Under the pieces are notes generated by a model, which saw nothing but the letters and a program-made list of their open reading frames with translations, was not told where the DNA came from and ran no database searches. 40,027 nt of DNA, taken from a virus. Location: positions 1-40,027 of the IMG/VR virus record IMGVR_UViG_3300008267_000155; one strand, given 5' to 3'. The position numbers and the translations under genes are program-made. This document shows positions 1 through 40,027 of the stretch, in pieces; within the stretch, counting starts at the first letter, position 1; the number at the start of each line of letters is the position of its first letter.

Positions 1-43
1 GACAATAGGTATAAAAAAAGTTTCGAAAAAGTTAACAAAAAGG

Positions 44-74
44 TTGACACGTACCGAAATAATCATTATATTTA
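44..74 (+). promoter_or_regulatory. Bacteroidota-type promoter of the AAA+ ATPase gene
   Basis: TTG at 44-46 (inside TTGACA), a 20-base spacer, then TATATTTA at 67-74. This fits the Bacteroidota -33/-7 layout (TTG, 19-21 bases, TAnnTTTG-like). It is followed by an A-rich leader ending AGAGATATG at the start codon. Nearly the same unit is repeated before the next gene, which supports a functional role. Promoter activity is inferred. Confidence 0.7.
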
Positions 75-96
75 TATAAATTAAAAAATAAGAGAT

Positions 97-1047
97 ATGT
101 TAAATGTATTTGAAGCAGTAAGAGTAAAAGGCAAGTTAATGGCGAAGAATGTGAAGACAGGAGAGTTCGCGCCAAAAGGTTTAATCCGCGATGTGCAGCT
201 TAGAAATGCTGAAAGCAACCGCGAGGTATTGATGGTTAGCTCCACAGGCAGAGTAACCCGAATGGCAAGTGCCGAAGTGGGAGTAAGTGTGACACCTGCG
301 GCTCCTGCAAAATTGTCTTTCATGACAGTGACAGAGAGCAGAGATCCTGAGGTAATGTTTGACAACCTCACTCGCTTGACAAAGATGGTAGGCAGAGGCA
401 TTCAGCCATCATTGGTAATCACAGGAATGGCAGGTACCGGCAAGACACACTTAGTTAAGGAGACACTTAAGTCTATGGGATTAAGAGAGTCATATGAGTT
501 TGTTCACTTTAAGGGTCGTGCTACCGCAGCCGGATTGTTTATTACCCTTTACCAAAATTCCGACAAGGTGGTAGTGTTGGATGACTGTGATTCCGTATTC
601 AAAGATGATGACGCTGTGAATATCCTCAAGGCGGCTTTGGATAGCTATGACACTCGCAAGATATCTTATATCTCTAGCAGACCACTTAAGGATGAGTACG
701 GCGAACCTCTCCCAGCACATTTTGAATTCACAGGTCGCATTATATTCATTAGCAACATTGAACAAAGCCGCTTGGATGCCGCAATTAGAAGCCGTAGCTT
801 TGTGTCTGACATCTCAATGAATACCGGCCAGATGTTTAAGAGGATGGAGCAATTGATGCCGACTATGGAAAAGACAATTCCTTTGGCAGCTAAGCAACAG
901 GCATTGGACATAATGAAAAAGTTGGATGAGAAATTCGCAGGCATTGACATTAACCTCAGAAGCTTTATTAAAGCAGCTAGGATATGTGCAATGGGATTTG
1001 AGGATCCGGAGATGATGGTAGCAGAACAAATCATCGCAGCAGAATAG
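97..1047 (+). CDS. AAA+ family ATPase
   Basis: A 316-residue ATPase. Walker A is GMAGTGKT at residues 110-117, Walker B is VVVLDDCD at about 158-165, a sensor-1-like IIFISN ends at Asn220, and Arg231/Arg233 in IRSRS could be the arginine finger. These are the marks of an AAA+ machine that couples ATP hydrolysis to remodelling a protein or nucleic acid. The first 100 residues match nothing I recognise and may bind the substrate. The gene has its own strong promoter and a hairpin after it, so it is probably transcribed alone, likely early. Base composition is somewhat richer in G/C than the late genes. It could be a replication or recombination helper, but the sequence does not show which. The family call is firm and the role is unknown. 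Confidence 0.85.
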   Translation: MLNVFEAVRVKGKLMAKNVKTGEFAPKGLIRDVQLRNAESNREVLMVSSTGRVTRMASAEVGVSVTPAAPAKLSFMTVTESRDPEVMFDNLTRLTKMVGRGIQPSLVITGMAGTGKTHLVKETLKSMGLRESYEFVHFKGRATAAGLFITLYQNSDKVVVLDDCDSVFKDDDAVNILKAALDSYDTRKISYISSRPLKDEYGEPLPAHFEFTGRIIFISNIEQSRLDAAIRSRSFVSDISMNTGQMFKRMEQLMPTMEKTIPLAAKQQALDIMKKLDEKFAGIDINLRSFIKAARICAMGFEDPEMMVAEQIIAAE

Positions 1048-1068
1048 AAAACATATCTCTCAAATAGC

Positions 1069-1094
1069 AAGTCGGCGCCGAAAGGTGTCGGCTT
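1069..1094 (+). terminator. GAAA-tetraloop hairpin after the ATPase gene
   Basis: An 11-bp stem (1069-1079 with 1084-1094, three G-T pairs) closed by the loop GAAA at 1080-1083. It lies 22 bases after the ATPase stop and just before the next promoter. There is no long T tract after it, only CTTT, so it may be a weak terminator or an mRNA-stabilising hairpin. Confidence 0.5.
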
Positions 1095-1123
1095 TGCACT
1101 GTAAAAAAAAGTTACTAAAATGC

Positions 1124-1154
1124 TTGACACGTACGGATATTATTGGTATATTTA
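1124..1154 (+). promoter_or_regulatory. Second copy of the TTGACACGTAC promoter unit
   Basis: TTG at 1124-1126, a 20-base spacer, TATATTTA at 1147-1154, then an A-rich leader ending GAGAGATATG at the start codon. It shares the TTGACACGTAC block and the leader with the promoter at 44-74. Confidence 0.7.
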
Positions 1155-1176
1155 TATAAATTAAAAAAAGAGAGAT

Positions 1177-1377
1177 ATGAAAGGATTAGAGTTATTAGAA
1201 GTAGGCGAAGTGTATACAATTCAAACCGCGTATGCATCGTATCCAAATTTAAAGTTTATGGGATTCTTCACTGAGTATGACGATGTGGCATTAGCATCAT
1301 TTAGTAGCACGGAACTCTTCAAACCAAGCCGTTACTTTGACATTAGTGTTACAAGCAACCAAGTAATAAAAGTTTAA
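1177..1377 (+). CDS. Small hypothetical protein (66 aa)
   Basis: I do not recognise this 66-residue protein. It begins MKGLELLEVGEVYTI, is soluble in character and has no cysteine motif or membrane segment. The start is secured by the conserved promoter-leader unit directly upstream, which ends GAGAGATATG at the start codon, as it does for the ATPase gene. It therefore probably belongs to the same early-expressed set. Small proteins of this kind in phages often adjust host functions, but nothing in the sequence identifies a target. Confidence 0.6.
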   Translation: MKGLELLEVGEVYTIQTAYASYPNLKFMGFFTEYDDVALASFSSTELFKPSRYFDISVTSNQVIKV

Positions 1378-1383
1378 AAAAGA

Positions 1384-1415
1384 TTAGGATCGCATCGGAA
1401 TTATTGGTATATTTA
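1384..1415 (+). promoter_or_regulatory. Third, weaker copy of the promoter-leader unit
   Basis: TATATTTA at 1408-1415 preceded by GGAATTATTGG as in the copy at 1124, but the upstream element reads TTAGG (1384) rather than TTGAC. The leader again ends AGAGAGATATG at the start codon at 1439. It is probably a diverged, weaker promoter. Confidence 0.5.
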
Positions 1416-1438
1416 AGTATAATTAAAAAGAGAGAGAT

Positions 1439-1657
1439 ATGAAAAAAGTAAATGTAAAAGAGTTAGGAAAAGAGTTTAGCATCTTCGGTAACCGAGGCAA
1501 TGTATGGAGTGACACGGCACATGCTTATCGAACCGGCTTAGGCAACCTATGTGGTACTCCAGCATTAAGCAGCAACCACGCTAGGTATGCCGGCATAGAA
1601 GAAGTAGGATGTCCGGAATGCTTGAAAGTGTTAGCTGACTATGAATGGATGCGATAA
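1439..1657 (+). CDS. Small putative zinc-binding protein (72 aa)
   Basis: A 72-residue protein with His28, Cys38, then Cys58-x-x-Cys61 in the segment EEVGCPECLKVL. The arrangement of His/Cys followed by CxxC-L-K resembles small phage proteins that bind one zinc ion, so a zinc-stabilised fold is likely. It could contact nucleic acid or a host protein; neither is shown by the sequence. It is the third gene in a row with the AGAGAGATATG leader, suggesting co-regulation with the ATPase gene and the 66-residue protein. No downstream terminator separates it from the next small gene 52 bases on. Confidence 0.6.
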   Translation: MKKVNVKELGKEFSIFGNRGNVWSDTAHAYRTGLGNLCGTPALSSNHARYAGIEEVGCPECLKVLADYEWMR

Positions 1658-1708
1658 CATAAAGAGAGTAAGTAACAAGAGTAAGTAATAATATATAACA
1701 AGAGAGAC

Positions 1709-1891
1709 ATGACAAAGAAAGAGATGATCCAAGCAATCCAATTATTAGAAGCAGCATCATTCTTAGAATGCAAGAAGATGCAAAAGTATTATGGCAAAGA
1801 GTCAACGCTGCATCGACAACCAGGAAGCATCCGCATTGATATCAGAGTTGCTTTAAGCAGAAGTATATACGTAGACCCTATAGGGGCGTGA
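1709..1891 (+). CDS. Small hypothetical protein (60 aa)
   Basis: A 60-residue protein, unrecognised. The first half (MTKKEMIQAIQLLEAASFLE) looks like a helix with alternating hydrophobic residues, and the rest is basic. AAGAGAGACATG precedes the start, matching the leader end of the genes before it, which supports this start. Its last codons run into the G/C-rich terminator, so it is the last gene of this small forward group. The C-terminal YVDPIGA is encoded by the beginning of that patch, so the original end may have been altered. Confidence 0.5.
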   Translation: MTKKEMIQAIQLLEAASFLECKKMQKYYGKESTLHRQPGSIRIDIRVALSRSIYVDPIGA

Positions 1892-1892
1892 T

Positions 1893-1920
1893 GGGGGGTG
1901 TAATAGCCCCCCTTTTTTTT
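1893..1920 (+). terminator. Strong intrinsic terminator
   Basis: GGGGGG (1893-1898), loop TGTAATAG (1899-1906), CCCCCC (1907-1912) and eight T residues (1913-1920). This is a textbook Rho-independent terminator, two bases after the preceding stop codon. Confidence 0.85.
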
Positions 1921-2020
1921 GTGGGGTAACCCCCCTTGTTTAGACCCCATAGACCCCCCTTGTTCTGGGGGGGTGGGGAGGGTTTCGTTAAAGGGGTATA
2001 GCACCCCCTGATTGGATAGG
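1921..2020. other. G/C-homopolymer patch with a second hairpin and a G-quadruplex motif
   Basis: A run of G4-G7 and C4-C6 tracts in an otherwise AT-rich genome. CCCCCC at 1954-1959 can pair with GGGGGGG at 1967-1973. On the + strand 1967-1982 reads G7-T-G4-A-G3, which satisfies the canonical four-tract G-quadruplex pattern with one-base loops. No gene is seen here. It may be a transcription or replication barrier. Confidence 0.6.
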
Positions 2021-2261
2021 GTGGTTATATATATTTTCCTCGCACGGGGAGAAATTTTGCTATATAGGTGCTCTTTATTCGAATATGCGGTGCATATAGC
2101 CTATCCTATATATTATTACTAGTACTCCCTATATATTATAACTAGAATCTATCTCGTACTATTAGCAACGTCTCACAAAGCACCGGCCGTATACTCGTTT
2201 CCAGCTTTTAGCGGAAACTGATATATATTATTAAAATAACACATCTCGAAAAAGAAATGAT
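2021..2261. other. Noncoding AT-rich region with an 18-base direct repeat and a hairpin
   Basis: No open frame fits. CCTATATATTATTACTAG at 2105-2122 is repeated with one mismatch at 2128-2145, 23 bases on. GTTTCC (2197-2202) and GGAAAC (2213-2218) form a 6-bp hairpin with a 10-base loop. The region could hold a promoter, an operator or a replication origin; none is proven. Confidence 0.4.
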
Positions 2262-2603
2262 ATGAAACGATTAAAAGACTTATTACTAGAAAACACACGT
2301 CGACGCATCACGGAACAAAGTGTTGACCTATCAAGTTTAGAACTTGTGTTGTCACAACAAGAAGACATATTCAAGACCATGCAACAATCGTTACGCACTG
2401 TGAATTACATGGACATATCTGAAGAGGCAAAAGAGGTATTACGGAACAATGCTAGCATATTAGCTGACGCATATCTAGAATACATTGACAACACTCGCAG
2501 CATCATCGCTAGCATCGGCGATGCGGAATATTCCGAATACCAAGTAGTCAACGAAGAAACATCTACTTTGGCGCAACGCATCGAAGACGGATTAGACTAT
2601 TAA
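2262..2603 (+). CDS. Small protein with capsid-targeting-like N-terminus (113 aa)
   Basis: A 113-residue, mostly helical acidic protein of no recognised family. It begins MKRLKDLLLENTRRR, a variant of the MIRLKxxLxE start shared by many proteins in this window, with a possible prohead-protease site after Glu10 (LLLE). By analogy with T4 internal head proteins it may be packaged in the capsid and trimmed. The gene ends one base before the next, which has the same type of start, so the two are translated together. It sits just after a long noncoding region and so opens the operon. Confidence 0.6.
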   Translation: MKRLKDLLLENTRRRITEQSVDLSSLELVLSQQEDIFKTMQQSLRTVNYMDISEEAKEVLRNNASILADAYLEYIDNTRSIIASIGDAEYSEYQVVNEETSTLAQRIEDGLDY

Positions 2604-2604
2604 C

Positions 2605-3138
2605 ATGATACGATTAAAGACTTTACTCACAGAAATTTCCCTAGGCTCAATACGTCCTTATGCCACTCAATTCACTTGGACACAAGAAGGACGTGCACAA
2701 TGGGAAACACGCATCAACGCAGATGGCGAACCCATCATATTTGTATTTGTAATGTCGGATGCACGTGATGGCGGAGAATATTCATTCGCCATGATGTCGC
2801 AAGATCGTAGTCGTGAAGGATTCACTGTATCGCATGCACGTAGTGCGGCGGCAGGACACGTCAACTATCTACGTCTAATGCGAACTGCGGCGGAAGCCAT
2901 GCTAGACTTTGCACGTATATATGCTCCTGGTGCTATTGACATTACTGGAAGCGACACTACTAGTTCAACCAAGGATCTTCAAAAGACTCGTATATATCGT
3001 GGACTTATCGCATCTAATTCTGGCGCTGTTGCGGCCGCAGGATACACCATGTTGGAGCGTGGCGGCAAACTGTGGTTGGTGCGACGCGGCAATGCCGATG
3101 CATCTGGCATCAATACTCCCGATGACCCCAACATGTAA
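2605..3138 (+). CDS. Putative packaged protein with MIRLKTLLTE start (177 aa)
   Basis: A 177-residue protein whose first ten residues are MIRLKTLLTE, a close match to the recurrent N-terminal signal (possible cleavage after Glu10). The remainder is rich in Ala, Arg and Gly and looks like a compact mixed alpha/beta domain. The segment with YRGLIASNSGAVAAAGYTM hints at an acyltransferase-like fold, but I cannot show a catalytic motif. G/C content is visibly higher than in the neighbours, which suggests a different origin. It follows the previous gene after one base and is followed by two short direct repeats and a hairpin. Confidence 0.6.
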   Translation: MIRLKTLLTEISLGSIRPYATQFTWTQEGRAQWETRINADGEPIIFVFVMSDARDGGEYSFAMMSQDRSREGFTVSHARSAAAGHVNYLRLMRTAAEAMLDFARIYAPGAIDITGSDTTSSTKDLQKTRIYRGLIASNSGAVAAAGYTMLERGGKLWLVRRGNADASGINTPDDPNM

Positions 3139-3148
3139 CTAGACGGGT

Positions 3149-3182
3149 TGTGCGGACCTGAGAAGCGTTCTGTGCGGACCTG
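3149..3182 (+). repeat. 12-base direct repeat TGTGCGGACCTG
   Basis: TGTGCGGACCTG occurs at 3149-3160 and again at 3171-3182, 22 bases apart (two helical turns). It lies between the stop of the preceding gene and a hairpin. The function is unknown; a protein-binding site or a remnant of duplication is possible. Confidence 0.5.
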
Positions 3183-3193
3183 GAAGATAAACA

Positions 3194-3217
3194 GTGCTAG
3201 CCCTGAGAAGGGCGCAC
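3194..3217 (+). terminator. Hairpin with GAGA loop, possible terminator
   Basis: GTGC (3194) pairs with GCAC (3214-3217) and GCCCT (3200-3204) with AGGGC (3209-3213) around the loop GAGA, with a two-base bulge. Only a weak pyrimidine stretch follows (CCTTTCT), so termination is uncertain. Confidence 0.45.
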
Positions 3218-3266
3218 TATACCTTTCTAACCGTTTACAACGTACTAAACCTTTTCCATTACTATC

Positions 3267-3280
3267 ATATTTATAACAAA
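3267..3280 (+). promoter_or_regulatory. Late-promoter-like motif ATATTTATAACAAA
   Basis: ATATTTATAACAAA at 3267-3280, 10 bases before the GTG start of the next gene. It matches the motif found before many late genes here (consensus ATATTTATAATAAA). No TTG element is present at the -33 position, so recognition by a phage sigma factor is more likely than by the host one. Confidence 0.5.
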
Positions 3281-3290
3281 AGGAATCACC

Positions 3291-4094
3291 GTGATAAAAC
3301 TAAAAAACATACTTAAAGAGGCTGATACTACTGCGGCACATGCACGTAAACTGCGAGAAAACCACTCAGACGTATTCGATGAGATAGCTGACGAATTGGG
3401 ATTGACCCCGGAACAATTTGATTCTGCGGTGAATTCTTCTAGAGCCGAATTAGATGTTATTGAAAAAATATACATGAGTGATTCTATGACAGGTCACGAA
3501 GCTTTAGCAACTATTGCGGACATGTTAGATGTTCCGTTTGGTACTAACGAATCGGCTAAACCAGATTATATAGATGCTGATGGTGACGGGGATGAAACGG
3601 AATCAATGAAACAAGCTTTCAAAGACAAAGCAAAGAAAAAATCCGAAATGAATGAATTATCTGATGAAGAAATAGATAAGCGTTGGAATAAACCTTTGCA
3701 AAACTGGGAACGTCAGTCTTTGTCTTCAAAAATGGATATGATGCGGCAAACCTCAAATAATACGTCTGACTCTAGCAAATCTGCAGAAAAAGCTCCGTCA
3801 AAGTTTTATCAGGAAAAATTGGCTGCACTTAAGGCTCAACGCAAACAACTTGAATTTGACATGGAACAAGAAGCTGAACCAGAAGGAGGACCAGTTGCTG
3901 ATTATTATGGAGAAGCTTTGCAACACATCGACGATCAAATTGATTCAATCAAAGAAAAGATGGCTCGTAAAAATGAATCCACATTAATTACTAAAGCTGG
4001 ATTACAAGAAATGCGCGAATTGCCGTTAGAAGATAGAATACTACGTAATCTTAAAGGTAATGACTATATTTTAAGAGAAACATTTAAAAAATAA
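3291..4094 (+). CDS. Putative internal head/scaffold-like protein, GTG start (267 aa)
   Basis: A 267-residue, highly charged helical protein. It starts (from GTG) MIKLKNILKEADTT, one of the clearest copies of the recurrent N-terminal signal, with a likely protease site after Glu10. Residues about 92-110 read PDYIDADGDGDETESMKQA, an acidic DxDGDxxE stretch like short segments in T4-like phage head or scaffold proteins, possibly calcium-binding. The second half is Lys/Glu/Gln-rich coiled coil. The charge pattern suits a core or packaged protein. A late-promoter-like motif is upstream and a strong terminator downstream, so it is probably a single-gene late unit. The role is inferred from composition. 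Confidence 0.6.
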   Translation: MIKLKNILKEADTTAAHARKLRENHSDVFDEIADELGLTPEQFDSAVNSSRAELDVIEKIYMSDSMTGHEALATIADMLDVPFGTNESAKPDYIDADGDGDETESMKQAFKDKAKKKSEMNELSDEEIDKRWNKPLQNWERQSLSSKMDMMRQTSNNTSDSSKSAEKAPSKFYQEKLAALKAQRKQLEFDMEQEAEPEGGPVADYYGEALQHIDDQIDSIKEKMARKNESTLITKAGLQEMRELPLEDRILRNLKGNDYILRETFKK

Positions 4095-4124
4095 CATTCG
4101 ACTGCTACCTTAGTCGTTAAGTTG

Positions 4125-4155
4125 AAAGTGCTAGCAGAAATGTTGGCACTTTTTT
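4125..4155 (+). terminator. Intrinsic terminator with GAAA loop
   Basis: A 12-bp stem, AAAGTGCTAGCA (4125-4136) with TGTTGGCACTTT (4141-4152), a GAAA tetraloop (4137-4140), then further T residues to 4155. A clear Rho-independent terminator, 31 bases after the previous stop. Confidence 0.85.
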
Positions 4156-4163
4156 ACTGTTTC

Positions 4164-4178
4164 ATATTTATATAAAAA
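4164..4178 (+). promoter_or_regulatory. Late-promoter-like motif ATATTTATATAAAAA
   Basis: ATATTTATATAAAAA starts at 4164, directly after the terminator and 50 bases before the next small gene. It is a variant of the recurrent late motif. Confidence 0.45.
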
Positions 4179-4227
4179 TAGTTACGTTTTTCAATCAGTT
4201 ATTTTGTTATAACAAAGGAAAAAGGTA

Positions 4228-4338
4228 ATGGCAGCAAAAACAAGAACAAACAACGTAAAAATTCATGCTAAAACTAAAACAAGTCGTAGCAAAAATGCAA
4301 CTAAATACGTTAAACCATATGTAGCACAAGGCAGATGA
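4228..4338 (+). CDS. Very small basic protein (36 aa)
   Basis: An open frame of 36 codons starting ATG at 4228 after GGAAAAAGGTA, a good ribosome-binding stretch, and ending TGA at 4336-4338. The product starts MAAKTRTNNVKIHAKTKTSR and ends YVKPYVAQGR. It is strongly basic (many Lys, Arg, His) with no acidic residue, like a small nucleic-acid-binding protein. Its stop overlaps the next start (ATGA), so the two are translationally coupled. It lies between a terminator/promoter pair and the lysozyme-like gene. The basic composition, ribosome-binding site and coupling argue that it is real. Confidence 0.7.
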   Translation: MAAKTRTNNVKIHAKTKTSRSKNATKYVKPYVAQGR

Positions 4339-5543
4339 TACGTTTAAAACAAATATTAGAATCTAAAATCACCGAAACCCCGTTGGCGGATATTTTATCT
4401 GGCGATGGTGATACTAAACAATACAATGTTTTATTTATAGGCGATATTCAAACTTCCGATAATAATAGTTATGCAAACAATCTTCTAGAAGAACAATATG
4501 TAACGGGAGACATCGTAGCAAAGTCTGATTTAGATGCAATTGCATTAGCTAAAGCAATTAGTCAACTTGCTAAACCAGATACATATGATATTATAAGTAT
4601 TATGGTTACCAATTCGATTACTAAAACTGTTAACAGAACAACTAGAATTCTTGAAGAAATTTTTAAATTTGCAAAACGTAGATCTAATAAACTTATCGTA
4701 ATAACCAATCCGATTGATTTTACAATTGAAACCGATAAAGATCCAGAAGTAAAAGATTTACAAGAATTATCCGAATGGATATCTTCTCAAAACATAGCAG
4801 ATGATGTTATTGATATATCTAATTTTAGATCTTCAAATTTTACAGATGGTGTTGAATTAAATTCAGATGGTCACAGAGAAATTTCAGAACAATGGAAAGA
4901 TATAGTAAGAGAATATAATTTCGAACCAATAATCGCAGTCAATCAACCAAAAATCAAACCAAAAAAAGTTACATATTCCGATATTGTATATGTAGATTCT
5001 TCTGATATAGTATCCGGTGCTAATTTTTCTGATAGTTTAGAAAATCAAGCTACTAGATTGTTAGCTAGATTTGAAGGATTTTCTTCTACGCCAGGTTGGG
5101 ATGTTAATGCTTGGAGAATTGGACATGGAAGTAGTACTATTACAACAGCAACCGGCGATGTGGTGCGTTTAGGTAACAATCGCACAATACGTCCTGATAT
5201 TGTTATAACTAAAGAAGATGCAGCGAGAGATTTAAAACGTCGTCTCGAAACTGAATTTATTCCGCAAACTTTACGATCTATTGGTTCTGTAGATCTACCC
5301 AATGGTGTTATTGCAGCATTAGTGTCTGTTGCATATAATTATGGTTCGTTACCTAGTTCTATAAAAACTGCAGCGCAGGAAGGCGATATACAAGCTATTG
5401 CAGATGCAATACGAGCTAGAGAAACTGATAATTCTGGAATAAATAAAAAACGAAGAAACAAAGAAGCTAACTATGTATTAGCAGCAGCTGGAGAAACTGT
5501 TGAGGAATCAATACGTAAAACAAAATTAAAAAATAAAAGGTAA
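4335..5543 (+). CDS. Bimodular lysozyme-like protein with SGNH-like N-domain and packaging-type start (402 aa)
   Basis: 402 residues in three parts. Residues 1-10 (MIRLKQILES) match the recurrent N-terminal signal. Residues about 30-190 look like an SGNH hydrolase: VLFIGDIQTS at 32-41 stands where block I (GDSxS) should be, and SDGH at 177-180 fits block V (DxxH). The nucleophile serine is replaced by Ile38, so the domain may be inactive or only bind glycan. Residues about 240-400 resemble a GH24 (T4-type) lysozyme: Glu247 in FEGF, Asp256, RIGHGSST at 261-268 and a helical segment ALVSVAYNYGSLP. It would cut peptidoglycan. The packaging-like start suggests delivery with the DNA rather than use as a lysis enzyme, and no holin is adjacent. 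Domain calls are moderately sure. Confidence 0.65.
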   Translation: MIRLKQILESKITETPLADILSGDGDTKQYNVLFIGDIQTSDNNSYANNLLEEQYVTGDIVAKSDLDAIALAKAISQLAKPDTYDIISIMVTNSITKTVNRTTRILEEIFKFAKRRSNKLIVITNPIDFTIETDKDPEVKDLQELSEWISSQNIADDVIDISNFRSSNFTDGVELNSDGHREISEQWKDIVREYNFEPIIAVNQPKIKPKKVTYSDIVYVDSSDIVSGANFSDSLENQATRLLARFEGFSSTPGWDVNAWRIGHGSSTITTATGDVVRLGNNRTIRPDIVITKEDAARDLKRRLETEFIPQTLRSIGSVDLPNGVIAALVSVAYNYGSLPSSIKTAAQEGDIQAIADAIRARETDNSGINKKRRNKEANYVLAAAGETVEESIRKTKLKNKR

Positions 5544-5546
5544 ACT

Positions 5547-5921
5547 ATGTTTGAAAAATTAATATCAACACTTATGGCATCTCGAGATCAAGCTCATGTA
5601 TTTCATTGGCAGACAACTGGAGCAGGTTCATTTGCTGCACATATGGCATTGGGTGCGTATTACGAAGCGATACCAGATATGGTTGATGCTTTAGTAGAAG
5701 CATATCAAGGTAAACACGGAATCGTTAACGGATATGTTCCTGCGGAAAAATTCGATGAATACAGTCAAGCAACGGCGCTTAAATATTTCAAAGCTTTGGC
5801 AACATATGTTGATAGATCATACAATAAAATACCTAAAGAAGATACTAACATCATCAATCAGTTAGACGCATTTAAAGATTTGATTTATACTACTATTTAT
5901 AAACTTGAAAACCTACAATAA
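5547..5921 (+). CDS. Ferritin-like (Dps/DUF5856-type) protein
   Basis: A 124-residue all-helical protein. The N-terminal SRDQAHVFHWQT (12-23) with His17, His20 and later His32, Asp44 and Asp47 resembles the metal-binding helices of Dps-like ferritin-family proteins and the phage family known as DUF5856. Dps proteins store iron and protect DNA. Whether this one oxidises iron cannot be told from sequence, and no DNA-binding tail is visible. It starts three bases after the lysozyme-like gene and ends one base before the next, so it belongs to the same operon. That position among packaging-type proteins makes a role inside the virion possible but unproven. Confidence 0.65.
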   Translation: MFEKLISTLMASRDQAHVFHWQTTGAGSFAAHMALGAYYEAIPDMVDALVEAYQGKHGIVNGYVPAEKFDEYSQATALKYFKALATYVDRSYNKIPKEDTNIINQLDAFKDLIYTTIYKLENLQ

Positions 5922-5922
5922 C

Positions 5923-6501
5923 ATGAAAATATTTGATTTTAAAAATCCAAAACATGTGCAGATTCTTAAAGAAGAATTGTCTCGCGCAAAACGTTTGTTA
6001 AGAGAATACAACGAAAATGAAATGTGGAATAATATGCCAGAACCATTACGTAGAGTAGCATTGGCATCTGCAGATGATGATATGGGTCCGGATTTTGCAG
6101 ATGAATATGCAGATATGGATTGGATGCGTATTCCCGATACCATAACTAATCGTATAAATTTATCTGATTACGCTTTACCAAAACGAGTATCAAAATCTAA
6201 ATTAGCAGATTGGATGTCAAGCAACAGAACTAAATTAGGATCTGGAATATTGTATCCAGAAGCGCGTCATTCTGTTGATGGAGTAATTAAATTTTTACAA
6301 CAAGGAAATCCGTCACAATATTATATTGCTAAAGTTATTGCAGAATTAATCGAACGAGGTGTTCGAATCAATTTTAAAGATATTGAAGATGCGCCTAAAA
6401 CAGATGTTGATATTAGTAGCGGCACTGGAATGGATCCTTACAGTATGCCAGGAGGAAGTACATCTAAAGGTTACATGGGTGGTAAATGGTCTGGTGATTA
6501 A
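5923..6501 (+). CDS. Hypothetical virion-associated protein (192 aa)
   Basis: I chose ATG at 5923 over an upstream TTG at 5905, which would overlap the preceding gene. The 192-residue product starts MKIFDFKNPKHVQILKEELS, a divergent helical start with ILKEE near residue 14-18 that could serve as a protease site. The body is acidic with no recognised domain. The C-terminus is Gly/Ser/Met-rich, a flexible tail. It overlaps the next gene's start by one base. The context (operon with lysozyme-like and packaging-type genes) suggests a structural or packaged protein, but this is weak evidence. Confidence 0.55.
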   Translation: MKIFDFKNPKHVQILKEELSRAKRLLREYNENEMWNNMPEPLRRVALASADDDMGPDFADEYADMDWMRIPDTITNRINLSDYALPKRVSKSKLADWMSSNRTKLGSGILYPEARHSVDGVIKFLQQGNPSQYYIAKVIAELIERGVRINFKDIEDAPKTDVDISSGTGMDPYSMPGGSTSKGYMGGKWSGD

Positions 6502-6695
6502 TGAAACAAAACATGTTTATATTGGTTAATGTGAAAACAGATAACGACGTTATCGAACAACGTTACGTTAATTGTGCGTGCATACAACAAATATATCAAC
6601 ATGACAATATCATTTACATGGAATTAGATGGTTACACTACATTAAAAGTTTCTGATCAAAACATACATGCATTTATGGACCGTTTTGTACAGTAA
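6501..6695 (+). CDS. Small hypothetical protein (64 aa)
   Basis: A 64-residue protein, unrecognised. The pattern of short beta-strands (MFILVNVKTD, YVNCACIQQIY, NIIYMELDGYTTLKV) suggests a small beta-sheet domain. It overlaps the preceding stop codon by one base (TAATGA), so it is coupled to it. A late-promoter-like motif follows right after its stop. Confidence 0.55.
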   Translation: MKQNMFILVNVKTDNDVIEQRYVNCACIQQIYQHDNIIYMELDGYTTLKVSDQNIHAFMDRFVQ

Positions 6696-6696
6696 C

Positions 6697-6714
6697 ATAT
6701 TTATAATAAATAAA
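6697..6714 (+). promoter_or_regulatory. Late-promoter-like motif ATATTTATAATAAATAAA
   Basis: A full match to the recurrent motif at 6697, in the 29-base gap before the H1-like gene, followed by an AAAAAGG ribosome-binding stretch. Confidence 0.55.
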
Positions 6715-6724
6715 AAAGGTTAAT

Positions 6725-6910
6725 ATGACATCACAAGAAATTTACGAAGTATTGGAATCACATTGGTTAACATTCAAAGAAAACCATGAAAGATTTCAAG
6801 CAAAAGGAGTTAAGAAAGCAGGAGTTATAGCAAGAAAGTCTATCAACGAAATGAAAAAATTAGCAACGAAATATCGTTCAACTCAATTGGCTGAAACTAA
6901 AGCATTGTAA
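6725..6910 (+). CDS. Histone H1-like (Hc1-type) DNA-binding protein
   Basis: A 61-residue basic protein. The segment FQAKGVKKAGVIARKSINEM at 24-43, followed by KKLATKYR, matches the pattern of the Hc1 histone H1-like family (F-x-KG-x-KxAG-x-x-ARK-x-x-x-E-x-KKL-x-x-x-R) found in chlamydiae and widely in Bacteroidota. Such proteins bind and condense DNA. Here it could help compact phage DNA or disturb the host nucleoid. A host-derived origin is plausible, since the family is common in Bacteroidota chromosomes. It has its own late-type motif and is followed after one base by a large virion-type gene. The match is by pattern, not by search. Confidence 0.65.
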   Translation: MTSQEIYEVLESHWLTFKENHERFQAKGVKKAGVIARKSINEMKKLATKYRSTQLAETKAL

Positions 6911-6911
6911 C

Positions 6912-7709
6912 ATGAAAAAAACATTGAATCAACGAGTAGAAACTACATTAAAATTGATGCTTCGAGAACAATCGGAGTTAGAAACTGACAATGCTAGTAA
7001 AGATGCCGTTGATTCGTTGTTTACTCCAGCAGAAGAAAAGTTTTTAGGAAAATTTGATGCCTATGGTAGCACGCATCTAGGCGTCATTTATTCCATTTCT
7101 GATATCGGCGTACGCGAATTTCTAGCTAGAAGCGGCAAAGAATTCAATTTGAATCCAGGAATATTGCTAAATTTGTTAAGACAAGAAGTAATCAAACTAG
7201 TTCCTTATACTGGATGGGGTCGTAATAATGAGTACACCATAGAATTACAGCTTAGCTTGGATGATGTTAAAGGTTTAGGTGCTGCTGACAAAGAAAAAAT
7301 TGAAAAAGGCAAAGGTGGAGGTGCGGAAGGCGGAGCTCCAGGCCCAGGAGGACCAGGTCCAGAAGTAGCTTGGGTAGTAAAATATGGCGACGTTTTGCGA
7401 GAATCTGCAATAATTGCACAAAATTTGCTTGTTGACGGTAAGTCTAAATCAAAATCATCAGACAAATCTGAAAAAATTAAAAAAACAGTAAAAATTATTG
7501 ACGAAGTACCGGCAGAGTATTTAAAAGATTTGAAAAAAATCATTAATCGCATGAAAAATGCACCAAAAACTGCTTCGGAACGCATCGACATGATAGTAGA
7601 CGTAATTTATGCACTTCAAACTTCATTAAAAATGAAGCCAGCAGAGATACGCAAGTCATTTGACCACTATAAAAAGAAAAAATCTTTGCAAGAATTCATA
7701 AAAAGATAA
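6912..7709 (+). CDS. Putative packaged/structural protein with Gly-Pro linker (265 aa)
   Basis: 265 residues. The N-terminus MKKTLNQRVETTLKLMLREQ is a longer variant of the recurrent signal, ending LMLRE with a possible protease site after Glu19. Residues about 30-125 form one unrecognised domain. A Gly/Pro/Ala linker rich in GG and PGPGGPGP at about 135-150 separates it from a Lys-rich helical C-terminal domain (about 160-265). The linker and two-domain layout suit a virion protein. It starts one base after the H1-like gene, so both are likely made together. I cannot name its function. Confidence 0.6.
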   Translation: MKKTLNQRVETTLKLMLREQSELETDNASKDAVDSLFTPAEEKFLGKFDAYGSTHLGVIYSISDIGVREFLARSGKEFNLNPGILLNLLRQEVIKLVPYTGWGRNNEYTIELQLSLDDVKGLGAADKEKIEKGKGGGAEGGAPGPGGPGPEVAWVVKYGDVLRESAIIAQNLLVDGKSKSKSSDKSEKIKKTVKIIDEVPAEYLKDLKKIINRMKNAPKTASERIDMIVDVIYALQTSLKMKPAEIRKSFDHYKKKKSLQEFIKR

Positions 7710-7722
7710 ATTGAACAAATAT

Positions 7723-7757
7723 TTGATTATTCAAATTATTTTATTATATTTATAATA
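7723..7757 (+). promoter_or_regulatory. Promoter with TTG and TATATTTATAATAA elements
   Basis: TTG at 7723-7725, a 19-base spacer and TATATTTA at 7745-7752 continuing ATAATAAG. It fits both the Bacteroidota -33/-7 layout and the late motif, so it could be used by either polymerase form. Confidence 0.6.
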
Positions 7758-7784
7758 AGTTATAAACCTTTAAATTTTTAAAAA

Positions 7785-7994
7785 ATGAGTTATTATACCG
7801 CAAAAGTACAATTAACACAAGAATTCGATACCCCAAAAGGTACAAAAGAGAAAAAAGTCACCGAAACTTATCTAGTAGAAGCTATGTCTGTTACTGAAGC
7901 AGAAGCTAAAGTAGTTAAAGACTTTCAAGGCTACAATTTTGACTTTGAAGTGAAAGCAGTTAATGCAAGTAAAATCATTAAAATTCTAGAATAA
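7785..7994 (+). CDS. Small DUF4494-like protein (69 aa)
   Basis: A 69-residue protein. The pattern of a beta-strand-rich first half (YYTAKVQLTQEFDT, then KVTETYLVEAMSVTEAEAKV) resembles the DUF4494 family, small proteins common in Bacteroidota and their phages, with the typical VTEAEA helix. No function is established for that family to my knowledge. Its promoter lies within 60 bases upstream, and the stop overlaps the next start (TAATG), so it leads a two-gene unit. Confidence 0.6.
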   Translation: MSYYTAKVQLTQEFDTPKGTKEKKVTETYLVEAMSVTEAEAKVVKDFQGYNFDFEVKAVNASKIIKILE

Positions 7995-8269
7995 TGTCTT
8001 ACAAAGTTGGAACTCCCGTTATCGTATCACATGAAGGCGTTAATCATGTAGCTATCATTTTAGACAAGTTTATCGTTAATAAATCTACAATGTATGACAT
8101 CTTGTTTGAGAATAGATCTGCAATGACCATGATAAATACTTCAAAAACCAAGAAAACGTTCATTAACAAAGATTTAACCGAAAAACTTTGTGATTCTGGC
8201 ATCATAACGCCTACTATGAATTATTCTACATTGTTTGAAACAAATCAATTGCCAATTGTTAGAGCGTAA
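7994..8269 (+). CDS. Hypothetical protein (91 aa)
   Basis: A 91-residue protein starting MSYKVGTPVIVSHEGVNHVA, a small beta-barrel-like pattern as in SH3-type or KOW-like domains (short strands, V-G-x-P-V-I-V, H-x-A-I-I-L-D). No catalytic motif is visible. It is coupled to the preceding gene by a one-base overlap. The next gene begins after a 64-base gap. Confidence 0.55.
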   Translation: MSYKVGTPVIVSHEGVNHVAIILDKFIVNKSTMYDILFENRSAMTMINTSKTKKTFINKDLTEKLCDSGIITPTMNYSTLFETNQLPIVRA

Positions 8270-8333
8270 GCCCCGAAATCAAACATGTAATGAACTTATT
8301 TAATCTAAATTATATCTTTTATATCAAAGTTCT

Positions 8334-8999
8334 ATGAATGCCTTAAAAGCACTACAAACTAAAATACAAAAAATCGTATATGGTGACGATCCTGAATATT
8401 CTAGACGAGATTCGTTAATCGCAGGTACCGATCCGGATTACATGTTATATAGCCCAACCGTTGTTGGATACAATAGCACCGCCGAACAAAATTTCTTGTT
8501 TCAAAACTTAATAATGGGGCTAGATGCTACTACATTTACTGTTTTGGATATAGGATGCGGAAGAGGCGATCTTTACGGATATTTGTCTGAAATTCATGAT
8601 CATGTATTTGCATATACCGGATTAGATCATAATCCCATAATGGCAGATTTAGCTAAACAAAAATACGATTTAGACATACAAATTGGGTCATTTGAAAACT
8701 TTGAATTATCTGTGCATGATTGGGTTGTAGCATCCGGATATTTCACACAAAGAAAATGCGAAGATGAAGATGCGGATTTGCAAAAATTATTTACGGATGT
8801 AGAAAAAATGTATCAAGTTGCAAATCACGCTGTTACTTTCAATTTGTTATCGCCAATCAACAATAACATACACGAAGGCTTCTTCTACGTGCATCCTGGA
8901 TTAATAATGGATATGCTTCTAGAAAAATATCAATTCGTTAACATACGACACAATTATTCAAAAGATATATACACAGTAACAATTTATAAACATCAATAA
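8334..8999 (+). CDS. Class I SAM-dependent methyltransferase
   Basis: 221 residues. Motif I is VLDIGCGRGDL at 70-80 and the acidic end of strand 2 is YTGLDHN at 94-100, the signature of a Rossmann-fold methyltransferase using S-adenosylmethionine. No DNA-methylase catalytic motif (NPPY or PC) is seen, so the target is more likely a small molecule, RNA or protein. The first 60 residues are an unassigned helical extension. It is followed after two bases by a small hypothetical gene. Family call firm, substrate unknown. Confidence 0.8.
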   Translation: MNALKALQTKIQKIVYGDDPEYSRRDSLIAGTDPDYMLYSPTVVGYNSTAEQNFLFQNLIMGLDATTFTVLDIGCGRGDLYGYLSEIHDHVFAYTGLDHNPIMADLAKQKYDLDIQIGSFENFELSVHDWVVASGYFTQRKCEDEDADLQKLFTDVEKMYQVANHAVTFNLLSPINNNIHEGFFYVHPGLIMDMLLEKYQFVNIRHNYSKDIYTVTIYKHQ

Positions 9000-9001
9000 A
9001 C

Positions 9002-9388
9002 ATGAAAAGTATCAATCACCCATGGGCAATCAGTGAAAAGTATCAAGAAAGATATGGCGCTATATGGTCTACGTTGGATTTTGTATTTGCTGAAAAGATT
9101 TCAGAAGAAAATTTTAAAACGGATCCGATGAATACTCCAATTGGAGAATTATTCATATACAATCAAAAAATCAACATGTTGTACAAAGATCTAGTTAATT
9201 ATTCTAAATCCGTTAAAACATTAATGGACGAAGCATATATTACAGGAACTAAAAATGACACATATGATGTTCGTATAAAATCACAAACATTTTCTTTGAA
9301 ACGTCACGAACTAAGAAAATTAGTTGAAACTTTGTCAGAAGCTACATCATCTTCGATGCGGGCATATGAGTTAGGTTTATATTTATAA
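9002..9388 (+). CDS. Hypothetical protein (128 aa)
   Basis: A 128-residue, mostly helical protein, unrecognised (starts MKSINHPWAISEKYQERYG). It follows the methyltransferase gene after two bases. Its last codons (L-Y-L-stop) are written within a late-promoter-like motif that serves the following gene, so coding and regulatory sequence overlap there. Confidence 0.55.
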   Translation: MKSINHPWAISEKYQERYGAIWSTLDFVFAEKISEENFKTDPMNTPIGELFIYNQKINMLYKDLVNYSKSVKTLMDEAYITGTKNDTYDVRIKSQTFSLKRHELRKLVETLSEATSSSMRAYELGLYL

Positions 9389-9392
9389 TAAA
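9379..9392 (+). promoter_or_regulatory. Late-promoter-like motif ATATTTATAATAAA overlapping a stop codon
   Basis: An exact match to the consensus, lying across the stop of the preceding gene and ending three bases before the ATG at 9395. Confidence 0.5.
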
Positions 9393-9394
9393 AG

Positions 9395-9559
9395 ATGGAT
9401 ATCTATACATACGCATATAAAACAGATTCTAACCAAGAAATATTAGGATCTGTTCATGCGGAATGTTTGGATGAAGCCGTTGCAAAAATTGCTATTATAA
9501 AACATTTAAATGAAACACAAATTCTAGATTTATTTACAATACAAAGAGCAAAGCTATGA
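9395..9559 (+). CDS. Small hypothetical protein (54 aa)
   Basis: A 54-codon frame from ATG at 9395 to TGA at 9557-9559. The product begins MDIYTYAYKTDSNQEILGSV and has an HAECLDEAVAKIA helix, a compact beta-alpha pattern. The stop overlaps the following start (ATGA), which indicates translational coupling, and a late-type motif lies immediately upstream. These features and the lack of any competing frame make it a likely real gene. No function can be assigned. Confidence 0.65.
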   Translation: MDIYTYAYKTDSNQEILGSVHAECLDEAVAKIAIIKHLNETQILDLFTIQRAKL

Positions 9560-9993
9560 AAACAATGTTCTCTTATATACGCGTAAATTATTCAGAATAT
9601 CAGTATTATTTAACTCTTTCTGAATCTGAACAACTTGCATATTTGTTTGACATTTATGCAGCTGAACAAAACAAACAAAGCGGATTAGATTTAAGCACAT
9701 TTTTTGATTCGGTTAAACAATACATAATTGAAGAAGAATCGCATCCTATTATTTCATATGACGATTCGATGCAAGATGTAGACCGTGTCGATATAATGAT
9801 TGATGATGAAAATATCATGATCGAATCTAATAGTCTCAAAGCAATGCGTCATGTAATTTATAAATTTGTTGAATCCGGATACATTCTTCGAAGAGACATC
9901 ATGATGGAAAAATCATTCCGGAAAGACAAAATTACTAGATATCTACGGATATTTCGCATCATAGATTTTTACGTAGGAATATGCACTAATTAA
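9556..9993 (+). CDS. Hypothetical protein (145 aa)
   Basis: A 145-residue acidic protein, unrecognised. The start overlaps the preceding stop (ATGA). A helical region (YYLTLSESEQLAYLFDIYAA) is followed by an Asp-rich stretch around 75-90 and a basic helical C-terminus ending YVGICTN. No catalytic or metal motif is evident. It lies six bases before the dual-frame locus. Confidence 0.55.
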   Translation: MKTMFSYIRVNYSEYQYYLTLSESEQLAYLFDIYAAEQNKQSGLDLSTFFDSVKQYIIEEESHPIISYDDSMQDVDRVDIMIDDENIMIESNSLKAMRHVIYKFVESGYILRRDIMMEKSFRKDKITRYLRIFRIIDFYVGICTN

Positions 9994-9999
9994 GCATTA

Positions 10000-10605
10000 A
10001 TGGCAAAAAAACAAAAAGTTTCCGATAAAATACAAGCAAAATTCAATAAACCGCAATTTCAACCAGGAGATGCGGTTTTCTTTTTTTGGATGGGACAAAA
10101 ACAATATGGTTATGTTACGAAAACAAAACAAAACTCGTGGGGCGTTCAATATACTGTGGAATCATGTGAAGGGGTTCGTTATCCGTGTGGTATACAAATT
10201 CAAAACGTCAAAACCGATTATCACGTCGGATATATCTATTACGAAGACACCCGAGAACTTGGAAACGAAGAAATCCAACGACGAATTGCAACAATCAAAG
10301 AAGCTGACCGAATTTCTAAAAACTACAGAAGGCCAACAATTACAAGCGCAATTGACAATACAGACAGCAGAACAAGCAATGCAGATAATAACGGAACGGA
10401 TAATAAAACTAGAAAAACACGAAACGGCGTTGGCAATGATGTATCATCTAGCATTATCAGAACTGACTCAAACAATTCAAAGAAACGAAAACAAACTAGA
10501 AAATCTACGTTGGAAGACGCAAAAACTCAAACTGGAAAATCTACGTTGGAAGATGCAATACAACGACAACGAGATTTTTTAAATGGTTTCGTTAAAAAAA
10601 ATTAA
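10000..10605 (+). CDS. SH3-like-domain protein, frame A of a dual-coding locus (201 aa)
   Basis: 201 residues. Residues 1-85 look like a small beta-barrel (PGDAVFFFWMGQKQYGYV at 22-39), as in SH3-like or KOW modules, with a helix at about 86-106 (NEEIQRRIATIKEADRIS). From about residue 108 the sequence becomes low-complexity Thr/Asn/Ser/Arg/Lys, with the unit KSTLEDA written twice. From about 10260 onward the +1 frame encodes a far more protein-like coiled coil, so either two genes overlap or a frameshift joins them. The 3' end converges on the reverse-strand 689-residue gene, 15 bases away. Confidence 0.65.
   Translation: MAKKQKVSDKIQAKFNKPQFQPGDAVFFFWMGQKQYGYVTKTKQNSWGVQYTVESCEGVRYPCGIQIQNVKTDYHVGYIYYEDTRELGNEEIQRRIATIKEADRISKNYRRPTITSAIDNTDSRTSNADNNGTDNKTRKTRNGVGNDVSSSIIRTDSNNSKKRKQTRKSTLEDAKTQTGKSTLEDAIQRQRDFLNGFVKKN
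10262..10582 (+). CDS. Overlapping +1-frame coiled-coil protein or frameshift extension
   Basis: The +1 frame is open from 10070 or earlier to a stop at 10580-10582. From about 10262 (a TTG codon, taken as the approximate start) its product looks genuinely protein-like: helical, with QLQAQLTIQTAEQAMQIITE, KLEKHETALAMMYHLALSEL and a repeated KLENLRWK. Frame A in the same stretch is low-complexity. The sequence can be made by internal initiation (ATG at 10070, or TTG near 10262) or by a +1 ribosomal shift near CTAAAAAC at about 10316-10323. A sequencing error in the A-run is the alternative. The start is uncertain. Confidence 0.5.
   Translation, partial: ETKKSNDELQQSKKLTEFLKTTEGQQLQAQLTIQTAEQAMQIITERIIKLEKHETALAMMYHLALSELTQTIQRNENKLENLRWKTQKLKLENLRWKMQYNDNEIF
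10499..10553 (+). repeat. 19-base direct repeat within the dual-coding locus
   Basis: GAAAATCTACGTTGGAAGA occurs at 10499-10517 and 10535-10553, offset 36 bases. It writes KSTLEDA twice in one frame and ENLRWK twice in the other. A 12-codon duplication preserves both frames. Confidence 0.75.
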
Positions 10606-10620
10606 TTAATTTACGTTTTT

Positions 10621-12690
10621 TTAAGTTCTTATTATCGATTGAGTACGATAGTTATATTTTGCCAACGGATTTACGTTTTGTAAATAATATCGATCGGTTA
10701 AATTTAATTTCTCAAATTGTTCTGGCGTTACGTTTGGATATTGAGATGCCCATTGCGCACGTGTCATTGATTGAGCCCCGGTGCTAGCAGCAGCGCCAGC
10801 TTGTGTTGCGGAAGTACCTTTTGGTATTCCCGTTTTCCATATGTCTAATAAAGCTAAATATTCTTTTTCTAAGGTATCTGGAGTTAAATTACGTAACATT
10901 TTAATTGCTTCTTTTGGACTAAGTTCTCCCATACGAACTAAATACAATATTTTATCAATTTCTCCTTGAGATCTTACTACGCATGCGCGAGTCATGTTTT
11001 CAAGTTCCGTTTTAGTTAAAGTGATTCCGTACTTCTCTAAAGCTTTTAATCCTTTGTCAGTACCTAGCATTTCTCTCCATTTTTTGAAGCTAAATCCGTT
11101 TTTCCATAATGCACCCCATCCGTCTTTTGCGCTAAATCCTAGTATTGAAGTTAATAATCCTTTTCCAGATTTATAACTAGCATATACCGCTAATCCGCTT
11201 AGTGCAAGAGTTCCCCACAATACTATATCCGATGTACCTACAATACTTTCTTCAGCTATAGCAGCTGCACGATCTTCGTTAGCTTGTTGCAATGCTTCGT
11301 CATAACTCCATTCTTTTTCTTCAAGTAATTTTATCGTATTAGTGTTTTTGAGTATTGAAGATAATTTTAAGTCAGTTGCAACGTTTTCAAATCTAACATA
11401 TGCAGCTGGTGCTTTAGTCGAAGCATTAATTTTAAAATAATCAGCTATGTCTTTAGCCGCTTTTTTAAACATTGCGTCTGCTTCTGCCGCCGATGGTTTA
11501 GTTGCTAATCGCAATGCTTTATCGGTTGCACTTATTACCTGCGTTTGTGTAATAAAATCTATAATAGTTTTGCCGACGTAACTATTAGATGTCTTTGATC
11601 CAAAAGAAATAAGAGATTTTAAAAACTCTTTTTGATTGGCTATCGTCAAATTTTGAAATTTTTCCACAGCTTTTTTTGCAATGTTTGAATTTTTTAATTG
11701 TTTAACAAATTCTCCCATTATTTTTGTAACAATTTCAACTTGAGACTTACTAAAAAACTTTACTGCTGCCAATTCTGCTGGTAACAATTTAACTGCTACG
11801 GCCGCGCCTTTTTCCGTAACCTTTGCCGCCAAATCTCCTAATTTCATCAACGCTTTTTGACTTAATTTTATAGCACCGCCGCCACTAACAGTAGGTATAG
11901 CAGCAAACGCGACACGCATTCCTGCATTATAGAAATCTCCTTTAAAAGCAAATACAGATGCATTTATTAAATCTACCACAGAAGATGCCACCCACCCTAT
12001 GAATGGAAGTACATCTAAACTTAGAGATACTAAATCTAAAACATCATTCATATTAACGGCCATTGCAAATCCTTTCGGACCAAACATGCCATGAGTTACA
12101 TCGACATGTTGTTCAATGTCTGCACTACCTCTTCCGTAAATTAAATCTAGATATTCGTCTTTTTTCGTTTGCGGCATCCATGATTGTCGATAAATCCAAT
12201 TGGCTAGTTTTTTAGTAATAGCAGCATCTCCGCCAGGATCCGAATCGCCAGGTGATAATCCTCCAAAATAATTGTTACTTACTAAGTAAGAAGCTAACGT
12301 TTTTCCGTATCGTTTTTGAAAATATTCTTCTACAAATTCCCAATCTTCTAAATTTTTTATTGATGTGATTTGATCATATGCTTCTTGTTCATCATCATAT
12401 ATATATCCTTTTGAATTGTATATGATATCTGCAATGTCTGCTAACATTTCTTCTCTTGTACGAGCCAATGGATTTTTCTTAAGAGCCGATGGTTTGACAA
12501 CTTTTGTGGCATCTTGTCCAATTGCTTTTTCTATTCCTGCTAATCTAGGATCTAATTCGTATTCGCCATCCTTATTCGGCCCGGTTTTGGTAAGATAATT
12601 ATCTATAGAAGATTTGTATCCAGCAACTCGTTTCATTATTGGAACATCATCTTCATTCAACAAGTCCCTAAGTTTTATGTTTTTTGCCAT
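10621..12690 (-). CDS. Large putative ejected protein with hydrophobic segments (689 aa)
   Basis: 689 residues. The start MAKNIKLRDLLNEDD is a variant of the recurrent N-terminal signal (LLNE, possible cleavage after Glu13). A strongly hydrophobic stretch at about 215-270 (LVSLSLDVLPFIGWVASSVV, then a second helix pair ending SGGGA) resembles the pre-toxin or membrane-inserting segments of polymorphic toxins. Another hydrophobic helix lies near 495-515 (IVLWGTLALSGLAVYASY). The rest is helical and Ala/Lys-rich. I suggest a head-packaged protein that enters or crosses the host membrane with the DNA, like the internal core proteins of podoviruses in role only. No enzyme motif is visible. It is a monocistronic reverse gene with a late-type motif upstream. 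Confidence 0.6.
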   Translation of the reverse strand: MAKNIKLRDLLNEDDVPIMKRVAGYKSSIDNYLTKTGPNKDGEYELDPRLAGIEKAIGQDATKVVKPSALKKNPLARTREEMLADIADIIYNSKGYIYDDEQEAYDQITSIKNLEDWEFVEEYFQKRYGKTLASYLVSNNYFGGLSPGDSDPGGDAAITKKLANWIYRQSWMPQTKKDEYLDLIYGRGSADIEQHVDVTHGMFGPKGFAMAVNMNDVLDLVSLSLDVLPFIGWVASSVVDLINASVFAFKGDFYNAGMRVAFAAIPTVSGGGAIKLSQKALMKLGDLAAKVTEKGAAVAVKLLPAELAAVKFFSKSQVEIVTKIMGEFVKQLKNSNIAKKAVEKFQNLTIANQKEFLKSLISFGSKTSNSYVGKTIIDFITQTQVISATDKALRLATKPSAAEADAMFKKAAKDIADYFKINASTKAPAAYVRFENVATDLKLSSILKNTNTIKLLEEKEWSYDEALQQANEDRAAAIAEESIVGTSDIVLWGTLALSGLAVYASYKSGKGLLTSILGFSAKDGWGALWKNGFSFKKWREMLGTDKGLKALEKYGITLTKTELENMTRACVVRSQGEIDKILYLVRMGELSPKEAIKMLRNLTPDTLEKEYLALLDIWKTGIPKGTSATQAGAAASTGAQSMTRAQWASQYPNVTPEQFEKLNLTDRYYLQNVNPLAKYNYRTQSIIRT

Positions 12691-12710
12691 GCTTGTACGT
12701 TGGTTTATTT

Positions 12711-12724
12711 TTAAATAAATATTC
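12711..12724 (-). promoter_or_regulatory. Late-promoter-like motif for the 689-residue gene
   Basis: On the reverse strand this reads GAATATTTATTTAA, a variant of the late motif, about 20 bases before the start at 12690. Confidence 0.5.
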
Positions 12725-12746
12725 GCAAAAAATATTTTAATGAAAT

Positions 12747-12777
12747 TTGGAATCGTGCTGAATATTCATTATATTTA
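12747..12777 (+). promoter_or_regulatory. Bacteroidota-type promoter of the CAP-domain secreted protein
   Basis: TTG (12747-12749), a 20-base spacer, TATATTTA (12770-12777), then TAGTATAATAAGAGAGTTATTC leading to the start. The same unit recurs at 16329 and 17721 before the other two secreted proteins. Confidence 0.7.
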
Positions 12778-12816
12778 TAGTATAATAAGAGAGTTATTCA
12801 TTTAAAATTTATCGTT

Positions 12817-13473
12817 ATGAAAAAGTTAATTTTTGTTTTTGGTATACTAATTACCGTAACGGCTTTTGGACAAACTGCAAAATTCAAATTAACCGATACA
12901 ACGGGTAGATGGAATACGGGTAATGATTATTTAGATTCATTAAAACAAGAATTCATCCAGGAAGAAATTGTTAAACAATTAAATGCAATTAGAGTAGCAG
13001 ACGAAATGAAACCTTTAGTATTAGATACGGGATTGCGGCCTGCGGCCATTCATAATGCTACATACAATGCTTGGTGTTTTAAAAATAAAATTTATCAGCC
13101 AACAGATCCGAAATGTATCATGACGCACGAACAATACGTCGATATGCCAAATTTTGATGAAATACCAGAACCATTTCAAAGAATTAAACTTTTAGATCGT
13201 AGTAGATTTCAATCTATGACTGAAGAATTAACAGAAGTGGCAATTTCAAATATTCAAGGCACGGATACTTATCAAAAGAGAGTAACTCACGTTTTAAATA
13301 ATTATAAAGCATGTTATGATGGTCATTGGAAATCTATGACAAAAAATACAAAATGGGATGCTATTTATGTTTATTTTGACATTAATTATTCAGATAATTA
13401 CGATTCGCAAAATGCTATTGTGTATGTAATTCTTGGAAGTTATGCAGATGGTTCTTGGGAATCTGATTTTTAA
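12817..13473 (+). CDS. Secreted CAP/SCP-domain protein (218 aa)
   Basis: 218 residues. A signal peptide covers residues 1 to about 18 (MKKLIFVFGILITVTAFGQ, cleavage before or near Gln19). The region at about 54-84 (QLNAIRVADEMKPLVLDTGL and following AAIHNAT) fits the start of a CAP/SCP domain, with His79 in the conserved position, and GHWKSMTK with IYVYFDINY later fits the second conserved segment. CAP proteins are secreted; their activities vary. The protein would be exported to the host periplasm or outside during infection. It is a single-gene unit with a strong host-type promoter and a terminator, in opposite orientation to both neighbours, as in an accessory (moron) gene. Confidence 0.7.
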   Translation: MKKLIFVFGILITVTAFGQTAKFKLTDTTGRWNTGNDYLDSLKQEFIQEEIVKQLNAIRVADEMKPLVLDTGLRPAAIHNATYNAWCFKNKIYQPTDPKCIMTHEQYVDMPNFDEIPEPFQRIKLLDRSRFQSMTEELTEVAISNIQGTDTYQKRVTHVLNNYKACYDGHWKSMTKNTKWDAIYVYFDINYSDNYDSQNAIVYVILGSYADGSWESDF

Positions 13474-13482
13474 ATCATGAAA

Positions 13483-13508
13483 AATGGGGTTTGTATTTAA
13501 ACCCCATT
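13483..13508. terminator. Bidirectional terminator hairpin between convergent genes
   Basis: AATGGGGTTT (13483-13492) pairs with AAACCCCATT (13499-13508) around a 6-base loop. It lies between the convergent CAP gene and the 474-residue reverse gene and may act on both, though T tracts are short. Confidence 0.6.
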
Positions 13509-13532
13509 ACGTATTGTTTAGAAAGACGTTAT

Positions 13533-14957
13533 TTATTCTGCTCTTGGTAATACTGTAGGCGGTTCGGTTGAATAATCAACTATGGTAACTTTAGTTGTAT
13601 CAATAGTAGCACTGCCGCCTGATATCGTAACAAAATCTTCAAATGTACCAGTACCTTTTGCAGCTAATTTTTGTACTAAATCAGAATTAGCTGTATATAT
13701 GTCATTCATAATTTTTGTAACTTGTTCCTCTGTATATCTTCCGCAAGATCTTAAAAATACATCCAATTGCGGATTATTATAATAATCATTTATTGCAAAT
13801 CCGCGTAAGCCTTGAAAATTCATAGGAGTCATTCCGTTTATATCGTAAATAAAATTTGCACCGGGATATGAAGTACGATCGCCTTTAGTACCTGCTTCAT
13901 CCTTAGCACCAAACGTACCTTCGAAACTAAGTGGATCTGTTTGTCCGTATGTAATATTTATGTCACAGCTATATGCTTTATTCGGAGTATCATCTGATGA
14001 ATAACCAATTCCGGTTTTTGAAGAACCACCTAATTCTGCGTTCATCGCGCCTATTGCTTGAGGAGCAATCATTCCTTCGCTAGTTTCATACTCAACTTTG
14101 AATTCTAAATATATATCTGCTTTCGTTACAATTTCTTTAGTAGTTTGTTTGCCGGTAATATCAACGTTGATAAAACGTAAATCATCAGCTTTGAATCCTC
14201 CTTGTAAAACTTTAGAAGATGTTTGATATGTTACATTAGTAATTCCTGCTTCTTCTAATTTTGTTTTAAGAAATTCCATGATAGAATTAGCACGTTGTTT
14301 AGCTAACCACTCATTTCCTGCATAAGAATTTTCTGGTTTCGTAACATCTAATCCATCATATGGCGTCCCGGGATGATCTAATGCCATCGGCGTACCATTA
14401 CTATAATAACCTGACATTTTTGGTGCAGCCGTTGTAGCAGTGCCTGTTATTTTAATTTTTATAGAATCTGAATCAGATAGACTATTTTGTATCGTAGCTA
14501 CTATTTTATTTACTTCTTGATCTAGATTTCCTTTGGTAGATGGAGACATTAATCCTTTATCTAAAGAAACCATGTTATTATAAAATTTCGCATCAAGTTT
14601 CATGGTTTCTAACGGAGTGTCAATAGTTTTAGTTTGTTTTCCAAATACAACTACACCGGATCTCTCTGCATCTCTTCTCCATTCATCCCAACGTTCTTTT
14701 TGTACTATTTTAGTTTGTATGTCATCGATAGCTGCAGCATTGGCCATTGATCTATTTGTTGCAGATTGATCCTGAGCCATTTGTGCCTTTTTTATTTGCG
14801 TCTGCAAATCTTGCATTCGACTTGCAGCTGATTGTCCTTGCGACCCAGTATCTTCAAAAAGCAATTTTCTTTGTATATTGTTAACGGTAGATTCGTTGAT
14901 GTTTTTAGTACCGAATCTAAGCATATTTTCTGCTAAAATTTTATCCAATGATTTCAT
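13533..14957 (-). CDS. Packaging-signal protein with OmpA-like domain (474 aa)
   Basis: I chose the ATG at 14957 (MKSLDKILAENML) rather than one 13 codons upstream, because the N-terminus then matches the recurrent signal and AAAGAAAACCTGT precedes it. 474 residues. Two possible protease sites: after Glu10 (ILAE) and after Glu35 (LLFE). Residues about 12-50 share MLRFGxKNxxES with two other reverse genes. A helical region follows, then a domain at about 165-270 with IKIKITGTAT, NEWLAKQRANSIMEFLKTKL and FINVDI, the layout of an OmpA-like peptidoglycan-binding domain. The C-terminal third is unassigned. It probably travels in the head and meets the host cell wall. Confidence 0.65.
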   Translation of the reverse strand: MKSLDKILAENMLRFGTKNINESTVNNIQRKLLFEDTGSQGQSAASRMQDLQTQIKKAQMAQDQSATNRSMANAAAIDDIQTKIVQKERWDEWRRDAERSGVVVFGKQTKTIDTPLETMKLDAKFYNNMVSLDKGLMSPSTKGNLDQEVNKIVATIQNSLSDSDSIKIKITGTATTAAPKMSGYYSNGTPMALDHPGTPYDGLDVTKPENSYAGNEWLAKQRANSIMEFLKTKLEEAGITNVTYQTSSKVLQGGFKADDLRFINVDITGKQTTKEIVTKADIYLEFKVEYETSEGMIAPQAIGAMNAELGGSSKTGIGYSSDDTPNKAYSCDINITYGQTDPLSFEGTFGAKDEAGTKGDRTSYPGANFIYDINGMTPMNFQGLRGFAINDYYNNPQLDVFLRSCGRYTEEQVTKIMNDIYTANSDLVQKLAAKGTGTFEDFVTISGGSATIDTTKVTIVDYSTEPPTVLPRAE

Positions 14958-14971
14958 ACAGGTTTTCTTTT

Positions 14972-14986
14972 TTATAATAAATATAT
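14972..14986 (-). promoter_or_regulatory. Late-promoter-like motif for the 474-residue gene
   Basis: The reverse strand reads ATATATTTATTATAA about 15 bases before the chosen start, supporting that start. Confidence 0.5.
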
Positions 14987-15000
14987 CGATTAACAAATTA

Positions 15001-16293
15001 CTATGAATCTAATGTACCTTCCTTGCCGGTACCTTTTGTCCAATCTGTAACTTTCAATAAAATGTTTAAATCATCGTATTCGTATTCTTTTCCTTCGAAG
15101 TATTTTCCATTTTTCATGGTTCCGTTAAACGCAATATCATATTTATTTCGTTCTCCTTCTGGAATTTCTTCTTCAGAGACAATTTGACTATGATCTGGTT
15201 TGAAATACAATCTAACTCCTCCATTTTTAAGTACTTTAGTCGAAACCGGTTTTGGTGGCGTTTTTCCTTCACCAATTGATACATTACATGCTAATTCGGC
15301 TGACCAAAATGTTGGACCTAATGGTGCATATACTTCGAAAAAATATGTTGCTTTAGGATCATCTAAAGTAGTTGAAATGTATTCTCCAGCACGTTTTATC
15401 TGTCCGTCATATCCGTTAGGTTTAGTTTTATTTAATTCATCTAGTAATTTTCCAAAATCTACTTGAGCTGCAATTGGGTCAGCCGATACATATCCAGAAT
15501 CATAAATTACAGTAGGTACATTGTTTAATACTTTGGTAATAACAGCTCTATCCGGTACATAGTATGGTTGAAATGTAATGGATATTGTTCCGGAAGTTGG
15601 TTCTAATTTAGTACGATATGCAATTGGATCGCCAGCTAAACCATTTGCTTTCATAGCAGCGCCACATTTAGTTAATTCAATTTTAGCATCGCTATATGCA
15701 GGTGCTGTGTATTTAGTTGCATTAACATTTACTGTTTCTTTGTATTCACCAACCGTCGTATTTGAATCTTTATTATACGTAAGAATTGGAACGGTTGCTT
15801 TTGCTGATTTTTTAGATCCATTACCATTACCCGTTTTAGTGATAGTAACTTCTGCTGGCAATTTAACAAATTTCTTGATCATGGATTCGATTGCTTCTGC
15901 ACGTCGATCTGCCAATGTCTGATTGGATACGGTTGCTCCGTTTGAATATGAAAAATCTACTTGCTTTTGATCCCAACCTTTTGGTACAAGTTTAGTAGCA
16001 GCAGTTCCTGAATTTGCTTCGGCTGCAATAGAAATATTTCCAGTTTTTAATTTTCCGGATTCAACTGCACTATTCAACGTGTTGATAAAATCTTGAAGAC
16101 TAGGCGTTAATTGTTTAACATCTGATATCGAATCAAATGATGTGATTCCAGTTTGTCCGGATTTTATTGGCAACACGATGTTATCCGGAAAACTATCTTC
16201 AAATTCATATATGGTAGTTCCGGTAGCAGTTTCGGCTTCTATCAAACGTCGGCCGACAGGAGATTCTAATATTAGGTTTTTCAATCGTATCAT
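15001..16293 (-). CDS. Packaging-signal protein with OmpA-like domain (430 aa)
   Basis: 430 residues starting MIRLKNLILESPVGRRLIEA, the longest copy of the recurrent signal, with possible protease sites after Glu10 (LILE) and Glu21 (IEAE). Residues about 86-170 (ISIAAEANSG, then NQTLADRRAEAIESMIKKFV) look like an OmpA-like domain: strand, then an N-x-x-L-x-x-x-RA-x-x-[IV] helix. This is a diverged relative of the domain in the gene just downstream, with a 43-base gap between them, so they may share a transcript. The rest is beta-rich. A late-type motif lies directly before the start (TTAATAAATATTT on the + strand at 16295-16307). Confidence 0.65.
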   Translation of the reverse strand: MIRLKNLILESPVGRRLIEAETATGTTIYEFEDSFPDNIVLPIKSGQTGITSFDSISDVKQLTPSLQDFINTLNSAVESGKLKTGNISIAAEANSGTAATKLVPKGWDQKQVDFSYSNGATVSNQTLADRRAEAIESMIKKFVKLPAEVTITKTGNGNGSKKSAKATVPILTYNKDSNTTVGEYKETVNVNATKYTAPAYSDAKIELTKCGAAMKANGLAGDPIAYRTKLEPTSGTISITFQPYYVPDRAVITKVLNNVPTVIYDSGYVSADPIAAQVDFGKLLDELNKTKPNGYDGQIKRAGEYISTTLDDPKATYFFEVYAPLGPTFWSAELACNVSIGEGKTPPKPVSTKVLKNGGVRLYFKPDHSQIVSEEEIPEGERNKYDIAFNGTMKNGKYFEGKEYEYDDLNILLKVTDWTKGTGKEGTLDS

Positions 16294-16294
16294 A

Positions 16295-16307
16295 TTAATA
16301 AATATTT
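16295..16307 (-). promoter_or_regulatory. Late-promoter-like motif next to a start codon
   Basis: The reverse strand reads AAATATTTATTAAT directly followed by ATG. A transcript from here would have almost no leader. Confidence 0.45.
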
Positions 16308-16328
16308 ACAAAAACGTTTTAATGTTTT

Positions 16329-16359
16329 TTGGAAACGTTATGTATTTTCATTATATTAA
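16329..16359 (+). promoter_or_regulatory. Bacteroidota-type promoter of the 184-residue secreted protein
   Basis: TTG (16329-16331), 20-base spacer, TATATTAA (16352-16359), then TAGTATAAATAAGAGAG and a leader nearly identical to that at 17721-17790. Confidence 0.7.
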
Positions 16360-16398
16360 TAGTATAAATAAGAGAGTTATTCATTTAAATTTACAACC

Positions 16399-16953
16399 AT
16401 GAAAAAATTAATTTTTATCGTTACGGTTGCATTTTCTTCAATTGTCAATGCACAGTGTTATACATCGCTTACACAATCACAAAATAAATTGTTAGATAAA
16501 TATGGGATAGACTACGCAGGTTTACAAACCAGATATATCATGTCTACAGACCGCATAAATAATATTACAGATTCAGCAACAAAAAGTGGCATGATGGAAT
16601 CTTACGCCAAATTTATTAAATGGAATAATGGCAGACTTGAAGTATTACCAGATACGGCGCATATTCTAGAAACTGCCTCTAATTTCATAAAGAATAAAAC
16701 TTTAACCGAAGAAAGTAAAACTACAAGGTTTATAATGACTGAAGAAAGCAAAATATTAAATTATCTCTATATTGATATTAATCAAGATGATATAAAATCA
16801 ATTGAGATAATTGAAATCTATCATTCTAATATGAAAGAATGTTTACGTATTACTCATATGATATTTGTAGAAAATTCTAAAGGTTTTTGGTATGATGTGA
16901 CATATGATAACAATGATATTACATTAGATTGCCCGTTTTGTACGGTTCCATAA
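16399..16953 (+). CDS. Secreted hypothetical protein (184 aa)
   Basis: 184 residues with a signal peptide, MKKLIFIVTVAFSSIVNAQ, cleaved near residue 18-19 after an Ala-x-Ala-like site typical of Bacteroidota. A cysteine follows at once (AQCYT), but the region lacks a proper lipobox, so I do not call it a lipoprotein. The mature part has cysteines in LDCPFCTVP at the end, possibly forming a disulfide. No family is recognised. It is in the same arrangement as the other two secreted proteins: host-type promoter, single gene, terminator, and a reverse packaging-signal gene on each side. Confidence 0.7.
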   Translation: MKKLIFIVTVAFSSIVNAQCYTSLTQSQNKLLDKYGIDYAGLQTRYIMSTDRINNITDSATKSGMMESYAKFIKWNNGRLEVLPDTAHILETASNFIKNKTLTEESKTTRFIMTEESKILNYLYIDINQDDIKSIEIIEIYHSNMKECLRITHMIFVENSKGFWYDVTYDNNDITLDCPFCTVP

Positions 16954-16975
16954 CCGTAATATTGAACATAAAAAA

Positions 16976-17007
16976 AAAAGCTAACTCTTCCTCCCAGGTT
17001 AGCTTTT
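16976..17007. terminator. Bidirectional intrinsic terminator
   Basis: AAAAGCTAAC (16976-16985) and GTTAGCTTTT (16998-17007) form a 10-bp stem with a 12-base loop, flanked by A and T runs, so it works on both strands between convergent genes. Confidence 0.8.
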
Positions 17008-17042
17008 CTTATTTAATTCTAAATTTATTTAACTAGCAGCTA

Positions 17043-17660
17043 TTAAGCAGCTATTAAATCATATACAGTTTTAGCAGAGCCTTTTAATAATGGTCCTAAT
17101 GCTGCAAAATTCTTAGATTCTTTAGCAGCCGCAATCGTTGTAGCTAATTTTGCTTTTTGTCCGTTATAATGAGTTGATATAACTTCCGAACTTACTCTTT
17201 CATAATAATTGTTGATAGAATATGCTGCATCTGTCACGGTATCTTGTTTATTCAATGCTGGACTTAAGTCTTGTCCTAGTTCCAAAGTATTTTGGTTTTC
17301 AAATACGGATCCATTATTTACATATCTTATATCCCCGTAATACGCCGTAACTGGAAAACTAATAGGACCAAAATTTACTGACTGTAGTTTATAAATACCA
17401 ATAACGTATGCAAAACCTAGTTCCTTCCCGGTTTTATCTGCAGCGTATATTAGATTTGCTGTAGAAAACTGTGGGCCGTCTGTTCCTTTTAAAAATTCTG
17501 CAGCAAAAAACTTTCTAGCTGATTCCATTCCTGCAGAATCTAATTCTTTTAATGTACTTTCTGTTAATAAGTTTTGCAATCTTCTTTTATCAGACTCAGA
17601 CAAATTTTTAGGTCCAAATCTCAACATGTTTTCTGCTAAAATGTTTTTTAGTCGTATCAT
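17043..17660 (-). CDS. Packaging-signal protein (205 aa)
   Basis: 205 residues starting MIRLKNILAENMLRFGPKNL, the archetype of the signal. Likely protease sites follow Glu10 (ILAE) and Glu34 (LLTE), which would release a mature protein of about 170 residues. The mature part is beta-rich (LGFAYVIGIYKLQSV, TAYYGDIRYV) and unrecognised. The first 25 residues and the upstream leader are shared with the gene at 18309-18944, so the two leaders arose by duplication, while the mature parts show no obvious similarity. The promoter-like motif is TATTTATTT about 30 bases upstream. Confidence 0.65.
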   Translation of the reverse strand: MIRLKNILAENMLRFGPKNLSESDKRRLQNLLTESTLKELDSAGMESARKFFAAEFLKGTDGPQFSTANLIYAADKTGKELGFAYVIGIYKLQSVNFGPISFPVTAYYGDIRYVNNGSVFENQNTLELGQDLSPALNKQDTVTDAAYSINNYYERVSSEVISTHYNGQKAKLATTIAAAKESKNFAALGPLLKGSAKTVYDLIAA

Positions 17661-17666
17661 TATATT

Positions 17667-17696
17667 CCTTTTAGGTTTCTTTTTTTAAATAAATAT
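17667..17696 (-). repeat. Duplicated 30-base leader with late-type motif (copy 1)
   Basis: A 30-base sequence identical to that at 18950-18979. On the reverse strand it begins ATATTTATTT, continues through an A-run and ends CCTAAAAGG, a ribosome-binding-like stretch before the start codon. Confidence 0.75.
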
Positions 17697-17720
17697 AAAA
17701 TAATAAAAAAAAACACGTAT

Positions 17721-17751
17721 TTGGAAACGTTATTTATTTTTCTTATATTAA
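17721..17751 (+). promoter_or_regulatory. Bacteroidota-type promoter of the 155-residue secreted protein
   Basis: TTG (17721-17723), 20-base spacer, TATATTAA (17744-17751), then TAGTATAAATAAGAGAG as at the other two secreted genes. Confidence 0.7.
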
Positions 17752-17790
17752 TAGTATAAATAAGAGAGTTATTCATTTAAATTTACAGTC

Positions 17791-18258
17791 ATGAAAAGAA
17801 TATTTTTTATTGCAATGATGTTATTTGTTAACGTTGCAATTGCTCAGCCAGTAGTACTTAATTTCGATGGTTATCTAACATTTAAATGTACAGATAAAAA
17901 TGTATCTGGTTATGACATAGTTAGTTCTCCAGCAATCGAATATGTTAGTATCGGATTTGGAAAAAATCACGTTACGTTTGATTTTGAAGAAAAAATCATA
18001 GTTAATAAATATTATGTACGAGATGATTATGCCGGCACGATAACTTATGACAATTTAACCAATTACGTTGAAATTGATGGAGTTTCTACATTTCAAGCAA
18101 CTAGAATACATCCTGAAACTAAAAAACCGTATACGGAGTACTTTGTTATTAATAATCATGCATTAACTACCGAATATAATTCACCGTATTTAATTACATA
18201 TTGGTTTGAAAATGGAGTTATGGTTGGTAATATTATTAATCGCGATTTGTTATATTAA
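17791..18258 (+). CDS. Secreted hypothetical protein (155 aa)
   Basis: 155 residues with a signal peptide, MKRIFFIAMMLFVNVAIAQP, cleaved near Ala18-Gln19. The mature part is beta-strand-rich (VVLNFDGYLTFKC, YVSIGFGKNHVTFDF, YFVINNHALTTEY), probably a small beta-sandwich, with one cysteine near its start. No family is recognised. It is the third secreted gene of this block and shares promoter and leader with the other two, which suggests they were copied as expression units or are turned on together. A bidirectional terminator follows. Confidence 0.7.
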   Translation: MKRIFFIAMMLFVNVAIAQPVVLNFDGYLTFKCTDKNVSGYDIVSSPAIEYVSIGFGKNHVTFDFEEKIIVNKYYVRDDYAGTITYDNLTNYVEIDGVSTFQATRIHPETKKPYTEYFVINNHALTTEYNSPYLITYWFENGVMVGNIINRDLLY

Positions 18259-18276
18259 TGTTTGTTCGAACATAAG

Positions 18277-18305
18277 AAAAGCTCCGTAATTGGAGCTTTT
18301 TTTTT
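18277..18305. terminator. Bidirectional intrinsic terminator
   Basis: AAAAGCTCC (18277-18285), loop GTAATT, GGAGCTTTT (18292-18300) and further T residues to 18305. It serves the convergent pair on either side. Confidence 0.85.
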
Positions 18306-18308
18306 GTA

Positions 18309-18944
18309 TTAAGGTTTAGTTGGTGTAGTTGTTGCTGGAGCAGTTGTTGTAGGCGCTGCAGCTGCGGGAATTGCTGCTCTTGCAGTTTTGACCCATGCTA
18401 CATTTGCAAACACATCATTTGCTTTATTGTATTTTTGATTGCTCATTGCATCTACTAAATATGCTACATATCTAGAAACATATGTAGGTCCACCTGCGCT
18501 ACCATAATCAGCTGTTTCGAAATTATTAGAACCGGTACTTAAACCCGAAAACGTTACGCTTTGTTTTGCATCAAGAACGACAAAATTAATAACGGATATA
18601 TAAGACGCATAAATTACAAACGTACAACTAAATGCTGCGTTTTTAATTTTAATAGTTACTCTATCTTTCTTAGGATCTGTTTTACCTTTAGGGCCAAGTA
18701 AGTATACGTCTTCGATTACAGGATCGCCGCCGGTAAATGTTAAATTTGTAGTATATGTTGTAGTTTTCATATTACCGGGATTGTCTCCAGAAGACATACT
18801 AAATTTTAATCCTGTAAATGGCGTTGCATCGCCTTGTGCCAATCCGGTTACTTGTTCCATTAACCGTTGTAAATTACGTTTTTCGGATTCAGATAAATTT
18901 TTCGGTCCGAATCTAAGCATATTTTCTGCTAATATATTTTTCAT
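18309..18944 (-). CDS. Packaging-signal protein (211 aa)
   Basis: 211 residues starting MKNILAENMLRFGPKNLSES, the recurrent signal without its first four residues. The likely protease site is after Glu7 (ILAE). Residues 8-30 match those of the 205-residue gene. The mature part is beta-rich with no family recognised, and the C-terminus is an Ala/Thr/Pro-rich tail (PAAAAPTTTAPATTTPTKP), probably flexible. The leader upstream is a 30-base exact repeat of that of the 205-residue gene. It would be expressed late and packaged if the signal works as proposed. Confidence 0.65.
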   Translation of the reverse strand: MKNILAENMLRFGPKNLSESEKRNLQRLMEQVTGLAQGDATPFTGLKFSMSSGDNPGNMKTTTYTTNLTFTGGDPVIEDVYLLGPKGKTDPKKDRVTIKIKNAAFSCTFVIYASYISVINFVVLDAKQSVTFSGLSTGSNNFETADYGSAGGPTYVSRYVAYLVDAMSNQKYNKANDVFANVAWVKTARAAIPAAAAPTTTAPATTTPTKP

Positions 18945-18949
18945 TGCAT

Positions 18950-18979
18950 CCTTTTAGGTTTCTTTTTTTAAATAAATAT
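18950..18979 (-). repeat. Duplicated 30-base leader with late-type motif (copy 2)
   Basis: Identical to 17667-17696. It places a TATTTATTT motif and a CCTAAAAGG stretch just before the start of the 211-residue gene. Confidence 0.75.
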
Positions 18980-19004
18980 TACATGATAAAAAAAACATAT
19001 TTCT

Positions 19005-19034
19005 TTGTATTTTGAAAATTTTTTCTTATATTAA
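19005..19034 (+). promoter_or_regulatory. Bacteroidota-type promoter of the UV endonuclease gene
   Basis: TTG (19005-19007), a 19-base spacer and TATATTAA (19027-19034), 12 bases before the start codon. Confidence 0.6.
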
Positions 19035-19046
19035 TAAAAAAATACT

Positions 19047-20069
19047 ATGATTCGACACGGTTACTGTTGTATTAATATGCAACTCAGCGCACAAGGCATC
19101 CGCACCGGACGCACAATGATTGACAGAAAGTTTAAACTTGGTGGTATGCAATTAGCATCCGACATCGCAATTGCCAATGTCAAAGATTTATTGCCTATTC
19201 TGCAATGGAACGAACAACGAGGTATTCGCTTGTTTCGCATCGGTTCCGAAATATTTCCTCGTTGGAATCATTACCGATTAGAAGATTTACCTGGTATCGA
19301 TGAAATTGCTTCGCATCTACGCATTGCCGGTGATTATGCACGTGCGCATGGTCATCGTCTTACTACGCATCCCGGGCCGTTTCATATCTTAGGTAGTCCG
19401 GACGCTGTAGTTGTTGAAAATTCCATTGTTGGTTTAGAACGACATAGCGAGATGTTTGATCTTATGGGTTATGCTCCTAGCTTTGACAATCTCATCAACA
19501 TACACGTAGGTGCTACTTACGGTGATAAGACTACGACCGTTGCACGATGGATTCAGAATTGGGATAGATTATCCGATTCTCTTAAGAGCCGTCTCGTGTT
19601 AGAAAATGACGATAAGGCGTCCATGTATTCGGTGCGCGACTTGTATGAAATGATTCATCATGACACGGCTATTCCTATCACGTTTGACTATTGGCATCAT
19701 ACATTCAATACTGGTGACTTATCCGAACAAGAAGCATTTTTTATGGCTCGTAGCACTTGGGAGCGACATGGCGTAACGCAATGCACTCATTACAGCGAAT
19801 CTCGTCGACATGAAGCACAACGGCTTATTGAAGGTATTTGCGAGAAGCATGGTATTGCTTGGGATGATTTGCCAAAGTGGCCGACATTTGCCAAGATGTA
19901 CAAGGAGTTCAGCAAGATTAAAGCACCGGCCCATGCTGATTACATTCTGCGTCTTCCTGACACTTATGGTGTTGCGGATCTAGATGTTGAGATAGAAGCT
20001 AAGGCAAAAGAACAAGCTTTGTTGAACGTAGGTATTGACTGTCACGCAACGCCTATTATTTTAACATAA
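19047..20069 (+). CDS. uvsE: UV damage endonuclease (UvsE/UVDE family)
   Basis: 340 residues, a TIM-barrel repair enzyme that nicks DNA 5' to UV photoproducts. The start RHGYCCIN is the family's usual opening. The metal-binding residues are in place: His108 (THPG), His153 (NIHVGATYGDK), Glu186 (LVLENDD), Asp214 and His217 (FDYWHH), and His248 (THYSES). It is full length. The gene is richer in G/C and in codons such as CGT and GGT than its neighbours, so it may be a later acquisition. It would repair phage DNA in sunlit waters, where pyrimidine dimers matter. It has its own host-type promoter, which suggests early expression. Confidence 0.9.
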   Translation: MIRHGYCCINMQLSAQGIRTGRTMIDRKFKLGGMQLASDIAIANVKDLLPILQWNEQRGIRLFRIGSEIFPRWNHYRLEDLPGIDEIASHLRIAGDYARAHGHRLTTHPGPFHILGSPDAVVVENSIVGLERHSEMFDLMGYAPSFDNLINIHVGATYGDKTTTVARWIQNWDRLSDSLKSRLVLENDDKASMYSVRDLYEMIHHDTAIPITFDYWHHTFNTGDLSEQEAFFMARSTWERHGVTQCTHYSESRRHEAQRLIEGICEKHGIAWDDLPKWPTFAKMYKEFSKIKAPAHADYILRLPDTYGVADLDVEIEAKAKEQALLNVGIDCHATPIILT

Positions 20070-20070
20070 T

Positions 20071-20086
20071 ATATTTATAATAAATA
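20071..20086 (+). promoter_or_regulatory. Late-promoter-like motif ATATTTATAATAAATA
   Basis: An exact consensus match right after the uvsE stop codon, 40 bases before the next small gene. Confidence 0.55.
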
Positions 20087-20126
20087 ATAATATATAATAT
20101 AGTATAAATTAAAAACACAAATTGTT

Positions 20127-20306
20127 ATGGCGTATTACAAGTACAAAGCAAAGATTACAGATGACATTGAAGATGCAATGAACATCGTTCAAATGGTTGG
20201 TAAAGCATTAACCGAAGGCAAAACTGACAAAGCGTCGGCTCTATCAAATTTAGCAACCGCATTTAAAAAATTGGAATCTGCTCGTTATTACATCGACCGT
20301 GAATAA
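20127..20306 (+). CDS. Small helical protein (59 aa)
   Basis: A 59-codon frame from ATG at 20127 to TAA at 20304-20306. The product, MAYYKYKAKITDDIEDAMNI and onward, is almost wholly helical with a regular pattern of Ala and Leu, and ends SARYYIDRE. It lies 40 bases after a late-type motif and three bases before the membrane-protein gene, so it is likely translated with it. No family is recognised. Codon use is ordinary for this genome, which supports a real gene. Confidence 0.65.
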   Translation: MAYYKYKAKITDDIEDAMNIVQMVGKALTEGKTDKASALSNLATAFKKLESARYYIDRE

Positions 20307-20309
20307 ACA

Positions 20310-21296
20310 ATGAAACGTATATTTCCGTATGTTGTGCTATTAGCATCATTCGTATTAGCAGGATCTGCTGCATATTACAGTGTATTTGGATTAAGCAAAT
20401 TATTTTCATCACAATCAACAGCTGTAATTGTTCTTGCAGGTTCTTTAGAAGCTTCTAAGTTAATTACATCATCTTATTTGCATAGATACTGGAAACAAAT
20501 AGCCACTTCAATTAAAGTTTACATGATGATTGCGGTGTTTATTTTAATGTGTATTACTTCGTTAGGCATCTATGGATTTTTAGTTTCAGCTTATCAAGAT
20601 ACTGCTTATAAATTTCAAAATCAAGAAACCGTTATAAGCAACTTAGAATCCAAAAAAACCAGATACAATGAACAATTGCAACAAATTGTAACTGAAAAAC
20701 AAACCGTTACGAACAACATCACGGAATTAACATCTGCGTTATCAAACAACGTAATTCAATACACGGATCGAAATGGTAATCAAGTTAGAAAAACATCAAA
20801 TGCTAACAGAAAAGCGTATGAAACTCAATTAAGTAATGCGAACGTTAGATTAGATGCATTGACAGAAAAACAAACAGCAATTTCTGATTCTGTTACTAAA
20901 ATTGATTTCGAAATACTAGACAAACGAACTAATTCGGAAGTATCTGCAGAAATTGGCCCATTGCAATATATTGCTGAGTTATCCGGATCATCAATGGATT
21001 CGGTAGTTAATTGGTTGATAATTTTATTAATTGCAGTGTTTGACCCGTTAGCAATAATATTATTAATATCAGCAAATCGTGCTTTTGAATTAAAAGAACG
21101 CAAACATGTTAAAGCGATACCAATACTCGAATCGATTCCGGTATCAGATGTCGAAGAACCTATTGTAGTACAAGAAGAACCAAAAATCAAAACGGTTACT
21201 GAAAAGATTAAAGTCGAGCCAACCCCACAAAAACAACCAGAAATATTGTCTTATTGGAATAAATTAAGAAATGAAAGATCGCAAAGAAAAAAATAA
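20310..21296 (+). CDS. Membrane protein with long coiled coil (328 aa)
   Basis: 328 residues. Hydrophobic segments at about 5-25, 36-52, 70-95 and 230-255 suggest four membrane helices. Between the third and fourth lies a coiled coil at about 100-205 (Gln/Glu/Lys/Asn-rich), and the C-terminal tail (about 260-328) is charged and Pro-containing, probably cytoplasmic. Similar membrane-coil-membrane proteins of unknown role occur in T4-like marine phages. It might shape the host inner membrane or block superinfection, but nothing here proves that. Its end overlaps the zinc-ribbon gene by 26 bases. Confidence 0.6.
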   Translation: MKRIFPYVVLLASFVLAGSAAYYSVFGLSKLFSSQSTAVIVLAGSLEASKLITSSYLHRYWKQIATSIKVYMMIAVFILMCITSLGIYGFLVSAYQDTAYKFQNQETVISNLESKKTRYNEQLQQIVTEKQTVTNNITELTSALSNNVIQYTDRNGNQVRKTSNANRKAYETQLSNANVRLDALTEKQTAISDSVTKIDFEILDKRTNSEVSAEIGPLQYIAELSGSSMDSVVNWLIILLIAVFDPLAIILLISANRAFELKERKHVKAIPILESIPVSDVEEPIVVQEEPKIKTVTEKIKVEPTPQKQPEILSYWNKLRNERSQRKK

Positions 21297-21435
21297 AATT
21301 AAAGGTTTTAAACAATTACAATGCAAATATTGTGAAGAAATTTCTCCTAGAGTTGATGAAAATGCAACTGCTGTTACATGTTGGAAATGCACAATGAAAT
21401 TAGTTAATGGCGAAACTTTGGAATTACGCAAGTAA
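21271..21435 (+). CDS. Small zinc-ribbon protein (54 aa)
   Basis: A 54-codon frame from ATG at 21271 to TAA at 21433-21435, overlapping the end of the membrane-protein gene in another frame. The product has CKYC (18-21) and CWKC (37-40), a two-knuckle CxxC...CxxC zinc ribbon with a basic start (MKDRKEKNKIKGFK). Zinc ribbons of this size often bind nucleic acid or a polymerase. The pairing of the two CxxC motifs at ordinary ribbon spacing makes it a convincing real gene. Its role is unknown; it lies a few genes before the late sigma factor. Confidence 0.75.
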   Translation: MKDRKEKNKIKGFKQLQCKYCEEISPRVDENATAVTCWKCTMKLVNGETLELRK

Positions 21436-21457
21436 TCTTCTATTATTTATATAAACT

Positions 21458-22234
21458 ATGTTAGAAGCCGAAAAGATAAAATCCAATTGGGAAATGTATC
21501 GAGCAATTGTTAATGCAACATTTCCTACACGCAAAGATGCATTGAATAAAATGTATGATGATTTAGAAGACCGAATGGTAATGATGCCTGCTTCTTCTGT
21601 AGCACATTTTCACAATGCATTTGCTGGAGGTTATGTAGATCATATACTTCGTGTTATTGATTGTACTAAAACATTGTATGTTACGTGGAAATCGATGGGT
21701 GCTGATATGTCAGGTTATACTGAAGAAGAAATGATATTTGCTGCAATGCATCATGATTTAGGTAAAGTAGGATTTCCAGGCGAAGGTAATGAAGTATATC
21801 AGATCGAAACTTCAGATTGGCATCGCAAGAATCAAAACAAAATGTATCGTCACAATGAAAACATTCCGTTCACAATGGTACCGGATCTTTCTATTTGGTT
21901 GCTTCAAGAATACGGTGTTAAATTGTCTTGGAATGAATATCAAGCAATCAAAATACATGACGGAATGTATGACGATTCAAACAAACCATATTTTGTTGCA
22001 AGAAGCGCACAAGCCAAATTGAAAACCAATCTCCCAATATTACTTCATCACGGCGATCATATGGCAGCTCAAATCGAATATGAACGTTGGAGAAACCGAG
22101 ACAAATCGACTCCAAAACCAGTTGCAGAGAAAAGCAAAGTAACTAAAAGCAACGGACTTAAGAATTTAGCTGAAAATAATCCAGATGTTGAAAAGACATT
22201 AACAGATATTTTTAGTGCATTTAATCAAGATTAA
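21458..22234 (+). CDS. HD-domain phosphohydrolase
   Basis: 258 residues. The HD signature is AAMHHDLGKVGFPG at 95-108, with His99-Asp100 as the metal pair, an upstream histidine in GGYVDHILRV (His62) and a downstream His168-Asp169 (KIHDG). This is the layout of metal-dependent HD phosphohydrolases acting on nucleotides or cyclic nucleotides. Proteins of this type are common near late regulatory genes in T4-like marine phages. The substrate may be a deoxynucleotide, a cyclic signal or another phosphate ester. It is followed two bases later by a membrane-anchored gene. Confidence 0.75.
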   Translation: MLEAEKIKSNWEMYRAIVNATFPTRKDALNKMYDDLEDRMVMMPASSVAHFHNAFAGGYVDHILRVIDCTKTLYVTWKSMGADMSGYTEEEMIFAAMHHDLGKVGFPGEGNEVYQIETSDWHRKNQNKMYRHNENIPFTMVPDLSIWLLQEYGVKLSWNEYQAIKIHDGMYDDSNKPYFVARSAQAKLKTNLPILLHHGDHMAAQIEYERWRNRDKSTPKPVAEKSKVTKSNGLKNLAENNPDVEKTLTDIFSAFNQD

Positions 22235-22236
22235 TC

Positions 22237-22554
22237 ATGATAACATTAATAATTATTAGCAGTTTATTGCTAGGAACAAGCATCTTTTTTGCGTATCGTA
22301 TGTGGTTTTTAGCTGGGGTATTAGCCGAAGCACAAGAATACATCGAAGAAAATCAAGCATATGAAGAAAATTTAGAAGTAACAAATCGTTACATGTATGC
22401 TAAGATTTTAGAATCATATCAAGTTATGCAGAAAATTGACCGATTAGGTGCATTTGAAAAAGATGATGAAGCCGGAACTACATTTCAATTATTAAATGAA
22501 GTAATTACACAACTTAAAGAAGAATTCGATGGCGAAGCGCAAGAAGAAAAGTAA
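22237..22554 (+). CDS. Small membrane-anchored protein (105 aa)
   Basis: 105 residues. A single N-terminal membrane helix (about 2-25: ITLIIISSLLLGTSIFFAYR) is followed by an acidic helical domain rich in Glu, probably facing the cytoplasm and forming a coiled coil. There is no signal-peptidase site, so it likely stays anchored. The last 26 bases overlap the sigma-factor gene in another frame. No family is recognised. Confidence 0.6.
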   Translation: MITLIIISSLLLGTSIFFAYRMWFLAGVLAEAQEYIEENQAYEENLEVTNRYMYAKILESYQVMQKIDRLGAFEKDDEAGTTFQLLNEVITQLKEEFDGEAQEEK

Positions 22555-23236
22555 TGTTTATTTTACTAAGATTACGGAAATAGCAATATTAGCATACAAT
22601 AAAACCGAAAAATCAATAACTCGAGAAAAAATATATCGTCGTTTCATTTATCCAGCATTCATGAAAATGGCAGAGAATTTGATTAACACCATCAAGCCTA
22701 CGTACATTGATTCTACATTCACAGATTTGCAAACAGATTTAGTTACTTTTTTAACGGAAAGACTTCCTAAGTTTAATCCGTTAGCAGGAAAGGCATATTC
22801 ATATTATACAAGAACTTCATACAATTATTTAATTGGTGAAAATGAAAAAGCTTACAAGAAGCTTAAAGCTGCTACTCAAGAATTAGATATAGATGAACAA
22901 CGCAACGTGTTAACGGAAATGCACAATGAAGAAATGCGTGAAGTATTAGAATATTTCATGGATGGATACGTTGATTATTGTTATGACAATTTGAATTTCA
23001 TATTTACGAATCCAACAGACATACACGTAGCTGATTCCATTCTTCATATTTTTGAAAATCGAGAAATCATCGAAGACTTCAACAAGAAACGTTTATACAT
23101 ATTAATTAGAGAACGTACTGGATTAGATGCATCACAAACAAATTCAGTAACGCGAGTAGTCAAAGTCCTCAAACAAATTTACGAAGACAACTTCAAAGAA
23201 TATGAACAACAAAATTTCGTAAAATTGCCTTTTTGA
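22529..23236 (+). CDS. Late-transcription sigma factor (T4 gp55-like)
   Basis: 235 residues. The segment KFNPLAGKAYSYYTRTSYNY at 81-100 matches the core of sigma region 2 as kept in T4 gp55 relatives (KF-P--GKA-SY-T---NYLI), which replaces the host sigma factor to read late promoters. The basic start (MAKRKKKSN) is typical of the group. It precedes the tail/baseplate genes, which are late genes. It may recognise the ATATTTATAATAAA motif before many genes in this window, though this is inferred. The start overlaps the preceding gene by 26 bases; the ATG at 22529 fits the family length. Confidence 0.8.
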   Translation: MAKRKKKSNVYFTKITEIAILAYNKTEKSITREKIYRRFIYPAFMKMAENLINTIKPTYIDSTFTDLQTDLVTFLTERLPKFNPLAGKAYSYYTRTSYNYLIGENEKAYKKLKAATQELDIDEQRNVLTEMHNEEMREVLEYFMDGYVDYCYDNLNFIFTNPTDIHVADSILHIFENREIIEDFNKKRLYILIRERTGLDASQTNSVTRVVKVLKQIYEDNFKEYEQQNFVKLPF

Positions 23237-23250
23237 TATTTATTTATAAA
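23237..23250 (+). promoter_or_regulatory. Late-promoter-like motif at the head of the baseplate block
   Basis: ATATTTATTTATAAA lies across the stop of the sigma gene and about 12 bases before the first tail-block gene. Confidence 0.5.
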
Positions 23251-23261
23251 GGATTTACGGT

Positions 23262-23702
23262 ATGGACAAAAATGATGAATTATTCAAAGGTACCAGCTTT
23301 GCAGATTTAATGTCCGATGTGTATCACAATTCAAAAAAGAAAGATAGACAAATCAATCAGCTAATTGCACAGTTACAACCACTCATACGCAATGCATCTG
23401 ATGCTACTATCATCGTACCACTCATCAAAGAATATTTAGATGTTGCAGTTAAAAATGATGACCATTTGGTTAAATTAACTGCCATTGTGCAAAGATATAT
23501 TTCTACCAAACAAACTATATCCGGAGCTGACGGATTGCTAAGTGATGAAGAAAAACAACAGTTGCTTAAAGTTGCAGAAGCTACATTAAATAGCGAATTG
23601 GAAGATGAAATAGACCGCATACAAGAAGAAGATGTCATGTTGCAACAAAAAATTGCAGAAGCAAAATCTAAATTGACGAAGGATGTAAATGGAACAACAT
23701 AA
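23262..23702 (+). CDS. Conserved tail-region protein (146 aa)
   Basis: 146 residues, almost all helical and Lys/Glu/Gln-rich, with no membrane segment. The first half (KNDELFKGTSFADLMSDVY, then VPLIKEYLDVAVKNDDHLVK) resembles a conserved protein encoded next to the baseplate genes in T4-like marine phages, whose role I cannot state. It opens the late tail block, and its end overlaps the next start by 14 bases. An assembly factor or a small wedge component is the best guess. Confidence 0.55.
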   Translation: MDKNDELFKGTSFADLMSDVYHNSKKKDRQINQLIAQLQPLIRNASDATIIVPLIKEYLDVAVKNDDHLVKLTAIVQRYISTKQTISGADGLLSDEEKQQLLKVAEATLNSELEDEIDRIQEEDVMLQQKIAEAKSKLTKDVNGTT

Positions 23703-24720
23703 CATTCAGTTTGATGTAGCAGAAGTATTAGAATATGATTATACATATCAATACATAGATTCATCTCAACCAGATGGAAATGTTAGCAAACTGTTTGCGT
23801 TACGTGTTAGATCTTGCAACAATTATTTTAATTCCAAACCATTTTTAGCTAGACCGGCTAACATGAACATGAAACAAATTCCTTTGGTAGGAGAGTTTGT
23901 TTTAATATACAAAACATTCAATCAGGACTCTACTCCTACTAAAAGAAGAGAGTCTTGGTTTTATTTATCAGCAGTTGATGTTCAATCGTCGATGAATGCT
24001 AATTTATTACCAGGTATATCAGACAAAACTGCAAATGAAATTTCATTGCAAATAAAACCAGGTAAAACGTTTCAATTCAAATCCATATCCCCATTACAAC
24101 CATACGAAGGCGATTTTATATTAGAAGGTCGCACCGATGCTAGTATACGCTTTTCAAACACAATACGTCCTGGAGGAACTTATAGCATTTCAGCTCCATG
24201 GCGCGGAGAAACATCGGAAGATCATTTAACTACGCAACCTATTATCATTTTGTCAAATGGTCGTAAAAATCAAGCAAATAGAAAATTTGTAGTAGAAAAT
24301 ATTCAACAAGATGATGCTTCTTTGTATTTAACAAGCACACAAACATTTCCAGAGTTTCGTTTAAATAACACTATACGTCAATCTAAACATGGAGAAACTG
24401 CATTTTCTAGATCACAATTTATCGGCGTAGCTGAACGAATAACACTTAAAGCTAAAACTGATGTTGTGGTATTAGATTCACAACAAGCAGTAGAATTGAA
24501 TGCTCCGGTTGTATCGTTAGGCATTAAAAAAGAAAAAGAACCGGGATTACATAGCACTGCCGTAGAAAATTTATTCAACATGTTCTTACAAGTAATTTCA
24601 ACATCATTACGAGATAGCAACGGCGCGCCTGTAATTATTTCAGATGCTACATTTTTTAATCGATATCAAACGGAATTAAACAAATTGAAAAACAATAACA
24701 TTCAACAGGATACGTATTAA
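23689..24720 (+). CDS. Baseplate hub/spike protein (T4 gp5-like)
   Basis: 343 residues. An OB-like N-terminal domain (about 1-130: FDVAEVLEYDYTYQY, IPLVGEFVLIYK) is followed by a run of short strands with periodic glycine, Asp and Asn (FILEGRTDASIRFSNTI, VVVLDSQQAVELNAPVVSLG) that suits the spike beta-helix. This is the plan of T4 gp5 and VgrG spikes, but without the lysozyme domain found inside T4 gp5. In this genome a lysozyme-like protein lies elsewhere (4335-5543). The protein should form the trimeric tail tip that pierces the outer membrane. Placement before gp25 and gp6 agrees with baseplate gene order. Confidence 0.65.
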   Translation: MEQHNIQFDVAEVLEYDYTYQYIDSSQPDGNVSKLFALRVRSCNNYFNSKPFLARPANMNMKQIPLVGEFVLIYKTFNQDSTPTKRRESWFYLSAVDVQSSMNANLLPGISDKTANEISLQIKPGKTFQFKSISPLQPYEGDFILEGRTDASIRFSNTIRPGGTYSISAPWRGETSEDHLTTQPIIILSNGRKNQANRKFVVENIQQDDASLYLTSTQTFPEFRLNNTIRQSKHGETAFSRSQFIGVAERITLKAKTDVVVLDSQQAVELNAPVVSLGIKKEKEPGLHSTAVENLFNMFLQVISTSLRDSNGAPVIISDATFFNRYQTELNKLKNNNIQQDTY

Positions 24721-24722
24721 CA

Positions 24723-25544
24723 ATGGCATCGTTATTTCCATACAATCAGATTTCGCAAATACCAACTCGCATATTGGATTCCATACAACCGTTGATAACG
24801 GAAAAAACAGAAGAATTAAACAAATTAACAACGCAGCTACAGAATGCATTGTTATCTTTATCGCCAAATGCTAATTGCGACGATGCCGAAATTTTACAAT
24901 TAAAAACTGTATTAAGAAATTTAGAAACAGTTATCAATCAACTTCAATCAATATTTGAATTTGTACCTATCATAAGCGGCACATTTAGATTTTTAATTAA
25001 TTTTGCAACTACTTCTGCTAACATACAACTTTTAATACCAATGACTCCGGGAGTACCAAATGGTCCATTAGTACAAATATTAAACACATTTACTGACGTA
25101 ATTACTATATCTAGCGCATGCATATCCATATTAGCTAATAACATTGAATTGATTAATGGATTTATAGAAAAAGCTGCTGCTGTTACCGGATTAACGGATT
25201 CTACAATTTCAAATACGTGTGGCGGTGGAATTGATACCACATCTCCTGATACAAGTCTTTTATCAGAAAACATTACATTAACGAGATTAGAACAACAATA
25301 TCCTAGTGATTTCTACAAAAAAGTTAATGTGTCTGATTCGGATTTACAACAAAGATTTGATGCTATACAAGAATTAATTCTAAATCAGGTTGATGTTGTT
25401 GCTAATTTAAATGAAGCACCTTCTCGAGTTTTATATGGATCTGGAGTTCCTGCTGCTAATATTGGTCAAACCGGAGACTATTACGTAGATACTACGGATC
25501 AAACCGTATACGGACCAAAGACAGATTCATCCAATTGGTTATAA
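24723..25544 (+). CDS. Tail-associated helical protein with fibre-type C-terminal motif (273 aa)
   Basis: 273 residues. Helical with hydrophobic stretches (about 75-150) and a few cysteines, then a C-terminal segment GQTGDYYVDTTDQTVYGPKT near 247-266. That motif (GD-YYVDT-x-x-x-x-YGPK) is common at the ends of phage fibre-type proteins and in Bacteroidota surface proteins. It lies between the spike and gp25 genes, so it is probably a baseplate or tail-tip part. No closer identity is claimed. Confidence 0.55.
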   Translation: MASLFPYNQISQIPTRILDSIQPLITEKTEELNKLTTQLQNALLSLSPNANCDDAEILQLKTVLRNLETVINQLQSIFEFVPIISGTFRFLINFATTSANIQLLIPMTPGVPNGPLVQILNTFTDVITISSACISILANNIELINGFIEKAAAVTGLTDSTISNTCGGGIDTTSPDTSLLSENITLTRLEQQYPSDFYKKVNVSDSDLQQRFDAIQELILNQVDVVANLNEAPSRVLYGSGVPAANIGQTGDYYVDTTDQTVYGPKTDSSNWL

Positions 25545-25565
25545 ACCATATTTTACGCAATTTGA

Positions 25566-25580
25566 TATTTATAATAAATA
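25566..25580 (+). promoter_or_regulatory. Late-promoter-like motif ATATTTATAATAAAT
   Basis: An exact consensus match in the gap before the chosen start at 25589. It supports that start over an upstream one, which would place the motif inside the gene. Confidence 0.55.
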
Positions 25581-25588
25581 ATATACAT

Positions 25589-26113
25589 ATGGATTCAAAA
25601 ACATTGATAAAAGCACTAAAAATTGCCGTGCGTGAAGTTATTAAAGAAGAATTAACCGAAATTCTTCGCGAAGGGTTACAATCTACAATTACTGAAATGA
25701 AACAACCAAAACAACAAGTTAAAGTAGATACAAATAAAACAATACGTGTTGAACCAAGAATGGTAAATGAAGGTGGTAGGAAATCTAAACCGCAATTTTC
25801 TGAAAATAAATGGGCATCCGTATTAAATGAAACAGATGCATTGGTAGAACAAGGTCCAATGGCTATGAATAGTTTTAAAGAATTAATGGCAGAAGGTATG
25901 GATGAAATTCGAATGACATCTCAAGATGCTATGAATTTTGGATCAATGCGACAAAACATGAAAGAAGCAATCGGTATAACTCCGGCAGCTCCTAAAGTAA
26001 TGGAAGATCCGGAAACTGGAAAAGTATATGAAGTTGATCCGGTAGTTCAACAAGCTATGACTCGCGATTATTCTGCGTTGATGAAAGCAATAAATAAAAA
26101 GAAAACTAGTTAA
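25589..26113 (+). CDS. Hypothetical protein upstream of gp25 (174 aa)
   Basis: 174 residues from the ATG at 25589 (MDSKTLIKALKIAVREVIKE). A longer frame reaching 25535 exists, but its first 18 codons would overlap the previous gene and a promoter motif. The N-terminal helix (IAVREVIKEELTEILREGL) is amphipathic, and the rest is Met/Glu/Pro-containing and probably loosely folded. Such genes are found next to gp25 in T4-like marine phages. Its stop overlaps the next start by one base. Confidence 0.6.
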   Translation: MDSKTLIKALKIAVREVIKEELTEILREGLQSTITEMKQPKQQVKVDTNKTIRVEPRMVNEGGRKSKPQFSENKWASVLNETDALVEQGPMAMNSFKELMAEGMDEIRMTSQDAMNFGSMRQNMKEAIGITPAAPKVMEDPETGKVYEVDPVVQQAMTRDYSALMKAINKKKTS

Positions 26114-26553
26114 TGGCATTTGTTTATGAAAATATAGCTCAAGTCGTTGATTCTGTCAATGAAATTGGATTAGGAGTAAAATTCACTAATGCAGAGTCTA
26201 TTTTCAAAACTATATATACAGTACGAGAACAAGCCAAAGAAAACTTAAAAACTTTGTTATTTACTCGAATCGGCGAACGGTACATGCAGCCAACATTCGG
26301 CACTAATTTATTGAATTTATTGTTTGAACCAAATACCATACAAATTAAAGAAGATGTTTCGGAAATATTAATTGATCCAATCAATGTATGGTTACCATAT
26401 ATTTCAATCGAAAATATCAATGTAATAACGGCAGAAGAAGATCCAACACTTCCGCATCAACTTTCAATTACAATAACATATAATATTGAAAATTTTAGTA
26501 CTGACAGTATAGTTGTATATGCAAATAACGACAATACAATATCAATAGTGTAA
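26113..26553 (+). CDS. Baseplate wedge protein gp25
   Basis: 146 residues. The family signature LLFTRIGERYMQPTFGTNLL lies at 48-67, followed by LLFEPN, as in T4 gp25 and its relatives in other contractile systems (TssE). The protein initiates sheath assembly at the baseplate in those systems. Length fits the family. It is coupled to the preceding gene by a one-base overlap, and the gp6-like gene follows two bases later, the usual order. Confidence 0.85.
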   Translation: MAFVYENIAQVVDSVNEIGLGVKFTNAESIFKTIYTVREQAKENLKTLLFTRIGERYMQPTFGTNLLNLLFEPNTIQIKEDVSEILIDPINVWLPYISIENINVITAEEDPTLPHQLSITITYNIENFSTDSIVVYANNDNTISIV

Positions 26554-26555
26554 GC

Positions 26556-28436
26556 ATGGAAACAAAAAAAGATGTATCATATTTAGGCAAAGATTTTGGA
26601 CAATTTCGAAAAAATCTAATAGAATTTACTAAACAGTATTTTCCAAATTCTTACACAGATTTTAACGAATCTTCTCCTGGTATGTTGTTTATAGAATTAG
26701 CTTCATATGTTGGAGATGTACTTTCATTCTATGCTGATACTAATTTACGAGAATCGTTGTTAGAACGTGCTACAGAACGAGGCAATGTTTTTGATTTAGC
26801 ACGAGCATTAGGATATAAACCAAACAATTCCGTAGCAGCACAAGTTACATTGGATGTATTTCAATTAGTTCCAGCTGCCGGATCTGGCGCATCTGTTGCT
26901 CCAGATTTTAACTATGCACTGTCTATCAAATCGGGAATGCAAATAAAACAACAAAATGGAGCTGCTGTATTTAGAACTTTGGAAGATGTAGATTTTGGAT
27001 TTTCATCTTCATTCAATCCTACGGAAGTAACTATTTATGAGACTAATACCACAACTAATCAACCTACGTATTATTTACTTAAAAAATCAGTAAAAGCTGT
27101 AGCTGGTCAAATTAAAACTGCTACATTTACATTTACATCGCCAGTTGCGTATGATAAAATAGTGTTACCTGAAACAAATATTGTAGAAATTATTTCTGTA
27201 ACAGAAACCGATGGAGATAATTGGTATCAAGTTCCATATTTAGCACAAGATACCATCTTCGAAGATGTGCCAAATCTTTTAGAAAATGATCCGGATTTAG
27301 TTGGATATCGTTCTTCGGCGCCAACGCTTCTTAAAATGAAAAAAACATCAAAACGTTTTGTTACTAGATTACGAAGTGATAATCGTTTAGAACTTCAATT
27401 TGGTGCAGGTATTTCTGACAATAATGATGAAGAAATAATTCCTAATCCGGATAATGTTGGCAATGGTTTAGCTGGCTTTAGAAGATCTGTAGATATTGAT
27501 ATAGATCCTTCTAATTTTTTATATACACGAGCTTATGGACAAGCTCCAGCTAATACTTCGTTAACAGTAACATATACGATAGGTAACGGTATACAAGACA
27601 ACGTACCCGCAGCTACTTTGAAAACTATTAATTTTATAGAATATAACGACGATATTAATTCTTCAAATAATGCTGGTTTAGTAAATTTTGTAAAATCATC
27701 TGTTGCTGTTACAAATCCAAATCCGGCTTCGGGAGGTAAGACTGCGGATACGTTAATTGATATCAAAAACAACGCATTAGCTAATTTTGCGACACAAAAT
27801 CGTTTAGTTACAAAAGATGATTACATTATTCGTGCTTATTCAATGCCATCAAAATACGGAAGCGTAGCTAAAGCATACATAGTTCCCGATGATCAAATTA
27901 CTCAACAAGAACTAGTACAATCTCGAATACCAAATCCATTAGCATTAAACATGTATGTATTAGGATACGATCAAAACAAACAATTGGTAGCTGTTAATAA
28001 TGCAGTTAAAGAAAATTTAAAAACGTATTTAGATTATTATAGAATTTTAACGGATGCTGTAAATATTAAAGACGCATTCATAATCAATATTGGAATTAAT
28101 TTTGAAATTTCAGTTTTGCCAAATTACAATACCAATGCAGTTAAACTTCGTTGTATTGACGATCTTAAAAATTTATTTAACATAGATCGTTGGCAAATAA
28201 ATCAACCTATTATAAAATCCGATGCATTGACTACGTTAGCTAATGTACCCGGAGTACAATCTGTAATTGGAGTTGAATTTACTAATTTATACAGAACCAG
28301 CGATGGATATTCAGGAAATATTTATGATTTGACTACGGCTACAAGAAATGGAGTAATTTATCCATCTTTAGATCCTAGTATTTTTGAAATAAGATTTCCA
28401 AATCAAGATATCCGCGGCAAAGTAACATCTTTTTAA
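26556..28436 (+). CDS. Baseplate wedge protein gp6 (baseplate J-like)
   Basis: 626 residues. The N-terminal part has the gp6/baseplate-J pattern: FIELASYVGDVLSFYADTNL followed by E-x-ATERGNVFDLARALGY-P, and the C-terminal part (YRILTDAVNIKDAFIINIGI, then LTTLANVPGVQSVIGVEF) matches the family's wedge core. In T4, gp6 dimers form the inner ring of the baseplate. Size agrees with the T4 protein (about 660). It is followed 10 bases later by another structural gene, with AAAGGATAATAA before its start. Confidence 0.85.
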   Translation: METKKDVSYLGKDFGQFRKNLIEFTKQYFPNSYTDFNESSPGMLFIELASYVGDVLSFYADTNLRESLLERATERGNVFDLARALGYKPNNSVAAQVTLDVFQLVPAAGSGASVAPDFNYALSIKSGMQIKQQNGAAVFRTLEDVDFGFSSSFNPTEVTIYETNTTTNQPTYYLLKKSVKAVAGQIKTATFTFTSPVAYDKIVLPETNIVEIISVTETDGDNWYQVPYLAQDTIFEDVPNLLENDPDLVGYRSSAPTLLKMKKTSKRFVTRLRSDNRLELQFGAGISDNNDEEIIPNPDNVGNGLAGFRRSVDIDIDPSNFLYTRAYGQAPANTSLTVTYTIGNGIQDNVPAATLKTINFIEYNDDINSSNNAGLVNFVKSSVAVTNPNPASGGKTADTLIDIKNNALANFATQNRLVTKDDYIIRAYSMPSKYGSVAKAYIVPDDQITQQELVQSRIPNPLALNMYVLGYDQNKQLVAVNNAVKENLKTYLDYYRILTDAVNIKDAFIINIGINFEISVLPNYNTNAVKLRCIDDLKNLFNIDRWQINQPIIKSDALTTLANVPGVQSVIGVEFTNLYRTSDGYSGNIYDLTTATRNGVIYPSLDPSIFEIRFPNQDIRGKVTSF

Positions 28437-28446
28437 AGGATAATAA

Positions 28447-29565
28447 ATGTTTAGAATATTTTACGCACAACAAGATGCTAGTTTATATGAATCAGCTCCA
28501 AGTTATAATACTGGCATCGATGAAATATTAGAAGTTGGAAAACGTTTAAATACTGATGGTGACACGTTACTAAAATCCAGATCTGTAGTAAAATTTGATA
28601 TGACAGAAATATCTGCATCATTATCTAAATATGGAAAAACAGTTAATGATTGTAAATTTGTTTTACAATTATTTACATCTCATGCAAAAAACTTGCCATC
28701 TGAATATGCCATATATGCAAAATTAGTTGGACAAAATTGGATAAATGGTACTGGATTTCAATCTGGTGCAACTACCGACGGTATAAGTTGGACGTATCCT
28801 ATATCTGGAAGTTCTTGGTATTCTAGTAGTCAAAACATACAAATTGGTTCTAGTACATTGTATGCGGCCGGAATTGGAGAAGGTGGTAGTTATATGTATC
28901 AATCCGCATCTGGTGGATCTACTGCAGGATTGGTTACATCTGAATCTTTTTCATATAGAACTACAGACATTAATATGGATGTAACTAATGCTGTAAAAAT
29001 ATGGTTGAGTGGTAGCGGCGGCGCATCTATTCCTAATTACGGATTTTTATTGCAATTTGCGGATAGCGATGAAGCAAATTCAGCAGTAAAAGGATACATA
29101 AGATTTTTTAGTAGAGAAACTCATACTATATATGTTCCTAGAATAACAATGTATTGGGATGATACTACATTTACAACAGGATCTTTAGCTGCGGTTAATA
29201 CTGAGTCATATACTACTTATACACGCGTTAAACCTACTTATAAAGATACAGAAATTGCAAAAATAAGAATATTCGGAAGGGATCGATATCCACAAAAATC
29301 TCCGACAAACGTATTTCCAATTGAAACTGTAAAATACTTACCGCAAACTACTTATTACACAGTTATCGATGCGTTAACGGAAGAAACCATAATTCCGTAC
29401 GATGATATTTATAGTAAATTGAGTTGTGATTCAACAAGTAATTTTATATATTTAGATTTAAACGGTTTAATGCCAGAACGGTATTATCGTTTAGAATTAA
29501 AAATTAAAGATGGCATTGTTGAAGATTACATCACAGATCAAATTTACTTTAAAGTGATTCGATAA
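28447..29565 (+). CDS. Baseplate/tail protein with DNRLRE-like domain (372 aa)
   Basis: 372 residues. Residues about 3-110 (QQDASLYESAPSYNTGIDEI, then LLKSRSVVKFDMTEI and CKFVLQLFTSHAK) resemble a DNRLRE-type jelly-roll domain used in surface and fibre proteins. The middle is Ser/Gly-rich and ends in strands (YIRFFSRETHTIYVPRITMY). A C-terminal beta-domain follows (about 270-372). It sits in the slot between gp6 and gp7 where baseplate parts are encoded. I do not know its T4 counterpart. Confidence 0.55.
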   Translation: MFRIFYAQQDASLYESAPSYNTGIDEILEVGKRLNTDGDTLLKSRSVVKFDMTEISASLSKYGKTVNDCKFVLQLFTSHAKNLPSEYAIYAKLVGQNWINGTGFQSGATTDGISWTYPISGSSWYSSSQNIQIGSSTLYAAGIGEGGSYMYQSASGGSTAGLVTSESFSYRTTDINMDVTNAVKIWLSGSGGASIPNYGFLLQFADSDEANSAVKGYIRFFSRETHTIYVPRITMYWDDTTFTTGSLAAVNTESYTTYTRVKPTYKDTEIAKIRIFGRDRYPQKSPTNVFPIETVKYLPQTTYYTVIDALTEETIIPYDDIYSKLSCDSTSNFIYLDLNGLMPERYYRLELKIKDGIVEDYITDQIYFKVIR

Positions 29566-30401
29566 TGGCAGAAACGACGCGACAATTTGATACGGTTAAT
29601 TTACGAAAAAATGCAAAGTATTTAAAAAATGGATTAACTGTTACTTCCGATAATGTTAGCATTCATCCTCGCGATGCAGCTGGCAATATCACGTTACAAG
29701 AAGCATCCGAAACTAATCCGTTATTAATTATCGAACCGACAGTTTCTAATATTTCTAACAATTCCATGTTAAAAATTTTAAATACTCGTTTTGAATATTT
29801 TAAATTTCCTGTTACTATAACTGTTAGCTCAGTTACATTAGACTCTGATATAGTTGCAATAACAGATTCTGTTACGGATTTAGCTTATTCTAGATTTAAA
29901 CCTGCAGATAATCAATCTATTCCAGTAACAACATTTCCTGGCGGATTAGAATTTAGTGAAGTAGTCGATGGACAACCACAAATCAATACTAATGCGTATT
30001 ATGTAACTAAAGAAATAAAAAATTCTGGAACAGATTTACGATTTAGAATTAAAATTAATCATAGATACACAGGCGCCGCTCAATACGGATCTGCATATTT
30101 TACGATTATAAAAAATGGACCAGATACCGAAGGATTAAATCGAGCATTCAAAGGCCCATTTGCTAATTTTCCCGCAGATGGTCATTTAGGAACAGATGGC
30201 TTTGGTTTAATACGAGATACAGAAACTCAGACATTAATAATCGATGAAATTATTCCAAATTCTCAATTTGAAATTGGAGACACATTTGGAATCGGTGCTT
30301 TTTCCGGACAAGATACACATACTATAATTGCAGATCAAACATATTGGGTGATTACAGATGCATCTAAAAATGTTGATTTATGGAATCAAACAATTGAATA
30401 A
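29565..30401 (+). CDS. Baseplate-region structural protein (278 aa)
   Basis: 278 residues, beta-rich, unrecognised. The opening MAETTRQFDTVNLRKNAKYL is basic and helical; later strands are separated by Asn/Asp/Gly loops. It overlaps the previous stop by one base and lies two bases before the gp7-like gene, so it is a component of the same late operon. A wedge or fibre-attachment role is plausible by position only. Confidence 0.55.
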   Translation: MAETTRQFDTVNLRKNAKYLKNGLTVTSDNVSIHPRDAAGNITLQEASETNPLLIIEPTVSNISNNSMLKILNTRFEYFKFPVTITVSSVTLDSDIVAITDSVTDLAYSRFKPADNQSIPVTTFPGGLEFSEVVDGQPQINTNAYYVTKEIKNSGTDLRFRIKINHRYTGAAQYGSAYFTIIKNGPDTEGLNRAFKGPFANFPADGHLGTDGFGLIRDTETQTLIIDEIIPNSQFEIGDTFGIGAFSGQDTHTIIADQTYWVITDASKNVDLWNQTIE

Positions 30402-30403
30402 AC

Positions 30404-33400
30404 ATGTTAACGCAGTATAAAAATATCGATGAAATAAAAAATGCGGTTCGGTCATTATCCGGCGAACGTATTGCAAATCGTAAACTTCAATTTGCGAGTT
30501 ACGATATAAATGAAACTGTACGTTTTAATACGGATATAACTACTCAAACAGATGCATCTAGAATTGAAATGCATGTTTATTCCGATGATACTTGGTTAAC
30601 TGGTACGCATAAAATTGGCATAAAAAATAGTATACCGGAATATCGAGATAAAATTACCAATGAATTAATTACGTTTGGCGCACAGCCAGTTGCAATTGAT
30701 GTTTATGATGAATTTTCAAAATTAGATTTAACTGCAGGTACATTTAGAATTGCAATCAATTTCTTTAAGAATTTAATTGGAAGTTTTGAACGACAACATT
30801 TAAGAATTGATGAAATTTCTCCAGATCGTACGGAAATACGTTTACGTGCAATTGATGCTGACGATTCTGAATTTTTACAACAAATAACAAATTACATTGA
30901 TACGGTTAATCAAACTGCTAGCAGAACTTCATACAAATCGTATTTGTTAAATTTTAGTAGAAATCAATGTTTTGTTTTTGTTAATAGTGTAGTTGTTGGT
31001 GAATATTTGTATGTAAAATTGTACGAACCACTACCGGCTAACATAGAAACGGATTTTAAATGTTGGGTAGTAGAAGAACAAAAATCATCTTATATTGATA
31101 GAATTTCTATCGTACCGTCTATTACAAGACCACAATACAATCAATTATCAAATCCAAATTGGTATGCAAATGCCGATTACAATATTTCATCCGGCACTAA
31201 TTTTGATTCGTGGAATGATATATTAGGATCATCTGTACAAACATCTCAACAAATTATAGATGCATATTTTTCCGGAAGTTTATCTGGAATTAAATTAAAC
31301 ATAGATTTTACCGATTATAATAATTTTGTTTTTTATAGTTCAGCAACTGAACGTTTAGAGAATTTTAAATATAAGTTAGAACTTTTAGAATATTATGCTG
31401 CACAAAGTACAGCATTATCATATATTTCTGGATCTACAGCTACAACTAATGCTGCAGATTATACGGATAGAAAAACTGCATTAATAAGTGGTTTTGATGC
31501 GTTTGAAAAGTATTTATATTACGAGTCTTCATCTAGAATAACAACGTACAATATTCCGTTAGAAGCACCTACAGTACCGGAAGTTACTGGTAGTTATATT
31601 TTTCCGGTACCGAAGTCTAATTCATCTCGTCCGTACAATTTATATCCTATATCCAGTTCACAGTTTCAATCTTGGTATTCTACGGTTTATGCTAGTGCTA
31701 GTTTATATGATAATAGAAATATACACTCTTTAATCAAAGCAGTTCCAGAATTTATTAGATTCGATTCTAACAATGAAAATTTAGCTACATTTGTTAACAT
31801 GTTAGGTCATCATTATGATATACTTTATACGTATATTAATCACATGACTAAAATACATAAACGAGAAGAAAATCCTAAACTAGGTATGCCAAATGAATTG
31901 TTGTATTCTGTAGCAAAACAATTTGGATGGAACTTAACAGATGGAAATCAGTATCAAGATCTTTGGGGATATGTATTAGGAACAAATGAATCAGGGGTTC
32001 CGTTAACTGGATCTAATACAGTTGGAGATCCTAGTGTTCCCGGACGAGATATGACATACGCAGTATGGCGTCGCATCATAAATAACTTACCATTGTTATT
32101 AAAGTCAAAAGGGACTAAACGAAGTGTACAAGCATTGCTTTCTTGTTACGGTATTCCACAATCTTTGATAACAATTAAAGAATATGGAGGTCCTAGACTA
32201 GATAGAGCTCCCGTATATGAAAAATTAAATTTTGATTATGCTTTAGATTTAAGTGGAAGTTCTGCGGGTAGTGTAAAAATTACGTATACGACTACTCCAA
32301 CTGATATAGAATTTCGATTCCGTACGGCTAATGTAATTACAAATCCAACTATTCCATCTACAATGGAATTATTTGATATTAACGGCGGACAATTATATGC
32401 TACTATAGATTTTACTTCGGGCACTAAAGGTACTATTTCATTAAACGGAAATGCATCTACTCCAATAGAAATGTTTGATGGAGGATGGTTAAGTGTATTA
32501 GTAACATATGATTCAAATACTGGAGATTCGTATGCAGTTGTTAAACGTTCTAAATACGGAAAAATTGTAGCAGAAACATCAGTGACGGCCTCTGGAATTA
32601 CTATTCCTGCTGCTTCAAGTACATTGGAATTTGGAGGAGCGACTAATGCTGCTAGATTAAAAGGACAACTTCAAGAAATACGTTTATGGAATCGTACGTC
32701 ATCAATTGAACCATATTTTGACAATCACGTAAAAGCGCCATCTTCTTATAATAGTTCCAATCCATACAATGAATTATTGTTTCGTTTACCATTAACACAA
32801 AAAATTAATCACGCATTAACCGGTTCGTTGCAAGGAGTACAGCCAGTAGCGGCTAACTTTAGTGCATCGATGCAATCATGGTCTACTGCTACTCCATATG
32901 ATTCAATCGAAGAAACATATTATTTTGATGCAATATCATTGGCTGCCGGAACGTATGATGATAATAAAATACGATTAGAAGACAATGAATTAGTTGGAAA
33001 TTTAGATTTTGTAACTAGAGCTGAACGCAGTCAATTTGATAAAGCGCCATTAGATAGTAAAAAATTAGGAGTATATTTTTCTCCACAAACAATGATTGAT
33101 GAAGATATCATTGCACAACTAGGATTTACTGAATTAGATAGTTTTATTGGAGATCCGGGAGAGACTGAATCAAAATCATATCCTAGATTAATTCAACGTG
33201 CGCAATCGTATTGGAAAAAATATGCAGAAGCAAATGACATTAATGCTTATATAAAAATATTTACATTGTTTGATTTGTCATTTTTCCGACAATTAGAACA
33301 ACTATTACCGGCTCGTGCTGATAAATTAACTGGTATACTTATACAACCTAATATATTAGAACGAAGTAAAGATGTCGCATTGCCTAAATTGTCATACGAA

Positions 33401-33991
33401 AACAATGTATACAACGTAACTTTGCAAAGTGTTCCTCCTACTGCATCTGGAGATTATTTACAATACATAGGCGGAATTGATGGTCGTATTTTAACAATAT
33501 CCGGAAATGATGATGATCAATATCAAGCATATTTAACTGCATCTGACGCACAAAGATATAATGGTACTACATATTCATATGAGTATCTTGTATTTGATGG
33601 AAGTAGTTACATAACAGCATCTACCCCATATTGGCGTAGCGAAGCTTTTTGTCCTACAATTTTTACAAGCGTTGCATCTGAATATCAAATTACTTCTGCT
33701 AGTTATGTAGCAACATATACGGGGGTTACATATGGATCTGGCTCATATGGAACTAGTAGTTATGCTACTGTATCTTATAAATTTAGTGGAAGTATTGCAC
33801 AAGTACAAAATTATTTGCCAGCCGGAATTAACAATCAAAAATATAATGGATCTAAATTAACATCCGCAGACTTTAATATCAATTCTACGCAAACTGTAGA
33901 TGGCGGTCCATCAGTAGAATGGAAGACTGCAAATCCTAATCAGTTGATATATCAAACCTTAGGAGAACAAGGAAGTTTTGTTTTAGTATAA
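30404..33991 (+). CDS. Large baseplate wedge protein (gp7-like) with LamG-like domain (1195 aa)
   Basis: 1195 residues, the largest gene here. A middle region (about 460-600) with RRIINNLPLLLKSKGTKRSV and LLSCYGIPQSL resembles the tail-protein-I type core found in wedge proteins, which points to the T4 gp7 role. Residues about 610-810 are LamG/concanavalin-like: YALDLSGSSAGSVKITYTTT, FDGGWLSVLVTYDSNTGDSY and QLQEIRLWNRTS are the usual opening, middle and closing strands. The C-terminal third is beta-rich and Tyr/Ser/Gly-rich. A carbohydrate-binding-like fold inside a wedge protein suggests surface binding during adsorption. The wedge identity is moderately sure. Confidence 0.65.
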   Translation: MLTQYKNIDEIKNAVRSLSGERIANRKLQFASYDINETVRFNTDITTQTDASRIEMHVYSDDTWLTGTHKIGIKNSIPEYRDKITNELITFGAQPVAIDVYDEFSKLDLTAGTFRIAINFFKNLIGSFERQHLRIDEISPDRTEIRLRAIDADDSEFLQQITNYIDTVNQTASRTSYKSYLLNFSRNQCFVFVNSVVVGEYLYVKLYEPLPANIETDFKCWVVEEQKSSYIDRISIVPSITRPQYNQLSNPNWYANADYNISSGTNFDSWNDILGSSVQTSQQIIDAYFSGSLSGIKLNIDFTDYNNFVFYSSATERLENFKYKLELLEYYAAQSTALSYISGSTATTNAADYTDRKTALISGFDAFEKYLYYESSSRITTYNIPLEAPTVPEVTGSYIFPVPKSNSSRPYNLYPISSSQFQSWYSTVYASASLYDNRNIHSLIKAVPEFIRFDSNNENLATFVNMLGHHYDILYTYINHMTKIHKREENPKLGMPNELLYSVAKQFGWNLTDGNQYQDLWGYVLGTNESGVPLTGSNTVGDPSVPGRDMTYAVWRRIINNLPLLLKSKGTKRSVQALLSCYGIPQSLITIKEYGGPRLDRAPVYEKLNFDYALDLSGSSAGSVKITYTTTPTDIEFRFRTANVITNPTIPSTMELFDINGGQLYATIDFTSGTKGTISLNGNASTPIEMFDGGWLSVLVTYDSNTGDSYAVVKRSKYGKIVAETSVTASGITIPAASSTLEFGGATNAARLKGQLQEIRLWNRTSSIEPYFDNHVKAPSSYNSSNPYNELLFRLPLTQKINHALTGSLQGVQPVAANFSASMQSWSTATPYDSIEETYYFDAISLAAGTYDDNKIRLEDNELVGNLDFVTRAERSQFDKAPLDSKKLGVYFSPQTMIDEDIIAQLGFTELDSFIGDPGETESKSYPRLIQRAQSYWKKYAEANDINAYIKIFTLFDLSFFRQLEQLLPARADKLTGILIQPNILERSKDVALPKLSYENNVYNVTLQSVPPTASGDYLQYIGGIDGRILTISGNDDDQYQAYLTASDAQRYNGTTYSYEYLVFDGSSYITASTPYWRSEAFCPTIFTSVASEYQITSASYVATYTGVTYGSGSYGTSSYATVSYKFSGSIAQVQNYLPAGINNQKYNGSKLTSADFNINSTQTVDGGPSVEWKTANPNQLIYQTLGEQGSFVLV

Positions 33992-34004
33992 ATTTTAATA
34001 GTAG

Positions 34005-34020
34005 ATATTTATTTTAAATA
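34005..34020 (+). promoter_or_regulatory. Late-promoter-like motif ATATTTATTTTAAATA
   Basis: A variant of the late motif in the 39-base gap before the next gene, followed by AGGAATAAAAT. Confidence 0.5.
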
Positions 34021-34030
34021 GGAATAAAAT

Positions 34031-34693
34031 ATGGGATACTTAGATAATAGTTCTGTAACTGTTGATGCTATCTTAACTCTTAAAGGCCGAGAATTGCTAG
34101 CAAGAGGCGGAGATGCATTTAAAATTACTCAGTTTGCTTTAGGGGATGATGAAGTAGATTATTCGTTATGGAATCCAAATCATCCATTAGGAACTAACTA
34201 TTACGGCGTAATCATTGAGAATATGCCAATAGTTGAAGCAGTTGCTGATGAAACTCAAGCATTGCGTTACAAATTAATTACATTGCCAAAACAAACAACT
34301 AATATACCGGTAGTTACGGTAGGAAATACTGCTATTACTTTATTAGCATCTGGCGACGCTTCGGCAATTTCTCCAAATACTAGCAATTTAACTGGAGGTA
34401 ATTCTAATTTAGGATATACAGCAATATTATCAGATTCTACAGTTGCTGATATTCAAGTAACACGTGCATTACAAAATTCCGTGTTGCCAACTAGTCCTAG
34501 ATTTATTGGAGATAATGAAGACGCACAAAGCGTTGCGGTTGCTGGATTTGAATTCCGAGTTATAGCAAAAGCACAATATATTGAAGATAAAACTGCAACC
34601 ATTACTATTATTGGAAACGAAACTGGTGGTAGCGTTACTATTAATTTAACAGTTAAAAAAGTTACTGCAGTAACAAATAATGCAACTAGTTAA
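34031..34693 (+). CDS. Conserved virion structural protein (220 aa)
   Basis: 220 residues. It opens MGYLDNSSVTVDAILTLKGR, followed by ELLARGGDAFKITQFALGDD, a pattern I associate with structural proteins of Bacteroidota phages, though no T4 counterpart is evident. The second half is strand-rich with Thr/Asn/Ala, a probable beta-sandwich. It has its own late-type motif and starts the last part of the tail block. A neck, baseplate or fibre-attachment part is possible. Confidence 0.55.
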   Translation: MGYLDNSSVTVDAILTLKGRELLARGGDAFKITQFALGDDEVDYSLWNPNHPLGTNYYGVIIENMPIVEAVADETQALRYKLITLPKQTTNIPVVTVGNTAITLLASGDASAISPNTSNLTGGNSNLGYTAILSDSTVADIQVTRALQNSVLPTSPRFIGDNEDAQSVAVAGFEFRVIAKAQYIEDKTATITIIGNETGGSVTINLTVKKVTAVTNNATS

Positions 34694-34706
34694 TAAAGAA
34701 GTAAAT

Positions 34707-35993
34707 ATGAAAGATTTTATTAAAAAATTAAAACAACAACCTAAGCAAGGCGGATTTCCTCTTGGTAATCAATCCGGTAATCAACAATCTGGCGGAGTAC
34801 GTGGCGGCGGTTTACTTCAAAGTCAAAATGTAGCTGCTCAAGCAGGTGCTGCATTCAATGAACAAGTACAACAGTTGGCTCAGCAACTTGCTAACGAAAT
34901 AATTGCAGAACAACAGCAAACTACAATATTAGCAAGAAACGGACGCGTATATACTAGATTTGATCAAACTAATGATGTAGTATCTAATCAGACTGAAACT
35001 GTCACTGCTGGGTTATGGAGCGATAATGTTGCCGGATTAACTACGTATTTTTCTTCGTCAGCACAAACTACATCTCAGAGAAGATACTATGTAGATGTAT
35101 ATCAAGAAACTCCTAGCGCCGATGGCGCAGCTGTTCAATTTGCTTTAGCATATGGACATGCATTAGGAAGTGGCTCTTCAGCCCAAGGTACTCAAAATGA
35201 TTCTCCTACTAGAGCCGTTTATTCTCAATATAGACAACTTTTATTAAGTGCAAATCAATCTAGATTTACGACAGCTGGATCTGGTAGTACAGATTCCATA
35301 TACGTATTAAATTTTAAAAGAAATCGTTTAAAGGAACGTTTAGATGCTGGTAATTTCGAACTACCTTTATTATCAATATCTACTCACGATGTTAATGCAA
35401 CTGGATCAGTTACAGTAGGCTCTAACGTAATCAAATTGATAGATGATTCTTCAATTGCATCTGCAACTATAGGAGATTCTGGAAAAGTTTATAACGTTGT
35501 ATCTGGTTCTATAACAAATGGAGTTTTCAACTCTACATCACCTGTATATTATGGTTTAGCTTATCCAGACCATGGCGTATTGGTATTAGATGGAAAAATG
35601 TTAGATGGACAATTAAGTTTTGCTACTAATTTAAGTGGTAGTACGACTGCCGGAGCAGAAGGTAATAATCATTTCCTTTTATATCATTCAATTTCCGGAT
35701 CCGGTGCATTATCTAATCAATTTTTAGCAAGAAATTCAGAAAAAATTACTAGTACACATTATTTCGTAAGAGTAAAAAATGCAGAATATAATTTTTCAAA
35801 CAATCCATCTTATGTAACTGGAAGTGTTGGGCAGATTTCACAAACCACATTTATCGGAGATCCTAAAACTTATATTACTACGGTTGGTTTATACAATGAT
35901 AGTAGAGAATTATTAGCAGTTGCTAAATTAAGTAAGCCATTATTGAAATCATTTCAAAGAGAAGCATTGATTCGAGTTAAGCTTGATTACTAA
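34707..35993 (+). CDS. Virion structural protein with shared C-terminal module (428 aa)
   Basis: I chose ATG at 34707 (MKDFIKKLKQQPKQGG), as the alternative at 34680 lies inside the preceding gene. 428 residues. Residues about 10-75 are Gln/Gly-rich and probably unfolded or coiled. The remainder is beta-rich with Ser/Thr/Asn. The last 40 or so residues (YITTVGLYNDSRELLAVAKL and on) match the end of the next gene's product. The repeat of this end module suggests a common attachment or folding role. A tail-fibre or baseplate surface protein is likely. Confidence 0.6.
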   Translation: MKDFIKKLKQQPKQGGFPLGNQSGNQQSGGVRGGGLLQSQNVAAQAGAAFNEQVQQLAQQLANEIIAEQQQTTILARNGRVYTRFDQTNDVVSNQTETVTAGLWSDNVAGLTTYFSSSAQTTSQRRYYVDVYQETPSADGAAVQFALAYGHALGSGSSAQGTQNDSPTRAVYSQYRQLLLSANQSRFTTAGSGSTDSIYVLNFKRNRLKERLDAGNFELPLLSISTHDVNATGSVTVGSNVIKLIDDSSIASATIGDSGKVYNVVSGSITNGVFNSTSPVYYGLAYPDHGVLVLDGKMLDGQLSFATNLSGSTTAGAEGNNHFLLYHSISGSGALSNQFLARNSEKITSTHYFVRVKNAEYNFSNNPSYVTGSVGQISQTTFIGDPKTYITTVGLYNDSRELLAVAKLSKPLLKSFQREALIRVKLDY

Positions 35994-36011
35994 AACAATC
36001 AATGATTTGAG

Positions 36012-36047
36012 CCCTGTTATATTTATTATAAATGTAGCAGGGTTTTT
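36012..36047 (+). terminator. Terminator hairpin that contains a late-promoter motif
   Basis: CCCTG (36012-36016) pairs with CAGGG (36038-36042), followed by five T residues (36043-36047). The loop arms TTATATTTAT and ATAAATGTAG extend the pairing, and they contain the late motif TATATTTATTATAAATG (36019-36034). The same bases could terminate upstream transcription and start the next gene, whose ATG is at 36054. Confidence 0.6.
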
Positions 36048-36053
36048 ACTATT

Positions 36054-37619
36054 ATGACAAACGTAATAAATAGCATAGATATATATCAAGGAATCAATCC
36101 AACTGTTTTTAAAAAAGTGGATTCTAGCGATGTATCTAGCAATCCGTTTCAGACATATAAATTGTGGACGTTTTATTCAGGCAGTGCAACTTCAAGTTGT
36201 TTGCCATTAATTGGTATTTATTCCGATCCAAATAATCTTCCGGCATTAGATTCAGATGTTGCTTATAATAGTGCATCCAATGTAGATGGAAGTTTAAGAT
36301 CCGTAACTTATTTTTCTATTAATCATCTTTTTTATAAAAATAAATTCGAACCGTATAATACATTTGGACCGACTAATTTAAATCGCACTCCAAAATTTTT
36401 ATATCAAACCGCATCTGTATTATCTATACCTAATATACGAGTCGGTGAAGGAATAAAACCTGCATCATTTCAATTTACTGGAAGTGTAAATTTAAGTTCG
36501 GATATGTATGGTAATGTAATAGAAACTGCTTTTAATACAGCATCTATTGTTTCAGAAACAAAATATTACGAAGGTTTTAATGAATATTTTGATACGACAC
36601 GTATTACGTATGAAAGTCAAAACGTAACATATCAGCCCGGAGTTACAACTACAACTGGAGCAACTTCTTCAATTGGATTATCGGCTAAATTCAATGGCAA
36701 CGGTTACATAAAAGATGATATATTAGGACAATATGATAGAAGTACAGATTATAGTATTGCATTTTTTATATCTGGCGCAAATTCTACAATAAATAATGAG
36801 TTAGTATTAACTAAAGCTTCTAGTAGTATTACTCCAAAATATCCGTTTCGAATAGAATTAAGTGGTAGCAATCAATTAATTTTTTCAGCTGCTGGTAGTA
36901 CTACATTTAAAACGCAAATTACTTCATCTACTTTTGTTACTGCATCTTGGTATCATGTTGTATGTCAAAAAACTGGAAGTAATTTACAAATGTATATTAA
37001 TGGTACGCTGCATGCATATGCTAGTAGTACGTTATTACAAATGCCGTTAGGCCCATTTACTTCATCTGCAAGAATTGATAACAATCACCCATTGTATATA
37101 GGAGGATATTCCGTTACGTCGAACAATTTACAAGGGTATTTAGATGAAATACGAATTTATACCAAAGCATTAACTGCTACACAAATTGGTTATTTAGCAG
37201 ATCGTACGCAAGGCGGAACTATGTTACAGACTAACAAAGTTGGTAACGTATTTGCTAAACAAGGAATGACTGTAATATCCAGTCCAGATTATCGTTACAA
37301 CAATATTTTAACCGTACCATATACTGCTAGTTATCGTAGCACATTAACAATGTATGAATTAGGAGTTATTACTCGCATTGATGCTGGCGATTTTAACTTA
37401 TCATTGAATCCTAGTTTAACCATGGATGACGATGTTACGTATCAAACATTTGCTAGTTCCAGCGTATTTTCTCCTTACATAACTACAATTGGCTTGTATG
37501 ATAATTACGGACAATTGTTGGCAATTGCTAAATTAGCACAACCTATTAAAAAACGAGACGATGTTGATATGAATTTTTTCATACGACTTGATATTGATAA
37601 AAACATTTTACCGGGATAA
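36054..37619 (+). CDS. Tail-fibre-type protein with LamG-like domain (521 aa)
   Basis: 521 residues. Residues about 200-385 form a LamG/concanavalin-like domain: opening AKFNGNGYIKDD and YSIAFFISG, middle SWYHVVCQKTGSNLQMYING, closing YLDEIRIYTKALTATQIGYL. Such domains bind carbohydrates. N-terminal residues are an unassigned beta-rich region, and the C-terminal 65 share with the previous gene the pattern YITTIGLYDNYGQLLAIAKL. This makes it a good candidate for a receptor-binding protein acting at the host surface. It begins right after the terminator/promoter hairpin at 36012. Confidence 0.65.
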   Translation: MTNVINSIDIYQGINPTVFKKVDSSDVSSNPFQTYKLWTFYSGSATSSCLPLIGIYSDPNNLPALDSDVAYNSASNVDGSLRSVTYFSINHLFYKNKFEPYNTFGPTNLNRTPKFLYQTASVLSIPNIRVGEGIKPASFQFTGSVNLSSDMYGNVIETAFNTASIVSETKYYEGFNEYFDTTRITYESQNVTYQPGVTTTTGATSSIGLSAKFNGNGYIKDDILGQYDRSTDYSIAFFISGANSTINNELVLTKASSSITPKYPFRIELSGSNQLIFSAAGSTTFKTQITSSTFVTASWYHVVCQKTGSNLQMYINGTLHAYASSTLLQMPLGPFTSSARIDNNHPLYIGGYSVTSNNLQGYLDEIRIYTKALTATQIGYLADRTQGGTMLQTNKVGNVFAKQGMTVISSPDYRYNNILTVPYTASYRSTLTMYELGVITRIDAGDFNLSLNPSLTMDDDVTYQTFASSSVFSPYITTIGLYDNYGQLLAIAKLAQPIKKRDDVDMNFFIRLDIDKNILPG

Positions 37620-37622
37620 TGC

Positions 37623-38159
37623 ATGATACGTTTAAAACATTTATTACGAGAAATGTCTGATTCGGATATTCGTCGTTGTTTGGATAAAATTCAAAACAAA
37701 CAATTCAAACTTATAGCACAAGGAGACAACGGCCGAGTTTATGAAATCAACGATGAAGACAAAGTATTTAAAATTACCAAAGAACAAGATGAATATGAAG
37801 TAGCACGTAATATCGTGAATCGTTATACTGAATTTACTACGTTTATTCCTGTTTATTACGTTGATGGTAAAAATATGTATATCATGGCAAATGCAGAACA
37901 ATTACCCGTACGCATGAAACGAGAAATAGATTTGTTTATGCAAGATTTTGCCGTATATGCACGGGGCGAAGGTGGAGAAGTTTCCATATTTGATTTTTTA
38001 GATGAAACGGATTCTATAGATCCTCGTTTAGATAATTTTTTAAATGCTCTCAAAACCGACGTTAATAGGATTGGAATACCGGAATTTGATTTAGATTTAG
38101 ATTTTCGATCCGATAATGTCATGACGTGGAACGGAAATTTAGTATTAGTTGATTGGTAA
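37623..38159 (+). CDS. Kinase-fold-like protein with packaging-type N-terminus (178 aa)
   Basis: 178 residues, beginning MIRLKHLLREMSD, a clear copy of the recurrent signal with a likely cleavage after Glu10. The rest has the order of a protein-kinase/aminoglycoside-kinase fold: a glycine loop LIAQGDNGRVYEI at 30-42, KVFKIT at 47-52 with Lys50 as the ATP-binding lysine, a Glu in the following helix (Glu59), hinge YIMANAEQL, a catalytic-loop-like DFRSDNVM with Asp160 and Asn165, and VLVDW ending at Asp177, in place of DFG. The protein stops there, so the usual C-terminal lobe is missing. If active it would phosphorylate a host target soon after entry. It could also be a degenerate binder. Confidence 0.6.
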   Translation: MIRLKHLLREMSDSDIRRCLDKIQNKQFKLIAQGDNGRVYEINDEDKVFKITKEQDEYEVARNIVNRYTEFTTFIPVYYVDGKNMYIMANAEQLPVRMKREIDLFMQDFAVYARGEGGEVSIFDFLDETDSIDPRLDNFLNALKTDVNRIGIPEFDLDLDFRSDNVMTWNGNLVLVDW

Positions 38160-38171
38160 TATTTATTATAT
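38158..38171 (+). promoter_or_regulatory. Late-promoter-like motif next to a start codon
   Basis: AATATTTATTATAT lies across the previous stop and directly precedes the ATG at 38172. Confidence 0.45.
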
Positions 38172-39380
38172 ATGAAACAGAACCTATTAGAACGTATTAT
38201 TAGAACAATGCTTTTTGAACAAAGCGAAGTTACTCCGATTGAATATGATCCAGAAGATATCCCGGTAAAAATTACATTGATGAATGGTGCCGATAAAACA
38301 ACTGAAAGATCGGAATACGAAGCTGCAGGTGCGGTATATGGATTTGATGTAAAAGTTATTGCAAAAAAATTCAAACCGAAACAAGAACCCGGCACGGATA
38401 AACAAAAAACTAAATTACCGAAAGTACGTGCTTCTGCAGATGTTTTATTTAAATCTATTAATGATACGTTAAAACAACCACAATTTGCTAAAGCATCGAG
38501 TATGTTAAACAACAATCATAATGTGTTGATAAGTGGCGATTTACGACCATCTGCTAGAGTTTTTTCTTTTCGATGTTGGGTATTTGACCGTGAATTTTTT
38601 GCTAATCAAACTGAATTGTTTTTAAAGAAAGATACAACAACTAGACCCGAAGATAGTGTACAAATATTCGTACGAACCCCCGAACGATTAGGCGATTCTT
38701 CAATAAATAAATTTGAAAATGGAGAATATTATGCGAAACAGTTGTTACTAAACAAAGGTTTAAATCGACAAAATGTAGATCCAATTGGATTAAAACAATA
38801 TGAAGAATGGTACAACAAATTAAAAAAAATTAATATTACATTGCCAACCGTAGATTTTACAAAAATAGATATTAGCAAATTACCAGAAGCTCCCGTTGTT
38901 GAACCGGATGCTCCAATTGAAAAAATATATTCTGTCGACATGGGTGGTAAAGATGTAGATCTTTTTAGTAAAATGGAAAATGAAGAAATAACAGTTATTT
39001 TTACATTATTAGCAGATAAAGTTTTAAGTAAAGTTACAAAAACGTTTTTATTTACAGGAGATATATTAGATGATAAATATGAACAAGATATAATTCAATA
39101 TGTAGGTTCCGTAACAGATCCGGTTACGATGAATAAACTATTTATTGGAACGATACAAGCTGAAGCTTATAATTCCGTTACTCTAGAATTAGAGTATCGT
39201 TTTTGGCAAGGAACAATTACTGATTTTAAATTTTGGGAAGAAGCCGGAGGCATAATGAAAGATTACCTAGTATCGGGAGATGTAGAAAATGGAGTCTTTG
39301 TAGATTCAGCAACGATAACGAAGCCGAATGGAAAAACTAGTACTTGGAAAGAATATATAGATTGGAAAAAATCTAATTAG
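38172..39380 (+). CDS. Putative packaged protein (402 aa)
   Basis: 402 residues. The start MKQNLLERIIRTMLFEQSEV is a longer variant of the recurrent signal (MLFE, possible cleavage after Glu16), like the one at 6912. The mature part is Lys/Glu-rich with alternating helices and strands and no recognised domain. A Pro-rich linker (KLPEAPVVEPDAPIEKIY) near residues 236-253 divides two domains. It follows the kinase-like gene by 12 bases and may share its transcript, so the two could be co-packaged. Function unknown. Confidence 0.55.
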   Translation: MKQNLLERIIRTMLFEQSEVTPIEYDPEDIPVKITLMNGADKTTERSEYEAAGAVYGFDVKVIAKKFKPKQEPGTDKQKTKLPKVRASADVLFKSINDTLKQPQFAKASSMLNNNHNVLISGDLRPSARVFSFRCWVFDREFFANQTELFLKKDTTTRPEDSVQIFVRTPERLGDSSINKFENGEYYAKQLLLNKGLNRQNVDPIGLKQYEEWYNKLKKINITLPTVDFTKIDISKLPEAPVVEPDAPIEKIYSVDMGGKDVDLFSKMENEEITVIFTLLADKVLSKVTKTFLFTGDILDDKYEQDIIQYVGSVTDPVTMNKLFIGTIQAEAYNSVTLELEYRFWQGTITDFKFWEEAGGIMKDYLVSGDVENGVFVDSATITKPNGKTSTWKEYIDWKKSN

Positions 39381-39398
39381 AATAAATATAAAATAGTT

Positions 39399-39881
39399 AT
39401 GGCAAAAAATCATTGGCACACTGCCGGCAGTACTAAACGAGCAGCTGCGTATAAATACGGTTACAAATCAGGATTAGAACATGTTGTAGCTGAACAAATA
39501 AAATCAGCTGATTATCCTTTGAAATATGAAACTGAAACATTAAAATATATAGTACCGGAGCGTCAAGCAAAATACACTCCGGATTTTGTATTTGTTAAAC
39601 GCAACGGAGAATTAATGTTTATTGAAACAAAAGGACGTTGGACAAGTGCTGATCGTTTAAAAATGAAACACGTATTAGCATCTAATCCTAACATTGATAT
39701 TCGTATGGTTTTTCAGACTCCTACACAAAAAATATCAAAAAGCAGCAAAACTACATATGAAGCTTATGCTATGAAATTAGGTATAAAACATGTAGCAAAA
39801 AAAGAAATTCCTGCAGAATGGATGGCGGAATGTTTGAAAAATGGCGAAGAAGTTATAAATGTTAAGAAATTTTTTACGTAA
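39399..39881 (+). CDS. T7 endonuclease I-like junction resolvase
   Basis: 160 residues. SGLE at 24-27 (Glu27), TPDF at 60-63 (Asp62) and ETKG at 76-79 (Glu76, Lys78) match the E...PD...ExK active site of the T7 endonuclease I family, with a further conserved SADRLKMK. These enzymes cleave Holliday junctions and branched DNA before packaging or degrade host DNA. Length fits the family (T7 protein is 149 residues). It is separated from the previous gene by 18 bases and is the last gene in the window. Confidence 0.8.
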   Translation: MAKNHWHTAGSTKRAAAYKYGYKSGLEHVVAEQIKSADYPLKYETETLKYIVPERQAKYTPDFVFVKRNGELMFIETKGRWTSADRLKMKHVLASNPNIDIRMVFQTPTQKISKSSKTTYEAYAMKLGIKHVAKKEIPAEWMAECLKNGEEVINVKKFFT

Positions 39882-40027
39882 AGATTTGAAATGTGAAATA
39901 TTTTTAATACATTCATGTAAATTAATGATACATTAATTATAATGATTGATTCAGACTTGAATCGATCGTTAGACCAGAAATGTAATGTATGTGTCTAACC
40001 AATATTATTAATTATATTATATTAATA
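39882..40027. other. AT-rich end region with two inverted repeats
   Basis: No convincing gene. GATTCA/TGAATC (39948-39953 and 39958-39963, 4-base loop) and GTTAGAC/GTCTAAC (39968-39974 and 39993-39999) are inverted repeats. They may belong to the regulation of the next gene beyond the window. Confidence 0.4.

Follow-up and report, generated by a model that had tools for sequence, protein, structure and literature searches.

Capsid-targeting sequences (CTS) have been known since the work of Mullaney and Black in 1996 (cited in PMC9391042). In the T4 CTS, residues 4 and 7 serve targeting, and residues 8 and 10 govern processing (PMC9026906). The internal proteins of T4 are injected, and at least some of them counter host defence (PMC9026906, PMC9391042). 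In the giant phages phiKZ and SPN3US, the N-terminal propeptides of packaged proteins are cut by the prohead protease at x-x-E, and identical starts occur in two diverged paralogues (PMC5694885). Encapsulins take up cargo by a loading peptide that is usually C-terminal and binds the encapsulin shell; a peptide of this kind was ruled out for the system described below, since its tags are N-terminal and the shell of the relatives is gp23.

The DNA analysed here (the window) is a whole IMG/VR record of 40,027 bases and represents a fragment of a T4-like myovirus, being placed among these viruses because of its gp25-like and gp6-like baseplate wedge genes (Table 1). Unrelated genes of the window share a short N-terminal tag, which very likely is a capsid-targeting system of the T4 type with a wide cargo list (probability about 0.86); packaging, cleavage, and injection are inferred. 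Among viral contigs, 395 related stretches were found, and the largest close relative was G001 (159,977 bases). The nearest cultivated relative by gp6 was Microcystis phage Mel-JY01 (54% identity), followed by Flavobacterium phage vB_FspM_immuto (hereafter immuto), the gp6 of which is 41% identical to that of the window. The gp6 search of bacterial and archaeal genomes gave a single match, one archaeal MAG contig, and the host of the window virus is unresolved. That contig (L368, NZDU01000002.1), from a MAG labelled Candidatus Pacearchaeota, encodes a phage gp6 homologue with 49% identity and is probably phage contamination of the bin. No head genes were recognised in the 40 kb window, the protease and scaffold being seen only in relatives; the head was therefore studied there. 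The window further contains an endonuclease gene at 19047-20069 (phrog_8420, E 3.7e-38) and, adjoining a tagged lysozyme gene, an untagged gene for a Dps-like/starvation-inducible family protein at 5547-5921 (phrog_858, E 6.7e-20). Three forward-strand genes (12817-13473, 16399-16953, and 17791-18258) with signal-peptide-like N-termini are interleaved with reverse-strand tagged genes; their products are likely to be exported, as inferred from sequence alone.

The first-pass annotation had listed twelve tagged starts, seven of the MIRLKxxLxE type and five described as related. All seven were present, and three of the related ones (12690, 14957, and 18944, all on the reverse strand) also held, being recurrent tag forms in relatives. 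The starts at 6912 and 38172 were weak, which leaves ten of the twelve. The claim that the bodies share no family was upheld: past residue 24, no significant mutual BLAST similarity was detected (best E 0.29), and the significant BLAST matches among the tagged proteins of the window covered only the first ~50 residues of 13533, 17043, and 18309. The gene with MKSLDKILAENMLRFGTKNINE likely begins at the ATG of 14957 rather than at the TTG of 14996. The product of gene 4335-5543 has a phage-lysozyme domain (Pfam Phage_lysozyme, E 1.2e-8). Starts resembling MKQNLLERIIRTMLFE and ending in LxEQ were found in G001 (46184) and G003 (55015).

Table 1. Tags and baseplate genes located in the 40,027-base window.
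Position	Strand	Feature	Gene	Remarks
2262..2291	+	Tag MKRLKDLLLE	2262-2603 (113 aa; body not assignable to a known family)	Kept in relative G005
2605..2634	+	Tag MIRLKTLLTE	2605-3138	Conserved body family (IGxGSxxPY) begins directly after E10
3291..3320	+	Tag MIKLKNILKE, GTG start	3291-4094	Tagged family of 10 members
4335..4361	+	Tag MIRLKQILE	4335-5543	E at 9, not 10; same tag in G005
6912..6968	+	Weak candidate MKKTLNQRVETTLKLMLRE	6912-7709	E at 19; outside the T4 register; weakly similar
12652..12690	-	Tag MAKNIKLRDLLNE	10621-12690 (689 aa)	Tagged family of 6 members
14892..14957	-	Bipartite tag MKSLDKILAENMLRFGTKNINE		Recurrent tag form in relatives
16264..16293	-	Tag MIRLKNLILE	15001-16293	Second site RLIE at residues 16-19
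17595..17660	-	Bipartite tag MIRLKNILAENMLRFGPKNLSE (begins MIRLKNILAE)	17043-17660	Third site NLLTE after the tag
18888..18944	-	Bipartite tag MKNILAENMLRFGPKNLSE	18309-18944	Recurrent tag form in relatives
26113..28436	+	gp25-like and gp6-like baseplate wedge genes		PHROG matches, E 1.5e-12 and 6.6e-22
37623..37652	+	Tag MIRLKHLLRE	37623-38159 (predicted small kinase-fold protein)	Residues invariant in 16 homologues
38172..38219	+	Weak candidate MKQNLLERIIRTMLFE	38172-39380	E at 16; weakly similar

The shared N-terminus of the window is a real, non-random feature. When the nine residues after Met were compared with no motif assumed, 19 pairs among the 50 window N-termini had at least 5/9 identical residues, whereas internal Met windows gave 0.06 and shuffled N-termini 0.12 such pairs on average. 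The same comparison in G001, G009, and G011 yielded 53, 39, and 71 pairs, respectively, versus about 2-4 by chance. Of the 50 N-termini in the window, 6 obeyed a register taken only from the T4 capsid-targeting literature (hydrophobic 4 and 7, I/L at 8, E at 10; PMC9026906), where chance predicts 0.08 (binomial p 1.8e-10); the other window tags were shifted by one to three residues. In G001, 13 of 211 N-termini fitted (0.23 expected, p 5.6e-19). The two cultivated relatives gave only a weak result in the register test, and G004, a fragment, did not reach significance. A host secretion or membrane signal is very unlikely: although Lys/Arg ahead of Leu/Ile is reminiscent of how a signal peptide begins, the tag has no hydrophobic stretch and carries a conserved Glu at position 10, and the signal-peptide-like starts at 12817, 16399, and 17791 differ from it.

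Codons at most tag positions followed background use, with a bias seen for ATA at residue 7 and AAA at residue 5, and no shared DNA was found upstream of the tagged genes. Because synonymous codons are largely unconstrained, the tag is selected as protein. A DNA or RNA element overlapping the start codon, such as a translation start context or a recombination seam, would account for the position at gene starts and the ATA bias, and recombination that exchanges 5' ends could disperse it; however, this explanation is largely refuted by the background codon choice and the lack of common upstream DNA, and both GTG and ATG starts occur, which makes it very unlikely. In the kinase-like family of gene 37623, residues M1, I2, R3, L4, K5, L8, and E10 are invariant in 16 homologues, i.e., 7 of 10 tag positions versus 32 of 168 body positions (p 0.001), and the stretch directly after the tag is variable.

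Several observations indicate that the tag is an added part and likely a removable one, its cleavage being inferred and not shown. In the AlphaFold models of the 37623 and 2605 proteins, residues 1-8 had a pLDDT below 50 and the body was ordered. The best PDB match of the 37623 model was a minimal kinase (E 1.7e-4, TM about 0.42), and its kinase fold is a model-based prediction, with no kinase activity shown; the modelled 2605 body fold had no significant PDB match. A tagged superoxide dismutase (SOD) aligns to cellular SODs from its residue 17 onto their residue 6; therefore, a cut after E10 would leave a protein of about native length. In the 2605 family, one protein (L206) has a different sequence in front; its internal EEIVTE|VGEGSVKPY lies at exactly the position that the tag end LLTE|IGxGSxxPY occupies in the homologues.

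At least 120 stretches of viral contigs matched a degenerate DNA pattern encoding MI[KR]LKxxLxE. Since 78 of the 79 distinct DNA matches had no more than 30 open codons upstream and only one had more, the motif marks gene starts. The longer form AENMxRFxxKN occurred in 109 stretches of the whole collection and lay within the first ORF residues in 57 of the 58 distinct cases examined, on many different bodies; the remaining case was cut by a contig end. When all loci were gathered, 354 distinct tagged ORFs fell into 163 body clusters, so that at least 163 clusters are tagged. With one representative per cluster, the tag consensus was M-I-K-L-K-[ND]-[IL]-L-x-E, although the search patterns had partly fixed tag positions. 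A second [LIV]xE was present in 51 of 53 bipartite tags. Seven MIKLxxxLxE genes form a single run in G011 (165621-168703). In cultivated phages, the bipartite-tag search returned only chance internal matches, in cyanophages, and the tagged kinase-like and 2605-family bodies had no match in cultivated phage records.

Pfam annotation of 150 representatives revealed phage lysozyme, tail lysozyme, M23 peptidase, Fe/Mn superoxide dismutase, RNase_T exonuclease, zeta/AAA_33 P-loop kinase, DRAT-like ADP-ribosyltransferase, and cupin domains, along with many unknowns. An S77 'tagged protease' in this list was rejected as an ordinary protease with an N-terminus that merely fits the pattern. Descent of all tagged genes from one ancestral family, with bodies diverged past recognition, would agree with three window genes being alike over about 40 N-terminal residues and with some families always being tagged. 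However, this is very unlikely, as it is contradicted by the domain assignments, which place the bodies in unrelated folds (SOD, lysozyme, exonuclease, P-loop, and kinase-like), and the same body family may carry different tag forms, either short or bipartite (cluster 1). The window virus and a large group of uncultured aquatic T4 relatives carry the same short tag, presumably removable, on many unrelated proteins; its most likely, inferred purpose is the loading of these proteins into the head along with the DNA. As a separate observation, L151 (7287-8345), L124, L140, L185, and L099 encode basic proteins that start with the tag and are built of several modules, their Zn-finger-like and Lys-rich stretches being set apart by multiple LxE sites; these products might be polyproteins cut into several internal head proteins.

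The first-pass annotation had placed a prohead protease outside the window, and this held for relatives, where the enzyme was searched for and found; it was not found in the 40 kb fragment. An S77 prohead protease was present in six of eight relatives, in nine of 11 long contigs picked by the tag alone (the two lacking it being 67-kb and 80-kb fragments), and in seven of nine contigs with the RMQKLAGI class described below. The protease of the relatives aligns with T4 gp21 (PDB 5jbl, E 9e-22). The cleavage site had been given as I/L-x-x-E and is better written I/L-x-E (P3, P1), residues 8 and 10 being those that govern processing of the T4 CTS (PMC9026906). Most protease N-termini contain [IL]-[NTSA]-E near residue 20, a site of the same kind as the [IL]-x-E of the tag, and one lies close to the N-terminus of T4 gp21 as well (PMC9026906). 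The arms of gp23 have [LI][VI]xE shortly before the mature domain, with V/I at P3, slightly unlike the tag.

The protein in the gp22 position, just upstream of gp23, ends in ...[LIV]xE..R[FWM]xKLAG[IL] (13 proteins of the first set). RMQKLAGI occurred in at least 75 distinct cases; of the 75 examined, 60 formed the very C-terminal end of the protein in the scaffold position, 14 were N-terminal on cargo (within 15 residues of the protein start), and one was elsewhere. gp23 was directly downstream in 47 of the 55 C-terminal cases with at least 600 bases following. All 14 N-terminal cases had [ILV]xE right behind LAGI and were followed by unrelated bodies, and 11 had a hydrophobic-x-E/A site before it. 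The RMQKLAGI tag class equals the scaffold C-terminal peptide, which is suggestive of a shared binding site, the binding itself being inferred; this is not shown for the MIRLK dialect. The window's MIRLK dialect had no match to the scaffold C-terminus, RMQKLAGI being the only class that clearly matches. The resemblance of the bipartite tag of the window clade (ILAENMRRF) to ILSEEFKRM of the RMQKLAGI class is merely suggestive. The C-terminus of T4's own gp22 showed no resemblance to KLAGI.

In immuto (MW353175), genes 25061-25456 and 111675-112139 (L088 and L090) have N-termini of the RMQKLAGI class, which resemble the peptide at the C-terminus of the phage's own scaffold and precede an LxE site; the two such genes of immuto begin MKKQILSEQF[KR]RMQ[FK]LAGIITES. 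A third N-terminal dialect, FDLKKFLVENKLTxNSKLLxE-like, was observed on at least four immuto genes (1803, 103806, 117631, and 118632). The 104-aa product of immuto gene 112261-112575 is homologous to a tagged family (63% identity); its annotation as tRNA(Ile2) agmatinyltransferase is likely wrong.

It remains conceivable that the tag addresses proteins to another phage structure (tail, baseplate hub, or infection compartment), the S77 protease being incidental. In favour of this, some tagged genes adjoin tail genes (37623 and 38172), and several tagged proteins are lysozymes, which occur in tails. However, the tags end in sites that match the [IL]xE of gp21 and are similar to those in gp23, the scaffold C-terminal peptide itself serves as one tag class, and tagged genes are not confined to the tail block but occur throughout the genome on either strand; this alternative is considered unlikely. 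The capsid-targeting reading, proposed in the first-pass annotation together with cutting by the prohead protease, is supported because the protease is encoded in relatives, the T4 register fits, the bodies are diverse, and both the [IL]-x-E sites and the scaffold peptide match. Scaffold binding, packaging, cleavage, and delivery are still inferences, and no virion proteomics exists for any member. The further claim that the cargo is injected with the DNA is likely by analogy with T4, without virion or infection data.

According to the capsid-targeting model, the amphipathic tag would bind the scaffold core or the inner shell of the prohead during head assembly and bring the attached protein in. 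A prohead protease of the S77 family would then cut after the Glu of I/L-x-E at the tag end, the longer form often offering a second site; the mature protein would be released and the tag would leave. The freed proteins may remain in the head beside the DNA, probably to be ejected into the host, where they would act early on the envelope, stress, nucleic acids, or defence. A bolder reading, which seems a shade more likely to fail than to hold, is that uncultured aquatic T4-like phages operate a general protein-delivery system whose cargo families number in the tens to hundreds and include enzymes of stress, envelope, nucleic-acid, and signalling functions. The N-terminal loading peptide would, in some lineages at least, copy the peptide by which the scaffold C-terminus binds the shell or core, the maturation protease would free scaffold and cargo alike from this peptide, and the dialects would differ between lineages, each matched to the lineage's own scaffold. 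If the capsid-targeting reading is true, the cargo of an uncultured T4-like phage could be listed from its sequence alone, whereas such knowledge has until now covered only a few T4 proteins; a phage-packaged superoxide dismutase, kinase-fold protein, and lysozymes would be indicated. Moreover, it would provide short sequences as candidate packaging tags in Bacteroidota phages, and recognition of the prohead core by the CTS would become testable through the scaffold-like tag.

No paper in the open literature was found to contain the tag strings literally (subscription literature and preprints were outside reach), and capsid-targeting text searches of the same literature returned T4, P1, and giant-phage work, none of which describes the present system. 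Within the open literature searched, the tag dialect and how widely it is used are new, as are the bipartite form and the scaffold-like class. No homology to T4 IPI-III was detected for the ten window bodies by Pfam and PHROG scans, and no packaging data were found for the tagged proteins of immuto.

Compared to phiKZ and SPN3US, where the propeptides mostly exceed 100 residues, the present tags are 10-36 residues long and widely shared. Immuto has a T4-like head module and several N-termini designed alike, among them two MKKQILSEQFRRMQKLAGIITES-type starts and others that are MENFDLKKFLVENKLT-like, whereas its tag dialects are different and the products are annotated as hypothetical proteins. 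The present system resembles the T4 CTS (IPI, IPII, IPIII, and the Alt propeptide) in being a ten-residue N-terminal propeptide with hydrophobic residues at 4 and 7, I/L at 8, and E at 10, in being common to unrelated, variable bodies, and in the S77 protease, here encoded by relatives of the window virus. It differs from the T4 CTS in the form MI[KR]LK[ND]ILxE, in the number of tagged genes (about 13-20 per large genome versus a few in T4), in the often bipartite structure with a second LxE, and in a cargo that includes recognisable enzymes, and some relatives use a peptide like the scaffold C-terminus as the tag.
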